64,000 bases of DNA from Candidatus Desulfobacillus denitrificans (lineage in GTDB: Bacteria > Pseudomonadota > Gammaproteobacteria > Burkholderiales > Rhodocyclaceae), in the NCBI GenBank assembly GCA_017347485.1, contig AP021857.1, forward strand, positions 1,965,390 through 2,029,389, given 5' to 3'. The position numbers and the translations under genes are program-made. Under the pieces are notes generated by a model. That model was not told where the DNA came from, made no database searches, and saw only the letters and a program-made list of their open reading frames with translations. Each line of letters starts with the position of its first letter. The first letter of the stretch is position 1. Below are positions 1 to 64,000 of this stretch, one piece after another.

Positions 1-1033
1 TCACGCGGCCGGCGTAGAAAGCCATCGTCAGGCTCTTGCCCGAACCCTGCGTGTGCCACACCACCCCGACGCGCCGGTCGCCGGGATCGCCGCCGGGTTT
101 GCGCCCTGTCTCGTAGCGTCCGGGCGTTTGCGCGGCCTTGTGGGCATTCGCCGCCCGCAGCGTCTCTTCCACCGCCACGTTCACCGCGTGGAACTGATGG
201 TAGCCCGCCATCTTCTTGATGAGCTTGCCGCCGCTTTCATCGGAGGATGCGCCCTCGAACACGATGAAGTGCCGCAGCAGGTCGAGGAAGCGGCGCTGCT
301 CGAACACCCCTTCCAGCACCACCTGCAACTCGGCCAGCTTCGCCCCTGCATCCTCGCGCCCGCTGATCGTACGCCAGGGCTTGAACCACTCCTTGCCCGC
401 GCCGAGCGCGCCGATGCGCGCCTGCACGCCGTCGGAGACGATCAGCGCCACGTTGGTGGCAAAGAGCGCGGGAATCTGCGCCTGGTAGGTCTGGAGCTGC
501 TGGTGTGCGCTCCAGACGGTGGCGTTCTCATCGGCCGGGTTCTTGAGCTCGATCACCGCCAGCGGCAGCCCGTTGACGAACAGCAGCACGTCCGGCCGCC
601 GCGTGTGCTGCCCTTCGGCCACGGTGAACTGGTTGACCGCGAGCCAGTCGTTGTTGCCGGGCGCGTCGAAGTCGATTACCCGCGCCTGTGCGCCGGCGAT
701 GGAACCATCCGCCCGGCGATACTCCACCGTCACGCCATCCACCAGCATCCGATGCACCGCGCGGTTGCGCTCCAGCAGCGACGGCGCATCGCTGCGCGTC
801 AGCTTGCGGAAGGCGTCTTCCAGCGCCTCGGCAGGCAGGGCGGGATTGAGCGTCACCAGGGCATTCCTTACGCGCCGCTCCAGCACCACGTCGCGGTAGT
901 CCGGGTCGCTGCGCTCGGCATCGGGCATGCCGGCTGCAATCTCGGGGCCGTGCAGGACGGCGTAGCCGAGCGCCTCCAGCCAGGCGAGCGCGGCTTCTTC
1001 GACGACGGTCTCGGTGAATGAGGAAGAGGGCAT
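1..1033 (-). CDS. hsdR: Type I restriction endonuclease R subunit, N-terminal part (gene continues beyond base 1)
   Basis: This is the motor and nuclease subunit of a type I restriction-modification complex. It cleaves and translocates DNA in an ATP-dependent way after HsdS and HsdM find unmodified sites. About 344 residues are visible. The N-terminal nuclease domain carries the sequence AVIELKNP, whose E-x-K is the catalytic part of the PD-(D/E)xK fold, at about residues 145-155. The visible part ends just after the Walker A motif HTQGSGKS that opens the first helicase domain. The start is the ATG at 1033 ([13 protein letters not shown]). The subunit belongs with hsdM and hsdS at 5,925-8,847 but is separated from them by about 4.9 kb of other defence genes. 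A diverged second copy of its 5' end lies at 2,994-3,206. The 239 bases upstream to 1,272 are AT-richer and hold no gene I can support; they may contain its promoter. Confidence 0.93.
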
Positions 1034-1272
1034 GGGCAATCGCTTAAATAAGCAACCTCATGATTTACCGCTGTTTTTTATTAATCACCCCAATGCAGGA
1101 AAGCTGGCTCTAAATAAGATCAGGCCCAAAACGGCAAGTAGCGGGCGTACTTTCCCTTATGCATCTCGCCGTACAGTCGTGGGCCGTAAACACAACACCT
1201 TACAGTGCGTGGTGCCCGGCCCTCAAACCCAGTGCTCGGCGAGTATCCCGCGAAGAAGGAAGGATCTTGCAG

Positions 1273-2391
1273 TTATGCGGGCTCGGCCAGCGATTCGCTG
1301 AAGCGCAATCGCATCCAGCCAAGCAGAACCAGGTTGCGAATTGTGCTGGCAACAGCTCGCTCTTTTTCTGCAGTACGCCAGGATTTCTTCCATTCGAGGA
1401 TGTAATCGTAGAGCTGTTGTTCCGCCACCTCTTCGTTCGGATGCGCCTGCTTCAACTGGCGACTCGCAAACAGCACTGTCATCACTTCTTCGGCTTGTTC
1501 CGTGCTCTTTATACGGCTGAAGAGATCAACGGCCTTAGCGATCTTTCGCTCATGGCGCTGGAGTTCCTGGCGAAATTTGCCCCGATCCTGCTCATATTGG
1601 GGGCCTACGTGTAGCGCTATCATGCGGCCCAGATTCTTCTCCCGTAGCCAATTACGGTTTGCAAATTCATGCAGGGCCAACTTGGCTTCCTCGGCGAATG
1701 GGCCGTAGCTTCCTTTGGCGAAATGAAATCCTGTCGGCACGCCCATTTCCGTGATGACGTAACAAATCTTCTGAAAAATTGTCCGACCGACAGGGTTTGC
1801 ATAAGGCTGCTGCCCCAATTCGCGCAGCACCTCCATCAGAACCACCCACTCGGGATTCAGCTTTTCATGCTTCCGCCCTTTTACTTCCAGGTTCATCTGC
1901 GATGGACCACGAAGGAAATCGAGCTCCAATTCGTGCTTGGGTGTCCCGTAAGGCGCATAGACCTCTACATCGATGGGCAATCCATGGAGTTTCCGGTAGA
2001 TCAGAGGCCCGACCTCGGCCCATTCCAATCCGCCGTTGCCGCAACCCAACGGTGGCAACGCGATTCTGGTGATGCCCCATTCGGCGGCATGGGCGGCCAG
2101 GTAATCCAGGCCGCGCTCGATGTCCTGCAACCGGGATGGCGAACGCCAATGATCCTTGGTCGGGAAATTGACGATCAGTACACCCGATGCATCACGGTAG
2201 AGATAGGGCTCGCCCAGACGTACCGCCTTGTTCTCGCAGCGATTCTCGTAGTCCTTGAACATCTCCGGGAAGCGCTTCTTGAACTCCAGCGCCACGCCCT
2301 TGCCCATAACGCCAACGCAATTCACCGTGTTGACCAAGGCTTGGGCCCGGCTAGCGAAAAGGTCTCCGATCAACGACTTGAACATAGACAT
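1273..2391 (-). CDS. darG: DarG-type antitoxin: macrodomain protein that reverses DNA ADP-ribosylation
   Basis: DarG neutralises DarT by removing ADP-ribose from DNA thymidines with its macrodomain and by binding the toxin with its C-terminal domain (known for the family). The 372-residue protein starts with a macrodomain (about residues 1-155). It shows the ADP-ribose loop VNTVNCVGVMGKGVALEFK (residues 20-38) and the second loop PPLGCGNGGL. The rest (about 170-372) matches the DarG C-terminal region in position and length, and the total length is usual for the family. It lies directly downstream of darT on the same strand with a 12-base gap, the standard toxin-antitoxin arrangement. No separate promoter is evident, so co-transcription is likely. 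The pair sits between an hsdR 5' remnant and the intact hsdR start. Confidence 0.93.
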   Translation of the reverse strand: MSMFKSLIGDLFASRAQALVNTVNCVGVMGKGVALEFKKRFPEMFKDYENRCENKAVRLGEPYLYRDASGVLIVNFPTKDHWRSPSRLQDIERGLDYLAAHAAEWGITRIALPPLGCGNGGLEWAEVGPLIYRKLHGLPIDVEVYAPYGTPKHELELDFLRGPSQMNLEVKGRKHEKLNPEWVVLMEVLRELGQQPYANPVGRTIFQKICYVITEMGVPTGFHFAKGSYGPFAEEAKLALHEFANRNWLREKNLGRMIALHVGPQYEQDRGKFRQELQRHERKIAKAVDLFSRIKSTEQAEEVMTVLFASRQLKQAHPNEEVAEQQLYDYILEWKKSWRTAEKERAVASTIRNLVLLGWMRLRFSESLAEPA

Positions 2392-2403
2392 AGTGTGCCC
2401 CCG

Positions 2404-2997
2404 TTAGCGAAAGAATAACACCGGGTCGACCGTGACAGGCAGCTTGAAACCAAGACCTCCCAGACGAGTGGCGGCAGCCGCATCAACCACGTAGGCGCCG
2501 TTCAGCAGGCCGGGTTCCACCCGATGGGGAACAAGAACCTCCGCGCACTTGCGCGCCTTGTGCCGCCAATACGCCACCTGATCGTCCGGATGCCGCCAGT
2601 CCATCGCGAAAATGTCGTCGAAGTCCAATAACCTCCATTGCGAGGGGTGGAGAAAGCGAACGTAATCGCTGGCGGCATTCTGATCGGAAATAACGGTTCC
2701 TTCGAGATTCAGCACCTGGATGGAAACGCGAAGTACGCACAGTGAGTCCACCTCGCCCAGACGCTTGAACAGCATGGGGTTACGGGCGTGAAAGTACAGG
2801 TTCGCATACTGGTGCAAGCGCAGCCCGCCCGGCACCTGCTTCTGATCGCGCCGATCCTGCACCGGCTGCATCGCTACCGAGTGATGCGGCAGCCTTGCCG
2901 TCCGTTCATAGGACAGGATGCCGTGCGCCATCACCGAAACGATATTGGCCATTGGCATAATGCAGTGCAATTCAGTGACGCGTGGATCCATATTCAA
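2404..2997 (-). CDS. darT: DarT toxin: NAD-dependent DNA thymidine ADP-ribosyltransferase (DUF4433)
   Basis: DarT attaches ADP-ribose to thymidine in single-stranded DNA, blocking replication. Members act as toxins and anti-phage effectors (family knowledge). The 197-residue protein has the family layout: an NAD-binding start with H11 and the segment ANIVSVMAHGIL, arginines 49-50 in the NAD pocket region, the signature ANLYFHARNPMLF at 65-77, SDQNAAS at 104-110, and the presumed catalytic glutamate E153 in CAEVLVP. All expected motifs are present, so the toxin looks intact. Its ATG overlaps the stop of the preceding hsdR remnant by 4 bases (ATGA), so its translation may be coupled to that remnant. 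darG follows after 12 bases. Confidence 0.93.
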   Translation of the reverse strand: MNMDPRVTELHCIMPMANIVSVMAHGILSYERTARLPHHSVAMQPVQDRRDQKQVPGGLRLHQYANLYFHARNPMLFKRLGEVDSLCVLRVSIQVLNLEGTVISDQNAASDYVRFLHPSQWRLLDFDDIFAMDWRHPDDQVAYWRHKARKCAEVLVPHRVEPGLLNGAYVVDAAAATRLGGLGFKLPVTVDPVLFFR

Positions 2998-3206
2998 GCA
3001 GCCTTCTCGACTTGCCGCTCGACGACTTTTGCTCGCGACTCATTAGCGATAGGGATCTTCGGTACCACGTCGCGGTAGAGCGGTGCGGCACACTCCGCGC
3101 CGCGCTCGTCGGCCGCGACGTCCGGGCCGTGCAGCACCGCATAGCCGAGTGCCTCCAGCCAGGCAAGGGCGGCTTCTTCAGAAATGGGCTCGGTAAATGC
3201 GGTCAC
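2994..3206 (-). pseudogene. Remnant of a second hsdR 5' end
   Basis: The 70-residue frame begins [20 protein letters not shown] and parallels the first residues of the hsdR at 1,033. The two share [19 protein letters not shown] and then YRDVV, with differences between. After YRDVV the frame leaves the HsdR sequence (PKIPIANESRAKVVERQ) and stops at the darT start. The upstream DNA is also alike in both places (an AT-rich stretch with CTAAATAA just before the start). This is therefore a truncated, diverged duplicate of the hsdR start, probably left by recombination when the cassettes entered. It may now serve only as a translated leader for darT. Confidence 0.75.
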
Positions 3207-3234
3207 GGATTTGCGCCTAAATAAACATCTTCTT

Positions 3235-3429
3235 TTATTTCATGCAGTTACGCAGCAGGCTCGCGCCAATCCGGGTTGGCGCGCAAATAAGAGCCGAATT
3301 GGAGTGATCCAAGCACTCAATCTGGATCTCTTCCGGCCACGCCTGATCCTTTTCGACGGTGAATTTCTTGAATTCCAGCGTTACAGATTCGCCGGAGGCC
3401 GCCCTGGATGCGATTTGCTCGGGCGTCAT
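3235..3429 (-). pseudogene. Fragment resembling the start of an AlbA_2/ATP-binding (COG2865-like) protein
   Basis: The 64-residue frame starts [20 protein letters not shown], which is the typical opening of AlbA_2-domain proteins (IAAGESETLEFK). The DNA-binding and ATPase-like parts that should follow are missing. The ATG overlaps the stop of the DUF1828/1829 gene by 4 bases, so it was probably the third gene of that cassette. A frame near its end would read YLRANPDWREPAA, suggesting a deletion or frameshift that joined the ends of a longer gene. No function is assigned. Confidence 0.45.
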
Positions 3430-4199
3430 GCCGCCAGCGCTTCCCTAGCCTGTTCGCGCTGTGACCACAGCACGGGCTCCAAGTCATAGTTCTTCAATGC
3501 GTCGATCACGGAATGCGACACGGTCGTCGTGCTGTCGTTGAGGAAGGCATGGAGGCGCGACTCAGGCGGCCGCGTTTCGCGGGTATCCAACCACTTGAAC
3601 ACCAGCGCCTCGGCGGTGTCCTTCTTCGGATTGCTGACCGCCTGGACGATTCGCTCGGGCTGCTTGCGCGACTTCGGAATGACGAAATCGAACATGTGGT
3701 CGTAGCCGCTCTTGCCCGTAATCTTGATCTTGGGCGTGTAGCGAATATCGGCCAGATCCATCCACTGCATCACGTCTTCGTAGAACAGACTGGCAACATA
3801 GGGGGAAGCCAAATAGAACAGGTCGTTTACAGCCAGCATGGCCTGAATCAGGTTGTGCTTCTTGATCGAGAAGCTCTCAGGCGTGGCATGGAGCAACAAC
3901 TGATCGCCATCCACTTGCACACCGAACCCGGCAAGCGTGGTCTTGAGGAGTTCCTGCCGCTTCGGGCTGTCCAGCGGGCAGCCCGAACTGATCAGATCAT
4001 TGATGATATAGCCGTCATCCGTGAGCAGATAGCCGTTGCCGTCCTTGCGGATATAGAACTGGAGGTGATCGTTGTGCCGGTCCAAATGCGGCGTTGTGAC
4101 CTCCACCCAGTCGGCGCCGGCCTGCTTGAGCACGGTCTTGTCCTTGAGCCACCGTGTGTAGTCGTCGAGCAGCTTCTGGATGTCCTCGATCATGATCAT
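3426..4199 (-). CDS. DUF1828/DUF1829 domain protein, probable component of a defence or toxin-antitoxin module
   Basis: This is a 257-residue protein. Residues about 1-100 match the DUF1828 pattern ([51 protein letters not shown]). Residues about 110-250 match DUF1829 ([35 protein letters not shown]). The biochemical function is not known to me. The chosen start is the ATG at 4199 (MIMIEDIQ), which overlaps the stop of the upstream gene as ATGA; an in-frame start farther upstream would run deep into that gene. The strict 4-base overlap with the DUF6978 gene says the two are co-translated and probably act together. Their place between hsdS and hsdR suggests a defence role, which is inference. 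Confidence 0.8.
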
Positions 4200-4639
4200 A
4201 TGAACAGCTCCCGCTCGATGGGCGGCTTGGTGACGACCTTGCAGAAATCCATGAACATCGCCAGCAGTTGCCATGGATCATCGACACCGACGAATGCCTC
4301 GGGCAAGATCATCGCCCATTTGTCGCCGTAGCCTTCCCGATACAGATGCAAATGCGGGCAGGCGATTTCCTCGCCATCGGGATTTCGATGTGATGGACCA
4401 CCCAGATCAAGCCGCGCCAGGATTACCGCTTTGCGCGCCCGGCTCTGGAAGGTATTTTTCTCCAGCACGATGCGGCCACGGGTGATGTCCAGGCTGAACT
4501 CCTCGCGCCGATCCGCCGAGTACAGAGGAATGCGAATTGCACCACCAAGACCGGGGAAGAAAAACCTCTCCTCGCCCTGGTAGTGCTTTTCGAGCGCCAG
4601 CAAAGTGTCGGCTTCGTGTTGCGTAAGGATCAAGCTCAT
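4196..4639 (-). CDS. DUF6978 family protein, partner of the DUF1828/1829 protein
   Basis: The 147-residue protein has no signal peptide or membrane segment. It carries the conserved-looking stretches [38 protein letters not shown], and [20 protein letters not shown], which I associate with DUF6978. The cluster of His and Cys residues in the last stretch could be catalytic or metal-binding, but no activity is known to me. Start ATG 4639 overlaps the stop of the broken DUF3800 frame (ATGA), and its own stop overlaps the next start. It is thus the middle of a co-translated chain in the hsd defence cargo. A two-gene toxin-antitoxin or anti-phage module with its neighbour is a reasonable inference. 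Confidence 0.7.
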
Positions 4640-4905
4640 ACTTGCGTCTCAAATGAACTGAACAATATCGGGTTGCCGATATTCATCCATAATGCCTCAA
4701 GATAAAGTTCATGGACTGGGGATACCCGGTCGGCAACTGGACTCGGTGGATGCGTCGGGGCCTTTTGCTTTTCAGGGGTAGCATTTAAGCCCCCAGCCCG
4801 TCCGCTTGCCGCCTGCATTCGTGTAGAACTTGTTCGATGCTGTTCAGCACATGAACAGCCGCTCTCGTCGACGAATACCAGATAGTCCGAAAAGCCTTTT
4901 GTCAT
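4636..4905 (-). pseudogene. Broken DUF3800 gene (N-terminal fragment)
   Basis: The 89-residue frame opens MTKGFSDYLVFVDESG, the diagnostic start of DUF3800 proteins, whose DxDES-like residues belong to an RNase H-like fold. After VDESG the usual continuation is lost. The frame runs through a low-complexity stretch into a tail (HELYLEALWMNIGNPILF) of different character. An internal deletion or frameshift is likely, so I treat it as non-functional. Its stop overlaps the DUF6978 start, so it may still be translated as a leader. Confidence 0.6.
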
Positions 4906-4938
4906 AGAGCTGCGCCTGGTTTTGCTGGTGCAGTAAGG

Positions 4939-5925
4939 CTATTTGTATTTCCCCGCATTGTCATGGCAATGTTGCCTCACCTGATCAATCCATGGCTCGT
5001 ACCAATACCAAGAGCTCTCGACCTGAACCCCAAGTCCCTTGGCTGGATTCTTGGCATCCATACCCTTCCACAAGTCGGTGTGCGATGTCATTGTGAAGCG
5101 TTTGAACCCCTCACCCTTCATCTTCTTGACGATGCCACCCGGCAGGTACTTGGGGCGCTCGGTCTCCTTGATAACGGCGTATGCCTTGTTGACGTCCTGC
5201 GCGAGCGGGGAATCGGCCTTTACGAATTCAATCACTTGATCCGCTTGACCCTTGCGGTTCGCGGTCTTGGCTACAAACAGAACGCGATAGGCGAACTTCG
5301 GGCTGTTGAATTCCTCCTCGCTAAGAGCGCCCTCGAAGTCCTGAATGTACGCCGCCAGGTGTGCAGGCATCTTGTCCACGGAAGGAAGTGCTGCGAGTTG
5401 GTCCTTGCTGATCGAGGAGAACTGCAAACTGAAGGCCAAATGCTTGTCGATACCATGCTGCACGCCAAACAGTTTCTTCACATATTCGTTGTAGTTGAGA
5501 CAACACGCCTGGAACTTCGCACTGAGCGCACCGTCGAGTCGCGACGTCATCTGGTGCTCGATTTCATGCCGGATACCGATCAGGAACCGCAAATTATTAG
5601 CCGCATCCTTGTCGATCGGCGAGTTTGCATCGTTGATGCACCGCTCCAACTCCCAATGCTTGTGGGCGCCTGAACTTGTCTTGCCAAAGACGCGGCGGTT
5701 CCCTTTCTGCTCGAAATATCGGTATTCAGTGCCCTGCTTACGATAGTAGGCATGAAAAAGATATGTCCAAGCAATATTCATCAGCACGATGAATATCTCG
5801 GACCGAAACGTAATCAGCGGGCTGTTGAAAATCTGCACAGCAGCCAGTGCGGCTTCTCTCGACTTCGTGAGCAGTTCCGACGCGACGGAGGATGCCCGCC
5901 TGATTCGCTTCTTTTTCATTGCCAT
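4939..5925 (-). CDS. DUF3644 (HEPN-clan) protein, putative RNase effector
   Basis: This 328-residue soluble protein matches DUF3644. The opening has SREAALAAVQIFNSPLITFR and AWTYLFHAYY, then the segment FLIGIRHEIEH at about 114-124. R119 and H124 form the R-x4-H motif used as the catalytic site of HEPN ribonucleases, and it is intact. HEPN proteins often act as toxins or abortive-infection effectors; that role here is inferred from family and location. The start ATG lies against the hsdS stop (TAATG), so it is translated in the hsdMS operon. Base composition is clearly lower in G+C than the core genes, which fits acquisition by transfer. Confidence 0.8.
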   Translation of the reverse strand: MAMKKKRIRRASSVASELLTKSREAALAAVQIFNSPLITFRSEIFIVLMNIAWTYLFHAYYRKQGTEYRYFEQKGNRRVFGKTSSGAHKHWELERCINDANSPIDKDAANNLRFLIGIRHEIEHQMTSRLDGALSAKFQACCLNYNEYVKKLFGVQHGIDKHLAFSLQFSSISKDQLAALPSVDKMPAHLAAYIQDFEGALSEEEFNSPKFAYRVLFVAKTANRKGQADQVIEFVKADSPLAQDVNKAYAVIKETERPKYLPGGIVKKMKGEGFKRFTMTSHTDLWKGMDAKNPAKGLGVQVESSWYWYEPWIDQVRQHCHDNAGKYK

Positions 5926-7194
5926 TACGTTGCTTCCACCATCCGAATGGCCGTGTCGCCCAAGCGAATCTCACCGGAGATGAGCTTGGGCAGCAGCGTG
6001 TCGCGCAGGGCAGCGAGGGTGCGGGACACATGGATGGACGCGATGATGTGGTCAACGACGGGACGGATTTGGGAGGTGAATGCCTTCGCGACGTTTTGCG
6101 GAGGAATCACCGCCGCATAGCGCGCCATCTCACTCCAACTCGTCCGTGGCATCTTTGTGCCGGTCGAACCCGCAGTCGTGTGTTCGACGAAGGCATCGCT
6201 TGAGACGTGGCCAAGGACGAAGCCGAACCACTCCTGCGTGCGCGGCTGCACCACAACAATGTCAGTCGAACAGACGCCATCCAGCGGAGCGACGCCGACC
6301 TTGTGAAAATAGGGGCGCAGCTTTCCGAACAGGATCTCGCCTTTCTTAAACTCGAACTTGTTACTTTCCAGCCCTTCGGCAGTGCCCCACTCCGACAGCG
6401 CAATGCAGCGCCTCGGCATGTGCTCAAGCGCGATATAGGGTCTGGTCGATTCAATCGCATTGGGTTGAACGCCACGACGCGGATGCTCCGCGACATCACC
6501 TAAAGCGCCAATTCGCCACCCCTTCGGAATCTCTCCCAGTTCTGAATCCTCGAAGGCATCCGGGAAGAGGTCGGCGAGGGGCTTGGGCAGGCCGGGGTCG
6601 CGGCCATCGGCTTTGGCGCGGACGGGGTCGAAGTCCACGAACCACGACTTGAAGAGCGCCCGGGCCATTGCTTCCAGCGTTTCGTTCGTGCGGCGGTTCA
6701 GTTCGATCTTGTCTTCTATTTCATCCAAGAAGTCGGCGATCATCACCTGGGCCTTCATCGGCGGGAGGGCGAGTTCCAGTTCAGCTACTTGGTCGAAGGT
6801 AATCTGAGGGAAAGTCCCCGAGCGCGATTCAGCAAGGTGCTGAAGCCACTGCGTTGTGTCTGAACTCGTAAGAAAGTGATAGAGGAAGCGCGGGACAACC
6901 TTCCCAGGCCGAGAACGAATGACCATTAGTTTCGTGGAGACGACGAAGTCATCAGCATCGACATCGACGTATGCCCAACGTCCGTTAGCTGGTCGAATCT
7001 CGCTGAACAAGATGTCGTCGCGTCGAATCGACTTCTTTGCTTGTCCAGGCCATGAACGTACTGCCGAATATGTATTGTGCAACATCTGTCCAAGCAGCAC
7101 GTCGGAAGTATTCAGGAAGATAAGCTGGTCCTTGCCGAACTTGTGGGTATCGGATATTGACTCGGCAAGTTGACCTACGGTGACTATCGGCCAC

Positions 7195-7205
<11 letters not shown>
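5925..7205 (-). CDS. hsdS: Type I restriction-modification specificity subunit
   Basis: HsdS recognises the bipartite target of the type I system and holds the two HsdM subunits. The 426-residue protein has two target-recognition domains: about residues 1-150 and about 220-380. They are separated by a conserved helical spacer ([20 protein letters not shown], then [11 protein letters not shown]) and followed by a second spacer at the C terminus ([13 protein letters not shown]). Length is normal. I chose ATG 7205 (MAGEWP), which overlaps the hsdM end by 11 bases. The TTG six bases upstream is less likely. Target sequence cannot be predicted from this sequence alone. Confidence 0.95.
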
Positions 7206-8847
<1,642 letters not shown>

Positions 8848-8968
8848 TTTTTCTGATTTCCCGGTATCGAATGGACGAGATGGAAACAGCGAGCTGCCCG
8901 CCCCTCCTCTATGACGGACGATTCTAGCACCGGGACATCGCGCCGACCCGCCTTATCCCTTCCCGGGA

Positions 8969-8992
8969 AAAGTCAGTCCCCGTGATACGGCG
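8969..8992 (+). repeat. Bipartite dispersed motif AAAGTCAGTC-N8-ACGGCG, copy 1
   Basis: Both halves exact; spacer CCCGTGAT. It overlaps the stop codon and last codons of the minus-strand MDR oxidoreductase gene. First copy after the defence island, which has none. Confidence 0.9.
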
Positions 8993-9992
8993 GCTTCACC
9001 TCCACCACCACCTTGCCGGTGGCGTGGCCGGCCTCGACATGGGCCAGCGCCTCGCGCACCTGCGCCAGCGGGAACACCTTGTCGATGATGGGCCTGACGC
9101 TGCCTTCCGCGAGCAGGCGGCCGATTTGTTCCAGCTGCTCGCCGCTCGGGTGCATGAACAGGTACTCGTAGCGCACGCCGTTCCGTTTCGCCAGGCGCAG
9201 GGTCTTGCGGTTGAGGAAATCGAGCAGCACGCCGAGGAGGGGATTCAGCCCCCATGCCCGCGCCAGCCGGCCGTCCGGCTTGCCGGCGATGCTCACCAGC
9301 ACGCCGCCGCGCCGGAGCACGGCGAAGGAACGGTGCTGGATGTCGCCGGCCTGGGTGTCGAAGACCAGGTCCTGTCCGCTGACGACGTCCTCGAAGCGCT
9401 GCGACTTGTAGTCGATGACGATGTCGGCGCCGAGGCTGCGCACCAGTTCGGCATTGCGCGCGCCGGCGGTGGTGGCGACCGTCGCGCCAGCGTGGCGGGC
9501 GAGCTGGATGGCGAAGCTGCCCACCCCGCCCGAGCCGGCGTGGATCAGCACCTTCTGCCCCGCTTTCAGGCCGCCGATCTCGAACAGCGCCTGCCAGGCG
9601 GTGAGGCCGGCCAGCGGCACCGCCGCCGCCTCGATGTGGCTGAGATTCGCCGGTTTCAGCGCCGCATCCGCCTCGGCCACCACGGCGAACTCGGCGAAGG
9701 CGCCGATGCGCTTCTTGTCCATGCGCGCGAACACCGCGTCGCCCGGCCGGAAGCGCGTCACGCCGGCGCCGACCGCCTTCACCGTGCCGGACAGGTCGTT
9801 GCCGAGGATGAGCGGGAAGCCGAAGGGGATGATCGGCTTGAGCAAGCCGTCGCGGATCTTGAAGTCGACCGGGTTCACGCTGGCGGCATGCACCTCCACC
9901 AGCAGCTCGCCCGGCCCCGCCTGCGGCTCGGGCAGCTCGCCCAGTTCGACGACGTCGCTGCCGCCGTAGCGGCGGATGAAGGCGGCTTTCAT
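8973..9992 (-). CDS. NADP-dependent MDR-family oxidoreductase (quinone oxidoreductase-like)
   Basis: This is a 339-residue zinc-independent medium-chain dehydrogenase/reductase of the quinone-reductase branch, which reduces quinones or enones with NAD(P)H. The N-terminal GroES-like fold carries GNDLSGTVKAVGAGVTRF and lacks the Cys ligands of zinc enzymes. The Rossmann fold has HAGSGGVGSFAIQLARHAGA at about 171-190. The substrate is unknown. The start ATG 9992 lies 4 bases inside the end of the hydrolase gene, so the two form an operon. Copy 1 of the dispersed bipartite motif spans its stop codon. Convergent neighbour genes are absent on this side; the hsd island starts 125 bases away. Confidence 0.85.
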   Translation of the reverse strand: MKAAFIRRYGGSDVVELGELPEPQAGPGELLVEVHAASVNPVDFKIRDGLLKPIIPFGFPLILGNDLSGTVKAVGAGVTRFRPGDAVFARMDKKRIGAFAEFAVVAEADAALKPANLSHIEAAAVPLAGLTAWQALFEIGGLKAGQKVLIHAGSGGVGSFAIQLARHAGATVATTAGARNAELVRSLGADIVIDYKSQRFEDVVSGQDLVFDTQAGDIQHRSFAVLRRGGVLVSIAGKPDGRLARAWGLNPLLGVLLDFLNRKTLRLAKRNGVRYEYLFMHPSGEQLEQIGRLLAEGSVRPIIDKVFPLAQVREALAHVEAGHATGKVVVEVKPPYHGD

Positions 9993-10846
9993 TTCGCCAG
10001 CAGGAATTCCTTGACGATCGCCACCTGCGCCTCATCCAGGAGCATCGGCGCGTGGCCGACGCCGGGAATCTCGGCGACGGTGGCCTTGGGTCCGCGCATA
10101 CCCATCTCCAGGCAGGTCTCGTGCGAGAGCAGGTCGGATTCGGCGCCGCGCACCACCAGGGTCGGGCAGCGGATGGCGTCGTAGAGCGGCCACAGGCTGA
10201 GATCGTCGCCGCCGATGTCCTTTTGGAAGGGCACGGCGATGCCAGGATCGTAGAGAAATTCATAGCCGCCGTCCGGCTTCTGCCGCGTGACGTGCTCGGT
10301 GAGGTGCTTCCACTGGGCATCGCTGAGCTTGCCGAACGGCGCGCTGACCTGGCGGACGTAGTACTCGGCATCCTGCAGGCTGGCGAACCGCGGCATCGCG
10401 CCGACGTATTCGCCGATGCGCCTGATGGCCACCGCGCTGATCAGCGGGCCGACGTCGTTGAGCACCAGGCGCGTGATGGGGCTGTCTTCCTGCGCGGCGA
10501 GCGCCATGCCGATCATGCCGCCCATCGAGGTGCCGACCCAGTGCACTTCATCGACGTTCAGGCGCGCGATCAGCGTCACCATGTCGGCGACGTACTGCTG
10601 CAGCTGGTAGTGCTCCTTGACGCGCAGCCAGTTGCTGCGGCCGCGGCCGACGACGTCGGGGCAGACGACGCGGTAGTGGCCGGACAAGGCCCGCGCCAGG
10701 ACGTCGAAGTCGCGCGCGTTGCGCGTCAGGCCATGCACGCAGACCAGCGCGCGCGGGTTGGCCGGATCGCCCCACTCGACGTAGGCCATGCGGTGCAGGC
10801 CGCCGGGGCTGAGGCATTGCACGGTGTGTTGGCGCATCTCTGTCAT
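9989..10846 (-). CDS. Alpha/beta-fold hydrolase
   Basis: The 285-residue cytoplasmic protein has the oxyanion HGLTRNARDF, the nucleophile elbow GTSMGG with S107, an acidic residue in VRGAESDLLS and a catalytic histidine in GVGHAPML near residue 266. The triad is thus complete. The substrate cannot be told; esterase or carbon-carbon hydrolase activities occur in this fold. A strong ribosome-binding site (AAAGGAGA) lies just upstream of ATG 10846. The gene overlaps the downstream oxidoreductase by 4 bases, so the two may work on the same small molecule (inference). Confidence 0.85.
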   Translation of the reverse strand: MTEMRQHTVQCLSPGGLHRMAYVEWGDPANPRALVCVHGLTRNARDFDVLARALSGHYRVVCPDVVGRGRSNWLRVKEHYQLQQYVADMVTLIARLNVDEVHWVGTSMGGMIGMALAAQEDSPITRLVLNDVGPLISAVAIRRIGEYVGAMPRFASLQDAEYYVRQVSAPFGKLSDAQWKHLTEHVTRQKPDGGYEFLYDPGIAVPFQKDIGGDDLSLWPLYDAIRCPTLVVRGAESDLLSHETCLEMGMRGPKATVAEIPGVGHAPMLLDEAQVAIVKEFLLAK

Positions 10847-10897
10847 GAATGTCTCCTTTGACGGGGAGTTTAGCAGAGCGCTTGCCCTCTCCCCCAG

Positions 10898-10923
10898 CCC
10901 CTCTCCCGCCTGCGGGAGAGGGG
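10898..10923. repeat. Intergenic palindrome, possible bidirectional terminator or REP-like element
   Basis: A perfect 12-base stem, CCCCTCTCCCGC with GCGGGAGAGGGG around a 2-base loop, between the divergent hydrolase and fccB-like genes. It is the same family as the palindrome inserted in hsdM at 7,619-7,644. There is no T tract, so a repeat element is more likely than a terminator. Confidence 0.7.
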
Positions 10924-10947
10924 AGATTCTCGGCTAAACTCGCAGGC

Positions 10948-12231
10948 ATGAAACTGACTCGCCGCCGTCTGCTCTCCGCCGCCCTCGCCGCCTGCGCCGC
11001 GCCGCTTTTCGCGCAGCAGGCGCCGGCCCTGCTGCCCGCGTCGAAGGGCCGGCGCGCGGTGGTCGTCGGCGGCGGCTGGGGCGGCCTCTCGGCGGCGCGC
11101 CACCTGCGCGCGCTGGCGCCGGAACTCGAGGTGGTACTGCTGGAGCGCAACCCCTCCTTCTTCTCCCTGCCGCTGTCCAACAAGTGGCTGGCCGGCCTCG
11201 TCGACGGGACGCTGCTGTCCCACGACTACCGCGCCGCGGCACGAACCTTCGGTTACGCCTTCCTGCAGGCCGAGGTCACGGCCATCGACCGCGAGCGGCG
11301 CCGCGTGCACACCGCGGGCGGCACGCTCGACTACGACTGGCTGGTGCTCGCCGTCGGCATCCGCCACGACTACGCCGCCTGGTTCGGCGAGGAACGCCAC
11401 GCCATCGAGCGGGCGCGGCAGGATTTTTTCTGCGCCTGGACGCCGGGCGGCGAGTTCCGCGCCCTGAAGGCCAAGCTGGAGAACTTCAAGCGCGGCGACC
11501 TGGTCATGACGATTCCGCCGCCGCCCTACCGCTGCCAGCCCGCGCCCTACGAGCGGGCGCTCGTCATCGGCCATCACTTCAAGGCGCGCGCCGTGCCGGC
11601 GAGACTGACTTTGCTCGACCCCAACCAGGTGCCGCAGCACTTTGCCGACGTCTTCGAGGCGCAGTACAAGGACCAGATCGCCGTCGTGCCGCATGCGCGC
11701 ATCAAGTCGGTGGATCCCTTCGCGAAGACCCTCGCCACCGAGTTCGACGACATCCGCTTCGACGACGCCCTGCTCATGCCGCCGCAGCAGGCTGGCGACC
11801 TCGCCTGGCAGGCCGGGCTGATCGGCCGCGATGCCGCGGGCAAGCCCACCGGCTGGGCGGCGCAGGACCCGCTGCACCTCCATGCCGCCGGCGACGAGCG
11901 GGTGTTCCTGGCGGGCGACCTGATCGACCGCGCCTCGCCGCTGTTCGGCCACTACCCGAAGAGCGGGCACCTGGCGGCGCGCCTCGGCCGCATCGCCGCG
12001 CAGGAGATCGCCGCGCGCGCCCGCGGCGGCGCAGCGGAAACGCTGCTGCCGGAGAGCAGCTGTTTCGTCACGACGCGGCTGTCACCGCCGGAATCGCTGC
12101 GCATCGGCACCCATTACCGCCTGCGCGGCGACGGGCTGATCGTGCAAACGACGAAGCAGGACGCCGACTTCAACCCGCGCGGGGAGGATGTCGACTGGGC
12201 GAAGGAAATGTTCAGGGAACTGCTGGGCTAG
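10948..12231 (+). CDS. FccB-like flavoprotein (sulfide dehydrogenase/SQR-family FAD oxidoreductase), Tat-exported
   Basis: This 427-residue protein resembles the flavin subunit of flavocytochrome c sulfide dehydrogenase, which oxidises sulfide in the periplasm. The start ATG 10948 gives MKLTRRRLLSAALAACAA, a twin-arginine signal. The FAD site VVVGGGWGGLSAARHL follows at about 38-53. The active-site-like segment PPPPYRCQPAPYERA contains C196. A second Cys, C372 in LPESSCFVT, is where the family places the partner of the redox disulfide. No cytochrome subunit gene is next to it, so its electron acceptor is unknown. Sulfide or another sulfur compound is the best guess. It converges with the DUF411 gene; both stop codons share one CTAG. 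Confidence 0.82.
   Translation: MKLTRRRLLSAALAACAAPLFAQQAPALLPASKGRRAVVVGGGWGGLSAARHLRALAPELEVVLLERNPSFFSLPLSNKWLAGLVDGTLLSHDYRAAARTFGYAFLQAEVTAIDRERRRVHTAGGTLDYDWLVLAVGIRHDYAAWFGEERHAIERARQDFFCAWTPGGEFRALKAKLENFKRGDLVMTIPPPPYRCQPAPYERALVIGHHFKARAVPARLTLLDPNQVPQHFADVFEAQYKDQIAVVPHARIKSVDPFAKTLATEFDDIRFDDALLMPPQQAGDLAWQAGLIGRDAAGKPTGWAAQDPLHLHAAGDERVFLAGDLIDRASPLFGHYPKSGHLAARLGRIAAQEIAARARGGAAETLLPESSCFVTTRLSPPESLRIGTHYRLRGDGLIVQTTKQDADFNPRGEDVDWAKEMFRELLG
11589..11612 (-). repeat. Bipartite dispersed motif, copy 2
   Basis: Exact in both halves, minus orientation, inside the fccB-like gene, where it encodes AVPARLTL. Confidence 0.9.
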
Positions 12232-12719
12232 TGCCTGGCCCAGACCTTGGTGCTGCCGTCCGGCAGCACAAGAAGGGTGTCGAAAAACTCGCGCCGCGGC
12301 GGCGCGTTCTCGCGGTCGATGATGGTGCAGCCCTGCTCGCAGATGAAGTCGGCGCCGGACGCCTCGCGCCCCGGCGCGCCCATCGGCAGGCCCGGCACGG
12401 CGATGCCGCGCGCCTTCGGATTTTCCTTGAGCAGGTCCTTGATGTCCTCGGCCGGCACGTGGCCCTCGACGAAATAGCCCGCCACGCGCGCGGTCATGCG
12501 CGAGGCGACCTCGGCCGGCACCTTGAAGCGGCGCTTGACGGCGTCGATGTCGTCGGCTTCCTTCACCGTCACCCTGAAGCCGTTCTGGCGCAGGTGCTCG
12601 GCCCAGTCGATGCAGGCAAGGCAGACCTTCGGCACGAACAGCTCCACCGGCGGCAGGGTTTCCGCGCGCAGGGAAAAAGGCGCCGCGATCGCGGCGAGCA
12701 AGGCGATTTTCTTCAGCAT
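12228..12719 (-). CDS. DUF411 family periplasmic metal-binding protein
   Basis: The 163-residue protein begins with a signal peptide (MLKKIALLAAIAAPFSLRA) followed by VPKVCLACIDWAEHLRQNGF, the Cys-x-x-Cys region of DUF411. It ends in the family block GYFVEGHVPAEDIKDLL and AVPGLPMGAPG. DUF411 proteins are linked to copper or other metal handling in the periplasm, but the exact role is not established. An alternative ATG at 12743 would overlap the comEC stop (ATGA) but would put eight charged residues before the signal peptide, so I prefer 12719. It follows comEC and is probably co-transcribed. Confidence 0.8.
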   Translation of the reverse strand: MLKKIALLAAIAAPFSLRAETLPPVELFVPKVCLACIDWAEHLRQNGFRVTVKEADDIDAVKRRFKVPAEVASRMTARVAGYFVEGHVPAEDIKDLLKENPKARGIAVPGLPMGAPGREASGADFICEQGCTIIDRENAPPRREFFDTLLVLPDGSTKVWARH

Positions 12720-12739
12720 CCCCGCATTCTCGTCGAAAC

Positions 12740-15076
12740 TCATTGTCCGTGCCAGTAGCGGCGGCGCGCTTCCCGCTGCAAAGTCAGTCGCCGCGGCACG
12801 GCGAAGTCGAGCGTCACCGCGCCGTCGCGGTCGGTGCGCAGCAGCCGCGCACCGGTGGCCTCGTGGCGCTGCCACACCGCCGCGTTCGGATGGCGGAAGC
12901 GGTTGCGGTAGCCGACCGGGAAGATCACGGTCTTCGCGCCGACGGCCGTCAGGAATTCCGGCGAGGAGGACGTGCGGCTGCCGTGGTGCGGCGCCAGCAG
13001 CACGTCGGCGCGCAGCCGCTCGCCCTGCCGCCGGGCCAGGGCCAGCTCGGTTGCGCTTTCGATGTCGCCGCTGAGCAGCGCGCTGCCGTGCGCCGAGGTC
13101 AGCTTCAGCACGCAGGACATGTCGTTGCTCTTGCGCTTCGCCGCATAGCCGGCCGCCTCGGGGTGCAGCATCTCGAAGCGCACGCCGTCCCATTCCCAGG
13201 CCTGGCCGTCCTCGCAGGGCCGGTGTCCTGTCGTCTCGCGGAAGGGATGGCCCTCGGGCAGCGAACTCGTCGTCCAGGCCACCGACAGGCCGTCGAGGAG
13301 CGACAGCGCGCCGCCGGCATGGTCCTGGTCCTCGTGCGTGAGGACCAGCGCGTCGAGGCGGCGCACGCCGGCGGCGCGCAGGTAAGGCAGCAGGATGCGG
13401 TTGCCGCTGTTGGCGTCGGGCGAGAACTGCGGTCCGGTGTCGTAGATCAGGTCGTGGTTCGCCGTCTGCGCATGCACGGCGAGGCCCTGGCCGACGTCGA
13501 GCACGGTGAGGCGCAGCTCGCCCGCGGCCGGCCGCGCCGGCTCGACCAGCAGCAGCGGCAGCATGAGGAAGGCGCCGTTGAACCGCGCCGGAAAGCCGCG
13601 CGGCAGCAGCAGCCAGGCGCAGCCGAGCAGCGCCAGCGCGACCGCCCAGGGCGGCGGCGCGGCCTGCTGCCAGATCGCCAGCGGCAGTTCGGCCAGCCAC
13701 TCGATGAAGGCCATCAGTCCGGCGAGGATCTGGTGCGCCAGCAGCAGCAGCGCGTCGAAGGGCAGCGCCGCGGCGACCAGCGCCAGCGGCGTGACGACGA
13801 AGCTGACGACGGGAATCGCCACGGCGTTGGCGAGCGGCGAGACCAGCGAGAACTGCTGGAACAGCGCCAGCAGCGCCGGGACCAGGCCGAGCGTCACCGC
13901 CCATTGCGCGCGCCCCCACTCGGCCAGCCAGTGGCCGGCGGCGAGCCGCCCCGCCAAGACGTAGAAGAGCAGCGTCACGGCGCCGAAGGAGAGCCAGAAG
14001 CCGGCCGAGAGCACCGCCCAGGGATCGGCCAGCAGCACGACCAGCAGCGCCAGCGCCAGCACGCGGCTGCCGGCGGCGGCGCGCCCGAACCACAGCGAAG
14101 CCGCCACCACCGTCAGCATGACCAGCGTGCGCTGCGCCGGCACGCCGAAGCCGGCCAGCAGGCAATAGGCGCAGGCCGTCGCCCAGCCCGCCGCGGCGGC
14201 GGCCTTCTGCGCCGGCAGGCGCAGCATCAGCGCGGGACGGCGGCGCCAGAGGAAGGATGCCAGCCAGGCGCCGAGCGCCGCCACCATCGTGACGTGCAGC
14301 CCCGAGATCGACATCAGGTGCGAGATGCCGGTGCGCGCGAAGAGCTGCCACAGCCCGCCGTCGATGGCGCGCTGGTCGCCGACGACCAGCGCCGCCAGCA
14401 CGCCGGCGTAGTCGCGCTCGGGCAGGGCGCGCAGGATGCGCGCGCGGATCAGCTCGCGCAGGCGCTCGACAACGTAGCCGGGCCGCCAGACGAAGGGATC
14501 GAGGCGGCGGTTGCCTTCGTCCGTGCGCACATAGCCCGTGGCGCGCACGCCGCGCTCGAACAGCCAGGCCTCGTAGTCGAAGCCGTCGGGATTGAGGTTG
14601 CCGTGCGGGCGCTTCAGGCGCACCGTGAATTGCCAGCGCTCGCCGGCGTGAACTTCCTGCACCTCGTCGCGCGCGCCGCCCGCCTCGTCGCGCCCGCCGC
14701 GGTACCAGGCCAGCGAAATTTTCGCGGGGACGGCGGCGCCGGCCTGCTCCACCGCGAAATCGAAGCGCACGCCGTTCTCGTAAGCCTGCGGCAGGCCGGC
14801 GACGACGCCGGTGACGCGAATGTCGCGGCCCTCGTTGTCGGCCGGCAGCGCGTCGGCGAGGCGCGCCTGGCCGAGCAGCGCCGCCCAGGCGAAACCGGCC
14901 AGCAGGGCCGCCAGGCAGATCCATGCCGCCCGCCACCGGCCGCCCGCGCGCCAGGCCGCAAAAGTCAGTCCCGCCAGGACGGCGGCGAGCCCGGCCAGCG
15001 CCGCGCCGCCGGGCAGCGCCGCCTGCTGCTGCAGGAACCAGACGCCGGCGGCGAAGGCGAGAATCGACAGGCGCAT
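12740..15076 (-). CDS. comEC: ComEC/Rec2 DNA-uptake channel
   Basis: ComEC carries single-stranded DNA across the inner membrane during natural transformation. The 778-residue protein has all three expected parts: N-terminal membrane segments with a DUF4131 region (about 1-200); the polytopic competence domain (about 220-500), with the segment ARTGISHLMSISGLH; and a C-terminal metallo-beta-lactamase-like domain with LDVGQGLAV, LTHEDQDHAGG and LAPHHGSRTSS. Length is normal and no motif is missing, so the cell probably takes up DNA. Two exact copies of the dispersed bipartite motif lie inside this gene. Start ATG 15076; it is divergent from the DUF2062 gene. Confidence 0.95.
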   Translation of the reverse strand: MRLSILAFAAGVWFLQQQAALPGGAALAGLAAVLAGLTFAAWRAGGRWRAAWICLAALLAGFAWAALLGQARLADALPADNEGRDIRVTGVVAGLPQAYENGVRFDFAVEQAGAAVPAKISLAWYRGGRDEAGGARDEVQEVHAGERWQFTVRLKRPHGNLNPDGFDYEAWLFERGVRATGYVRTDEGNRRLDPFVWRPGYVVERLRELIRARILRALPERDYAGVLAALVVGDQRAIDGGLWQLFARTGISHLMSISGLHVTMVAALGAWLASFLWRRRPALMLRLPAQKAAAAAGWATACAYCLLAGFGVPAQRTLVMLTVVAASLWFGRAAAGSRVLALALLVVLLADPWAVLSAGFWLSFGAVTLLFYVLAGRLAAGHWLAEWGRAQWAVTLGLVPALLALFQQFSLVSPLANAVAIPVVSFVVTPLALVAAALPFDALLLLAHQILAGLMAFIEWLAELPLAIWQQAAPPPWAVALALLGCAWLLLPRGFPARFNGAFLMLPLLLVEPARPAAGELRLTVLDVGQGLAVHAQTANHDLIYDTGPQFSPDANSGNRILLPYLRAAGVRRLDALVLTHEDQDHAGGALSLLDGLSVAWTTSSLPEGHPFRETTGHRPCEDGQAWEWDGVRFEMLHPEAAGYAAKRKSNDMSCVLKLTSAHGSALLSGDIESATELALARRQGERLRADVLLAPHHGSRTSSSPEFLTAVGAKTVIFPVGYRNRFRHPNAAVWQRHEATGARLLRTDRDGAVTLDFAVPRRLTLQREARRRYWHGQ
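12780..12803 (+). repeat. Bipartite dispersed motif, copy 3 (in comEC)
   Basis: Exact in both halves, spacer GCCGCGGC, near the 3' end of comEC, which reads it as AVPRRLTL. Confidence 0.9.
14961..14984 (+). repeat. Bipartite dispersed motif, copy 4 (in comEC)
   Basis: Exact in both halves, spacer CCGCCAGG, near the 5' end of comEC, which reads it as AVLAGLTF. Confidence 0.9.
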
Positions 15077-15149
15077 GGGCGGATTGTACGGTCAGCCCGG
15101 GCGCCGTGCCGCCGATTCGCTACAATGCGCCTGAACCGCCCCGAACGCG

Positions 15150-15701
15150 ATGCGCAAGCACCTCCGCAAATACCTGCCCGACCACGAGGCCGTCCGCGGC
15201 AACCGCTGGCTGGCGCCGTTCGAGAACACCCTGCTGCACCCGCGCCTGTGGCACCTCAACCGCCATTCCGCGGCCGGCGCCGTGGCGGCGGGCCTGTTCT
15301 GCGGCCTGATTCCCGGGCCATTCCAGATGCTCGGCGCGGCGATCTGCGCGGTCATCTTTCGCGTGAATCTGCCGCTGGCGCTGTTCACCACGCTGTACAC
15401 CAACCCGTTCACCATCGTGCCCCTGTATTTCCTCGCCTACGGCCTCGGCCGCCTGGCGCTGGGCGGCGCGGGAGGCGAGTTCGTCGCCCCGCCCGACTGG
15501 GGTCCGGAAGGAATGTGGGCCTGGGTGATGGCCCTCATGGAGTGGATGGCGCACCTCGGCAAGCCGCTTGCCCTCGGCCTGGTGCTGCTCGCCGCGCTGC
15601 TGGCGGCGACCGGCTACTTTGGCGTGCGCATGGCCTGGCGCAGCTATCTGGTGTGGGCGTGGCGCAAGCGCCGCCGCGCGAGGCGTCAGGCCACCTTGTA
15701 G
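15150..15701 (+). CDS. DUF2062 family inner-membrane protein
   Basis: The 183-residue protein matches DUF2062: [20 protein letters not shown] at the N terminus, then hydrophobic segments around 45-70 ([20 protein letters not shown]), 75-105 ([20 protein letters not shown]) and 140-165. The TNPxT motif is typical of the family. Its function is unknown; members lie next to comEC or cell-envelope genes in many Proteobacteria. A possible -10 box, TACAAT at 15121-15126, lies 24 bases before the start. Its last 16 bases overlap the end of the convergent chemoreceptor gene. Confidence 0.8.
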
Positions 15702-17713
15702 CGCCGGATATCCTGTTGCAGGCCGGCGGCGAGGCGCTCCAGTTCGTGCGCCGTGGACGTCGTCTCCGAGACGGCGGCATTGTTCTCTTCCGCCATCTGG
15801 GCGATCCGCTCGACGTTCGACGCGATCTCGGTGCTCGCCGCGCTCTGCTCCTTCAGCGCCAGCGAGATGTCGCTCACCGACCGCAGCACGCGCAGGGCGC
15901 CGGTCTTGATCTTGTCCATCGCCTCGCCGGCGCGCGTCGCCAGTTCGACGCCGTCCGCCACCCGCTCCACGCCGGCGCGCATGCTGGCCACCGCCTGGCG
16001 CGTGCCGCCCTGGATCGCCTCGATCATGGTGGCGATGTCCTGCGTCGACTTGGCGGTGCGCTCGGCGAGCTTCCTCACCTCGTCGGCCACCACGGCGAAG
16101 CCGCGGCCCGATTCGCCGGCGCGCGCCGCCTCGATGGCGGCGTTGAGCGCCAGCAGGTTGGTCTGGTCGGCGATGTCCTTGATGACGCTCACGATGGCCG
16201 AGATCTGGTCGGAATGCTGGCCCAGCTCCTCGATCAGTTTCGCCGACTGCTCGACCGACTCGGCGATCTGCTTCATCTCGACGACGGTGCGGCCGACCAC
16301 CTCGTGGCCTTCCTCGGACAGCCGCCCGGCCTCGCTGGAAATGGCATGGGCTTCGCGCGCGTGCTCGGCGATCTGGTCTACGCCGACGGTCGTCTGCTCG
16401 ACCGCGGCGGCCATGCTCGAGGCCGATTCGCTCTGCTTCTGCGACCCCTCGTTGATCTGCAGCGAGGCGGCGGCGAGCGAGGCGGCCGCCGCCGAGACGT
16501 TGCCGGAGCCGGACTGGATCTGGCCGATCAGCCCGTTGAGGGCGACGGCCATGGCATTGAATCCTTCGCCGACGACCGCCATCTCGTCATGCGACGCGAG
16601 ACGGACGCGCGTGGTGAGATCGCCCTGCGCGACCCGCGCCGTGCCGGCCGCCAGATCCCGCACGCCGCCGACGATGGCCAGGTAGGCGCCGGACGAGAGG
16701 TAGGCAAAGACCAGGATGATGGCGACGGCGACGCCCAGGCTGAGTGCAATCTGGGCCTTCAGACGGTCCATCCGCTCGCCGATCAGGCCTTCCAGGGTCG
16801 GGAACAGCGTGTCCTGCAGCTGCGCATAGCCGGTATCGATCGCCGCCGTCGCCTTGGCGTAGAAGACGTCCGGCGGCGTGACCATTTTTCCGGCCACGAT
16901 TTCCGACTGCGTGACGGACATCACCTCGCCGACGCCGCCGAGGAATTTCTGCTGAAAGGCCTCGATCTGGGGCTGAATGGCGGGGTTCCGGCCGCCGGAG
17001 CGGTTCAGGTTCGCCAGAAGTTCCGAGAGCATCTTGTCCAGCACGCCGAGCCGGGCGACGAACTCCAGCCGCTCCTCGTCCGTCGTCGCCTTGCGGCTCA
17101 GGGCGGAGACGCCGGCGGCGCGGATCTTGCCCATCCGTTCCAGCGTCTCCGGCATGGTGACCACCGCCGTATTGACCAGATAGAGCGAATCGAGGGAAGG
17201 ATCCATCACCAGCCCGCTGGCGTCGGCGATGCCGCTTTTCAGCTGCAACGTCCGCTCGATGAGCGAGCCGTGGGCGGACCGGTTCGCCGACGCGGCGAGG
17301 TTCGGCCAGCCGCCGGCGAGATCCCGCCATTCCTGCTTGACCTTCTCCCACTCGTCCTTCGCACCGAGGCCGGCGCCATACGCCGCAACCGCGGCATCCA
17401 CCGCCTTCTCGATCTCGGCGATTTCCGCCGCCTTGCTCTTCGCCTTCTCGCCCAGCGCGGCATTGCCGCCCAGCACGCCGGCGCTGATGCCGCGATGCTG
17501 CTGCACCGCCTGCACGAAGACGAGCAGCGGCTTGACGATGGCGACGCCGTCGAGCTCGCGCTGGCTTTGCGCGAGGGTGCTTCGCAGATTGACCGTCAGG
17601 CTGGCCAGCAGGTAGGCGATGGCGACGAGGGCGACAAAACCGATCACCGCGAACTTGTAGGGGTATTTCAGGCGGTTCATCAGGCCGACCGCCGGGGCGA
17701 ACAGGGCATTCAT
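15686..17713 (-). CDS. Methyl-accepting chemotaxis protein
   Basis: This chemoreceptor of about 675 residues signals to CheA/CheW at the inner membrane. It has an N-terminal membrane segment ([19 protein letters not shown]) and a periplasmic helical sensor region of about 300 residues that opens with [14 protein letters not shown], a pattern seen in nitrate-type and four-helix sensors. A second membrane segment follows ([19 protein letters not shown]), then a HAMP domain and the signalling tip [20 protein letters not shown]. The ligand is unknown. I chose ATG 17713 over the GTG at 17749, because a sigma-28 promoter ends at 17754 and would place the transcript start close to that GTG. Confidence 0.92.
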
Positions 17714-17753
17714 GATGTGATTCTTTTCCGGTCCATTGGGAAGATTCACATGG

Positions 17754-17780
17754 TTATCGACCGATGGCGGTCAAACTTTA
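17754..17780 (-). promoter_or_regulatory. Sigma-28 (FliA) type promoter for the chemoreceptor gene
   Basis: On the minus strand TAAAGTTT (17780-17773) and GTCGATAA (17761-17754) are separated by 11 bases. The sigma-28 consensus is TAAAGTTT-N11-GCCGATAA, so only one base differs. Position, 41 bases before ATG 17713, is right for a motility-regulated receptor. Confidence 0.8.
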
Positions 17781-17817
17781 GCCGCCAACGTGCTTGAATT
17801 CGCGGCAAAAACCGGAA

Positions 17818-18501
17818 TTAAAGTGCTTCCTGCAGCACCCCGTCGTCGAGACGCAGCGTGCGCGAGGCCTTGGCGGCCAGATGGAGGTCGTGGGTGACGA
17901 TGACGAAGCTGGTGCGGTGGGACTCGTTGAGCGCCAGCATGAGGTCGAAGACCGCTTCGGCGGTATGGCGGTCGAGGTTGCCGGTCGGCTCGTCGGCCAG
18001 CACGCAGGCCGGCTGCGTCACCAGCGCGCGCGCCACCGCCGCGCGCTGGCGCTCGCCGCCGGAGAGTTCGCCGGGTGTATGTTCCAGTCGCTGCGCCAGG
18101 CCGACCTCCTTGAGCATCTCCGCCGCACGGGACTCCGCCTCGGCGCGCGGCAGGCGCCGGATCAGGAGCGGCATGGCGACGTTCTCCAGCGCGGTGAACT
18201 CCGGCAGCAGATGGTGGAACTGGTAGACGAAGCCGAGGCTTTCGTTCCTCAGCCGTCCGCGCTCGGCCTCATTCACCGTCGTCAGGTCGCGGCCGAGCAG
18301 GCTGATCGCGCCCGCCGTCGGCGCGTCCAGCCCGCCGAGCAGGTGCAGCAGGGTGCTCTTGCCCGAGCCGGAGGCGCCGACGATGGCGACGCGCTCGCCG
18401 CGCGCGATGTCGAGGTCGACGCCGGCGAGCACCGGCACCTCGAGCTTGCCCTGGATGTAGGTTTTCTTCAGGCCGCGGCAGGAGAGGACGGCCTCACTCA
18501 T
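17818..18501 (-). CDS. lolD: Lipoprotein-releasing ABC transporter ATP-binding protein LolD
   Basis: LolD powers release of outer-membrane lipoproteins from the inner membrane to LolA. The 227-residue ATPase has Walker [10 protein letters not shown] (42-50), the Q-loop region in [20 protein letters not shown] (typical of LolD), the signature LSGGERQR, and Walker [14 protein letters not shown]. Length is normal. Its start overlaps the end of the permease gene by 8 bases, giving a lolC/E-lolD operon. Confidence 0.95.
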
Positions 18502-19735
18502 AGCGCAGGGCCTCGGCGGGATTCACGCGCGAAGCGCGCCAGCTCGGATACAGCGTCGCCAGCAAAGTCAGCGCGAACGACACGGCGGCGATGATGCCGA
18601 CGTCGCGCCACTGCAGCTCGGAGGGCAGCTCGGAAATGTAGTACACCTCCTTGGCGAGGAACTGCGTGTTGAACAGCCGCTCGATGGCCGGCACCACCAC
18701 GTCGATGTTGAGCGCCAGCGCGACGCCGCCAGCCAGCCCGAGGGCGAGGCCGATCACGCCGATCAGCGCGCCCTGCACGATGAACACCTGCATGATGCTG
18801 CCCGGGCTCGCCCCCAGCGTGCGCAGGATGGCGATGTCGGATTCCTTGTCGGTGACCGCCATCACCAGCGTGGACACGATGTTGAAGGCGGCCACGGCGA
18901 CGATCAGCAGCAGGATGATGAACATCACGTTCTTCTCGATCTGCACGGCGCGGAAGAAGTTGGCGTGGCTGCGCGTCCAGTCCGTGATGTAGACGTCGCC
19001 CGGGATCAGGCGCAGCAGCTCGCGCGCCACCTGCGGCGCCCGGAACAGGTCGTCGAGCTTGAGGCGCACGCCGGAAACGTTGCCTTCCATGCGGTAGAGC
19101 GCCTGCGCGTCGGCCATGTGCACCAGCGCCAGGCCGGAATCGTATTCGTACATGCCGGCCTCGAAGAGGCCGACCACCTTGAACTGCTTCAGGCGCGGCA
19201 GGATCGCCGCCGGCGTCACCAGCCCCTGCGGCGCGATCAGCGTCACCTTGTCGCCGACGAACACCCGCAGGGCGCGGGCGAGCTCCGCGCCGAGGATGAT
19301 GCCGAACTCGCCCGGCTTGAGCGCCTGCATCGAGCCGCCGCGCATGTAGCGGTTGAAGTCCGCCACCTGCTCCTCGGCGTCGGGCAGCACGCCGCGCACC
19401 AGCGCGCCGCGCACCGTCTGCTCGAAGGACAGCATGCCCTGCGCCGAAACATAGGGCGCGGCCGCCAGCACCGACTTGTGCCGCATGGCCTGTTCGGCCA
19501 CCTGCTGCCAGGCCGGCAGCTCGCCGCCGGGCCCGGAGACCTGCACGTGCGAGGCGACGCCGAGGATGCGCGTGCGCAGCTCCTTCTGGAAGCCGTTCAT
19601 CACCGACAGCACGACGATCAGCGCGGCAACACCGAGGGCGATGCCGCACATCGAGATCAGCGAGATGAAGGAGATGAAATGGTTGCGCCGCTTGGCGCGC
19701 GTGTAGCGCAGGCCGATGAAGAGTTCATACTGCAT
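18494..19735 (-). CDS. lolC: Lipoprotein-releasing ABC transporter permease (LolC/LolE family)
   Basis: This 413-residue MacB-like permease forms the membrane part of the Lol exporter. Membrane segments are at about 22-50 ([20 protein letters not shown]), 270-295, 320-345 and 370-400, with a large periplasmic domain between the first two. Only one permease gene is here, so it may work as a homodimer (LolF-like) or pair with a copy elsewhere. A degenerate copy of the dispersed motif lies inside. The start is 22 bases from the divergent rpfE gene, so promoters overlap. Confidence 0.93.
18564..18587 (+). repeat. Degenerate copy of the bipartite dispersed motif
   Basis: Left half AAAGTCAGCG (8 of 10), spacer of 8, right half ACGGCG exact. 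Inside the lol permease gene. Correct spacing argues that it is a decayed or emerging copy. Confidence 0.6.
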
Positions 19736-19757
19736 GCGCTATGTTAACATCCCTTGG

Positions 19758-20765
19758 ATGATTCATCTCGTCGTTCCCGGCCTGCTCTGGCCGAAGGATT
19801 CCCTCGCCGAGGTCACGCGCGGCCGCGAACTGCCGGCGCTCCACGCCCTGCTCGGCCGCGGCCGCCGCCTGCGCCGGCCCGCCGTGCCGGCCGAGCGCTG
19901 GCTGTGCGAGGCTTTCGGCATCAAGGGCGGGGAACTGCGAGAATTGCCCATTGGCGCGCTGCGCCTGCTCGGCGAGGGCCGCGACCCCGGCCGGGACGCC
20001 TGGCTGTGCGCCGATCCGGTGCACCTGCGCTTCTCGCGCAACACCCTGGTCGTCGATGCGGCCGGGCCGGATCTCGACCAGGACGAGGCGGCGCAGCTTG
20101 TCGCCGCGCTCAACGAACACCTCGCCGACTTCGGCGAATTCCTCGCCCCGCATCCGCGCCGCTGGTACCTGCGCGCGAAGGCCGCGCCGCGCATCCTCAC
20201 GCATGCGCCCGCGGCGGTCGCCGGGCGCACGCTGGAGCCCTTCCTGCCACAGGGCGAAGACGCGCGCGACTGGCGGCGCCTGATCAACGAGGCGCAGGTG
20301 CTGCTGCACAACCATCCGCTCAATGCCGCGCGCGAGGCGGCGGGACGCCCGACGGCGAACAGCCTGTGGCCGTGGGGCGCCGGGCCGCTGCCGGCTGCCG
20401 CGCGCGCGCCGGCGCCGGAGGTTCACGCCGATCATCCCCTGGCGCTCGGACTGGCGAAACTCGCCGTCATCCCCGCCACGCCGCTGCCCGCGCGCCTCGA
20501 CGACGCCGTGCCGCAGGGACTGACTTTTCTGGAAACACTGAGCGAGGCCGCGCAAAGCCTGGATGCCGCCGCCTGGCGCGCCGGCCTGGCGGAACTCGAG
20601 GCCCGTTGGTTCGCCCCGGCGCTGGCCGCCCTCAAGGCGCGCCGCGTGCACGGCCTGCGCCTGACCGCCCTCGGCGACGACGCCGTCGTCGACGTCACGC
20701 TGGACGCCGGCGACCTGTGGCAGTTCTGGCGGCGGCCGAAGATGCTGGCGGACCTGATCGCATGA
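19758..20765 (+). CDS. rpfE: RpfE-like conserved protein upstream of recJ
   Basis: The 335-residue cytoplasmic protein (MIHLVVPGLLWPKDSLAEV) corresponds to the protein usually named RpfE, found directly before recJ in Xanthomonas and many betaproteobacteria. It may share ancestry with alkaline-phosphatase/phosphoglycerate-mutase-like proteins, but no catalytic set is evident and its function is unknown. The chosen ATG 19758 avoids running into the divergent lol permease. Its stop overlaps the recJ start (ATGA). Copy 5 of the dispersed motif is inside. Confidence 0.75.
   Translation: MIHLVVPGLLWPKDSLAEVTRGRELPALHALLGRGRRLRRPAVPAERWLCEAFGIKGGELRELPIGALRLLGEGRDPGRDAWLCADPVHLRFSRNTLVVDAAGPDLDQDEAAQLVAALNEHLADFGEFLAPHPRRWYLRAKAAPRILTHAPAAVAGRTLEPFLPQGEDARDWRRLINEAQVLLHNHPLNAAREAAGRPTANSLWPWGAGPLPAAARAPAPEVHADHPLALGLAKLAVIPATPLPARLDDAVPQGLTFLETLSEAAQSLDAAAWRAGLAELEARWFAPALAALKARRVHGLRLTALGDDAVVDVTLDAGDLWQFWRRPKMLADLIA
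20504..20527 (-). repeat. Bipartite dispersed motif, copy 5
   Basis: Exact in both halves, minus orientation, inside the rpfE-like gene, which reads it as AVPQGLTF. Confidence 0.9.
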
Positions 20766-22453
20766 CGCGCATCCTGACGCGCAAGACGCCGCAGCAGGCG
20801 CGCGAGCGCCTCGAATACGCCGGCGTGCACCCGTTGCTGGCGCGCCTCTACGCGGCGCGCGGCATCGCGCGCGCGGAGGAGCTCGACACGGCGCTCGCCG
20901 CCCTGCTCGATCCGGCGCAGCTGAAGGGCGCCGCCGAGGCGGCGGCGCTGCTGGCCGACGCCATCGCGGCGAAGCGGCGCCTGCTCATCGTCGCCGACTA
21001 CGACTGCGACGGCGCCACCGCCTGCGCGGTGGGCGTGCGCGCCCTGCGTGCCTTCGGCGCCGACGTGTCGTACCTCGTGCCCAACCGCTTCGACTACGGC
21101 TACGGCCTGACGCCGGAAGTGGTTCGCCTCGCATCCGAGCGCAAGCCCGACATCATCATCACCGTCGACAACGGCATCGCCAGCGTCGAGGGCGTCGCCG
21201 AGGCAAAGCGGCTCGGCATCAGTACGCTCATCACCGACCACCACCTGCCCGGCGACGAATTGCCTGAAGCCGACGTCATCGTCAACCCGAACCAGCCCGG
21301 CTGCGCCTTCCCGAGCAAGGCCATCGCCGGCGTCGGCGTGATGTTCTACGTCATGCTGGCGCTGCGCGCCGAGCTGCGCAAGCGCGGCGCCTTCAACGCC
21401 AGCCCCGAGCCCAACCTCGCCGCCCTGCTCGACCTCGTCGCCCTCGGCACCGTGGCCGACGTGGTGAAGCTCGACCGCAACAACCGCATCCTCGTCGCGC
21501 AGGGCCTCGCCCGCATCCGTCAGAGCAAGCTGCAGCCGGGCCTGCGCGCCCTCTTCCGCGTCGCCGGACGCGAAGCCGAACGCGCCGGCACCTTCGACCT
21601 CGGCTTCGCGCTGGGGCCGCGCCTCAACGCGGCGGGACGGCTCGCCGACATGTCGCTCGGCATCGAGTGCCTCGTCACCGACGACCTCGGCCGCGCCCTC
21701 AACATCGCCCAGCAGCTCGACCAGCTGAACCGCGAGCGGCGCACGATCGAGACGGACATGCAGGACCAGGCCATGGCCATCCTCGACGGCATCGAAGCCG
21801 CCGAACGCGCCAGCCTGGCCCTCTACGATCCCGCCTGGCACCAGGGCGTCGTCGGCATCCTCGCCTCGCGCGTCAAGGACAAGCTGCACCGCCCGGTGAT
21901 CGCCTTCGCCAGCGGCAACGAAGGCGAGCTGAAGGGCTCCGGCCGCTCGATTCCCGGCCTGCACCTGCGCGACGCCCTCGACCTGGTGTCGAAGCGCGCG
22001 CCCGGCCTGCTGCTGCGCTTCGGCGGCCACGCCGCCGCGGCGGGACTGACTTTGCGCGAGGCGGACCTGGAACGCTTCGAATCGCTCTTCGAGGAAACGG
22101 TGCGCGGACTGGTCAGCCCCGCCGACCTGACGCGCACCCTCGAAACCGACGGCGCGCTCGAGGCCGGCTGGATGTCGCTGGAAAGCGCGCGCATGCTGGA
22201 AGGGGAAATCTGGGGCCAGGGCTTCCCGGCCCCGCTGTTCAGCGACGAGTTCGAGGTCGACAAGCAGCGCATCCTCAAGGACCGCCACCTCAAGCTCACC
22301 CTGCGCAAGGGCGCCGCCCGCTTCGAGGCCATCCAGTTCAACTTCGCCGAGAGCGTGCCCCCCAACGTGCGCGCCGCCTACCGCCTGGCGGTCAACGAAT
22401 TCAACGGCCTCGCCAGCGTGCAGCTGGTGCTGGAGCACATCGAGCCGGCGTGA
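20762..22453 (+). CDS. recJ: Single-stranded-DNA-specific exonuclease RecJ
   Basis: RecJ degrades single-stranded DNA 5' to 3' in recombination and mismatch repair. The 563-residue protein has the DHH-family motifs: IVADYDCDGATA (76-87), the aspartate of TVDNGI, and TDHHLPG with DHH at 159-161. Later come LGTVADVV, then the DHHA1 motif GGHAAAAG, where motif copy 6 lies, and a C-terminal OB-like part. Length is normal. Start ATG 20762 overlaps the rpfE-like stop by 4 bases, so the two genes are translated together. Confidence 0.96.
   Translation: MTRILTRKTPQQARERLEYAGVHPLLARLYAARGIARAEELDTALAALLDPAQLKGAAEAAALLADAIAAKRRLLIVADYDCDGATACAVGVRALRAFGADVSYLVPNRFDYGYGLTPEVVRLASERKPDIIITVDNGIASVEGVAEAKRLGISTLITDHHLPGDELPEADVIVNPNQPGCAFPSKAIAGVGVMFYVMLALRAELRKRGAFNASPEPNLAALLDLVALGTVADVVKLDRNNRILVAQGLARIRQSKLQPGLRALFRVAGREAERAGTFDLGFALGPRLNAAGRLADMSLGIECLVTDDLGRALNIAQQLDQLNRERRTIETDMQDQAMAILDGIEAAERASLALYDPAWHQGVVGILASRVKDKLHRPVIAFASGNEGELKGSGRSIPGLHLRDALDLVSKRAPGLLLRFGGHAAAAGLTLREADLERFESLFEETVRGLVSPADLTRTLETDGALEAGWMSLESARMLEGEIWGQGFPAPLFSDEFEVDKQRILKDRHLKLTLRKGAARFEAIQFNFAESVPPNVRAAYRLAVNEFNGLASVQLVLEHIEPA
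22030..22053 (-). repeat. Bipartite dispersed motif, copy 6 (in recJ)
   Basis: Left half exact; right half GCGGCG, one mismatch. It lies on the conserved DHHA1 motif of RecJ and encodes AAAAGLTL, so protein constraint may explain the mismatch. Confidence 0.85.
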
Positions 22454-22491
22454 CCGGACTGCTCCCCGCCGATAACCAAGGGCGAGAGGCA

Positions 22492-22515
22492 AAAGTCAGT
22501 CTATTCGGGACGGCG
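22492..22515 (+). repeat. Bipartite dispersed motif, copy 7 (intergenic)
   Basis: Exact in both halves, spacer TATTCGGG, 38 bases after the recJ stop. Non-coding, so the sequence is not kept by protein constraint. Confidence 0.9.
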
Positions 22516-22525
22516 CTTGGTTGAC

Positions 22526-22575
22526 AACTAAAGGGGTCAGCTTGAGGTATCCCGGATTTCACGGACCCCTTAGTT
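22526..22575. repeat. Imperfect inverted repeat at the start of the accessory cluster
   Basis: AACTAAAGGGGTC pairs with GACCCCTTAGTT (one bulged base). The element includes GGGGTCAGC, which returns as GGAGTCAGC at 23,621 and GGGGTCAGC at 24,385, each time at a boundary between toxin-antitoxin cassettes. Confidence 0.6.
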
Positions 22576-22592
22576 CACCCGCGATAGTTAGC

Positions 22593-22969
22593 CTACCGCG
22601 GCATGCTTGTTCTTAAACAGAGCGAAGAACTCCATACCTGTCTCAAAGAGAAAGCCTTTTTTACCGGCACAATTCCGGATTTCTCCTTGAGCAATTCCAC
22701 CGTAGCCAAGTATTCGTATCGAAGGTTGGTGATCTTGGCCTCAATTTCATCTGGGATTCTGAAACCGGTTAGCAAGCCACCAGCACCAGCATACTGTCGC
22801 AGCTTAATTCTGTCTTGTCGCTAAGCATAAGACCATCATCCTCGAACTTGGTCGCGAACAACCTATCTCTCATTTCGACCACCTGCAGTTTTTGGACTTT
22901 CGCTGCTCGCAGCACCCCTGGAACGTAGTGTTCGGCCACATGGCTAGGCACTACGAGAATGACGTGCAA
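22593..22969 (-). pseudogene. Unrecognised frameshifted gene remnant of low G+C
   Basis: Two minus-strand frames join if a frameshift is allowed near 22,780-22,810. The first (22,969 to 22,769) begins MHVILVVPSHVAEHYVPGVL and the second reads GLLTGFRIPDEIEAKITNLR. Neither alone looks complete, and I do not recognise the family. The first overlaps the end of brnA by 26 bases. The low G+C content differs from the core genes and points to transfer followed by decay. Confidence 0.4.
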
Positions 22970-23243
22970 CGTACTTGCGGAGAACGCTGTCCATCAAGGA
23001 CTGCCAGCCTTCGCCGGTGGACTTGAAGTAGGTAATGACCTCCGGGCTGTAGCGCACCGACACCAGCAGCTTCTTGTTCGCCGACTTGGGACGTCCGCGC
23101 ACTGAAGCCAGGGGAACCATGGCCTTGAGTTGCTTTGGCGTCAGCGGCTGTGCATCGGGATCGCTCCGGGCTGCCGCAGTAATGGCTTTGTCCTCTGCGG
23201 ACGTGGGCATGCGGACAGTGGGACGTCTAGTAATTTTGGACAT
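22944..23243 (-). CDS. brnA: BrnA antitoxin
   Basis: BrnA binds and neutralises BrnT and represses the operon. The 99-residue protein from ATG 23243 (MSKITRRPTV) has a disordered, charged N-terminal part and the C-terminal ribbon-helix-helix/BrnA signature LLVSVRYSPEVITYFKSTGE followed by GWQSLMDSVLRKYV. An upstream in-frame start would extend it across most of brnT and is unlikely. It overlaps the toxin gene by 17 bases, the toxin-first order typical of brnTA. Confidence 0.9.
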   Translation of the reverse strand: MSKITRRPTVRMPTSAEDKAITAAARSDPDAQPLTPKQLKAMVPLASVRGRPKSANKKLLVSVRYSPEVITYFKSTGEGWQSLMDSVLRKYVARHSRSA

Positions 23244-23496
23244 AGTATTTGACCTCACGACGATTGGCGCGGCGAAGACTGATGATCCTTCGCACGCTGC
23301 CTCGATCCACAAACGCCACGCAGTAAAGGATCCCGGTATTCGGCGCGAGCGCAATCATTCGCGTCTCACCGTACTCAAACCGTTCATCGAACCATACCAA
23401 CGCGGCTTCCCAGTCGAGTTCGCTGGCCAAGGACAGGGAAAGGCCGTGCTTCGATCGGTTGGCGATGTCCTTGGCGGAATCGAACTCGATGCGCAT
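23227..23496 (-). CDS. brnT: BrnT toxin (RelE-fold ribonuclease)
   Basis: BrnT is a type II toxin that cuts RNA. The 89-residue protein shows the family pattern: MRIEFDSAKDIANRSKHGLS at the N terminus (usually F-D-x-x-K-x-x-x-N-x-x-K-H-G), ALVWFDERFEYGETRMIALA, and the C-terminal ISLRRANRREVKYY, which holds the R-x-x-x-x-E-x-x-x-Y residues of the active site. Length is standard. It is the first gene of the operon, with a palindrome just upstream. Confidence 0.93.
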   Translation of the reverse strand: MRIEFDSAKDIANRSKHGLSLSLASELDWEAALVWFDERFEYGETRMIALAPNTGILYCVAFVDRGSVRRIISLRRANRREVKYYVQNY

Positions 23497-23503
23497 GTAT
23501 TAA

Positions 23504-23513
23504 TGTAGCTACA
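23504..23513. promoter_or_regulatory. Probable brnTA operator
   Basis: The perfect palindrome TGTAGCTACA lies 8 bases before the brnT start in an AT-rich patch. BrnA-type antitoxins bind palindromes in this position. No -35/-10 pair could be assigned with confidence. Confidence 0.5.
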
Positions 23514-23565
23514 CTAAAGACGGCTGTCAAGATGCGCCAGAGCTCCCGCCAATGGGGCCGACCAG

Positions 23566-23589
23566 CGCCGTATCACAGCGACTGACTTT
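23566..23589 (-). repeat. Bipartite dispersed motif, copy 8 (intergenic)
   Basis: Exact in both halves, minus orientation, between brnTA and the RHH-PIN pair. The spacer (motif sense) is GCTGTGAT. Confidence 0.9.
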
Positions 23590-23702
23590 TCTGGTCTTGC
23601 TGGGCGGAGAACTAACTACAGGAGTCAGCTGACCCCTATAACCGAGGCCGTGCAGGACGGCGCTGGATTGACGCGAGATACAGAAATCTGTATTGTCGTG
23701 CC

Positions 23703-23948
23703 ATGAAAACCACGCTCGACATCAACGACACGCTGCTGGCCAATGCGAAATCGCTTGCGGCGAAGCAGCGCACCAGCCTTACGCGTCTCATCGAAGAGGG
23801 TTTGCAGCTCAGGCTGCGCTCGGCGAAGACCGCAGACAAGGCCGTCGGGCGCAAGATCCCCGTCTTCAAGGGGCGCGACGGGCTGGCTGCCGGCGTGAAT
23901 CCCAGCAGCAACAAGTCTCTGCTGGACGCCGCCGGCGATGACACCTGA
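23703..23948 (+). CDS. Ribbon-helix-helix type antitoxin of a PIN-domain toxin
   Basis: The 81-residue protein starts MKTTLDINDTLLANAKSLAA, a DUF2191/VapB-like DNA-binding start, followed by TSLTRLIEEGLQLRL. The C-terminal half (KIPVFKGRDGLAAGVNPSSN) resembles the toxin-blocking tail of VapB-type antitoxins. It probably represses its own operon and caps the PIN toxin encoded next. Its last 11 bases overlap the toxin start. Confidence 0.85.
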   Translation: MKTTLDINDTLLANAKSLAAKQRTSLTRLIEEGLQLRLRSAKTADKAVGRKIPVFKGRDGLAAGVNPSSNKSLLDAAGDDT

Positions 23949-24375
23949 CGTCAACGTCCTGCTTGCCGCTTCGCGCAGCGACCACCCGCATCATGCGATC
24001 GCCTATGCCTGCCTTGATGAGGCCGTCGCGGCCTGCTCGCTGGGCGACGGCATGAAGCTCATGCCGATGGTAGCCGCCAGCTTCCTGAGGCTGGCAACCA
24101 ATCCGCGAATATTCGTCCGCCCCACACCGCTGGACGCCGCCATGGGATTCCTGGATAGCCTCCTGGCGGTACCTGGCGTCGACATGCCACCCTTGGGCGC
24201 GGAATGGCCCATGCTGCGTCAGCTCTGCCTGGAGAAGAAACTTGTCGCCAACGACCTTCCCGACGCCTGGCTTGCAGCCGCAGTGATCCACTATGGAGAG
24301 CGCCTCGTCACTTTCGACGCGGATTTCAAGAAGCTGCTCAGGCGCCAGCATCTGACCGTACTCATTCCCGAATAA
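23938..24375 (+). CDS. PIN-domain ribonuclease toxin (VapC family)
   Basis: The 145-residue PIN protein has the acidic residues of a metal-dependent RNase. MTPDVNVLLAASRSDHPHH carries D4, the middle part has NDLPDAWLAAAVIHYG, and VTFDADFKKL lies near the end. Proteins of this type cleave tRNA or rRNA when not held by the antitoxin. It overlaps its antitoxin gene by 11 bases, which supports co-translation. Confidence 0.87.
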   Translation: MTPDVNVLLAASRSDHPHHAIAYACLDEAVAACSLGDGMKLMPMVAASFLRLATNPRIFVRPTPLDAAMGFLDSLLAVPGVDMPPLGAEWPMLRQLCLEKKLVANDLPDAWLAAAVIHYGERLVTFDADFKKLLRRQHLTVLIPE

Positions 24376-24384
24376 AGGAATATA

Positions 24385-24400
24385 GGGGTCAGCATGACCC
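24385..24400. repeat. Short palindrome GGGTCA-GCA-TGACCC at a cassette boundary
   Basis: It lies 10 bases after the PIN toxin stop and directly before the duplicated EamA 3' fragment. GGGGTCAGC also marks the other cassette junctions at 22,533 and, with one change, 23,621. Confidence 0.6.
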
Positions 24401-24404
24401 TTGC

Positions 24405-24470
24405 ACGGTGGCCAGCGCGCCGAGGATCAGCCCGGCCCCGACAGACTCGCTCCAGCCTAACTCCCCAACG
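24405..24470 (-). pseudogene. Duplicated 3' end of an EamA transporter gene
   Basis: Read on the minus strand this stretch encodes GWSESVGAGLILGALATV. It parallels GWNELVGAALILGALATV at the end of the EamA gene (25,719-25,789), with matching DNA (GCCAGCGCGCCGAGGAT in both). Only this terminal part is present. The ATPase gene therefore lies between a partial and a complete copy of the same 3' end. Confidence 0.75.
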
Positions 24471-24532
24471 GCGTTGTACCATGTAATTAATATAGACATG
24501 TATATGTTTTTCATGGTACGTTGGCGGCCACC

Positions 24533-25684
24533 ATGACCGCCCTGATCGAACGCCCCCTGCTCCGCGCCCGCATCGCCCGAGCACTCTCCCGCAGCCGCGT
24601 GGCGGCCCTGGCGGGTCCCCGTCAGGTCGGCAAGACGACGCTGGCGAGATCCTTTCTCGCTGCGGACCACCCCGGCTATTTCGACCTGGAGAATCCGCTC
24701 AGCCTGGCGCGCCTGAGCGAGCCGATGACGGCGCTCTCGCCGCTGCGCGGCCTCGTCGTCATCGACGAGATCCAGCGCATGCCGGAACTCTTTCCGGTCC
24801 TGCGCGTGCTGGCCGACCGGGAGGGCACGCCCGCCCGCTTTCTGCTGCTCGGCAGCGCCTCGCCGGCGCTCCTGCGCGCCTCCAGCGAGTCGCTCGCCGG
24901 GCGCATCGAGGTGATCGAGGTCGGCGGATTCGTCCTGGAGGAGACCGGCGCCGACTCCGCCGACGCGCTGTGGCTGCGGGGCGGCTTTCCCCGCTCGTTT
25001 CTCGCAGAGACCAATGCGGACAGCCGGACCTGGCGCCAGCAATTCCTGCAGGCGCTGGTGGAGCGCGACCTGCCCCAGCTGGGCGCCGCCCTGGCCCCGG
25101 CGGCATTGCTGCGCTTCCTCACCATGCTGGCCCACTATCACGGACAGATCTGGAATGCGGCGGAGCCGGCGCGCTCGCTCGGCATCAGCGAAATCACCGT
25201 CCGGCGCTATCTCGACCTGCTGACGGGCGCCTACCTGGTCCGCCAGCTGCCGCCATGGTTCGCCAACATCGGCAAGCGCCAGGTCCGCTCGCCGAAGATC
25301 TACTGGCGCGACTGCGGCCTGCTGCACCAATTGCTGGGCATCGCCGACGGGCAGGCGCTGCTCTCCCATCCCCGCTGCGGCGCCTCCTGGGAAGGCTTCG
25401 CGCTCGAACACATGCTGCAGCGGCTGCAGCCGGACGAAGCCTATTTCTGGGCGACGCATACCGGCGCCGAACTCGACGCCCTGCTCATCAAGGACGGCCG
25501 CCGCCTCGGCCTTGAAATCAAGCGCGCCGACGCGCCGCGGCTGACGCCGTCCATGCGCCACGCCCTGGACGATCTCGAACTCGATGCACTGTGGGTCATC
25601 TACCCCGGCAGCCTCCGCTACCGCCTGCACGAGCGGATCGAGGTCCTGCCGTTCGCCTCGGGCATGGCCTCGGCAAAGGTTTGA
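24533..25684 (+). CDS. AAA ATPase with DUF4143 domain
   Basis: The 383-residue protein has Walker A GPRQVGKTT near residue 29, Walker B LVVIDEIQRMPELF, a sensor LLLGSASP, and a C-terminal DUF4143 region with the nuclease-like segment GAELDALLIKDGRRLGLEIK. The order matches the large AAA_14-DUF4143 family, whose role is unknown though often in accessory DNA. The ATG at 24533 is chosen over a TTG four codons earlier. The upstream 60 bases are AT-rich, unlike the gene. It sits between two copies of an EamA 3' end, so it was probably inserted there. Confidence 0.85.
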   Translation: MTALIERPLLRARIARALSRSRVAALAGPRQVGKTTLARSFLAADHPGYFDLENPLSLARLSEPMTALSPLRGLVVIDEIQRMPELFPVLRVLADREGTPARFLLLGSASPALLRASSESLAGRIEVIEVGGFVLEETGADSADALWLRGGFPRSFLAETNADSRTWRQQFLQALVERDLPQLGAALAPAALLRFLTMLAHYHGQIWNAAEPARSLGISEITVRRYLDLLTGAYLVRQLPPWFANIGKRQVRSPKIYWRDCGLLHQLLGIADGQALLSHPRCGASWEGFALEHMLQRLQPDEAYFWATHTGAELDALLIKDGRRLGLEIKRADAPRLTPSMRHALDDLELDALWVIYPGSLRYRLHERIEVLPFASGMASAKV

Positions 25685-25693
25685 GCAGACGAT

Positions 25694-26587
25694 CTACCGT
25701 CTGATCGGCGGCAGCAGCACCGTCGCCAGCGCGCCGAGGATGAGCGCCGCGCCGACGAGCTCGTTCCAGCCCGGCTGCTCGCCGAGGAAGACCATGCCGC
25801 CGAGGACGCCGATCACCGGCGTGACCAGCGAGCTGAGCGAGGACACCGCCACCGGCACCATCAGCACGATGCGGTTCCACGCCCAGTAGCAGAACATGAA
25901 GGCGACGACGACGTTGTAGGCGAGGCCGAAGCCCGGCCAGAAGCCGACGGCGCGCCATTCGCCGGTTTCGAGCAGCAGCGCGGCCACGCAGATCGGCAGC
26001 GCGCCGATCAGCATGCTCCAGCCGGTGAGCATCGTGGTCGACATCTTCAGCGCGAAGCGCTTGAGCAGCACCACGCCCAGGCCCCAGGCCATGGCCGCCC
26101 CCAGCATGCACAGCACGCCGACCGGCGACGCGCCGAGCTGCTCGCGGTAGGAGCCCATCAGCGCCACGACGCCGGCCAGGCCGAGCGCCAGGCCGAGGCT
26201 GCGGCGCAGCGTCAGGCGGTCGCGCAGCAGCCACACCGAGAAGCCGACGCTCCACAGCGGCATGGTGTAGCCGAGCAGCGCCGCCCGACCGGAGGGCATC
26301 AGGCCGACGCCGTAGATCATGAGGACGTTCCAGCCGATGATGTTGGTCGCCGCGAGCAGGAAGAGCTTGCCGAAGGCCCCCTTCGGCAGCGCCCAGGACT
26401 GGCCGTCGAGCCGCCCGAGCAGCAATACGCCGAGGCCGCCCAGCAGCAGGCAGCCGCCGCGAAAGGTAAGCGGCGGCACGTCGCGCAGGACGATTTTCAT
26501 GATCGGCCAGTTGAGGCCCCAGCCCAGCGCGAGGAGCGCAAGCAGGAGCAGGCCGAAGCGGGACAGGCGGGCGCGTTCTTCAGTCAT
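25694..26587 (-). CDS. EamA/DMT-family transporter
   Basis: The 297-residue membrane protein has about ten hydrophobic segments in two EamA repeats (LLALLALGWGLNWPIMKIVL near the N terminus; AMAWGLGVVLLKRFALK starting the second half). Proteins of this family export metabolites such as amino acids; the substrate is not predictable. Start ATG 26587 is divergent from prfB. An in-frame extension upstream only reads the opposite strand of prfB. Its 3' end is duplicated at 24,405-24,470. Confidence 0.88.
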   Translation of the reverse strand: MTEERARLSRFGLLLLALLALGWGLNWPIMKIVLRDVPPLTFRGGCLLLGGLGVLLLGRLDGQSWALPKGAFGKLFLLAATNIIGWNVLMIYGVGLMPSGRAALLGYTMPLWSVGFSVWLLRDRLTLRRSLGLALGLAGVVALMGSYREQLGASPVGVLCMLGAAMAWGLGVVLLKRFALKMSTTMLTGWSMLIGALPICVAALLLETGEWRAVGFWPGFGLAYNVVVAFMFCYWAWNRIVLMVPVAVSSLSSLVTPVIGVLGGMVFLGEQPGWNELVGAALILGALATVLLPPIRR

Positions 26588-26617
26588 CTCGGGGGCGCGG
26601 CAGGCGCCGCGAGCCTG

Positions 26618-26623
26618 TATAAT
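26618..26623 (+). promoter_or_regulatory. Candidate -10 box of prfB
   Basis: A perfect TATAAT lies 27 bases upstream of the prfB ATG in the short gap to the divergent EamA gene. No clear -35 box is seen 17 bases before it. Confidence 0.5.
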
Positions 26624-26650
26624 TTGATGTTTTGAAAGTCTAGCATCGCC

Positions 26651-27755
26651 ATGGAAGCCGAACGCCTCAACAGCCTCGCCAATCGCCTCTCGGACCTCTC
26701 CGCACGGGAGCAGGATCTGCGGAGGTATCTTTGACTTCGACGCCAAGCAGTCGAAGCTGAACGAAGTCAGCCGCGCCCTCGAAGACCCCGCCGTCTGGAA
26801 CGATGCCGCCCGCGCCCAGGAGCTGGGCCGCGAGAAGAAATCCCTCGAAGGCGTCGTCGTCGCGCTGTCCGACATCGACCAGGAACTGCGCGATTCGCGC
26901 GAGCTGTTCGAGATGGCACGCGGCGAGAACGACGACGACACGCTGCTCGCCGTCGAGGCCGACGCCGCCGGCATCGAACAGCAGGTGGCGGCCCTGGAAT
27001 TCCGCCGCATGTTCTCCAACCCGGCCGACCCCAACAACTGCTTCCTCGACATCCAGGCCGGCGCCGGCGGCACCGAGGCGCAGGACTGGGCCTCGATGCT
27101 GCTGCGCATGTACCTCAAGTACTGCGAGCGCAAGGGCTTCCAGGTCGAAGTGCTGGAGGAATCCGACGGCGAGGTGGCCGGCATCAAGACCGCCACGATC
27201 AAGCTCAGCGGCGAATACGCCTACGGCCACCTGCGCACGGAGACCGGCATCCACCGCCTGGTGCGCAAGTCGCCCTACGACTCCAACGCGCGCCGCCACA
27301 CCTCCTTCGCCAGCGTCTTCGTCTATCCGGAGGTCGACGACTCGATCGAGATCGAGATCAACCCGGCGGATCTGCGCATCGACACCTTCCGCGCCTCGGG
27401 CGCCGGCGGCCAGCACATCAACAAGACCGATTCGGCGGTGCGCATCACGCACGCCCCCTCCGGCATCGTCGTGCAGTGCCAGAACGACCGCTCGCAGCAC
27501 CGCAACAAGGCCGAGGCGATGGCCATGCTGAAATCGCGCCTCTACGAGGCCGAACTGAGGAAGCGCCAGGCCGCGGCGCAGCAGATGGAGGACGCCAAGA
27601 CCGACATCGGCTGGGGCCACCAGATCCGCTCCTACGTGCTCGACCAGTCGCGCATCAAGGACCTGCGCACCAACGTGGAAATCGGCAACACCCAGTCCGT
27701 GCTCGACGGCGATCTCGACCCATTCATCGAAGCCAGCCTGAAACAGGGCGTGTGA
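26651..27755 (+). CDS. prfB: Peptide chain release factor 2, made by programmed +1 frameshifting
   Basis: RF2 ends translation at UGA and UAA. The first 27 codons from ATG 26651 end at an in-frame TGA (26732-26734). Skipping one base there continues the protein to 27755, giving 367 residues, the normal length. The downstream part has GGQ at 252-254 for peptidyl-tRNA hydrolysis ([17 protein letters not shown]). The stop-codon-reading tripeptide, SPF in E. coli, appears as SPY at 207-209 (RKSPYDSN), an aromatic exchange that should be tolerated. prfB and lysS are usually neighbours; here two insertions separate them. Confidence 0.96.
26721..26735 (+). promoter_or_regulatory. prfB autoregulatory frameshift site
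   Basis: The sequence GGAGG-TAT-CTT-TGA-C contains all three elements of the classical RF2 switch: an internal Shine-Dalgarno (GGAGG) three bases before the slippery CTT, then TGA followed by C. Low RF2 favours the +1 shift, high RF2 favours termination. Confidence 0.95.
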
Positions 27756-28333
27756 TGCTTCCGCACGCCGAGCGCCTATTGCCTGACGGCTGGCAGCTTA
27801 TCCAGGCACATCGCAGCACGATGGGCAGAACCCTCTTCGTCTGGCTGGCATTTTTGCTCAGCCTGCTTGTCACTCTACTCGTCACCGCATCCTTGCTCCC
27901 AGATAGGCCGCTGCTCACGTGGGCGCTAGCAGCATTAATCACGTTTGCCTACTTCCGCGCCCTGCGCCCGCTGCCCGGGTCCGCTGCAAGATTGCTGCTC
28001 TGCCGGGAAGGAATCGTCTACTCCGAATGGCCCTTTCGCGCCCTATCCTGGCAAGACGTCCGAGAAACCGAATTGATCGCCGCAGGCGAAGCCGGAATGC
28101 CGCATCGGATTCGGTTTTTGCTGCAAAAGCATTTCACCCTGCCGCAAGATGAAAAAGTGCGGCTAGCCCTAACACCGGCTGGTGTTCCCGATGTAGTGGA
28201 CATCATTCCAGACACTCTCGACATAAGCATCACCAGGCTCCATGACGTTATAGCCGAGCTGCTCGCCCGTCATAACCCGGGGAGCTATCCAGGGCGACGC
28301 ATAGCGCGCGGCCTGAGCGCGACAGGCCTATGA
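27755..28333 (+). CDS. Hypothetical membrane protein following prfB
   Basis: The 192-residue protein has two adjacent hydrophobic helices (about 26-48 and 53-72: FVWLAFLLSLLVTLLVTASL and a following stretch). A soluble domain (about 75-170) with LLLCREGIVYSEWPFRALSW comes after, reminiscent of small PH-like membrane proteins (STM3941 or DUF2244 type). I cannot name the family with certainty. The start ATG overlaps the prfB stop (TGATG), so it is translated with RF2. Its codons are less biased than those of prfB. Confidence 0.6.
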   Translation: MLPHAERLLPDGWQLIQAHRSTMGRTLFVWLAFLLSLLVTLLVTASLLPDRPLLTWALAALITFAYFRALRPLPGSAARLLLCREGIVYSEWPFRALSWQDVRETELIAAGEAGMPHRIRFLLQKHFTLPQDEKVRLALTPAGVPDVVDIIPDTLDISITRLHDVIAELLARHNPGSYPGRRIARGLSATGL

Positions 28334-28363
28334 GCAACGATCTGAAAATCGCAACATCCATAT

Positions 28364-28396
28364 CTTGTGGCACAATTCGACATCTTGTGTCACAAG
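28364..28396. promoter_or_regulatory. Tandem operator of the Phd-PIN toxin-antitoxin pair
   Basis: Two palindromes, TTGTG-G-CACAA (28365-28375) and CTTGTG-T-CACAAG (28384-28396), are centred 20 bases apart, two helical turns. They end 10 bases before the antitoxin start. This fits cooperative binding of an antitoxin-toxin complex for autoregulation. Confidence 0.75.
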
Positions 28397-28405
28397 AGGA
28401 TTGCC

Positions 28406-28639
28406 ATGAAAACCCTCACTATCCGCGAAGCCCGCGAAGGCCTCTCTCACCCGGAGAAGATGTTCGCCGAAGACGAGGAAGTGCTCGTCGTGCGCCGCGG
28501 CGAACCGGTCGCGCGCATTCTTCCCGTGGGCAAGCCGCGTCCGAAGATCCGTTCGCTGGCGGCGTTTCGCGCAGGTGACGAACCGCTGGCACCCCCGCTC
28601 TCGCAGACCCTCCGCGAAGACCGGGACGACCGTTGCTGA
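28406..28639 (+). CDS. Phd/YefM-type antitoxin
   Basis: The 77-residue protein begins MKTLTIREAREGLSHPEKMF and continues VLVVRRGEPVARILPV, the DNA-binding and dimerisation pattern of Phd/YefM antitoxins (R-G-E/K-P-V-A-x-I). The acidic-basic tail would bind the toxin. ATG 28406 is chosen because it follows the twin palindromes at normal distance; an upstream start would include the operator. The stop overlaps the toxin start (TGATG). Confidence 0.88.
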   Translation: MKTLTIREAREGLSHPEKMFAEDEEVLVVRRGEPVARILPVGKPRPKIRSLAAFRAGDEPLAPPLSQTLREDRDDRC

Positions 28640-29064
28640 TGATTTATGCCGACACCAGCGCGCTGGTCAAGCGCTATCTGGATGAGCCCTTCAGCGCCGA
28701 TTTCGAGACTCTGCTCATGCAGGGTGCGATGGCGATCAGCAGGCTGAGCATCGTCGAGATGCGATGCGCGCTGGCACGCAGGCGGCGCAACGGCGAAATT
28801 GGCGCCCAGCACGAGAACCGCGTGAATTCCGAACTCGCCGCCGATATCCAGGACGGCGCCTTGTGGGTCAGCGACCTCGGTAACGATCATTTCACTGCGG
28901 CCTATCACCTGATCGGCCGGCTTGCCCATGTGCCGTTGCGCACGCTGGATGCGATGCATCTAGCCGTAGCCGAACGCATACCCGCCACCGCTTTCGCAAC
29001 TGCCGACAGCACCCAGGCCGAAGCCGCGCAAACCCTCGGCTTCGATGTTCATCGTTTCTTCTGA
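28639..29064 (+). CDS. PIN-domain toxin (VapC family)
   Basis: The 141-residue protein starts MIYADTSALVKRYLDEPFSA with the first catalytic Asp. It has E in SIVEMRCALARRRR, the central Asp in LRTLDAMHLAVAE, and the last acidic residue in FATADSTQAEAA. All four PIN acidic positions are present. It is the ribonuclease toxin of the pair. Its end is 9 bases from lysS, so the pair has been inserted into the prfB-lysS unit. Confidence 0.9.
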   Translation: MIYADTSALVKRYLDEPFSADFETLLMQGAMAISRLSIVEMRCALARRRRNGEIGAQHENRVNSELAADIQDGALWVSDLGNDHFTAAYHLIGRLAHVPLRTLDAMHLAVAERIPATAFATADSTQAEAAQTLGFDVHRFF

Positions 29065-29073
29065 AGCTACATC

Positions 29074-30576
29074 ATGACAGAGCCAACTCAACTGCCCCAG
29101 GACGAAAACCAGATCGTCGCCGAGCGCCGCGAGAAGCTGGCGAAGCTGCGCGCCGAGGGCGTCGCCTTCCCCAACGATTTCCTGCGCGAGAACACCGCGG
29201 AGAAGCTCGACGATATCTACGGCGGAAAAAGCCGCGAGGAGCTCGAAGCGCAGCCGGTCGAGGTCTGCATCGCCGGCCGCATCATGCTGAAGCGCGTCAT
29301 GGGCAAGGCCAGCTTCGCCACCGTGCAGGACCTCTCCGGCCGCATCCAGCTCTACGTCAGCAACGACGGCGCCGGCGAGGCCGCGCACGCCGCCTTCAAG
29401 CACTGGGACATCGGCGACATCGTCGGTGCCCGCGGCACGCTGTTCAAGACCAAGACCGGCGAGCTGACCATCAACGTCTCCGAACTGCGCCTGCTGACGA
29501 AATCGCTGCGCCCGCTGCCGGAGAAGTTCCACGGCCTCACCGACACCGAGCAGAAGGTGCGCCAGCGCTACCTCGACCTCATCATGAACGAGCGCACGCG
29601 CTGGGTCTTCGCCGCCCGCTCGCGCCTGGTGGCCTCGATCCGCGGCTACATGACCGGCCACGGCTTCCTCGAGGTCGAGACGCCGATGATGCAGCCGATT
29701 CCCGGCGGCGCCTCGGCGCGCCCCTTCACGACCCACCACAACGCCCTCGACATGCAGCTCTACCTGCGCATCGCCCCGGAGCTGTACCTGAAGCGCCTGG
29801 TGGTGGGCGGCTTCGAGAAGGTGTTCGAGGTAAACCGCAACTTCAGGAACGAAGGCCTCTCGACCCGCCACAATCCCGAGTTCACCATGATGGAGTTCTA
29901 CGAGGCCTACTCGGACTACAAGCTGCTCATGAACTTCACCGAGGGCCTGCTGCGCCACGCCGCGCGCGAGGCGCTCGGCACCGAGGTCTTCGAGTACCAG
30001 GGCCGCACGCTGGATTTCTCGAAACCCTTCGCCCGCATGACGGCCGTCGAGGCCATCCACAAGCACCATCCGGGCTACACGCTCGACCAGCTCAACGACC
30101 GGGCCTGGATCGCCGCCAAGCTGAAGGATCTGCACATCGAGCCGAAGCACGGCGCCACCCTGGGCGAGCTGCAGCTCACCCTGTTCGAGGAAACCACCGA
30201 GGCGGAGCTGTTCGAGCCGACCTACATCATCGACTGGCCGGCCGAGGCGAGCCCGCTGGCCCGCCGCAGCGACAGCAACTCCGAAATCGCCGAACGCTTC
30301 GAGCTCTACATCGCCGGGCGCGAGATCGCCAACGGCTTCTCCGAGCTGAACGATCCGGAGGACCAGGCGGCGCGCTTTCTCGAGCAGGCGAAGGCCAAGG
30401 AGGCCGGCGACGAAGAGGCGATGTACTATGATGCGGACTACATCCGCGCGCTCGAACACGGCCTGCCGCCGACCGCTGGCTGCGGGGTGGGCATCGACCG
30501 CCTGGTGATGCTGCTCACCGACAGCCCGAGCATCCGCGATGTGATCCTCTTCCCGCAGTTGCGCCGGGAAGTGTAA
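29074..30576 (+). CDS. lysS: Lysyl-tRNA synthetase, class II
   Basis: LysS charges tRNA-Lys. The 500-residue protein has the N-terminal OB fold ([18 protein letters not shown]) and class II motif 2 ([20 protein letters not shown]). Motif 3 ([20 protein letters not shown]) is near the C terminus. Length matches E. coli LysS. No ribosome-binding site of great strength is visible in the 9-base gap to the PIN toxin, so translation may depend on the upstream gene. Confidence 0.97.
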
Positions 30577-30649
30577 AGAGTTGTATCCGGCGTCAGCCCG
30601 GGCTCGGCTGATGCGTTGTTCACGCTGAAGTTTTGCAAAGGAGACCAGC

Positions 30650-31333
30650 ATGGAAGCCCAAGCCACAGGCAATAAACTGCACCCCGTCCTTTGGATCGCC
30701 GCCGTCGCGGTGATCGCTCTGTCGCTCGCCGGCGTCGGCGCCATTTTCGGCGTCATCCCGACCTCCGGCAGCGCCACGAAGCCGGCTGAACCGGTCGCTG
30801 CCGTGACGGCGCCGCCCTCCGCCGCGGCACCCGCGACATCCGTCGCCGCCCCGAAGGCCGCCGAGCCGGCCGCGCCCGAACACAAGCCCGCGCCCAGGAA
30901 GGTTGCCGTCAAGGCGCCTGAAACCAAACCCGCGCCGGCGGCCGTCCCGCAGCCGGCCCAGGCCACGCAGCCGGCCGCCCCTCCCCCGGCCCCTGCCATC
31001 TGCATCAATTGCGGAACGGTCGACAACATTCGCGAAGTCACGCAGAAAGGCGAAGGCACGGGCATCGGTGCGGTCGGCGGCGCGGTCGCCGGCGGCCTCA
31101 TCGGCAGCCAGATCGGCAAGGGCAGCGGCCGGACCGCCGCCACGGTGATCGGTGCCGTCGGCGGCGGCGTGGCCGGCCACCAGGTCGAGAAACACGTGCG
31201 CTCGACCAAGAAATACGAAGTGACCGTTCATTTCGAGGATGGCAGTTCGCGCGTGTTCACCTACGACACGCAGCCGGCCTGGCGCATCGGCGACCGCGTC
31301 AAGAACGACAACGGCGTCCTCGTGTCGCGTTGA
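30650..31333 (+). CDS. Glycine-zipper 2TM domain protein
   Basis: The 227-residue envelope protein has an N-terminal membrane anchor (LHPVLWIAAVAVIALSLAGV), then a long Ala/Pro/Lys-rich linker (about 45-120). The glycine zipper GIGAVGGAVAGGLIGSQIGK and its continuation (about 138-180) follow, with a C-terminal domain with VTVHFEDGSSRVFTY. This is the SlyB/17-kDa-antigen type of outer-membrane or periplasmic protein, thought to support envelope integrity. A strong Shine-Dalgarno (AAAGGAG) precedes ATG 30650. Its stop overlaps the TTG start of mnmC. Confidence 0.82.
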   Translation: MEAQATGNKLHPVLWIAAVAVIALSLAGVGAIFGVIPTSGSATKPAEPVAAVTAPPSAAAPATSVAAPKAAEPAAPEHKPAPRKVAVKAPETKPAPAAVPQPAQATQPAAPPPAPAICINCGTVDNIREVTQKGEGTGIGAVGGAVAGGLIGSQIGKGSGRTAATVIGAVGGGVAGHQVEKHVRSTKKYEVTVHFEDGSSRVFTYDTQPAWRIGDRVKNDNGVLVSR

Positions 31334-33168
31334 TCCGGCCGATCGAGCCGGCCGTGCCGTCCTACCGGGATGGCGCGGCCTACAGCGAAAGCTACGGCGA
31401 CACCTACTGGTCGCTCGATGGCGGGCTCGACGAGACCCGCCATGTTTTTCTCTCCGGCAACGACCTCCCCGCGCGCTGGCAGTCGCGCGACTGCTTCACG
31501 ATTCTCGAGACCGGCTTCGGCACCGGCCTGAATTTCCTCTGCACCTGGCAGCTGTTCCGCGGGACGGCGCCGGACGGCGCGCGCCTGCATTACCTCTCGG
31601 TCGACAAGCATCCCTTCCGCGCCGGCGACCTGCAGCGCCTCTACGGCCAGTGGCCGGAACTGGCGCCGCTCGGCGCGGCCCTGCTGGAACGCTATCCGCC
31701 GCTCATTCCCGGCTTCCACCGCCTGCACCTCGACGGCGGCCGCGTCGCGCTGACGCTGCTCTTCGGCGAAGCGGCGGAGATGCTGGCGCAGGTCGAGGCG
31801 CGCGTCGACGCCTTCTTCCTCGACGGCTTCGCGCCGGCGCGCAATCCGGACATGTGGAGCGAGGCGCTGTTCGCGCAGATCGGCCGGTTGGCCGCGCCGG
31901 GCGCCACCTGCGCCACCTACTCGGCCGCCGGAAAAGTCAGTCGCGGCATGACGGCGGCCGGTTTCGCCATCGAGAAACAGCCGGGGTTCGGCCGCAAGCG
32001 CGAGATGCTCGTCGGGCGCTTTCCCGGCCCGGCGCAAACCGAATCGGAAAGGGAACGCCGCGCCCTCGTCATCGGCGGCGGCATCGCCGGCTGCCTGGTG
32101 GCCGAGCGCCTCGCCGCGCGCGGCTGGACCATCGATCTCATCGAGCGGCGCGACGGCCTGGCGCGCGAGACCTCGGGCAACCCGGCCGGCGTGCTGCAGC
32201 CGGTGCCCTCCGCAGACGGCAACCGCCTCTCGCGCCTGACGCTGGCCGGCTTCCACTATGCCCTGCGTCGGCTGCAGGATCTCTCCGCCGACCCGAAACT
32301 GATCTGGCAGCAGTGCGGCGTGCTGCGCCTGGCACGCGATGCGAAACAGGTCGAGCGGCAGCGGCGCATCGCCGAGTCAGGCCTGCTGCCGCCCGAAGTG
32401 CTGCGTTGGGTGGATGTCGAGGAAGCCTCCCTGCTCGCCGGCTGGCGCGTGCCGGCGCCGGGCTGGTGGTTCCCGCAGGGCGGCTGGGTGCATCCGCCTG
32501 CGCTGTGCGACGCGGCGCTGCGCGCGGCCGGCGACGCCGTGCGCCTGCACGCGCAACGCGAAGTCGCCGAACTCCTGCGCGCCGACAACGGCTGGCGCGC
32601 CGTCGACGCGTCAGGCAAGGCCATCGCCGAGGCGCCCGTGGCGATCCTCGCCAACGGCCACCTGGCGCGTCGCTTCGCCGTATCGTCCGCCTTGCCGCTG
32701 CGCCCCGTGCGCGGCCAGATCACCTGCATTCCCGCCGAGCCGGGCCGCGCCATCAAGGCGGTGGTGTCGCGCGAAGGCTACGTCACGCCGGCGACCTCCT
32801 TCGGCGTGCACGTCGTCGGCGCCACTTACGAGGAAGGCTCGACCGACGAACTGGCGCGCGCTGAGGACCATCGCGCCAATCTGACGCGCCTGAGGCAGCT
32901 GCTGCCGGATTTCGCCGCTACGGTGGATGCCGCGCGCGCCGGCGGCCGCACCGGCATCCGCACGGTGGGGCCGGACCGCCTGCCGCTGGTCGGGGCGATA
33001 CCGGGGAATGAAGGCTTGTTCGGATTGCTTGGTCTCGGCTCGCGCGGCCTCGTCTACGCGCCGCTCTGCGCGGAACTGCTCGCCGGCAAAATCGAAGGCG
33101 AGCCGCTGCCGCTGGAGCGTGACCTCGTCGCGGCGCTCGACCCAGTTCGAACAACAAACCGCGCATGA
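31330..33168 (+). CDS. mnmC: Bifunctional tRNA U34 modification enzyme MnmC
   Basis: MnmC finishes mnm5(s2)U34 in tRNA: its FAD domain removes carboxymethyl and its methyltransferase domain adds methyl. The 612-residue protein has the DUF752 methyltransferase half first (LETGFGTGLNFL, then DAFFLDGFAPARNPDMWSEA). The FAD-oxidase half follows with VIGGGIAGCLVAERLAARG at about 251-269, and the C-terminal GIRTVGPDRLPLVG. The start is taken as TTG 31330, overlapping the previous stop as TTGA; no ATG is near, so this start is inferred. Motif copy 9 lies in the methyltransferase half. Confidence 0.93.
   Translation: MIRPIEPAVPSYRDGAAYSESYGDTYWSLDGGLDETRHVFLSGNDLPARWQSRDCFTILETGFGTGLNFLCTWQLFRGTAPDGARLHYLSVDKHPFRAGDLQRLYGQWPELAPLGAALLERYPPLIPGFHRLHLDGGRVALTLLFGEAAEMLAQVEARVDAFFLDGFAPARNPDMWSEALFAQIGRLAAPGATCATYSAAGKVSRGMTAAGFAIEKQPGFGRKREMLVGRFPGPAQTESERERRALVIGGGIAGCLVAERLAARGWTIDLIERRDGLARETSGNPAGVLQPVPSADGNRLSRLTLAGFHYALRRLQDLSADPKLIWQQCGVLRLARDAKQVERQRRIAESGLLPPEVLRWVDVEEASLLAGWRVPAPGWWFPQGGWVHPPALCDAALRAAGDAVRLHAQREVAELLRADNGWRAVDASGKAIAEAPVAILANGHLARRFAVSSALPLRPVRGQITCIPAEPGRAIKAVVSREGYVTPATSFGVHVVGATYEEGSTDELARAEDHRANLTRLRQLLPDFAATVDAARAGGRTGIRTVGPDRLPLVGAIPGNEGLFGLLGLGSRGLVYAPLCAELLAGKIEGEPLPLERDLVAALDPVRTTNRA
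31933..31956 (+). repeat. Bipartite dispersed motif, copy 9 (in mnmC)
   Basis: Exact in both halves, spacer GCGGCATG. mnmC reads it as GKVSRGMTAA, a different frame from the copies in comEC. Confidence 0.9.
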
Positions 33169-33253
33169 CACAGAGCGCACAGAGGCACGGAGGACACAGA
33201 GAGAATCCAGACAGGTTTTCTCCGCGACCTCCGTGCCTCTGTGTACTCTGTGT
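33168..33253. repeat. Large ACACAGAG-type hairpin between mnmC and gltX
   Basis: Arms of 26 bases (33168-33193 and 33228-33253) pair at 24 positions: ACACAGAG, two variable bases, then CACAGAGGCACGGAGG. The loop is 34 bases. It lies between convergent genes and may end both transcripts, but there is no T tract. A related element is at 55,673-55,759. Confidence 0.85.
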
Positions 33254-33270
33254 TGAGAGAGTTTGCGGTT

Positions 33271-34659
33271 TTAACCGTGTCGCGCCAGCCGCGCCAGCAC
33301 GGCGTCGCGACCGAAGGCTTCCAGCACGGCGTCGATGGACGGCGTCTGCGGCTGGCCGGTGAGCACCACGCGCAGCGGGATGGCCAGCTGCGGCAGCTTC
33401 ATGCCGCGCGCGGCGACGACGTCCTTCAATGCCTGGTTGAGCTGCGCCCTTTCCCACACCGCCGTCTCCAGCCGCGCGCGCAGCTCGCGCAGCGCGTCGC
33501 GCGCCGCCTCCGTGACGTGCTGCGCCAGCAGCTCGGCGCCGGGATAGACCTCGACGTAGAAGGGCTCGACGGCATCGGCCAGCTCGTTGAGCGTCGACAC
33601 GCGGTCCTTGTAGAGCGCCGCCACCTTTTCCAGCGACGGGCCGGCGGCGGTGCCGATGCCGCGTGCGGCCAGGCGCGGCGCCACCTCCTCGGCCAGCATC
33701 CGCTCGTCGCGGACCTTGAGGTGCTGCTGGTTGAGCCAGGCGAGCTTCTCCGGATTGAATTGCGCCGGCGAGCGGCTGATGTGCGCGAGATCGAACCAGT
33801 CGACGAACTGCTCGAGCGAGAACACCTCGTCGTTGCCGTGCGACCAGCCGAGCCGTGCCAGATAATTCAGCAACGCCGCGGGCAGGTAGCCGTCCTCGGC
33901 ATACTGCATCACCGACACCGCGCCGTGGCGCTTGGAAAGGCGCTCGCCGTCGGCGCCGAGGATCATCGGCACGTGGGCGAAGGCCGGCAGCGGCGCGCCC
34001 AGCGCGCGGTAGATGTTGATCTGGCGCGGCGTATTGTTCACGTGGTCGTCGCCGCGGATGCAGTGGCTGATGCCCATGTCGAGGTCGTCCACCACCACGC
34101 CGAAATTGTAGGTCGGCACGCCGTCGGCGCGCAGCAGGACGAGGTCGTCGAGCTCGGCGTTGGCGATTTCGATGCGCCCCTTGACGAGGTCGTCCCAGGC
34201 GACCGCACCGTCGTCCGGATTGCGGAAGCGCAGGATCGGCCGGACATCGGCGGGCGGCGTCTTTCCCTTGGCATTCTCCGGCCGCCAGCGGCCGTCGTAG
34301 CGCGGCTTCTCGCCGCGCGCGCGCTGCGCGGAGCGCAAAGCGTCGAGCTCTTCCTTGCTGGCGTAGCACCAGTAGGCATGGCCCGTCTTGACGAGCTGCT
34401 GCGCCACCTCGGTGTAGCGGGCGAGACGCTGCATCTGGTAGAACGGGCCCTCGTCCCAGTCGAGGCCGAGCCAGGCCATGCCGTCGAGGATGGCGTCGAT
34501 GGAGGCCTGCGTCGAACGCTCGAGGTCGGTGTCCTCGATGCGCAGGATGAAAGTGCCGCCGTGCTGGCGCGCATAGGCCCAGGAATACAGCGCCGTGCGG
34601 GCGCCGCCGACATGAAGATAGCCGGTCGGGCTGGGAGCGAAGCGTGTGCGGACTGTCAT
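33271..34659 (-). CDS. gltX: Glutamyl-tRNA synthetase
   Basis: GltX charges tRNA-Glu. The 462-residue class I synthetase has the HIGH-type motif in [20 protein letters not shown] near the N terminus and the KMSKS-type motif in [13 protein letters not shown]. The C-terminal anticodon-binding helical domain is complete. Start ATG 34659; length matches the bacterial family. It is convergent with mnmC and divergent from tRNA-Val. Confidence 0.97.
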
Positions 34660-34724
34660 GCGGGACCCGGCGCCTGAAAGGAAGGCGTCATTTTAAGCGA
34701 TCGAGCCGCTTGCCCGAGGGAAAA

Positions 34725-34753
34725 TTGACCGGAATCGGTCGCCATGAGAAAAT
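34725..34753 (+). promoter_or_regulatory. Candidate sigma-70 promoter of tRNA-Val
   Basis: TTGACC (34725-34730) and GAAAAT (34748-34753) are 17 bases apart and end 12 bases before the tRNA. A G+C-rich discriminator (GCGCGCCG) follows, as usual for stable-RNA promoters. Confidence 0.6.
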
Positions 34754-34765
34754 GCGCGCCGTCTT

Positions 34766-34840
34766 GGGCGGCTAGCTCAGCGGTAGAGCACTGCCTTCAC
34801 ACGGCAGGGGTCACAGGTTCGAACCCTGTGCCGCCCACCA
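34766..34840 (+). tRNA. tRNA-Val (anticodon CAC)
   Basis: The cloverleaf is complete. The acceptor stem GGGCGGC pairs with GCCGCCC, followed by A and an encoded CCA. The D arm has GCTCAGCGGTAGAGC, the anticodon stem is CTGCC/GGCAG with loop TTCACAC, and the T loop is GGTTCGAACC. The CAC anticodon reads GUG. Confidence 0.97.
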
Positions 34841-34847
34841 GGACACC

Positions 34848-34876
34848 AAAGGCCCGCTTGCGATTGCGGGCCTTTT
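34848..34876 (+). terminator. Rho-independent terminator after tRNA-Val
   Basis: AAAGGCCCGC and GCGGGCCTTTT form a 10-base stem around an 8-base loop and end in T residues, starting 8 bases after the tRNA. It can also serve the convergent small gene at 34,880-35,149. Confidence 0.85.
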
Positions 34877-34879
34877 CGT

Positions 34880-35149
34880 TCAGGCCCTCAGGCCTTTTTC
34901 CAGCAGCTCTGCAACCACCTCGTTGAGACCGGCCTTGCGCTCCATCGCCAGCGCCTGGATGCGCTTCACCAATCCGCCGTCCAGCTTGGCGGCGAAGGGC
35001 ACCAGTCCTTGCGCCCGCTCGCGCTCGCGCTGTTCGCGTCGGCTCACCGCCTCGGCAGCTGCCGCGCCAAAGCGGCCCGGCGTGCCGGCGCGCTTCATTT
35101 GGCTGTCGATTTTCAATCCCTTGCGTTTTTCGAGGTCGGTTTTTTTCAT
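34880..35149 (-). CDS. Small ribbon-helix-helix-like conserved protein
   Basis: The 89-residue, highly charged protein (MKKTDLEKRKGLKIDSQMKR) has a basic and disordered N-terminal half. Its C-terminal part reads LDGGLVKRIQALAMERKAGL followed by NEVVAELLEKGL, which looks like a ribbon-helix-helix dimer fold. A DNA-binding role is plausible but unproved. ATG 35149 is preferred; an ATG at 35179 would add ten residues. It is divergent from the envelope gene series. Confidence 0.6.
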   Translation of the reverse strand: MKKTDLEKRKGLKIDSQMKRAGTPGRFGAAAAEAVSRREQRERERAQGLVPFAAKLDGGLVKRIQALAMERKAGLNEVVAELLEKGLRA

Positions 35150-35271
35150 TTCGGCTGTTCCGTCAGAAGGGTTCGGCATTATACGGCCGGACGCCCGTCT
35201 TCCGTCATAAGCTGATGACTTTTTTGGGGTTTTCAGGCAAAATGGCACTCCTCGCATCAGGTGGTTTTCGC

Positions 35272-35970
35272 ATGGCTGACAAAGGCATCACCCCCCCGCA
35301 TTACGAGTTCTCCGAGAAATACGACATCGAGCACGCCCGAAAGTATTTCCACAAGCACAACACCGGCTTCTGGCGCCGGCTGTCGACCTGGCGCGAGATC
35401 GGCATGGCGCGCAAGGCGCTCGCCTTGGCCGGGCGGCCGCGTTCGGTGCTCGACCTGCCCTGCGGCACCGGCCGCTTCTGGGCCATGCTGGCCGAAGAGC
35501 CCAATCGCAGGATTTTCGTCGCCGACAACAGCCAATCCATGATCGACGCCGGCCTCGAGCTGCGCCCGCGCGAGGTCGTCGCGCGCATCGAGAAATCCTT
35601 CTGCCTGTCGGCCTTCGACACCGGCCTGCCGGACAACTTCGTCGAGTGCGTCTTCAGCATCCGCCTGATGCACCACATCGAGAAGAGCGAAGACCGCATC
35701 ACCATGCTCAAGGAATTCGCCCGCATCAGCTCCGGCACGGTGATCGTCTCGCTCTGGGTGGACGGCAACTTCCGCGCCTGGCGCAACGAGGTCAACGACG
35801 CGCGCAAGGCGCGCATCCGCGGCGCCGACCGCCCGCGCGACCGCTTCGTCTTCAAGCGCGCCGACATCGAGCGCGACTTCGCCGCCGCCGGCCTGGAACT
35901 GATCGGCCACACCGATTTCATCAAGTACTGGGACAAGTGGCGCGCCTATGTGCTGCGCGTGAAAAAATAA
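35272..35970 (+). CDS. Class I SAM-dependent methyltransferase in the LPS-core cluster
   Basis: The 232-residue protein has the SAM motif VLDLPCGTGRFWAMLAEEPN and the acidic IFVADNSQSMID, then FSIRLMHHIEKSED. The substrate is unknown. It stands 7 bases before an InaA-type kinase and opens the waa-like series, so it may modify a core sugar or regulate this pathway. ATG 35272 (MADKGITPPHYEF) is chosen; the longer frame from 35215 lacks similarity in its first 19 residues. Confidence 0.8.
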   Translation: MADKGITPPHYEFSEKYDIEHARKYFHKHNTGFWRRLSTWREIGMARKALALAGRPRSVLDLPCGTGRFWAMLAEEPNRRIFVADNSQSMIDAGLELRPREVVARIEKSFCLSAFDTGLPDNFVECVFSIRLMHHIEKSEDRITMLKEFARISSGTVIVSLWVDGNFRAWRNEVNDARKARIRGADRPRDRFVFKRADIERDFAAAGLELIGHTDFIKYWDKWRAYVLRVKK

Positions 35971-35977
35971 ACCGCCG

Positions 35978-36805
35978 ATGAAGGACTTCATCAACGAGCG
36001 CTGGCGGCCGATCCTCGCCCACAACGGGCTGTCCGACTTCAACGCCTTGTGGCAGCTCAGGGCGGACTGGTTCGAGGAGCCCAACCACCGCCGCGGCGGC
36101 TGGAGCGGCGTCTCGCGCTGCGAACTCGCCCTGCCCGGCGGCGGCACGCGCGCCATCTTCCTCAAGCGCCAGGAGAACCACAAGGCGCGGCTGTGGACCC
36201 ATCCGGTGCGCGGCGCGCCGACCTTCCTGCGCGAGTTCCGCCACATCCAGCACTACCGCGCCTGCGGCGTGCCAACCCTGGAGCCGGTGTACTTCGCCAT
36301 GCACAAGGTCGGCAAGGACGAGCGCGCCATCCTCGTCACCGAGGAACTGAGCGGCTTCGTCTCGATGGAGGACCGCGTGCAGCGCTGGCTGAAGGACGGC
36401 GCGCCGACCCGGCCGCTGCGCCTGCGCATGCTCAAGGCCATCGCCGCCCTGCTGCGCGACATGCACGCCCACGGCATCCAGCACAACTGCTTCTTCCCCA
36501 AGCACGTCTTCGTCCGCGTGAATGCCGACGGCGGCATCGAGGCGCGCGTCATCGACCTGGAGAAGTCGCGCTGGCGCCCGTCGAAGGTCGTCTGCGCCAT
36601 CCGCGACCTGTACACCCTCAATTACCACTCGCAGATGTGGAGCCGCAGCGACCGCCTGTGGTTCTTCAAGTCCTATCTGCAGACCGATCGCCTGACGCCC
36701 TTCGCCAAGTGGCTGTGGCGCACCGTCGCGGCGCGCTCGGACCGGAAGAGGCGCATCCAGCCGCCGGCGCTCTTCCTCACCGCAAAGCCCGGCGTCGCCG
36801 AGTAA
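35978..36805 (+). CDS. InaA-family lipopolysaccharide kinase
   Basis: The 275-residue cytoplasmic protein has a kinase-like fold. The Lys of the ATP site is in AIFLKRQENHKARL and the E of the next helix in FLREFRHIQHY. The catalytic loop reads HGIQHNCFFPKHVFV, and the metal-binding Asp is in VIDLEKSR. The InaA/WaaP group phosphorylates LPS-core sugars. The catalytic loop has HN in place of HRD, as in the InaA branch. It is followed after 12 bases by waaG. Confidence 0.85.
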   Translation: MKDFINERWRPILAHNGLSDFNALWQLRADWFEEPNHRRGGWSGVSRCELALPGGGTRAIFLKRQENHKARLWTHPVRGAPTFLREFRHIQHYRACGVPTLEPVYFAMHKVGKDERAILVTEELSGFVSMEDRVQRWLKDGAPTRPLRLRMLKAIAALLRDMHAHGIQHNCFFPKHVFVRVNADGGIEARVIDLEKSRWRPSKVVCAIRDLYTLNYHSQMWSRSDRLWFFKSYLQTDRLTPFAKWLWRTVAARSDRKRRIQPPALFLTAKPGVAE

Positions 36806-36817
36806 GCGCGAAGGGCG

Positions 36818-37933
36818 ATGCAGCTCGCGTTCACCCTCTTCAAGTACTTTCCCTTCGGCGGCCTGCAGCGCGATTTCCTGCGCATCGCCCTCGCCTGCCA
36901 GGCGCGCGGCCACGCCATCCGCGTCTACACCCTGTCCTGGCAGGGCGACGTCCCCGCCGGCTTCGAGGTGGTGAAGGCGCCGGTGAAGGCGCTCTCCAAC
37001 CACCGCCGCTACGAGAAGTTCGCCGACTGGATGCGCAAGGATTTGGCGGCGCGCCCGGCCGATCGCCTGGTCGGCTTCAACAAGATGCCGGGGCTGGACG
37101 TCTACTACTGCGCCGACCCCTGCTACGAGGACAAGGCGCGCACCCTGCGCGGCCCGATGTACCGGCTCTCCGGCCGCTACCGGCATTTCGCCGCCTACGA
37201 GCGGGCGGTATTCGCGCCGGAGACGAAAACCGAAATCCTCATGCTCTCCGCCGTGCAGCTGACGCTCTACGTCAGGCATTACGCCACACCGGCGGCGCGC
37301 CTGCACCTGCTGCCGCCGGGCATCGCGCCGGACCGCCGCGCACCGGCGAATGCCGCCGATATCCGCTCAGGGTTCCGCCGCGAATTCCACCTCGCTGGCG
37401 ACGACCTGCTGCTGGTGCAGATCGGCTCCGGCTTCAAGACCAAGGGGCTCGACCGCAGCCTCAAGGCGCTCGCCGCCCTGCCCGACGATCTCAAGCGGCG
37501 CACCCGCCTCATCGCCATCGGCCAGGACGATCCGAAGCCCTTCGTCTCGATGACGCGATCGCTCGGCCTCGCGGACAAGGTGCGCATCCTCAAGGGTCGC
37601 GACGACATCCCGCGCTTCCTGCTCGGCGCCGACCTGCTGGTCCATCCCGCCTACAACGAGAACACCGGCACGGTGCTGCTGGAGGCGGTGGTGGCGGGAC
37701 TGCCGGTGCTGACCACGGCCGCCTGCGGCTACGCCCACTACATCGAGGAGGCCAACGCCGGCCGCGTCGTGCCGCTGCCCTTCGACCAGGCCGGCTTCAA
37801 TGCCCTCCTCGCCGGCATGCTGGCCGACGAGGCGGCGCGCCGGCAATGGGGCGCCAGCGGCCTCGCCTGGACGGAAACCGCCGACATCTTCAGCCTGCCC
37901 GAGCGCGCGGCGGATATCATTCTCGGCACATGA
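36818..37933 (+). CDS. waaG: LPS core glucosyltransferase WaaG
   Basis: WaaG adds the first hexose to heptose II of the LPS core. The 371-residue GT4 enzyme begins MQLAFTLFKYFPFGGLQRDF, with the WaaG-typical FPFGGLQRD. The C-terminal nucleotide-sugar domain has GSGFKTKGLDRSLKAL and the E-x7-E motif in HPAYNENTGTVLLEAVVAG. Length fits. Its stop overlaps the waaP start (ATGA). Confidence 0.93.
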   Translation: MQLAFTLFKYFPFGGLQRDFLRIALACQARGHAIRVYTLSWQGDVPAGFEVVKAPVKALSNHRRYEKFADWMRKDLAARPADRLVGFNKMPGLDVYYCADPCYEDKARTLRGPMYRLSGRYRHFAAYERAVFAPETKTEILMLSAVQLTLYVRHYATPAARLHLLPPGIAPDRRAPANAADIRSGFRREFHLAGDDLLLVQIGSGFKTKGLDRSLKALAALPDDLKRRTRLIAIGQDDPKPFVSMTRSLGLADKVRILKGRDDIPRFLLGADLLVHPAYNENTGTVLLEAVVAGLPVLTTAACGYAHYIEEANAGRVVPLPFDQAGFNALLAGMLADEAARRQWGASGLAWTETADIFSLPERAADIILGT

Positions 37934-38760
37934 GCCAACCCGAGACTCTCTTTCTCGACGAGCCTTTCCGCACGCTGTGGGCGGGTCAGGATGCTTTTCA
38001 AGCGGCGCGTGCACTGCAGGGCAAGGTGCTGCGCGAACTGGAAGGCCGCCGCACCCTGCGCACCGAGGTCGCCGGGCGCGGCTACTACGTCAAGCTGCAC
38101 CGCGGCGTCGGCTGGGGCGAGATCCTCAAGAACCTCGTCACGGCGCGCCTGCCGGTGCTCGGCGCCGAGCAGGAGTGGCTGGCGATCCGGCGCCTGACCG
38201 AGCTCGGCGTCGATACCATGAGGGTTGTCGCCTTCGGCCGCCGCGGCAGCAATCCGGCGAGGCTGGAGTCGTTCATCGTCACCGAGGAACTGGCGCCAAC
38301 GGTGAGCCTCGAGGACTACTGCCGCGACTGGCCGACGAATCCGCCGGCGCCGGCCCTGAAGCGTGCACTCATCGCCCGCGTCGCCGAGATGGCGGCCAGG
38401 ATGCACCGGGGCGGCGTGAATCACCGCGACTGCTACATCTGCCATTTCCTGCTGCACACCGACCCGGCGCCGACGCCGCAGCGCCTGCGCCTGTCGCTGA
38501 TCGACCTGCACCGCGCCCAGGTGCGGCCCGTGCCGGCGCCGCGCCGCTGGCGCGACAAGGACCTGGCGGCCCTGCATTTCTCGAGCCTGGCGATCGGCCT
38601 CGGCGCGCGCGACCGGCTGCGCTTCCTGCGCGCCTACTTCGGGCACCCGCTGCGCAAGGTCCTGGCCGAGGAATCCGGCCTTCTGCGCCACCTGCAACAG
38701 GAAGGGCGGCGCCTCGCCGAACGCTACCGCCGCAAGTTCGCCGCGGAGGATGCGCCGTGA
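37930..38760 (+). CDS. waaP: LPS core heptose(I) kinase WaaP
   Basis: WaaP phosphorylates heptose I of the inner core, needed for outer-membrane stability in relatives. The 276-residue protein has YYVKLHRGVGWGEILKNL, with the ATP-site Lys, the catalytic loop VNHRDCYICHFLL and the metal Asp in LSLIDLHRAQV; these match WaaP closely. It overlaps both neighbours by 4 bases (ATGA with waaG, GTGA with the next kinase), so the three are translated as a unit. Confidence 0.93.
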   Translation: MSQPETLFLDEPFRTLWAGQDAFQAARALQGKVLRELEGRRTLRTEVAGRGYYVKLHRGVGWGEILKNLVTARLPVLGAEQEWLAIRRLTELGVDTMRVVAFGRRGSNPARLESFIVTEELAPTVSLEDYCRDWPTNPPAPALKRALIARVAEMAARMHRGGVNHRDCYICHFLLHTDPAPTPQRLRLSLIDLHRAQVRPVPAPRRWRDKDLAALHFSSLAIGLGARDRLRFLRAYFGHPLRKVLAEESGLLRHLQQEGRRLAERYRRKFAAEDAP

Positions 38761-40880
38761 GCGACTGGCGCGTATTGCCCGGCGCGGACGCGGCGGCCGC
38801 CGCGCGCTTTGCCAGCCTCGATGCGGTCTTCGCCCTGGAGGGCGAGATCATCGCCATGGACTCGATCACGCGCACCGTGCGCATCGAGGCCGGCGGGCGC
38901 CGCTACTATGTCAAGCGCTACCACGGCCTCGGCAAGAAGCCGCTGCGGCGCTGGCTCGGCACGCCGCGCGTGCAGCTCGAATGGGAAAACCTCGAACGCT
39001 TCGCCGACTGGGGCATCCCCACCGCCCGTCTGGTCGCCCACGGCCTCGAGCGCCAAGGCGGCCTGTTCGCGCGCGGCGCGCTGATCACCGAGGAAATCCC
39101 GGGCGCCACCGACCTCGCCCGGCTCGCCCGCACGCAGTCTCCGGCAACAAAAAGTCAGTCCTGGTGGCACGGCGTTTCGGCGCAGGTGGCCGACATCGCC
39201 CGCCGCATGCACGGCCGCCGCTTCGCGCATGGCGACCTGAAATGGCGCAACCTGCTGGTGGATGCGGCCGGCAAGGTCTATCTCATCGACTGCCCGAGCG
39301 GTGGCTTCTGGTGGCCGCCCTTCCTCGAGTTCCGCATCGTCAAGGATCTCGCCTGCCTCGACAAGGTGGCGAAGCGCCACCTCTCGCGCACGCAGCGCCT
39401 GCGCTTCTACCTCGACTACGCGCAGAAGAAAAAGCTCGACGGCGGCGACAAGCGGCGCATCCGGCAGATCGTCGATTTCTTTTCCGGCCGCGACGAGGCG
39501 CTCGAATCCGCGGCATCCCTGCGCGCCGTCGGCCGCCGCGTGCTGGCGCCGAGCGCGATCGGGCTCGATGACGGCAGCGAGCTGCTTGTGGAGCGATGGC
39601 TGCGCATCCTGCCCGGCAAGCGCCTGACCGGCGCCGGTCGCTGGAACGGACAGGCGGTTCTGGCCAAGCTGTTCATCGCCAGCCGCGGCAGCGAACGCCA
39701 CTGGCTGCGCGAATCCCGCGGCATCGACGCTCTGGAGGCGCACGGCCTGCCAACCCCGCGGCGCCTGGCCAGCGGCCGGCTGCAGGGCGCGGGCCATTTC
39801 CTGCTCAGCGACTACCTCGAAGGCGCCCGCAATCCGGATGCCGCGGCAATCGGGGATCTCGCGCCGGTGTTCGAGACGCTCGGCCGGATGCATGCGCGCG
39901 GCATCCTGCAGGAGGACGTCCACCTCGGCAACTTCGTGCTGCAGTCCGGGAAGCTGCATGTCGTCGACGGCGACGCCATCCGGCCGGCCGCATCGGACCA
40001 GGCGTGCCTGGACAATCTTGCCTTGCTCTTCGCCCAACTGCCGCCGGCCGATAGCGCGGCGATGCGGCCCGCCCTGCTCGCCGCCTATCGTGCCGGCAAC
40101 CCGAATCTGCCCATCGACTCGGCACGGCTCGATGCCGCCGTCCGCCAATGCCGCGCGGCGCGCCTCGCCGACTATCTCGACAAGTGCCTGCGCGATTGCA
40201 GCCTGTTCAAGGTTGCCCGGCGGGTCGACCGCTTCTTCTCCCTGGTGCGCAGCGAAGCCGATTTCCTCGCGCCCATCATCGCCGATCCGGATGCCTGGAT
40301 CGGGCAAGGCGTTCCCCTCAAGCGCGGCCGCAGCGCGACCTTGGCGCGGGTCGAACTGGCCGGGCGCGCGCTCGTCATCAAGCGCAACAACATCAAGCAT
40401 GCCGGGCACGCCCTTTCCCGCGCCTGGCGGCCGAGCCGCGCCTGGCATGCCTGGATCGAGGCGCACCGCCTGCGCTTTCTCGGCATCGCCACGCCGCGGC
40501 CGCTGGCGCTGATCGAGCGCCGCCTGGGGCCCTTGCGCGGGCGCGCCTGGCTCGTCAGCGAATACTGCGCGGGCCCGAGTCTTCTCGATGCGCTCGCCCC
40601 GTATGCGAACGGCGGCGCGCCGGCCGAGGCGATCGAAGCCGTGCGGCGCCTGTTCGCGCAGCTGGCCGAGGCGCGCATCAGCCACGGCGACCTGAAGGCC
40701 AACAACCTGATCCTCGATGGAAACACACTCAGCGTGGTCGATCTCGACGCCATGCGGCAGCACGACAGCGAGGCCGCCTGGCGCCGGGCCTGGTCGCGCG
40801 ACCGCGCCCGCTTCCTGCGCAACTGGCCGGCAGGCAGCGCCCTGCGGCGCGAACTGGAAGCGGCGTTGCCGCCGGACTGA
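38757..40880 (+). CDS. Protein with three tandem kinase-like (LPS kinase/InaA type) domains
   Basis: The 707-residue protein contains three consecutive kinase-like units. Unit 1 (about 1-250) has K53 in YYVKRY, HGDLKWRN at 158-165 and D178 in LIDCP. Unit 2 (about 255-510) has K304 in VLAKLF, the altered loop EDVHLGN with D387 and N392, and D404 in VVDGD. Unit 3 (about 515-707) has K542 in LVIKRNN, HGDLKANN at 643-650 and D662 in VVDLDA. All three keep the minimum catalytic residues. In Pseudomonas separate kinase genes (wapP, wapQ type) follow waaP, so this may be their fusion. It starts with GTG 38757, overlapping the waaP stop. No membrane segment. Confidence 0.85.
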   Translation: MSDWRVLPGADAAAAARFASLDAVFALEGEIIAMDSITRTVRIEAGGRRYYVKRYHGLGKKPLRRWLGTPRVQLEWENLERFADWGIPTARLVAHGLERQGGLFARGALITEEIPGATDLARLARTQSPATKSQSWWHGVSAQVADIARRMHGRRFAHGDLKWRNLLVDAAGKVYLIDCPSGGFWWPPFLEFRIVKDLACLDKVAKRHLSRTQRLRFYLDYAQKKKLDGGDKRRIRQIVDFFSGRDEALESAASLRAVGRRVLAPSAIGLDDGSELLVERWLRILPGKRLTGAGRWNGQAVLAKLFIASRGSERHWLRESRGIDALEAHGLPTPRRLASGRLQGAGHFLLSDYLEGARNPDAAAIGDLAPVFETLGRMHARGILQEDVHLGNFVLQSGKLHVVDGDAIRPAASDQACLDNLALLFAQLPPADSAAMRPALLAAYRAGNPNLPIDSARLDAAVRQCRAARLADYLDKCLRDCSLFKVARRVDRFFSLVRSEADFLAPIIADPDAWIGQGVPLKRGRSATLARVELAGRALVIKRNNIKHAGHALSRAWRPSRAWHAWIEAHRLRFLGIATPRPLALIERRLGPLRGRAWLVSEYCAGPSLLDALAPYANGGAPAEAIEAVRRLFAQLAEARISHGDLKANNLILDGNTLSVVDLDAMRQHDSEAAWRRAWSRDRARFLRNWPAGSALRRELEAALPPD
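39151..39174 (+). repeat. Bipartite dispersed motif, copy 10
   Basis: Exact in both halves, spacer CTGGTGGC, inside unit 1 of the triple kinase, read as KSQSWWHG. It falls in a variable loop before HGDLKWRN. Confidence 0.9.
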
Positions 40881-40884
40881 CTTT
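40861..40884 (-). repeat. Bipartite dispersed motif, copy 11 (gene ends)
   Basis: Left half exact; right half ACGCCG, one mismatch. It spans the stop codon of the triple kinase and the first base of the msbA stop, between two convergent genes. Confidence 0.85.
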
Positions 40885-42698
40885 TATCCGGGCGATTCTT
40901 CCGCCGGCTCGCGGAACTGCAGGGCGTGCAGCCGGGCGTAGTGCCCGTTGGCGGCAAGCAGGTCGGCATGCGTTCCGCGCTCGACGATGCGGCCCTGCTC
41001 CATCACCAAAATCGTGTCGGCGCGCTCGATGGTGGACAGGCGGTGGGCGATGACCAGCGTGGTGCGGCCGCGCATGGCGGTATCGAGCGCCGCCTGGATG
41101 TGGCGCTCGGACTCGGTGTCGAGCGCCGAGGTGGCCTCGTCGAGGATGAGGATCGGCGCGTCCTTCAGCAAGGCCCGCGCGATGGCCAGGCGCTGGCGCT
41201 GGCCACCGGAGAGCAGCACGCCGTTCTCGCCGACCAGGGTGTCGAAGCCCTGCGGCAATCTGTCGATGAACTCGCGCGCGAAGGCGGCCTCGGCGGCGCG
41301 CTCGATGTCGGCGCGCGGCGCCCCGGCGAGGTCGCCATAGGCGATGTTGCCGGCCACCGTGTCGTTGAACAGGGTCACCTGCTGGGTGACGACGGCGACA
41401 TGGCGGCGCAGGTTGCGCAGGACGTAGTCCTCGACATCCACCCCGTCGATGAGGATCTGGCCTTCCTGGTGATGGTAGAAGCGCGGGATCAGGTTGGCCA
41501 GCGTCGACTTGCCGCTGCCGGAACGGCCGACCAGCGCCACCATCCGGCCGGGCGCGATGGTGAAGTCGAGCCCGTCGAGCACCCGCCGCTCCGCCCCGGG
41601 ATAGGCGAAGGACAGCCCGCGCACCTCGATGCGGCCGCTGACGCGCTCGCGCTCGATGCTGCCCTTGTCCGTTTCGGCCGGCTCGTCGAGCTGCTCGAAG
41701 ATGCTCTCGGCCGCCGCCACGCCCTTCTGGATGGTGGAGCTGACTTCCGACAACTGGCGGATCGGCTTGGGCAGGAGCCCGGCGGCGGTGATGTAGGCGA
41801 CCAGTTCGCCGGGCGAGGCATCGCCGCGCAGCCAGAGCACGAGAAAGAACAGCACGCCCATGGCGATGTAGATGAGCAGCTGCAGCACCGGGGTATACAC
41901 CGCGGAGGTGCGCACCATGCGCAATTGCCGCGCCATGTTGTTGCTGCTGGCGTCGCGAAAGCGGCTGCGCTCGTAGTCCTCGCCGCCGAAGCTGCGCACG
42001 ACGCGGTGGCCCTGGATCGCCTCGGAGGCGACGTGGGTGACGTCGCCCATCGCCAGCTGGATTTTCTTCGCCTGCTTGCGGAACTTGCGGCTGGCGCGCG
42101 TCACCAGCACGGCAATCACCGGCAGCAACGCCGCCATCACCAGCGTCAGCTTCCAGTTCATCCACAGCAGGTAGGCGAAGAGGAAGATCACCGTCAGCCC
42201 CTCGCGGATCACCACCTTGATGGCGTCGGTGGCGGCGCCCGTCACCATCGTGACGTTGAAGGTGATGCGCGAGATCAGGTGCCCCGAGTTGTGCATGTCG
42301 AAGTAGCGGTCGGGCAGCGTCAGCAGGCTGTCGAAGAGCGCCACGCGCAGGTCGTGCACCACCCCGGTCGCCACCCGGGCCAGGAAATAGTTGCCGAGAA
42401 ACGAGCCGAGCCCCTGCCAGGCGGCGATGAGCACGATCAGGAGCGGCACGGCGTGCATCATCTGCAGGCGGCCGAGCAGCGGCACGCCCGCCAGCGTCGC
42501 CGCCGTCGGATCGGCGAGGCCGTCGACGAAATACTTCAGCACCGAAGCGAGCATCGGCTGCGAGGAGGCGAAGATGACGTAGCCGAGAATGCTCACGGCG
42601 AACCAGCCGACGTAGGGCCGGACGTAGGCGAGCAGGCGAAGGTAGAGGCTCAGGCTGGATGAGATGCCTGCCCGTGCGCTCGATATGGGCAACACCAT
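40884..42698 (-). CDS. msbA: Lipid A export ABC transporter MsbA
   Basis: MsbA flips lipid A-core across the inner membrane. The 604-residue half-transporter has six membrane helices in the first about 330 residues. The ATPase follows: Walker [16 protein letters not shown], signature LLSGGQRQRLAIARALL, Walker B PILILDEATSALD, and the switch His in VIAHRLSTIE. Length is normal. It is convergent with the kinase gene and lies among LPS-core genes, which supports the assignment over other exporters. Confidence 0.92.
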   Translation of the reverse strand: MVLPISSARAGISSSLSLYLRLLAYVRPYVGWFAVSILGYVIFASSQPMLASVLKYFVDGLADPTAATLAGVPLLGRLQMMHAVPLLIVLIAAWQGLGSFLGNYFLARVATGVVHDLRVALFDSLLTLPDRYFDMHNSGHLISRITFNVTMVTGAATDAIKVVIREGLTVIFLFAYLLWMNWKLTLVMAALLPVIAVLVTRASRKFRKQAKKIQLAMGDVTHVASEAIQGHRVVRSFGGEDYERSRFRDASSNNMARQLRMVRTSAVYTPVLQLLIYIAMGVLFFLVLWLRGDASPGELVAYITAAGLLPKPIRQLSEVSSTIQKGVAAAESIFEQLDEPAETDKGSIERERVSGRIEVRGLSFAYPGAERRVLDGLDFTIAPGRMVALVGRSGSGKSTLANLIPRFYHHQEGQILIDGVDVEDYVLRNLRRHVAVVTQQVTLFNDTVAGNIAYGDLAGAPRADIERAAEAAFAREFIDRLPQGFDTLVGENGVLLSGGQRQRLAIARALLKDAPILILDEATSALDTESERHIQAALDTAMRGRTTLVIAHRLSTIERADTILVMEQGRIVERGTHADLLAANGHYARLHALQFREPAEESPG

Positions 42699-42706
42699 CT
42701 CAGGGA

Positions 42707-43342
42707 CTACTTCCTGAAAATTGAGAAGAAACCGCGGCGCTTGCGAGAAGGCGGTGTGCCTGCGCGTTGAGCCACTCCACGGTCGCGAAGAACCGGAATC
42801 GGACTATGGCCAGCCCCTGCGCCGGCATGTGCCTTCTGAAGCACCGCGAAGGTGTCTTTCCAGCGCCCCTGGTTCCAGTCGGTGAATATTTCCACTTCCC
42901 GCAGCCCGGCATGACGCGCCAGCGCCCTCATTCCATCAGGATAGATGCGCCAGCAATCGACGGGATAGCGATGTTCTGGGCCGCTCGCCGGGGCGATCAG
43001 GCAGGCCAGCCCGCCTGGGCGCAGAATTCGGGCAATTTCAGACAGCGTAAGCCAGGGAAACTCGATGTGCTCGAGCGTCTGACCAGAGACAAGCACGTCG
43101 ACCGACGCGTCGGCAAGTTCCTTCCAGTGATAGGGATCCTCGGCAACCAGATCGACATTGATGCCCTCAACGAGGTCGAGGCCACGATAGCGCCATGCCG
43201 GATTCTCGAACAACGGCCGATAGGTATCCGAACCGTCCACCGAATGCGCTCCCAGATCGATGATTTCCAGCGCGGCATTGCCTGCCTCGGTGAGATAGGT
43301 ACGGACAAACTCCTGCATTTTCCTGTGCGATGACTCGTGCAT
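42707..43342 (-). CDS. Class I SAM-dependent methyltransferase
   Basis: The 211-residue protein has IIDLGAHSVDGSDTYRPLF as the SAM loop, VDVLVSGQTLEHIEFPWLTL as motif post-I, and ILRPGGLACLIAPASG. The C-terminal tail is basic and disordered. The substrate is not known; its place before msbA suggests an envelope glycan or lipid. ATG 43342 (MHESSHRKMQEFV) is preferred to an upstream in-frame start that crosses the divergent promoter region. Confidence 0.78.
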   Translation of the reverse strand: MHESSHRKMQEFVRTYLTEAGNAALEIIDLGAHSVDGSDTYRPLFENPAWRYRGLDLVEGINVDLVAEDPYHWKELADASVDVLVSGQTLEHIEFPWLTLSEIARILRPGGLACLIAPASGPEHRYPVDCWRIYPDGMRALARHAGLREVEIFTDWNQGRWKDTFAVLQKAHAGAGAGHSPIPVLRDRGVAQRAGTPPSRKRRGFFSIFRK

Positions 43343-43428
43343 TTTCCGCTCTCGTCGACAATAAGTGCTTCGCGGACACGCTACAATGGGCGTCGCTGTC
43401 GTCATCGACTGCCGTCATCGCCCGCGCC

Positions 43429-44052
43429 ATGCCAGCCACTTTACGGAACCTGACCCATAACGAATATCTCTTGCTGCGCGCCGATGCCACCGTCGTGGAG
43501 CAGGACCGTTTCGGCGAAAAGGTATTGCTGCTGGCCGATGGCAGCTACCTCAAGCTGTTTCGTCGCAAGCGCCTGCTCTCCACCGCCGCCTGGTACCCTT
43601 ACGCACTGCGCTTCGCCGACAATGCGATTGCCTTGGCGCAGCGGGGAATTCCATGTCCCGAAGTTCGCGAAGTGTATCGCATTCCGAGCGTCGCGCGGGA
43701 TGCGGTCTGGTACCATCCCCTGCAAGGCCAGACCCTGCGCCAGCTCCTTGATGCCGGCAAGGCCCCATCCGGCTTGCATGAACGGCTCGGCACCTTCGTC
43801 GCTGGCCTGCATCTTTCCGGCATCTACTTCCGCTCGCTCCATCTGGGCAATATCGTCCTGACACCGCAGGGGATGCTCGGCTTGATCGATATTGCGGATT
43901 TGCGAATCGGCAAGCGTTCCCTCACTGCACATCGACGCAGGCGCAATCTGCAGCATCTCGTGCGAGACGAGCTGGACCGGCGCTGGCTGCAAAGCGATGG
44001 CGCGAGTTTCGACAGTGCCTATCAGCGCGCCCTGGAAAACTCATCCGGATGA
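43429..44052 (+). CDS. Small kinase-like protein (toluene-tolerance/LPS kinase type)
   Basis: The 207-residue protein looks like a minimal kinase fold: GEKVLLLADGSYLKLFRRKR with the ATP-site Lys, HLSGIYFRSLHLGNIVL as the catalytic loop, and GLIDIADLRI with the metal Asp. The loop lacks the usual HGD, having RSLHLGN, so activity is uncertain. Such proteins are often named toluene tolerance proteins and occur in LPS-core clusters of Pseudomonas. ATG 43429 is chosen; TACAAT at 43382-43387 is a possible -10 box. The stop overlaps the next start (ATGA). Confidence 0.7.
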   Translation: MPATLRNLTHNEYLLLRADATVVEQDRFGEKVLLLADGSYLKLFRRKRLLSTAAWYPYALRFADNAIALAQRGIPCPEVREVYRIPSVARDAVWYHPLQGQTLRQLLDAGKAPSGLHERLGTFVAGLHLSGIYFRSLHLGNIVLTPQGMLGLIDIADLRIGKRSLTAHRRRRNLQHLVRDELDRRWLQSDGASFDSAYQRALENSSG

Positions 44053-46001
44053 GGCCCAGCAGTCCGGATTTCCGGAAAGACATCAACGGCCTGCGGGCCA
44101 TCGCGGTGATGGCCGTGATGCTGTTCCATTTTCGCGTCACCGGCTTTAGTGGCGGCTTCGTCGGCGTCGATGTCTTTTTCGTCATCTCCGGCTATCTGAT
44201 GACGCGCCTCATCCTCGGCCCGCTCTCCCTGGGCCGCTTCTCGGTGCTCGATTTCTATCTGGCACGGGCCCGTCGCATTTTCCCGGCCCTGGCCGCCTTG
44301 TGTTCGCTGCTGCTCGCCTACGGCTGGTTCAGCCTCTCCCCGATGGATTACCAGCAGCTGGCCAAGCATGCCGGTGCCAGCCTGTTGTTCATCTCGAACC
44401 ACACTTACTGGAAAGAGTCCGGCTACTTCGATGCCGATGCGCACGAGAAGTGGCTGCTGCACACCTGGTCGCTTTCCGTCGAGTGGCAGTTCTATCTCCT
44501 CTATCCCCTGCTCGTCGTCGCCGTTCACCGCCTCCTTCGGCGGCCGTCGGGCGTGACCGGCGCGCTGTGGGCGGTCTTCCTCGCCTCGCTCGCCTGGTCG
44601 GCCTGGCTGGCCTTCGCCAATCCGTCGAAGGCCTTCTTCCTGCTGCCGACGCGCGCCTGGGAGATGCTCGCCGGCGGGCTGATCTACGTGCACCAGGACG
44701 CCTGCAACGGCCTGGCGCGCAAGCTGCGCTGGCGGGAACCGGCCGGACTCGCCGCCATCCTTGCGGCCAGCCTGTGGCTGACGCCGGACACGCCCTGGCC
44801 GGGTCTCGCCGCGCTGCTGCCGGTCGTCGGCGCGGCGCTGCTCCTCCTCGACAGCGGCGGCAGGACACGCCTGCTCGGCGGCGCCCGCGTGCAGGCCGTC
44901 GGCCGCTGGTCCTACTCGATCTACCTGTGGCACTGGCCCATCGTCGTCTGGCTGCACCAAAGTCAGTCGCGCCAGCACGGCGCCTGGATCGCCGCCGGCA
45001 TGGCGGCCTCGGTCCTGCTCGGCTGGCTGTCCTTTCGCCTGGTCGAAAACCCGGCGCGCCGCTTCCTCAACCGTTATCGACTGGCCCCGGCGCTGGCGCT
45101 CGGCGCGACCATGGTGCTGGCCCCCTTTGCCGTGGCCGCCATCTTCCACTATCAGAGCGAGCGCGTGACGGCGCTGCGCTTCCAGAATCATCCGCGCCTG
45201 GCCGAGGCGAACGCGGTCGCCGCGGTCGAAGCCCGCTATTCGAAGGAGCACTATTATGTGACGCTGTACCGGGTGGACAGGCATTGCCTGCTGGAAATCA
45301 CCATGGGTCCGGAAAGCTTCGCGCAAGCATGCGGCGGCGACCGGCCGCGCATCGCGCTGTGGGGCGACTCTCATGCCGCGCATCTGTGGCCGGGCCTGGA
45401 CCGGATCAATGCCGCCGGCAGCGTCGCGCAATGGACGGCTTCCGGTTGTGCGCCGCTGCTCGGCGTGGCGTCCCGCATAACCCCGCATTGCCGGGCGATC
45501 AATGACTGGACGCTGGCCACGCTGCGGGCGCAACGCCCCGACACGGTCATCCTCGCCGCAGCCTGGTTCAGGATTGAGGATGCCCAGATACGCCGGGGCC
45601 TGGAAGCGACACTCTCCGCATTGCATGCCGATCCCGGCTGGAATCCGCTCGTCATCGTCGTCGGCAGCGTGCCGATCTGGCACAAGACCCTGCCCCGCCT
45701 CTTGGCGAGCGACCTCCTGGGCGGCGACGGGCGGGCGCGCTCACGCAATGGCCTCGATCAGGCGGCATGGCGCAAGGACCGGTTGATCGGCGAACTGGCG
45801 GGCGGGCAGTCCGTCTTTTTGTCGCCCTTGGCGGTTTTCTGCGACGAGCAGGGCTGCCTGCGCTATTTCGGCAGCGGCAGCGCGATCGTTCCGTCCGCCT
45901 ACGATTACGGCCATCTCACCGAGGAGGGCTCCATGCTCATCGCACACGATCTGGTGCGGACGATTCGCGGCCAACAGCGCATCACAACGCACTCGAACTA
46001 G
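44049..46001 (+). CDS. OafA-type membrane acyltransferase with SGNH domain
   Basis: The 650-residue protein has an acyltransferase-3 domain with about ten membrane helices (about 1-360). Its start, INGLRAIAVMAVMLFHFRV, has the conserved R and H; GGFVGVDVFFVISGYLMTRL follows. The C-terminal periplasmic SGNH domain (about 400-650) has WGDSHAAHLW with the nucleophile Ser and YDYGHLTEEG near the end, where the catalytic His would be. Such fusions O-acetylate LPS or O-antigen sugars. It overlaps the small kinase gene by 4 bases. Motif copy 12 lies in the linker between helices. Confidence 0.9.
   Translation: MRPSSPDFRKDINGLRAIAVMAVMLFHFRVTGFSGGFVGVDVFFVISGYLMTRLILGPLSLGRFSVLDFYLARARRIFPALAALCSLLLAYGWFSLSPMDYQQLAKHAGASLLFISNHTYWKESGYFDADAHEKWLLHTWSLSVEWQFYLLYPLLVVAVHRLLRRPSGVTGALWAVFLASLAWSAWLAFANPSKAFFLLPTRAWEMLAGGLIYVHQDACNGLARKLRWREPAGLAAILAASLWLTPDTPWPGLAALLPVVGAALLLLDSGGRTRLLGGARVQAVGRWSYSIYLWHWPIVVWLHQSQSRQHGAWIAAGMAASVLLGWLSFRLVENPARRFLNRYRLAPALALGATMVLAPFAVAAIFHYQSERVTALRFQNHPRLAEANAVAAVEARYSKEHYYVTLYRVDRHCLLEITMGPESFAQACGGDRPRIALWGDSHAAHLWPGLDRINAAGSVAQWTASGCAPLLGVASRITPHCRAINDWTLATLRAQRPDTVILAAAWFRIEDAQIRRGLEATLSALHADPGWNPLVIVVGSVPIWHKTLPRLLASDLLGGDGRARSRNGLDQAAWRKDRLIGELAGGQSVFLSPLAVFCDEQGCLRYFGSGSAIVPSAYDYGHLTEEGSMLIAHDLVRTIRGQQRITTHSN
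44959..44982 (+). repeat. Bipartite dispersed motif, copy 12
   Basis: Exact in both halves, spacer GCGCCAGC, in the acyltransferase gene, read as HQSQSRQHGA. Confidence 0.9.
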
Positions 46002-46025
46002 GCAAGAGGCTCCTTTCACGGGAAA

Positions 46026-46910
46026 ATGCGCAAGATGCCCCACCCCCTGCTACGAAAACTGCTGACTGGTGCGCGACGAAAGCGGCGCTCAAGCGATCCG
46101 GGGCATTTCTATTCCCCGATTCCGGATCCGGAGGAGATTCGCCGCGACGAGGCCAGGATATTCGGCGCGCCGCCCCGGCAACTGCCCGGCATCGATATGC
46201 TCGAAGCCGAGCAGATGCAGTTGCTGGAGAGTTTCGCGGGCTACTACGAAAGCATGCCCTTCCGGGCGGAAAAGACAGCAGGGCTGCGCTATCATTTCGA
46301 TAACCCCGCCTACTCCTATTCGGACGCGATCCTGCTCCATTGCATGATCCGTCATGTCAGGCCAAGGCGCTTCATCGAGGTGGGCTCGGGCTATTCGTCC
46401 TGCGTCACGCTCGATACCAGCGAGCTGTTCTTCGGCGCGGAGATCGAGACCACCTTCATCGAGCCCTACCCCGCGCTGCTCGAGTCGCTGCTCAAGGAGG
46501 GCGATCGCGCCAGGATCAGGATCGTCCCCTCCCGGCTGCAGGACGTTCCTCTTGCGACATTCGAGGCACTCGAGAGCAACGACATCCTCTTCATCGATTC
46601 CACCCATGTCGGCAAAACCGGCAGCGACGTGAATCATCTTTTCTTCGAAATCCTGCCGCGGCTCGCCTCCGGGGTCCATGTCCACGTGCACGACATCTTC
46701 TATCCCTTCGAGTACCCGAAGGAGTGGGTCTACAAGGGAAGGGCATGGAACGAGGCCTATATGACGAGGGCCTTCCTGCAGTACAACGCCGCCTTCCGGA
46801 TTGTCCTCATGAACACCTTCATGCAGCGCTTTCATGCGGATTTTTTCCGGGAGAAGATGCCGCTATGCCTCCGGAATCCTGGCGGCAGCCTGTGGCTGCG
46901 CAGGGAGTAG
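46026..46910 (+). CDS. Class I SAM-dependent methyltransferase-like protein
   Basis: The 294-residue protein has a Rossmann methyltransferase core: RRFIEVGSGYSSCVTLDT as SAM loop, TTFIEPYPALLESLL, SNDILFIDSTHVGKTGSDVN and VHVHVHDIFYPFEYP. The pattern fits the Methyltransf_24 group, which often acts on sugars or surface glycans. ATG 46026 is used; a second ATG at 46035 is possible. It is the last plus-strand gene of the LPS series and is convergent with a glycosyltransferase. Confidence 0.75.
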   Translation: MRKMPHPLLRKLLTGARRKRRSSDPGHFYSPIPDPEEIRRDEARIFGAPPRQLPGIDMLEAEQMQLLESFAGYYESMPFRAEKTAGLRYHFDNPAYSYSDAILLHCMIRHVRPRRFIEVGSGYSSCVTLDTSELFFGAEIETTFIEPYPALLESLLKEGDRARIRIVPSRLQDVPLATFEALESNDILFIDSTHVGKTGSDVNHLFFEILPRLASGVHVHVHDIFYPFEYPKEWVYKGRAWNEAYMTRAFLQYNAAFRIVLMNTFMQRFHADFFREKMPLCLRNPGGSLWLRRE

Positions 46911-46913
46911 CGC

Positions 46914-47861
46914 TCAGGCCGCCTTGCGCCGCAGCAGCCCAGCCAGAACGGCTTTCAGGTTTTTTCTGAACTGCCTGAGGGCGAATGCCTGCCGGGCATC
47001 CTGCCGGACCGCCTCGCGCCAATGGCGGCCGGCGCGGCGATACGCGCCTTGCCGCAGGGCAATCCTGAAGAGGGACAGGTAGCGACGCGCCGCATAGGCG
47101 CCGCGAATCCTCTCGCAGGAAGCCGGCAGGCCGCGAAAGATTTCGTCAATCAGCAGTGCCATGCGTCCATCGGAATCCCTCGCGAGATGGCGCAGGCTGT
47201 CGGCATGCTTGTGAATGCGCACCAGCGGCTGCGCTATCGTTCCGAACTCGCCCTGAGCGAAGAGGTGCGCGAAGACCGGGATATCCTCGCCGCCGCGAAG
47301 CGATTCCGGATAAGGGCGCCGGGCGATCAGCTCGCGCCGGACTATCGTGGAACCATGGCCCATGCCGATTTTCTTGCGCAGCAGATAGTCGGCAAGCCGC
47401 TCGCAGAGGTCGGGCGCCAGTGCAGCGGGCGGCGGATGGTATTTCTCGCGACCGTCCGCGCGTCGCGTGACACGGCCGCCCAGGAACACGCTGGCGCGGG
47501 GTTGCGCTTGCACCGCCGCGCAAACCGCATCGAGGGCGCCCGGCAGCAGTTCGTCGTCGGCGTCCAGGAACAGCAGATAGTCGCCGCGGCTCAGGCGCAG
47601 CCCGGCATTGCGCGCCGCCGCAGCGCCGGCATTGTCCTGGCGCAGATGGCGAAATCCAGGCCGATGCAGCGCCTCCGCTTCCGCCAGCAACTGCGGGGTG
47701 GCATCGGTGGAGCCGTCATCGACCACCAACAGTTCGCAATCCGGCCGCAGTTGCGCCATCACCGAGTCGACCGCCCTGCGCAATAGATGTGCGTAGTTGT
47801 ACGCGGGAATGACGACGCTGAGCCGCACGGATTCGCCGGCGTCGGCAGCCATGCTGTTCAT
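46914..47861 (-). CDS. Family 2 glycosyltransferase
   Basis: The 315-residue GT-A enzyme starts RLSVVIPAYNYAHLLRRAVD, with nucleotide binding at ELLVVDDGSTDATPQLL and the DxD motif in LLFLDADDELLPGALDA. The C-terminal part is basic and may touch the membrane. Donor and acceptor are unknown. ATG 47861 overlaps the stop of the GT-C gene (ATGA); a longer frame would run back into that gene. It ends the long minus-strand envelope series. Confidence 0.88.
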   Translation of the reverse strand: MNSMAADAGESVRLSVVIPAYNYAHLLRRAVDSVMAQLRPDCELLVVDDGSTDATPQLLAEAEALHRPGFRHLRQDNAGAAAARNAGLRLSRGDYLLFLDADDELLPGALDAVCAAVQAQPRASVFLGGRVTRRADGREKYHPPPAALAPDLCERLADYLLRKKIGMGHGSTIVRRELIARRPYPESLRGGEDIPVFAHLFAQGEFGTIAQPLVRIHKHADSLRHLARDSDGRMALLIDEIFRGLPASCERIRGAYAARRYLSLFRIALRQGAYRRAGRHWREAVRQDARQAFALRQFRKNLKAVLAGLLRRKAA

Positions 47862-49339
47862 CTTGCCGATGGGGCTGGCGGCAAGTCCATGCGCCGGGCG
47901 ATGATGACCGCGTCGCCTGCCGCATTCTCGAACCGGCGCACCTCCTGCAGCCGGTTCTGCTTCAGCCAGGCGTCGGGGTTCTCCTTCCTTCCGGCTTCCA
48001 TGGCCACCCAAGCGCACCGGCCCTCGCCAATCATTCTGTCAAGATCGGAGCCTTCGAACACGATGCCGCCGACACGCCAGCCCGCATAGTAGGCAAGACG
48101 GGAATTGGTCAGGCAAGCCTGGCCCTCCGCAACATTCGCGCCGAGCCAGCGGCCGGCCTCGACGATGTGCGTCTTGCGCGGAGAGAAGGAAATCACGTTG
48201 GCTGCCAGGGTCAGCACGGCCAGCGCCAGCATCGGCCCTTTCCAGCGCGGATGACGCCGCATCAACAGAAACAGGCCGGCCGCCGCCAGCGGCATCGCGA
48301 GGAGACTGAGCAGGCTGACGTAGCGGGCGCTGAGGAAGAACTGGTGCGTGACGAAGGCCGCCAGCACCAGCAGGTAGGCGAGGAAGGCCCAGGCCAGCGG
48401 CTGCCAGCGCGCCAGCACGGCGCGCAGCGGCTGGACGGCGAACAGGTAGGCCAGGGGAACGAGGAAAACGCCCGTCATCTTGAGGAATTTCACCGGAATG
48501 ATCGACAGCAGGCCGAAGAACAGGATGTAGCCTGCCTCCTCGCGCGAATACTTGAACGGGAAAACCGTATCCGACATCCTGCCGGCCGCTTCCTTGAGGA
48601 CGTGCAGCTTGTGCAGGGGATTGGCGGCATCCAGGTAATAGGACACCCGGGAGGGCATGGGCACCGCGCCGCTGCCGAGCAGCATCCCCGCCAGGAGGCC
48701 GCCCGCCAGCGGCAGGCCGCCGATCACGAGCACGCGCCGCAGCCGCTGTCCGGCCGGCGCCGCCAGCCCCGCCCAAAGCATCAGCGCCGGATAGAAGGCC
48801 ACCGCTTCCAGGCGAAACAGGGCGGCGACGCCGAGCGCCAGCTGGCAGGCGATGGCCTCGCGCCAGCGGCCGTGCGCCTGCCATTTCATCGCCAGCCAGA
48901 AAGCGAGCATGCTGAAGCACCAGAAACCGTGTTCGCGAATCAGGTCGTCGCGGTAGCCGTTGTAGCCCGGCATCGCCAGCGCCACCAGCGCGGCGACCCA
49001 GGCGGCCTCGGGCATGCGCTGCCGAACCATGGCCACCGCCAGGGCGCAGGCGCCCGCCAGCAGGAAGGCGTTGAGCAGATTGCCGGCCGTTGCCAGATCC
49101 AGCCCGGTCAGGGCTGACAGGCCCGCCATCAGGAGGGAGAAGAACTGCCAGTCGATGCCCGGATGCGGCGCCCACAGACCCAAATCGAGGAATGCCCGCG
49201 CCGTCTCGACGTAAAGGATGCCATCGCGTCCGATGAGATCGCCGCGCGCGTGCGCCGCCAGCGACAGCAGCAGGCTGCCGACGTAGGTGGCCACGACCGG
49301 ACCGGATCGCTGCCCCCATGCTGCCAGCCGCGCCATCAT
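47858..49339 (-). CDS. GT-C membrane glycosyltransferase (GT39/ArnT-like)
   Basis: The 493-residue protein has about eleven to twelve membrane helices and the loop-1 acidic pattern GRDGILYVETARAFLDLG, where the E/D of polyprenyl-phosphate-sugar-using transferases sits. A short periplasmic domain ends the protein. Such enzymes move a sugar from a lipid carrier to LPS, lipid A or protein outside the membrane. It overlaps the upstream GT-C gene and the downstream GT2 gene by 4 bases each. Confidence 0.85.
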   Translation of the reverse strand: MMARLAAWGQRSGPVVATYVGSLLLSLAAHARGDLIGRDGILYVETARAFLDLGLWAPHPGIDWQFFSLLMAGLSALTGLDLATAGNLLNAFLLAGACALAVAMVRQRMPEAAWVAALVALAMPGYNGYRDDLIREHGFWCFSMLAFWLAMKWQAHGRWREAIACQLALGVAALFRLEAVAFYPALMLWAGLAAPAGQRLRRVLVIGGLPLAGGLLAGMLLGSGAVPMPSRVSYYLDAANPLHKLHVLKEAAGRMSDTVFPFKYSREEAGYILFFGLLSIIPVKFLKMTGVFLVPLAYLFAVQPLRAVLARWQPLAWAFLAYLLVLAAFVTHQFFLSARYVSLLSLLAMPLAAAGLFLLMRRHPRWKGPMLALAVLTLAANVISFSPRKTHIVEAGRWLGANVAEGQACLTNSRLAYYAGWRVGGIVFEGSDLDRMIGEGRCAWVAMEAGRKENPDAWLKQNRLQEVRRFENAAGDAVIIARRMDLPPAPSAR

Positions 49340-50826
49340 CGGATCGGACTCCGGGCTGCTTGTGCCTCGGCGGCAGCGTTGGCGTAGACGATGACCGCCG
49401 CCTTGCCCGTGGCGTCCGGCTGCCAGCGGAACTTCTCGTTCAGCGCCGGGCCAGCCGGTCCGAACAGGCGCGGAAAATCCTCCGGCGCTTCCACCGCCAG
49501 CAGCGCCGGCTCGGATCCGGCCGCCAGCCGCAATGCCTCATCCTCGCCGATCCAGGGGCGGAAGGTGCCCAGGCCCAGTTGCAGGGTCACCGGCGTGTCC
49601 AGGTGATGAAGGCGCCGGACGTCGAGTCCGCTTGCCGCCAGCGCCCGCGCGGCGCCCTCCGCCGCGACGGTGTAGCGCACTTCCTCGCTTTCGCGCATCG
49701 CCGCGCCGTGATAAATCCACCCGTTCCCGGCAAGGACGATCAAAGTCAGTCCCGCCAGCACGGCGCCGGTGAGGGGGCGGCCCATGCGTTCGGCCAGCCG
49801 CGCCATCTCGCGGCCGGCGAGCAACGCCGCCGCCGGCCACAGCGGCAGCAGCAGGTCGCCGCGATAGTGCGAACCGAGGGAGAAAACGGCGATGCCGCCG
49901 GCGATCCAGCAGAACAGGAAGCGCTCGAAGCGCCGCTCGGCAGCATCGACGGCGGGTTGGCGCACGACGCGCCAGAGTCCGTACGCGGCGAACAGGCTGA
50001 AGGGCAGGAAACGCAGGATGAAGTAGAGGCTCGGCTTGGGCAGGTTGCGCCCCGGAAAGCCGCCCTTGCCCACGCCCGTGGCCTGGCCGATCAGTTCCTC
50101 GAAGAACATCTTGTCGATCAGGGGCTGGCCGGCCGACAGGATGGCCGGCAGCAGCCAGCCCAGGGTCAGCAGCAGGAACAGCAGAATGCCGGTCCACTGC
50201 GCCCCGGCGAGCGGGGGCGTGGCAGGATCGCTGCGCCGCTCCCAGAACCAGGCCGCGAGGCCCATGGCGACGAGCACCAGACCGAGCGGTCCCTTGATTA
50301 GGGTGGCCATGGCGGCCCAGAACCAGAACGGCGTCCAGCCGCCGCCGCGCGCCCAGGCGCGGTGGGCGGCGAAGGCGCCCGCGGCGACGGCCAGCGCGAA
50401 CAGCGCATCGGTGCGCACCAGGGCGACGTGCTTTGACATCATCGGCGCCAGCACCACGGCCAGCCCCGCCAGCCCGCCCGCCAGCAGGCTATGGCGCCGC
50501 CGCCCGATCTCGAAGACCAGCAGCGCCATCGCCAGCACCGCGAGCGCGGAAGGCAGCGCAAGGGTGAACCGGTCGATGCCGCCGATTTCGGCGAAGGCGG
50601 CGGCGATCCAGGTGTGCAAGGGCGGTTTCGACATGATGCGGCCGCGGATGTCCTGCTGCACCAGCCAATGGCCTTGCCAGACGACGTCCATGACGTAGCC
50701 GACGTTGCGGTCCTGCGCATCGGCCTCGATATTGGAGGGGCCGCTCAGGCGCAGTGCCAGCAGCGCCAGCACCAGCGCCGCCAGCAGAACCCGCCAGCAG
50801 AGCGGCTTGTTCCAGGCGTCGCGCAT
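49336..50826 (-). CDS. GT39/ArnT-like membrane glycosyltransferase
   Basis: The 496-residue protein has the ArnT-like loop EADAQDRNVGYVMDVVWQGH with acidic residues near position 35, then DIRGRIMSKPPLHTWIAAAF (the K-P-P motif of this group), about twelve helices and a C-terminal periplasmic part. It should transfer a sugar from undecaprenyl phosphate. It is translationally coupled to the VTT protein upstream (TGATG) and to the second GT-C protein downstream (ATGA). Motif copy 13 is inside a membrane helix. Confidence 0.88.
   Translation of the reverse strand: MRDAWNKPLCWRVLLAALVLALLALRLSGPSNIEADAQDRNVGYVMDVVWQGHWLVQQDIRGRIMSKPPLHTWIAAAFAEIGGIDRFTLALPSALAVLAMALLVFEIGRRRHSLLAGGLAGLAVVLAPMMSKHVALVRTDALFALAVAAGAFAAHRAWARGGGWTPFWFWAAMATLIKGPLGLVLVAMGLAAWFWERRSDPATPPLAGAQWTGILLFLLLTLGWLLPAILSAGQPLIDKMFFEELIGQATGVGKGGFPGRNLPKPSLYFILRFLPFSLFAAYGLWRVVRQPAVDAAERRFERFLFCWIAGGIAVFSLGSHYRGDLLLPLWPAAALLAGREMARLAERMGRPLTGAVLAGLTLIVLAGNGWIYHGAAMRESEEVRYTVAAEGAARALAASGLDVRRLHHLDTPVTLQLGLGTFRPWIGEDEALRLAAGSEPALLAVEAPEDFPRLFGPAGPALNEKFRWQPDATGKAAVIVYANAAAEAQAARSPIR
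49743..49766 (+). repeat. Bipartite dispersed motif, copy 13
   Basis: Exact in both halves, spacer CCGCCAGC, in the ArnT-like gene, read as AVLAGLTL. Confidence 0.9.
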
Positions 50827-51560
50827 CAAGACTCCTTCGGCCCCGCGCCGCGGTTGCGCCAGCGCCAGAGCAGGAAGGCGCCGAGCAGCAGCGCGGCGCC
50901 GGCGGCGACCAGCTTGCCGACGCCGTCCATCGCTTTTTCGTCGACCACGCCGCTGCCGATCAGCACGGCGATGACGCCCTGCGGCAGGTAGCCGATGAAG
51001 GACCCGATCAGGAACACCCGCGCGCTGACCTGGGAGAGGGCCAGGCCGCTGTTGATCATGACGCTGGAGAGCGGCAGCTGGCGGATCAGCACCACCGCCT
51101 TCACCGAGGAACGCACGCGGAAGGCCTTGCCGACGAGGCGATGGTTGCCGAAGCGCTCCTTCAGCCAGCCGCGGCCGCCGCTGCGCACGGCGCAGAAGGT
51201 GATGTAGGAACCGGCCAGCGCGCCGAGTTGCGCCAGGACCAGCCCCTGCCAGAAGCCGAAGGCGAGGCCGCCGAGGACGTAGAACATCAGCCGCGGCAGG
51301 CCCAGCGCCACCAGCACCGTGACGAGCGCGGCATAGCTCGCCTCGGCCCACAGATCGTCGCCCGCCAGGTAGGCGCGCAGATGCTGGATGTCGCGCACGA
51401 CGGCGCCGACCGGCGTGAAGTAGAGCAGCGCGAAGGCCACCACCGCGGCGGCGAGCAGGACCAGCAGCCGGCGCAGCTCCTTCGAGAAGCCGGGCGCCAC
51501 CGCGGCGAGTTCGATGTCGTCCTCGGCGCCTTCCGGGAGATCTTCCCCGGGCCCGCTCAT
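50826..51560 (-). CDS. TVP38/TMEM64 (VTT-domain) membrane protein
   Basis: The 244-residue protein has an N-terminal cytoplasmic tail, a first helix (LRRLLVLLAAAVVAFALLYF), and the VTT domain with LGLPRLMFYVLGGLAFGFWQ, GRGWLKERFGNHRLV, and VVLIRQLPLSSVMINSGLAL. Two more helices complete it. Relatives in the wider DedA/VTT superfamily move lipids such as undecaprenyl phosphate. Its place between a GT2 that can load lipid carriers and two GT-C enzymes that use them suggests carrier flipping (inference). Confidence 0.83.
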   Translation of the reverse strand: MSGPGEDLPEGAEDDIELAAVAPGFSKELRRLLVLLAAAVVAFALLYFTPVGAVVRDIQHLRAYLAGDDLWAEASYAALVTVLVALGLPRLMFYVLGGLAFGFWQGLVLAQLGALAGSYITFCAVRSGGRGWLKERFGNHRLVGKAFRVRSSVKAVVLIRQLPLSSVMINSGLALSQVSARVFLIGSFIGYLPQGVIAVLIGSGVVDEKAMDGVGKLVAAGAALLLGAFLLWRWRNRGAGPKES

Positions 51561-52315
51561 TTTTCCCGCCCTTGCTCCGCCACTGTCTCGACGCCATCGA
51601 CCCGCTCGGCCGGCACCGCCCGGGCGGCGAACCAGCGCACGCCGAAGCAGTCGCGGATACCGCGCCAGAGCCGGTTGTGCACGCCGTACTTGGACACGCC
51701 GCGCAGGCGCGGCCGGTGGTTCACCGGGGTTTCGGCGACGCTGAAGCCCTTGCTGCGCAGCAGCGTCGGCATGAAACGGTGCAGGCCGTTGAACACCGGC
51801 AACTCGCGCACGCAGCCCGCGCGCACCACGCGCACGCCACAGCCGCTGTCCGAGACGCGATCGCCGGTGGCCCAGTTGCGGAAGCCGTTGCCGACGCGGG
51901 AAGAGAGCTTGCGCAGGAAGTTGTCCCGGCGCTTGGCGCGCACACCGGTGACGCAATCGACGCCGAGCCGGCGCGCCTCCTCCAGCATGCGCGGCAGGTC
52001 GGCCGGATCGTTCTGGCCATCGCCGTCCAGCGTGCCGATCCATTCGCCGCGGGCGGCGCGGAAACCGGTCGCCACGGCGGCGCTCTGGCCGAAATTGCGG
52101 CGGTGGCGCAGGCTGCGCACGACGGCACCGGTCTCCAAAGTCAGTCGCCGCAGCACGGCGGGCGTGTCGTCGCTGCTGGCGTCGTCGACGAAAATCACCT
52201 CGTAGGGCTCCGTCCGGCCCTCGAAGGCGGCCCGGATCTCGCGCACCATCGGCTCGATGTTCTCCGCCTCGTTATAGACGGGGATGACGATGGAAAAAAA
52301 CGGGGGTGTCTGCAT
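51557..52315 (-). CDS. Family 2 glycosyltransferase, polyprenyl-phosphate sugar synthase type (ArnC/DPM1-like)
   Basis: The 252-residue protein starts FFSIVIPVYNEAENIEPMVR and has EVIFVDDASSDDTPAVL, the catalytic-metal motif in WIGTLDGDGQNDPADLP, and a C-terminal HRPRLRGVSKYG, the typical R-x-x-G-x-S-K-Y of DPM1/ArnC enzymes. It lacks the C-terminal membrane helices of GtrB. It likely joins a nucleotide-sugar to undecaprenyl phosphate. Motif copy 14 is inside. It is coupled to the VTT gene (ATGA). Confidence 0.88.
   Translation of the reverse strand: MQTPPFFSIVIPVYNEAENIEPMVREIRAAFEGRTEPYEVIFVDDASSDDTPAVLRRLTLETGAVVRSLRHRRNFGQSAAVATGFRAARGEWIGTLDGDGQNDPADLPRMLEEARRLGVDCVTGVRAKRRDNFLRKLSSRVGNGFRNWATGDRVSDSGCGVRVVRAGCVRELPVFNGLHRFMPTLLRSKGFSVAETPVNHRPRLRGVSKYGVHNRLWRGIRDCFGVRWFAARAVPAERVDGVETVAEQGREK
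52137..52160 (+). repeat. Bipartite dispersed motif, copy 14
   Basis: Exact in both halves, spacer GCCGCAGC, in the ArnC-like gene, read as AVLRRLTL. Confidence 0.9.
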
Positions 52316-52354
52316 GGGCTGCCGCGTAAAAGTGCGAATGATACAGGAAGACCC

Positions 52355-53278
52355 TCAGGCCGCCAGGCGCTCGAGGATGAGGCCGAAACGCCGGTAATCC
52401 TCCGCGCCGGGCGTCACGAAGGCGCTCTTCAGGTAGGCGGCGGCGAGGGGTGCGAGAAGCCAGGGCCGGCGTCTTCGCGTCCGGCGCCAGAAGCGCTTGA
52501 GATATTTCCGGAAATGGCGCCGGACGTCGTCCCCGGCCGGCAAGTCCCCGTGCTCGTCGAGAAATTTGGCGTAGGTGAGAAAATGCGCGCCGAGCATCTT
52601 CACGCGGCGGCGCGTGGCATTGCCGGGATGCTTGCGGTAGCCGGCCAGCACCTCGGGCACGCGGCCGAAGGCGTGGCGAACCGACAGTCGCAGCCAGAAA
52701 TCCATGTCCTCCAGCGCCAGGCCGGAATCGAAGCCGCCGATTGCGAGGAAAGCGTCGCGGCGAATGGCTAGGGTGGGGTTGAAAATGTAATGCTCGCCCA
52801 TGAACAGCCAGCGCCAGGACTCGCGTTCGACGCCGGCGGCGGGGCGCGGCTTCCTGGATTGGCGCGCATGCAACCGCCCCTCGCTGTCGATGATCTCGGC
52901 ATCGGCGTGCACCAGCGCCAGATCCGGGCAGTTCCATTGCACAATGGCCTGCTGGATACGCTCGACCTTGTTCGGATAGAGCACGTCGTCCGATCCGAGC
53001 AGATGCACCCATTCGCCGCGGCAGGCCGCGATGCAGGCGTTGGAGGTCGCGCTGACGCCGCGGTTCTCCTGGCGCTCGAGGACGATGCGGCGAAAGCGCT
53101 CGCGGCGCGGCTCGATAAAGCGACGCGCCACTTCGTAGGTGCCGTCTTGCGAGCCGTCGTCGATCAGCACCAGTTCCAGTTCCGGGTAGGTCTGCGCGCA
53201 CACCGATTCCAGGCAAGCCTCGATGTAGGCGGCATGGTTGTAGGCCGGAATGGCGACGCTGACGATCGGCGCGCTCAC
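52355..53278 (-). CDS. Family 2 glycosyltransferase
   Basis: The 307-residue GT-A enzyme begins IVSVAIPAYNHAAYIEACLE and has LELVLIDDGSQDGTYEV, WVHLLGSDDVLYPNKV as its DxD region, and GGFDSGLALEDMDFWLRLSV as the acceptor/catalytic acid region. GTG 53278 is the start because it overlaps the methyltransferase stop as GTGA; no closer ATG exists. Substrates unknown; presumably adds a core or O-antigen sugar. Confidence 0.87.
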   Translation of the reverse strand: MSAPIVSVAIPAYNHAAYIEACLESVCAQTYPELELVLIDDGSQDGTYEVARRFIEPRRERFRRIVLERQENRGVSATSNACIAACRGEWVHLLGSDDVLYPNKVERIQQAIVQWNCPDLALVHADAEIIDSEGRLHARQSRKPRPAAGVERESWRWLFMGEHYIFNPTLAIRRDAFLAIGGFDSGLALEDMDFWLRLSVRHAFGRVPEVLAGYRKHPGNATRRRVKMLGAHFLTYAKFLDEHGDLPAGDDVRRHFRKYLKRFWRRTRRRRPWLLAPLAAAYLKSAFVTPGAEDYRRFGLILERLAA

Positions 53279-53913
53279 GATGGCACAGCCAGCACGAAAT
53301 GCTGCACGGCGACGAATGGCTCGAGCAGGCGCGTCGGCATGAAGCGGCGCCGGTAACGCTTGCGCATGTTGCTGCCCCGGGCGCGCACCGCCCAGCCGCA
53401 CTCCTTCAAGGTTTCCTCGAGGCTGCCGCGCGTGAAGAAATGCAGATGGGTGCGATCCATGATGCCGGCATCCTCGTAGCGGAACTCGCCGCGCAACAGC
53501 AGGGGCAAAGACACCCGGTAATGGCGCACGTTGGGAACGGAGACAAGCAGACGGACGCCGGCAGCGGCCTCGTTCCGCAGCCGGCGCAGCGCCGCCCATG
53601 GATCGACCAGATGCTCCAGCACATCGGCCATCACGATCAGGTCATAGTCCTGCCAAGAGACTTTTCCGGCGACCGATTCGAGCGAGCCCTGCCAGACCCG
53701 CCGCAAGCGGGTCCCGGCGAGGCGCGCCGCCGCCTCATGCAGCTCGATGCCGTCGCAGGTGCCGGCAAGGCCCGCGCGCAGCAACTGCATGCCCAGCACG
53801 CCGGAGGCACAGCCGATGTCCAGCACCCTGCCGAAGCTGCCGTGCGGTCCAAGAAATCTCAAAAGCTCGGGTCGCTCGGTGGCGTAATACGCTTCGATCT
53901 CCGCGTCGCTCAC
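53275..53913 (-). CDS. Class I SAM-dependent methyltransferase
   Basis: The 212-residue protein has VLDIGCASGVLGMQLLRAGL as SAM loop, DLIVMADVLEHLVDPWAALR and LLVSVPNVRHYRVSLPLLLR, typical of small methyltransferases in glycan clusters. The GTG start at 53913 overlaps the carbamoyltransferase stop (GTGA), and its stop overlaps the next glycosyltransferase. Likely acts on a sugar of the LPS; unproved. Confidence 0.85.
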   Translation of the reverse strand: MSDAEIEAYYATERPELLRFLGPHGSFGRVLDIGCASGVLGMQLLRAGLAGTCDGIELHEAAARLAGTRLRRVWQGSLESVAGKVSWQDYDLIVMADVLEHLVDPWAALRRLRNEAAAGVRLLVSVPNVRHYRVSLPLLLRGEFRYEDAGIMDRTHLHFFTRGSLEETLKECGWAVRARGSNMRKRYRRRFMPTRLLEPFVAVQHFVLAVPS

Positions 53914-55649
53914 CGGGAATCCTCCTTGCTGACCAGCACGTCCTCCATGACCAGATAACGCAGGTCGGAGCCGAAGAACATGTCGAGGGCGTCGGTCGGC
54001 GAGCAGATCATCGGCTCGCCGCGCCGGTTGAGCGAGGTGTTGAGCACGACGCCGTTGCCGGTGAGCTTTTCCATCTCAACCATCAGGTCGTAGTAGCGCG
54101 GGTTGAACTCGCGGCGCAGCACCTGGGCGCGCGCCGTGCCGTCCTGGTGTACGACTTCCGGCACGCGGGTCTTCCATTCTTCCGTCACCGGAAAGGTGAA
54201 GGTCATGAACGGCGCCGGATGCGCCGAGCCGAGCATCTGCGGGCCGACCGTGTCGAGCATCGACGGGCAGAACGGCCGCCAGCGCTCGCGGAACTTGATC
54301 TGCTCGTTGATGCGGTCGGCGATGCCGGGCGCGCTCGGGCAGCCGAGGATGGAGCGCCCGCCGAGGGCGCGCGGACCGAACTCCATGCGGCCCTGGAACC
54401 AGGCCACCGGCTGGCCGTCGGCGAGCAGCCGCGCGACGCGCTGCGGCACCGCGTCGATTTTCTGCCAGGCGGGCTTCGCGGGATGCCGCTCGCAGGCGGC
54501 GATGACCTCCTCGTTCGTGTAGGACGGGCCGAGGTAGACATGCTCCATCTTCTCCACCGGCACGCCGCGCGCCGTCGAGACGTAGGAGGCCGCGCCCACC
54601 GCCGTGCCGGAGTCGCCCGAGGCCGGCTGCACGAAAAGTTCCTTCACGTCGGGCCGCGCGATGATGCGCTGGTTGAGCTTGACGTTGAGCGCGCCGCCGC
54701 CGGCGAAGGCCAGGCGCCCGGTCTCGCGCAGGATGTCGCCCAGGTAGTAATCGAGCATCTGCAGGGCGATGTCCTCGAACAGCTTCTGCATGCTCGCCGC
54801 GTAGTGGATGTAGGGGTCGTCGGCGATGTCGCCCTTCCGCCGCGGACCGAGCCAGTCGATCAGCTGCGGCGAGAAATAAAAGCCCTTGCCATCCTCCTTG
54901 TAGCGGCGCAGGCCGATCACGTTGGCGTAGCCGGTGTCGATCGTCAGCTCGCCGTTCTCGAATTTCGCCAGGCGCGAGAAGTCGTAGCGGTTCGGATCGC
55001 CGTAGGGCGCCATGCCCATCACCTTGTACTCGCCGTCGAGCATCTCGAAGCCGAGGTATTCGGTGAGGGCGCCGTAGAGACCGCCGAGCGAATCGGGGTC
55101 GTAGAATTCCTTGATCTTGTGGATGCGGCCGTTCTCGCCGTAGCCGAAGAAGGTGGTCGCGTACTCGCCCTTGCCGTCGATGCCGAGGATGGCGGTCTTC
55201 TCGGTGAAGCCGGAGCAGTGGTAGGCGCTGGAGGCGTGGGTCAGGTGGTGCTCGACCGGCACGAGGTCGACCTTGTCCGGGTCGAAGCCGAGCTGCTGGA
55301 GACAGTCGAGGATGCGGCCGCGGTAGCGGCGGTAGCGGCGGTTGCCGTTGAGCAGCGCGTCGAGCGCGCGGTCCGGCGCGTACCAGTAGCGCTTCGCGTA
55401 GTGCCAGCGCGCCGGCTCCATCAGGCTGATCGGCGCGAAGGGAATCGCCACGGCGTCGACGTCGGCCGGCCGGATGCCGGCGAAGTCGAGGCAGAACTTC
55501 GCCGCCTCGAAGGGCATGCGGCCCTTGGCGTGCTTGTCGCGGATGAAGCGCTCTTCCTCGGCGGCGGCGACGAGCCTGCCGTCGATGTAGAGCGCGGCGG
55601 AAGGATCGTGCGAGAGCGAGCCGGAGAGGCCCAGGATGGTCAGAGACAT
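53910..55649 (-). CDS. Carbamoyltransferase of the NodU/CmcH family (WapO-like)
   Basis: The 579-residue enzyme transfers a carbamoyl group to a sugar hydroxyl. It has the N-terminal Kae1-like domain (LTILGLSGSLSHDPSAALYI; metal site VEHHLTHASSAYH) and the YrdC-like C-terminal domain (RMEFGPRALGGRSILGCPSA, FNPRYYDLMVEM, NTSLNRRGEPMICSP). In Pseudomonas aeruginosa, WapO of this family carbamoylates heptose II of the core and is encoded near waaP. The many LPS genes around suggest the same role here (inference). First gene of the glycosyltransferase series, after a hairpin repeat. Confidence 0.9.
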   Translation of the reverse strand: MSLTILGLSGSLSHDPSAALYIDGRLVAAAEEERFIRDKHAKGRMPFEAAKFCLDFAGIRPADVDAVAIPFAPISLMEPARWHYAKRYWYAPDRALDALLNGNRRYRRYRGRILDCLQQLGFDPDKVDLVPVEHHLTHASSAYHCSGFTEKTAILGIDGKGEYATTFFGYGENGRIHKIKEFYDPDSLGGLYGALTEYLGFEMLDGEYKVMGMAPYGDPNRYDFSRLAKFENGELTIDTGYANVIGLRRYKEDGKGFYFSPQLIDWLGPRRKGDIADDPYIHYAASMQKLFEDIALQMLDYYLGDILRETGRLAFAGGGALNVKLNQRIIARPDVKELFVQPASGDSGTAVGAASYVSTARGVPVEKMEHVYLGPSYTNEEVIAACERHPAKPAWQKIDAVPQRVARLLADGQPVAWFQGRMEFGPRALGGRSILGCPSAPGIADRINEQIKFRERWRPFCPSMLDTVGPQMLGSAHPAPFMTFTFPVTEEWKTRVPEVVHQDGTARAQVLRREFNPRYYDLMVEMEKLTGNGVVLNTSLNRRGEPMICSPTDALDMFFGSDLRYLVMEDVLVSKEDSR

Positions 55650-55672
55650 ATATCAGGGTGCAAGCTCTCTTA

Positions 55673-55759
55673 ACACAGAGAACACGGAGACACAGAGATC
55701 ACGGAGAGAAGCGATCGAAGGAAATCTCTGTGGACTCTGTGCCTCTGTGCTCTCTGTGT
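55673..55759. repeat. ACACAGAG-type hairpin repeat, second copy
   Basis: The left arm has ACACAGAGAACACGGAG and so on; the right arm, read in reverse complement, gives ACACAGAGAGCACAGAG and so on, with several mismatches. It is related to the element at 33,168-33,253. It separates the exonuclease gene from the carbamoyltransferase gene and may end or attenuate the upstream transcript. Confidence 0.8.
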
Positions 55760-55781
55760 CGAAAGTGGTTCGGTTTTCATC

Positions 55782-56558
55782 TCATTCAGCCCAGGCGGCC
55801 AGGAAGGCCTGCCAGTGCGGCTGCTTCAGCCCTTCCAGCGCGCTGCGCACCGCCTGCATCTCGGCCTCGAAGGCCTTCGCCGTCAGTACGCCGCGCATGC
55901 GCTGGAAGTGCAGATAGACGAGGAAGGTGTTCACCACGTCCGTCTCGCAGTAGTCGCGGATCTCGTCGATGCGGCCTTCCTGCCATGCGCCCCAGACGGC
56001 CGAGCCGTCCATGCCGAGCTTGCCGGGCAGGCCCATCAGTTTCGCCAGTTCGTCGAGCGGTGCATTGGCGCGCGGCTGGTACATCGCCAGCAGGTCCATC
56101 AGGTCGAGGTGGCGGCTGTGATAGCGGCTGATGTAGTTGTTCCACTTGAAGTCGCGATCGTCCTCGCCCTGGTCCCAGTAGCGCGGCGCGGCGACATGGT
56201 GGATGAGGCCGCGGTAGTGCAGCACCGGCAGGTCGAAGCCGCCGCCGTTCCAGGAGACGAGCTGCGGCGTGAACTTCTCGATGCCGTCGTAGAAGCGCTG
56301 GATGATCTCGGCTTCGCCCAGCTTCGGCTCGGCCAGCGACCAGACGGCGAAGCGCTCGCCCTCGCGCAGCGCGCAGGAGATGACGGCGACGCGCTGCAGG
56401 TGCAGCGGCAGGAAATCGCTGCCGGTGGCGGCGCGGCGCTTCTGGAAGGCGAACTCGGCGACTTCGCCGTCGGCGAGGTCGGCCGGCAGTTCGTGCAGCT
56501 TGCGGATGCCCGCCGTGTCGGGGATCGTCTCGATGTCGAAGGCCAGAACCGGCGTCAT
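55782..56558 (-). CDS. 3'-5' exonuclease, PolB/DnaQ-like (predicted PolB-associated exonuclease)
   Basis: The 258-residue protein has the DnaQ-superfamily motifs: Exo I VLAFDIETIPDTAG with D-x-E, Exo II LVSWNGGGFDLPVLHYRG with N-x3-F-D, and Exo III YCETDVVNTFLVYL with the catalytic Asp. Its segment KWNNYISRYHSRHLDLMDLL is typical of the stand-alone PolB-type exonuclease family. Its cellular substrate is unknown. The start overlaps the small lipoprotein stop (ATGA). Confidence 0.88.
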   Translation of the reverse strand: MTPVLAFDIETIPDTAGIRKLHELPADLADGEVAEFAFQKRRAATGSDFLPLHLQRVAVISCALREGERFAVWSLAEPKLGEAEIIQRFYDGIEKFTPQLVSWNGGGFDLPVLHYRGLIHHVAAPRYWDQGEDDRDFKWNNYISRYHSRHLDLMDLLAMYQPRANAPLDELAKLMGLPGKLGMDGSAVWGAWQEGRIDEIRDYCETDVVNTFLVYLHFQRMRGVLTAKAFEAEMQAVRSALEGLKQPHWQAFLAAWAE

Positions 56559-56668
56559 TTGGCCGCCTCGGCCGGCGCCGGCTTGTTGGCCTCCGGAAAA
56601 TGGACGTGCAGATTGACGCAGCCGCCGAGCAGGACAACAAGGGCAAGCAAGAGGAATCTCGGTCTCAT
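56555..56668 (-). CDS. ynbE: YnbE-like small outer-membrane lipoprotein
   Basis: The 37-residue protein is MRPRFLLLALVVLLGG followed by the lipobox Cys in LLGGC, then NLHVHFPEANK and a Pro/Ala tail. After cleavage about 20 residues remain, as in YnbE. YnbE joins the end of YdbH and anchors this lipid bridge at the outer membrane (known in E. coli). Its ATG overlaps the stop of the YdbH-like gene by 4 bases, the same pairing as in E. coli. Confidence 0.85.
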   Translation of the reverse strand: MRPRFLLLALVVLLGGCVNLHVHFPEANKPAPAEAAK

Positions 56669-58572
56669 TCGATGACGATGCCGGGGCGGCCCGCGGTCAC
56701 TTCGCGAATGCGCGACACCAGCGCCTCCCAGTCGATACGCCGATTGTAGCCGATGATGCTCACCGAGGGCATGCCGGTTCCGCGCATCAGCACCACGCCG
56801 TCGCCCTCGCGCTCGACGCCGTCCATCAGGCAGACGCCGTCCCGCAGCGTGCAGCCGAAGCCGATGCGGGCGTAGCCGAAACTGAAGCCGCTGCGCTCCG
56901 GCACGCGCTCCAGCCGGTCCGGGGTGCCGGCCTCGCCCAGCGCGGTGATGTCCTTCAGGGCGCCCAGGCTGAGCCGGCGCGGATAGTCCCCTTCGCTGCT
57001 GGCGATGCGCGCTTCGAACCTGAGCGGCTTCAGGCCCTGCATCTCCAGGTCGTGCAGGTCGGCATCGAAGCGGCCCTCGATGGCGCCGAAGGCGAAGGTG
57101 CGCGTGAGCATGCCGAGGTCGAGGTTGCGCGCCGTCACCTCGGCGATCAAGCGGCGATTCTTGCCGAAGGGATCGACCAGGCGCAGCTGGTGCACGATGA
57201 TGCCGCCGTCGAAGACCTCGATGGCGAGCGCGCCGTCGAGCCGCAGCAGGCCCGGCTCGTAGGCGATGCGCGGGATGCGCGCGGTGAGGCTGCCCGCCAT
57301 CGACGGCAGCTTGAGGGCGCGCGAGAGCTTGGGCATGGAAACGCCCTCGATGCCGCCCTCGAATTCGCCGTGCCAGCCGGACTGACTTTTCACCAGACGC
57401 AAAGCGTCGATGACCAGCTTGCCGTCGAGCAGCGGCGCAACCAGCCCCTCGACCTTCGCCTCGTTGCCGTCCAGCTGCAGCGGCAGCCTGAAGCCGCCCA
57501 GCGGCAGGTCGCCCAGGCGCCCGGCGGCGATGCCGATCTCCGCCTCCGTCGGCGTGCCGGCTTCCCAGGGAATGCGCGCATTCACGCCATTCAGCTCCAG
57601 GTAGCCCGTGCTGTCGACAAGCGCCGCGTCCTCCAGTCCGGCATAGAAGCGGCGCAGGCCGCCGGCCGCCCATTCGGCGGAAAAGCGGGCATGGCCCGAG
57701 GCCTGCCAATCGGGAAAGCCGAGCGAGGCGAGCCAGGGCCGCAGCCAGTCGCGCATGGCGGCGGAAAGGTCGAGCGGTTCGGTGACGAAGCCCCAGTCGG
57801 TGGCCTCGCCGCGTTCGCGGTTCCAGCGCAGGCCGGCGCTCATCGCGCCGACGCCGGCCACGTCGAGCCGCGCCAGGTCCACCTCCAGCGTCTTGCGGCC
57901 GAGGCGGCCTTCCGCCTCCAGGCGCACGCCGGCCGCGCGCCGCCACGGCGCGCGATAGAGCTCGCCCTGCGGCCAGTCGAGGCGGGCGCGCCAGTGCCAG
58001 TGGTCGCCGCTCTTCTCGGCGGCGGCGTTGAGGCTGAAGGCGATGTCCTTGCCGGCGAGCTCGCCCTCGCGGCTGGCGAAGGCAAGATCCTGCGCGGACA
58101 GATCGAGCAGCGCGCGATCGCCCTCGACGCGCAGGGCCAGGTCGATGCGCCCCTCCGGCTGCCAGCCGCGCAGCCGCTTGACGAGCGGCGAGAAGGCAAC
58201 GACATCGACGCCGCGCAGGGTGAAATCGAGGAAGCCGTCGGCGCGCCAGGCGAGGCTGAACGGCAGCGACGGCCGATTGACGCCGCGCTCGTCCTCGCGG
58301 CGCAGGCTGCCCTCCGGGCAGTCGAGGCGCCGGCCATCGAAATAGAAGCCGGAGCAATGCAGCCGCAGCGCCCGGTATTCGGTGCCGGCGACGAACAGCC
58401 GGCCGAGGCGGATGTCGGCCTCGCCGCGCCGCGCCGCGTCGAGGCTGACGCTGACGCCGTCGGCCTCGAAGGCGGCATGGCGAATCGAGCCGAGCGTGAG
58501 GGTGAGCTGCGCCGCGCCGCCCGTGCCGGCGGCCAGGCACAGGCCGAGCAGAAGGCTAAGCCGGAAAAACAC
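56665..58572 (-). CDS. ydbH: YdbH-like AsmA-type intermembrane phospholipid-transport protein
   Basis: The 635-residue protein has an N-terminal signal/anchor ([20 protein letters not shown]) and long repeats of beta-strand character, for example ELNGVNARIPWEAGTPTEAE and VFDGGIIVHQLRLVDPFGKN, which is the YdbH signature area. The C terminus is DGVVLMRGTGMPSVSIIGYN. YdbH forms a bridge for lipids between the two membranes with YnbE. It is shorter than E. coli YdbH (about 880 residues), so the bridge is either shorter or starts elsewhere. No ydbL is seen. It overlaps cysM by 17 bases. Confidence 0.8.
   Translation of the reverse strand: MFFRLSLLLGLCLAAGTGGAAQLTLTLGSIRHAAFEADGVSVSLDAARRGEADIRLGRLFVAGTEYRALRLHCSGFYFDGRRLDCPEGSLRREDERGVNRPSLPFSLAWRADGFLDFTLRGVDVVAFSPLVKRLRGWQPEGRIDLALRVEGDRALLDLSAQDLAFASREGELAGKDIAFSLNAAAEKSGDHWHWRARLDWPQGELYRAPWRRAAGVRLEAEGRLGRKTLEVDLARLDVAGVGAMSAGLRWNRERGEATDWGFVTEPLDLSAAMRDWLRPWLASLGFPDWQASGHARFSAEWAAGGLRRFYAGLEDAALVDSTGYLELNGVNARIPWEAGTPTEAEIGIAAGRLGDLPLGGFRLPLQLDGNEAKVEGLVAPLLDGKLVIDALRLVKSQSGWHGEFEGGIEGVSMPKLSRALKLPSMAGSLTARIPRIAYEPGLLRLDGALAIEVFDGGIIVHQLRLVDPFGKNRRLIAEVTARNLDLGMLTRTFAFGAIEGRFDADLHDLEMQGLKPLRFEARIASSEGDYPRRLSLGALKDITALGEAGTPDRLERVPERSGFSFGYARIGFGCTLRDGVCLMDGVEREGDGVVLMRGTGMPSVSIIGYNRRIDWEALVSRIREVTAGRPGIVIE
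57366..57389 (-). repeat. Bipartite dispersed motif, copy 15
   Basis: Exact in both halves, minus orientation, in the YdbH-like gene, read as KSQSGWHG, the same frame as copies 10 and 12. Confidence 0.9.
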
Positions 58573-59455
58573 CAGTCGAAAGATAGCGGTCGCCGCGGTC
58601 GCAGACGATGGTGACGATCACCGCGTTGCTGACCTGCCCGGCCACGCGCAGCGCCACCGCCATAGCGCCGCCGGAGGAAATGCCGGCAAACAAGCCTTCC
58701 TCGCGCGCCATGCGCCGCGTCGTCTCCTCGGCGTCGGCCTGGCTGACATACTCGAGGCGGTCGACGCGGTCCTTGTCGTAGATCTTCGGCAGGTAGGCCT
58801 CCGGCCACTTGCGGATGCCGGGGATCTGCGCTCCCTCCTCGGGCTGGCAGCCGATGATCTCGATTTTCGGGTTCTTCTCCTTGAAGAAGCGCGAGCAGCC
58901 CATGATGGTGCCGGTGGTGCCCATGCTGGAGACGAAGTGGGTGATCTTCCCGCCCGTGTCGCGCCAGATCTCCGGGCCGGTGCCCTCGTAGTGGGCGAGC
59001 GGATTGTCCGGGTTGCCGAACTGGTCGAGCATGATGCCCTTGCCCTCGGCGACCATCTTGTCGGCGACGTCGCGCGCCATTTCCATGCCGCCCTTCTGCG
59101 GCGTCAGCACGATCTCGGCGCCGAAGGCGCGCATGCTCTGGCGCCGCTCGACGGAGAGGTGCTCGGGCATGATCAGCACCATGCGGTAGCCGCGCATGGT
59201 CGCCGCCATGGCCAGGGCGATGCCGGTGTTGCCGCTGGTGGCCTCGATGAGCGTGTCGCCGGGCCGGATCTCGCCGCGCTTCTCGGCATGCAGGATCATC
59301 GACAGCGCGGGGCGGTCCTTCACCGAGCCGGCCGGGTTGTTGCCCTCCAGCTTGGCCAGGATGACGTTGCCGCGCCGCTCGCCCTGCGCACCGGGCAGGC
59401 GCTTCAGGCGCACCAGTGGGGTGTTGCCGACGAAGTCCTCGAGAAATTCATTCAT
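58556..59455 (-). CDS. cysM: Cysteine synthase B
   Basis: CysM makes cysteine from O-acetylserine and sulfide or thiosulfate with PLP. The 299-residue protein has the PLP lysine in [17 protein letters not shown], the substrate loop [12 protein letters not shown] and the phosphate-binding [11 protein letters not shown]. The motif [11 protein letters not shown] and the short C-terminus fit CysM rather than CysK. It overlaps hldD by 8 bases at one end and the YdbH-like gene at the other. Confidence 0.94.
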
Positions 59456-60446
59456 GCTTCAGCCTGTCCTCGACGTAGCGCGCCACGCCTTCCTCGACGC
59501 TCAGGAAGGGGTCGCCGTAGCCCGCCCCGCGCAGTAGCGAGACGTCGGCCTCGGTGTAGCTCTGGTACTTGCCCCTGAGCGCTTCGGGAAAGGCGATGTA
59601 TTCGATCATGCCGCGCGCGCGCAGTTCCGCCAGCGGCAGCGGCGCCTCGCCGTCGGCGGCGCGGCAGGCATTCACCGTCGCCACGGCGACGTCGTTGAAG
59701 GTCTGCGCGCGGCCGCTGCCGACGTTGTAGATGCCGGAGGCGCCGGAATCGAGGAAATGCAGGTTCACCTTCACCACGTCGTCGATGTGGATGAAGTCGC
59801 GCCGCTGCTCGCCGTCGGCATAGCCGTCGCAGCCCTCGAACAGCTTCACCTTGCCCTCGGCGCGGTACTGGTTGAAGAAGTGGAAGGCCACCGAGGCCAT
59901 GCGGCCCTTGTGCGCCTCGCGCGGGCCGTACACGTTGAAATAGCGGAAGCCGGCGACCTGGGCGTGAAAGTCAGTCTCGGCCAGACGGCGGCGCACGATC
60001 TGGTCGAAGAGGAACTTCGAATAGCCATAGACGTTGAGCGGTGCCTCGCATTCGCGCGATTCGCGGAAGACGCCGCCGGCCCCGTATACCGAGGCCGACG
60101 AGGCGTACAGGAAGGGCACCTCCTGGTCGAGGCAGAAATCGAGCAGCTCGAGCGAATAGCGGAAGTTGTTGTCCATCATGTAGCGGCCGTCGCTCTCCAT
60201 GGTGTCGGAGCAGGCGCCCTGGTGCAGCACGGCCTCGACGGCGCCGTCCAGCTCTCCCGCCGCCAGCACCTCGACGAACTCGTTCTTGTCGAGATAGTCG
60301 GCGATTTCGCAATCCACCAGGTTGCGGAACTTGTCGGCCTTGGCGAGGTTGTCGACGGCGATGATCTTGGTGACGCCGCGCGCGTTGAGCGCCTTCACCA
60401 GGTTCGAGCCGATGAATCCGGCGGCGCCGGTCACGATGGTGTGCAT
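59448..60446 (-). CDS. hldD: ADP-L-glycero-D-manno-heptose 6-epimerase
   Basis: HldD makes ADP-L-glycero-beta-D-manno-heptose for the LPS core. The 332-residue SDR enzyme has [19 protein letters not shown] near the N terminus and the catalytic Y-x3-K in [11 protein letters not shown]. Family signatures [20 protein letters not shown] and [17 protein letters not shown] are present. It follows the heptose kinase gene after 16 bases. Motif copy 16 is inside. Confidence 0.96.
59967..59990 (+). repeat. Bipartite dispersed motif, copy 16 (in hldD)
   Basis: Exact in both halves, spacer TCGGCCAG, in hldD, read as RRLAETDF, a fourth frame setting. Confidence 0.9.
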
Positions 60447-60462
60447 GTCGTTCTTCCGTTCG

Positions 60463-61401
60463 TCAAAGGGCGGCGCGCAGTTCCTCGAGCGTCGCCACGG
60501 CGGTGCCGAGCTTGCCGACGACGATGCCGGCGGCGCGATTGGCCAGGCGCATCGCGGCGGGCAGGTCGGCCCCGCTCGCCAGCATCACCGCCATGGCGGC
60601 GATGACGGTGTCGCCAGCCCCGCTCACATCATAGACCTCCCTGGCCTGGGCGGGTTCATGCAGCGCCTGGCCGTCGCGGAAGAGCGTCATGCCCTCCTCG
60701 CTGCGAGTCACCAGCAGGGCTGCCAGGCCAAGCTCGCGCAGGAGCGCGCCGGCCCGCGAGGCGAGATCGCCCTCGTCCTGCCAGCGGCCGATCACCTGGC
60801 GCAGCTCGGCGCGGTTCGGCGTCAGCAGCGTGGCGCCGGCATAGCGGGCAAAGTCCTCGCCCTTCGGATCGGCCAGCACCGGCTTGCCGGCGGCGCGCGC
60901 CAGCTGGATCATCTCGCCGATGTGGGCGAGGCCGCCCTTGCCGTAATCGGAGAGGATGACGGCGTCGCAATGCGGCAGCTGCCGCTCGTACTCGGCCAGC
61001 TTGGCGCGCAGCACCTCGTGCGCCGGGCTGCTCTCGAAATCGATGCGCAACAGCTGCTGCTGGCGGCCGATCACGCGCAGCTTGATGGTGGTCGACAGCT
61101 CGGCGTCCTCGTGCAGGCTGGCGGCGATGCCCTCGGCCGCCATCAGGCGCGCCAGCGACTGGCCGGCCTCGTCGGCGCCGACCACCGAGAGCAGGACGGC
61201 CTTGGCTCCCAGCGCGACGCAGTTGCGCGCCACGTTGGCGGCGCCGCCGGGGCGCTCCTCGGTGCGCTCGACCTTGACCACCGGCACCGGCGCCTCGGGC
61301 GAGATGCGGCTGACCTCGCCGAACCAGTAGCGGTCGAGCATGACGTCGCCGACGACGAGGATGCGGGCCGTGGACGTCTCCGGCAGGGCGAGTTCTTTCA
61401 T
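60463..61401 (-). CDS. rfaE1: D-glycero-beta-D-manno-heptose-7-phosphate kinase (RfaE domain I)
   Basis: This PfkB-type kinase makes heptose 1,7-bisphosphate for the LPS core. The 312-residue protein has [20 protein letters not shown], the PfkB region GGAANVARN, and the anion hole/catalytic base [13 protein letters not shown]. coli HldE carries a second cytidylyltransferase domain; it is absent here, so that step must be encoded elsewhere. ATG 61401 (MKELALPE) is chosen; it overlaps the ugd stop (TGATG). Confidence 0.94.
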
Positions 61402-62723
61402 CAGCCTCTTCCGATGGCAAAATAGCGGAAACCGCCGGCGCGCATCTGCGCCGGATCGTAGAGATTGCGCCCGTCGAAGACCCGCGGCGTCTTCAGGCGG
61501 CGCTTCATGTCCGCGAAATCCGGGCTCCTGAATTCCTTCCACTCGGTGACGATCACCAGCGCATCGGCGCCGTCGAGGGCCGCCATCGGCGATTCGGCGT
61601 AGGCGAGGCGCGGCTCGGCGCCGAAGACGCGCCGGGCCTCCTCCATCGCCGCCGGGTCGTAGACGCACAGCGTGGCGCCGCGCGCCAGCAGCCCGGCGGC
61701 CAGCGCACGGCTGGGCGCCTCGCGCATGTCGTCGGTGTTGGGCTTGAAGGCCAGGCCCCAGAGGGCGAAGCGGCGGCCGGACAGGTCCTCGCCGAATTCG
61801 GCGGCGATCTTGCGGCCGAGCACGCCTTTCTGGAATTCGTTGGCCTCCTCCACCGCCGCCAGCACGCGCAGGGCGCTGCCCGCCTCGGCCGCCGTGCGGT
61901 TGAGCGCCCGCACGTCCTTAGGGAAGCAGGAGCCGCCGTAGCCGCAGCCCGGGTAGAGGAACTGGTAGCCGATGCGCGGATCGGAGCCGATGCCCTGGCG
62001 CACCAGCTCGATGTCGGCGCCCAGTTTCTCCGCCAGGTTGGCCAGCTCGTTCATGAAGGAAATGCGCGTCGCCAGCATGGCGTTGGCGGCGTACTTGGTC
62101 AGCTCGGCGGAGCGCACGTCCATGACGATGAGCCGCTCGTGGCTGCGCTGGAAGGGGGCGTAGAGCTGGCGCATCAGCTCGATCGCCCGCGCCTCCTCGG
62201 CGCCGACGATGATGCGGTCCGGGCGCATGAAGTCCTCCACCGCGGCACCTTCCTTGAGGAATTCCGGATTGGAGACGACGCTGAAGTCGGTCTTCAGGCC
62301 GCGCGCCGCCAGTTCCCCGGCGACCGCGGCGCGCACCGTGTCGGCGGTGCCGACCGGCACGGTCGACTTGTCCACGATCACCCGGTAGCCGTCCATGTGC
62401 CGGCCGATGGAGCGCGCCGCCGCGACGACGTACTGCAGGTCGGCCGAGCCGTCCTCGTCGGGCGGCGTGCCCACGGCGATGAACTGCAGCAGGCCATGAT
62501 CGACCGCCTCCGCCACGTCCGTGGTGAAGCGCAGGCGTCCCGCCGCGCGGTTGCGCGCGACCATCTCCTGCAGGCCCGGCTCATGGATCGGCATGCCGCC
62601 GGCGTTGAGGACGCGGATCTTCTCCGCGTCGAGATCGAGGCACAGCACGTCGTTGCCCACCTCGGCAAGGCAGGTGCCGCTGACCAGGCCGACGTAGCCG
62701 GTGCCGATGACGGTGATCTTCAT
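61401..62723 (-). CDS. ugd: UDP-glucose 6-dehydrogenase
   Basis: Ugd oxidises UDP-glucose to UDP-glucuronate, a precursor of LPS or capsule sugars and of aminoarabinose. The 440-residue protein has the NAD site [20 protein letters not shown], the catalytic Cys in [16 protein letters not shown], and the second domain with [21 protein letters not shown] 62723 is chosen; upstream sequence belongs to repeats. It is coupled to rfaE1. Confidence 0.96.
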
Positions 62724-62765
62724 GTCGCGCTCGCCGGGCCGCCCCGCGCTAACGCGGGGTATTGG

Positions 62766-62925
62766 GCGCACCCCCACCCATCCTCCCCCGCCGAGCGGGG
62801 GAGGTGACTAGTCACCCCCGCCTTGGGGCGGGGGATGGGGGGTGGGGGGCAATTTATCCCCGCAAGGGATAGCGCAGCTATCCCCCTTCCTCGGGAAGGG
62901 GGGCCGGGAGGGATGGGGGTGTGCG
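62766..62925. repeat. Compound palindromic repeat cluster between lapB and ugd
   Basis: An outer pair, CGCACCCCCACCCATCC and GGATGGGGGTGTGCG, encloses several hairpins: CCTCCCCCGC/GCGGGGGAGG, GTGACTAGTCAC, CCCCCGCC/GGCGGGGG and CCCCCTTCC/GGAAGGGGG. It is of the same style as the palindromes in hsdM and at 10,898. It fills almost all of the 205 bases between the two genes and contains no gene. Confidence 0.8.
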
Positions 62926-62928
62926 TGC

Positions 62929-64000
62929 TCATGGCATCAAATCGAACTCTTCCGTCCGCTTCGGCGGATAACTCTCCCACGCCCCGCAGCCTGGGCAGCG
63001 CCAGTAGAACTGCCGCGCCTTGAAGCCGCAGCCGTCGCAGCGGTAGCGCGCCACCTTGCGCGTGTGGTTGTGGATCAGGTTCTTGATCAGCTCGAGGTCG
63101 CCGCGGCGCTCGGGCGGCGCCACCAGGATCTGCGCCTCCAGCAGCTTGTCCAGTCCGAGCAGGGTCGGATTGCGCCGCAACTCGTCGCGCACCATCTGAT
63201 AGGCGGCCTCCGGACTTTCGTCCTCGAGCGCCCACTGGAACGCCGCATCGAGCAGGTCGAGCGAAGGATGCTGGGCGAGATAGCCGCGCAGCAGCTGCAG
63301 CCCCTGCTCGCTGCGCCCCAGCTTGCGATAGGCCTCCATCAGCCTGGTGGCGGCCAGCGCGATATAGACCGGATTCTGCTGCTCGATGCGCTTCCAGGCC
63401 TCGATCGCATTCTCCCATTCGCCGGCGGCGGCATGCAGGTCGCCGAGCAGAATGGTGGCGCGTACCGACTTGCGGTGCGTTGCCAGCGCCTCATCGAGGA
63501 GCTTGCGTGCTTCGACCGGCCGGGAATTGTTGATCTCGGCGGCGGCTAGTTCGCAATAGAAGTTGGCGATTTCCTTCTGCCACAGGTGGCCGGAGTGGTC
63601 GGGCAGCTGCTGCGCGATATCGATGGCCTTGCGCCATTCCTTTTCCTGCTGGTAGATCTCGAGGAGAAAATTCAGGGCCGTCTCGTTCAGACTGGAGCCG
63701 CGCAGACCGAGGAAGATATCCTCGGCGCGGTCGAGCAGGCCGGCCTTGAGATAATCGTGCCCCAATTCAGCTAGGGCCTGCAGGCGCGGCTCATCCCGCA
63801 ACCCCTCGCGCTCGACGAGGTTCTGATGCATGCGGATGGCCCGATCGGTCTCGCCGCGGCGGCGAAACAGGTTGCCCAGGGCGAAGTGCAGCTCGACCGT
63901 CTCGGAGTCCACCTTGGCGGCCTCCAGGAAGGCGTCGATGGCCTTGTCTGGCTGCTCGTTGAGCAGGAAGTTGAGTCCCTTGAAATAGGACTTGGGCAGG
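62929..64000 (-). CDS. lapB: LPS assembly protein LapB (gene runs past the window end; 5' end missing)
   Basis: LapB controls LPS amount by guiding FtsH to LpxC. About 357 residues are visible. They comprise TPR repeats (for example YFKGLNFLLNEQPDKAIDAF and HFALGNLFRRRGETDRAIRM) and a C-terminal rubredoxin-type zinc fold with CDGCGF and CPGCGAWES. Only the N-terminal membrane anchor is outside the window. It heads the heptose/Ugd gene series on this strand. Confidence 0.93.
   Translation of the reverse strand, partial: LPKSYFKGLNFLLNEQPDKAIDAFLEAAKVDSETVELHFALGNLFRRRGETDRAIRMHQNLVEREGLRDEPRLQALAELGHDYLKAGLLDRAEDIFLGLRGSSLNETALNFLLEIYQQEKEWRKAIDIAQQLPDHSGHLWQKEIANFYCELAAAEINNSRPVEARKLLDEALATHRKSVRATILLGDLHAAAGEWENAIEAWKRIEQQNPVYIALAATRLMEAYRKLGRSEQGLQLLRGYLAQHPSLDLLDAAFQWALEDESPEAAYQMVRDELRRNPTLLGLDKLLEAQILVAPPERRGDLELIKNLIHNHTRKVARYRCDGCGFKARQFYWRCPGCGAWESYPPKRTEEFDLMP

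Follow-up and report, generated by a model that had tools for sequence, protein, structure and literature searches.

A bipartite genome-wide DNA word in Candidatus Desulfobacillus denitrificans, a likely DNA uptake sequence with dialects in related genera

According to the accessible part of a 2025 article (PMC12616744), selection of DNA at uptake by an enriched short motif is known in no families other than Neisseriaceae and Pasteurellaceae. The DUS of Neisseriaceae (ATGCCGTCTGAA and its dialects; reader ComP) is present in hundreds or more copies, is restricted to the family, forms genus dialects around a conserved inner core, and occurs in inverted pairs as terminators, as described in the available sections of two papers (PMC3630211, PMC12616744); in the former, the core CTG is common to all dialects. 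The USS of Pasteurellaceae (AAGTGCGGT and ACAAGCGGT types) is orientation-neutral and genome-wide, has two dialect types, and combines a core with less conserved extra regions over about 29 bp (excerpts of PMC1939737 and PMC12616744). The word described here, with the consensus RAAAGTCAGTC-N8-ACGGCG, resembles both systems in these respects. However, it is bipartite and spans 24–25 bp, whereas the DUS is given in the accessible text as one continuous motif up to about 13 nt (PMC12616744), and it is neither ATGCCGTCTGAA nor a continuous dialect described in the available parts of PMC3630211 and PMC12616744. It also occurs in a different family within the same order-level group, is less dense, and included a single inverted pair among 82 sample copies. 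The USS is unrelated in sequence and belongs to a gammaproteobacterial branch of the phylum. The DUS core CTG has a counterpart in the reverse complement of the present word, CTGACTTT, which is the most constant part of the word, although this likeness may be due to chance. Judging from sequence comparisons, we consider it probable that a reader protein maintains this word genome-wide and that it serves as a DNA uptake sequence with dialects in related genera.

The window, i.e., the whole 64-kb stretch of DNA analyzed, contained 14 exact and two one-mismatch copies of AAAGTCAGTC-N8-ACGGCG, 10 on the plus and six on the minus strand (Table 1). At up to three mismatches, 19 matches were observed, as compared with a mean of 0.58 and a maximum of 3 in 100 dinucleotide shuffles. 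All copies listed in a preliminary description of this DNA were found again, with one start corrected from 49743 to 49742 and the degenerate copy at 18564 placed at two mismatches. The same description had given the base at position −1 as A or C, which holds in the window (15 of 16 copies) and does not extend genome-wide: the 74 exact left halves in a 464-kb sample were preceded by A 44, G 20, C 9, and T 1 times, and the rule is "rarely T". The fixed spacing claimed for the two halves was borne out, since 78 of 79 occurrences of ACGGCG between positions −20 and +40 relative to AAAGTCAGT in the sample fell at the identical distance.

Table 1. Positions of the word copies and of the comEC-like gene in the window.
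Feature	Position	Strand	Context or basis
Word copy, exact	8969..8992	+	Overlaps 3' end of predicted minus-strand gene 8973-9992
Word copy, exact	11589..11612	-	Within predicted gene 10849-12231
comEC-like DNA-uptake channel gene, 778 aa, two word copies inside	12740..15076	-	Profile domains
Word copy, exact	12780..12803	+	Within comEC, close to its 3' end
Word copy, exact	14961..14984	+	Within comEC, close to its 5' end
Degenerate word copy, two mismatches	18564..18587	+	Within lolE-like gene 18494-19735
Word copy, exact	20504..20527	-	
Word copy, one mismatch (right half GCGGCG)	22030..22053	-	
Word copy, exact	22492..22515	+	Outside predicted genes
Word copy, exact	23566..23589	-	Outside predicted genes
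Word copy, exact	31933..31956	+	
Word copy, exact	39151..39174	+	
Word copy, one mismatch (right half ACGCCG)	40861..40884	-	3' end of msbA-like gene 40884-42698
Word copy, exact	44959..44982	+	
Word copy, exact	49742..49765	+	
Word copy, exact	52137..52160	+	
Word copy, exact	57366..57389	-	
Word copy, exact	59967..59990	+	

The whole genome (3,145,360 bases) contained 354 exact copies (171 forward and 183 reverse), or approximately one per 8.9 kb, whereas the reversed-pattern control gave 0. The preliminary description had staked the motif on counts in the full genome and in relatives; the genomic count stands far above its control, and relatives also carry the word. The 464-kb sample held 68, 20, and 7 copies at 0, 1, and 2 mismatches, respectively, against none in four order-3 Markov simulations, and in an unbiased 10-mer count of this sample the strongest non-CRISPR long words were parts of the word. 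Such over-representation against controls is as expected of an uptake sequence. Comparison of 82 sample copies with predicted genes placed 52 inside, 5 across, and 25 outside genes, so that copies were denser outside genes (non-coding share of the sample, 13.9%). The genic copies occupied five of six reading frames and encoded unrelated peptides, in agreement with the earlier view that protein constraint is not the cause.

Uptake words in Neisseria and Haemophilus occur at roughly one per 1–2 kb. The density of the present word is low beside this figure, which counts against an uptake reading.

Related genomes were then compared. Exact copies were found in 15 of 16 genomes of the genus, at 15 to 354 per genome. 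In G011, AAAGTCAGCC versions were common alongside AAAGTCAGTC (491 copies within two mismatches, 95 exact). A second Rhodocyclaceae genus, g106 (two genomes), uses the dialect AAAGTCAG-CCGTGGCGRN-ACGCCG, with 356 and 123 copies within one mismatch of AAAGTCAG-N10-ACGGCG (controls, 2 and 0). One genome of a third genus (G037 of g23) carries a thinner form in 138 copies (control, 1). Across dialects, AAAGTCAG is constant and the right half is ACGGCG or ACGCCG, the right halves of two close genera being one base apart. Outside the family, more than two copies were present in one of 386 genomes. De novo word searches in samples of G008, G037, and G029 found nothing comparable, and the top 12-mers of G008 were other repeats. 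The word thus shows the lineage restriction, and the dialects tracking lineages with a common core, that characterize uptake sequences.

Conservation at individual sites depended on whether a relative carries the word. Two word-bearing relatives with good coverage retained 97–99% of the 16 fixed bases, as compared with 83–86% for flanks (G001, 232/240 vs. 5000/5809; G010, 205/208 vs. 4307/5200); G009 (107/112 vs. 2203/2649) and G004 (62/64 vs. 1300/1600) are also word-bearing. In the word-poor G008 (51/64 vs. 1313/1600) and G013 (64/96 vs. 1781/2142), retention of the fixed bases did not exceed, or fell below, that of flanks. The fixed bases were only slightly above flanks in G003 (95/112 vs. 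2245/2797) and G011 (149/176 vs. 3547/4400), partly because G011 uses its own dialect. The copy at 11589 is exact at the orthologous sites of G001, G010, and G004, has one mismatch in G009, and is missing from G003 and G011, where seven mismatches separate the sites from the word, and the copy at 22030 is retained at one to two mismatches in G003, G010, G001, G009, and G011. Word-less orthologous sites differed mostly by substitutions and mostly aligned without insertion, and spacers varied between relatives where the fixed bases stayed. Words arise by substitution and are maintained in word-carrying genomes, more weakly in G003 and G011, as expected of an uptake sequence.

Site conservation and lineage dialects would also be expected if the word were the site of an intracellular chromosome-organizing or segregation protein (MatP-, SlmA-, or Noc-like), selected site by site and co-evolving with it. 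However, such systems have tens of sites, mostly palindromic, in restricted chromosome regions, whereas the 354 exact copies are evenly spread and non-palindromic. Single sites were freely gained and lost between species, and 52 of the 82 sample copies lay wholly within genes. We therefore regard this explanation as unlikely.

The structure of the word bears on a second alternative, a self-mark or target of a defense or methylation system. Type I restriction sites are bipartite with a fixed gap, and the two halves and the 8-base gap resemble them. However, the word has approximately sixteen fixed bases and a structured spacer, which is not free and leans to [C/G/T]-C-N-G-C-R-[G/A]-S; it is far longer than known sites, and we know of no restriction or methylation site of comparable length. 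Restriction sites also tend toward avoidance rather than hundreds-fold enrichment, and this origin appears very improbable. The flanks of the USS are soft AT-rich tracts, whereas in the present word the right half is as strict as the left.

Orientation argues against a signal for a motor running with replication or repair. Although the word is dispersed, mostly genic, and above chance like Chi or KOPS, those signals are short and strand-biased; here, the forward copies listed, covering 63% of the chromosome, filled even bins (11, 11, 10, 12, 7, 13, 17, and 19; p = 0.31), and at most 62.5% of 88 copies were co-oriented under any two-arc split of 21 sampled stretches (origin position not used). 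The weak strand bias proposed from the window holds genome-wide, with no strong orientation bias with replication, and we give the Chi- or KOPS-like explanation almost no weight. Both orientations, chromosome-wide spread, and lack of replication-strand bias are properties of uptake sequences. More generally, Chi, KOPS, MatS, HIP1, and REP are likewise dispersed over-represented words, but they are shorter, palindromic, strand-biased, regional, or intergenic, and the present word fits none of these descriptions.

It is scarcely credible that the copies derive from a small mobile element or repeat family or represent regulatory motifs or terminators, despite their number, a palindromic pair, and the higher density outside genes (25/82 in 13.9% of the sequence), since similarity ends sharply at the word edges (−1 to +23), word-less orthologous places mostly align without insertion, spacers vary while fixed bases are kept, most copies are genic in five frames, and no insertion with flanks or target duplication of the MITE or REP kind was found. 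The pair in question lies tail to tail as a perfect palindrome ending in TTTT and is the only inverted pair among the 82 sample copies; this form is also described for known uptake sequences in the accessible part of PMC12616744.

The preliminary description had likened the motif to an uptake signal or another protein-binding word. Abundance, both orientations, lineage limits, dialects, site conservation, and five reading frames support this view and point to a protein-read word, not to a coding repeat, a mobile repeat, or one oriented by replication; we infer that it is read during DNA uptake. According to this uptake model, the 24–25 bp word on free DNA would be bound at the cell surface by a protein component of the type IV pilus or of the competence machinery, so that word-holding DNA of the cell's own kind would be pulled in preferentially, and ComEC would pass a single strand through the inner membrane. 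Chromosomal recombination would then favor alleles holding the word, word-creating point mutations would spread (molecular drive), and words would accumulate in tolerant places in both orientations. A change in the reader would change the favored word and yield dialects, and loss of uptake would let words decay, which would fit G008.

Literature searches found no paper on a DNA uptake sequence in Rhodocyclaceae, and the single match for Burkholderiales concerned Neisseria; the matches listed for the string AAAGTCAGTC have titles on animals, parasites, plants, viruses, or food. The accessible portions of one paper on natural transformation and competence in Rhodocyclaceae yielded no uptake word. 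The word is best read as a bipartite uptake sequence belonging to a third family. If this is true, that family, whose members are environmental bacteria, would offer an independent test of why uptake words evolve, separating mate choice, molecular drive, and by-product of binding preference as candidate causes, and of whether readers are always minor pilins. Co-change of reader and word would be traceable, as a single base of the right half separates two close genera, and the word would show which DNA such bacteria exchange in nature. The odds appear evenly balanced for a more specific proposal, in which Rhodocyclaceae would possess a third, independently evolved self-DNA language, bipartite and with at least two clear dialects, read at the surface by a new kind of sequence-specific DNA receptor, distinct from the ComP-like pilin that the usual minor-pilin operon encodes.

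Finally, we focused on competence genes and candidate readers. The product of the comEC-like gene contains Competence (PF03772; E 2.4e-59), DUF4131, and Lactamase_B domains, and the whole-genome comEC match falls at the same place as the window gene. comEC was found in 15 of 16 genus genomes, and minor pilins in each of 12 genomes examined. Over 60 genomes, comEC (54) and ComP_DUS-type pilins (50) were just as common in word-less relatives, and the machinery thus does not predict the word. PF16732 matched 12 of 16 genus genomes and 50 of 60 overall, with or without the word; PF12019 also matched 12 of 16 genus genomes, with no match in a search of the C. Desulfobacillus denitrificans genome itself. 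The ComP-like pilins of G000 and G004 were 91% identical to each other, of another type than those of ten other genus genomes, and 27–37% identical to most others over short stretches. That of G001 was 69% identical to the pilin of G167, which has another genus and dialect, and closer to it than to genus mates. Thus, unlike ComP with the DUS, no ComP orthologue tracks the present word. A ComP/FimT-type pilin was rejected as reader, as the family is present without the word and word-sharing species have two types of its operon. An MSHA-like pilin cluster (G000, 590–607 kb), attractive because of its apparent absence from word-less G008, was also rejected, as tblastn found it there; one of its pilins was detected in G120 as well.

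G008, although without words, keeps an open comEC; this, the presence of the machinery in word-less relatives, and the divergence of the ComP-like pilin weigh against the uptake reading. In the ComEC tree, the genus formed a starlike fork that included G008, placed next to G001 with less than starred support. This placement makes loss of the word in G008 likely, but does not prove it. We attach no meaning to the longer end branches of G008 and G013 (0.26 and 0.28, respectively, as compared with 0.06–0.13), with which no clearly lower pairwise identity was associated.

The preliminary description had reported a dispersed bipartite word in the window, and the word was present there as claimed, with 14 exact copies, two copies with one mismatch, and one with two. 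Matches with up to three mismatches numbered 19, compared with 0.58 in shuffled sequences. The entire chromosomal contig (3,145,360 bases) contained the exact word 354 times, in 171 cases on the forward strand and in 183 on the reverse strand, and had no match to the reversed-pattern control. An unbiased 10-mer count in a 464 kb sample of this genome, made up of the window plus 20 further stretches, each 20 kb long, was headed by AAAGTCAGTC (75 vs. 0.27 expected) and AAAAGTCAGT (54 vs. 0.13 expected), followed by a CRISPR repeat. The same sample held 68, 20, 7, 9, and 46 sites with 0, 1, 2, 3, and 4 mismatches to the word, respectively, whereas four order-3 Markov simulations gave 0, 0, 0, 3.75, and 39.25.

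Among the 74 exact left halves in the sample, the right half ACGGCG followed at the fixed distance in 67 and with one altered base in the other seven, and the half-to-half distance took a single value in 78 of 79 cases. Information in these 74 alignments ended at positions -1 and +23; position -1 was A, G, or C, with T occurring once, and the spacer preferred [C/G/T]-C-N-G-C-R-[G/A]-S. One tail-to-tail pair, at 16683 of stretch L018, formed a perfect palindrome ending in TTTT.

Heuristic gene calls placed 52 of 82 sampled copies inside genes, 5 across a gene edge, and 25 outside genes, the last exceeding the 13.9% share of non-coding sequence (binomial p = 9e-5). Genic copies used five of the six reading frames, and the encoded peptides varied (e.g. 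KKSVPAGRR). The first 100 forward copies listed, extending to 1,974,358, were distributed among eight equal bins as 11, 11, 10, 12, 7, 13, 17, and 19 (chi-square p = 0.31). Orientation in 21 sampled stretches was 48 forward and 40 reverse, and co-orientation did not exceed 62.5% for any two-arc split, the splits not being anchored to the origin. By GC content of 4 kb bins, four copies fell in 11 bins below 62% and 19 in 16 bins of at least 70%. These class counts are small; scarcity at low GC is what one would predict if DNA of recent foreign origin were free of the word.

To compare conservation site by site, we aligned the window with syntenic stretches of eight relatives and scored the fixed bases of the word against their flanks (see table). 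Ascertainment of the sites in the strain's own genome inflates identity-based conservation, but equally for all relatives. Fixed bases differed from flanks with p = 1e-7 in G001 and 6e-13 in G010, but 0.62 in G008, and in G013 they were kept significantly less than the flanks. All 16 bases were intact at 11 of 13 aligned sites in G010 compared with 827 of 6837 nearby control placements (p = 5e-9). The fixed bases were thus kept in word-carrying genomes and not where the word is missing or rare, a pattern that protein constraint would not be expected to produce. Most orthologous places without the word showed no insertion in the alignment; small gaps occurred at 14961 and 40861 in G011, 40861 in G001, 14961 in G003, and 12780 in G013.

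Site conservation and copy numbers in Rhodocyclaceae genomes (controls in parentheses; other, outside the strain's own genus)
Genome	Genus	Fixed bases kept	Flank bases kept	Word, <=2 mismatches	AAAGTCAG-N10-ACGGCG, exact	AAAGTCAG-N10-ACGGCG, <=1 mismatch
G001	own	232/240	5000/5809			
G003	own	95/112	2245/2797			
G004	own	62/64	1300/1600			
G008	own	51/64	1313/1600	21 (9)		
G009	own	107/112	2203/2649			
G010	own	205/208	4307/5200			
G011	own	149/176	3547/4400			
G012	own			32 (2)		
G013	own	64/96	1781/2142	60 (5)		
G014	own			266 (0)		
G015	own			316 (0)		
G037	g23			113 (4)	64	138 (1)
G120	g106				5	123 (0)
G167	g106				20	356 (2)
G201	other				6	
G254	other				5	
G425	other				5	28 (4)

The exact word occurred in 15 of 16 genomes of the genus, from 15 copies (G012) up to 354, and was absent in exact form from G008; several of the genomes compared are incomplete MAGs (completeness 53-100%). 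By record name, the nearest lolE genes belonged to MAGs of Rhodocyclaceae or Zoogloeaceae, and contig coordinates matched stretch L083 to G003, L112 to G006, and L084 to G008. A family scan with AAAGTCAG-N10-ACGGCG (395 genomes; 68 genera in the tally) found 3 (G008) to 433 copies within the genus and at least five in only 6 of 379 genomes outside it; the reversed control never exceeded 1 in any genome. In an order scan with AAAGTCAG-N10-ACGSCG (399 genomes), more than two copies were found in one of 386 genomes outside the family, G475, with 11. Six of these lay in the contig-end stretches L384:1-16000 and L387:1-4000, at 70-72% GC compared with approximately 61-65% in most other sampled bins. 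These ends resemble either DNA received from a donor that carries the word or a chimeric contig, and their comparison with the sampled stretches of the genus gave no match at 1e-20. The word was also found in 24 viral stretches, once in 23 and twice in L040 (IMGVR_UViG_3300048562_000006; 11279 and 11707). The spacing of 428 in L040 is near that of chromosomal copies at 836,085 and 836,511, and this contig may therefore hold host DNA.

Allowing two mismatches raised the count in G011 from 95 to 491 (control 1), with AAAGTCAGCC common alongside AAAGTCAGTC. The dialect of genus g106, defined from 37 copies in two genomes (G167 and G120; 172.5 kb in total), was AAAGTCAG-CCGTGGCGRN-ACGCC(G); at the key position of its right half, 35 of the 37 copies had C instead of G. 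The dialects therefore share AAAGTCAG, the spacing, some of the spacer (GC-R), and ACG-x-C, and it is the right half that varies between genera.

These data showed that the word is maintained by something that reads it, is orientation-neutral, is gained and lost by substitution, and exists in dialects. Judged from sequence, it follows the pattern of an uptake sequence. In Neisseria and Haemophilus, DNA that bears such a word is preferentially taken up and then recombines, which makes the words accumulate (PMC1939737); the Rhodocyclaceae word would accumulate by the same process. To the extent that sequence can reveal function, it works like the Neisseriaceae DUS and Pasteurellaceae USS; it differs from them in being bipartite and in occurring in another family. 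Only two families are known to have uptake words according to passages of PMC12616744, and we found no report of one in Rhodocyclaceae in the literature searched, which mostly left out subscription papers and preprints.

ComEC, the inner-membrane channel, is encoded within the window by a gene holding two copies, by chance or not. A ComP-like minor pilin as the sole reader was rejected: the pilin type at the locus in G000 (the present strain) and G004 differs from that in ten other genomes of the genus, and the pilin of G001 is closest to that of G167, which has a different dialect. Within the genus, the minor-pilin operon next to ispH comes in two versions that look unrelated (L293 and L301 vs. 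L294-L300, L302, L303, and L173), as though it had been exchanged among species. A different minor pilin is predicted as the reader in Pasteurellaceae, according to passages of PMC12616744, so it would not be surprising if the reader here were not ComP.

Window positions 1-7200, at approximately 58-60% GC compared with 66-72% for most of the rest, contained no word within two mismatches and are perhaps acquired DNA. A surface-polysaccharide-type gene cluster at 34880-63912, encoding a glycosyltransferase, an acyltransferase with an SGNH domain, MsbA, and UDP-glucose dehydrogenase, carries words as elsewhere on the chromosome. A CRISPR array at L022:4137-5476 (approximately 1,944,137-1,945,476 of the chromosome) comprises 21 repeat copies with GGAAGGCTACAATC/GTTGTAGC-like ends; the appearance of the repeat suggests type II-C.
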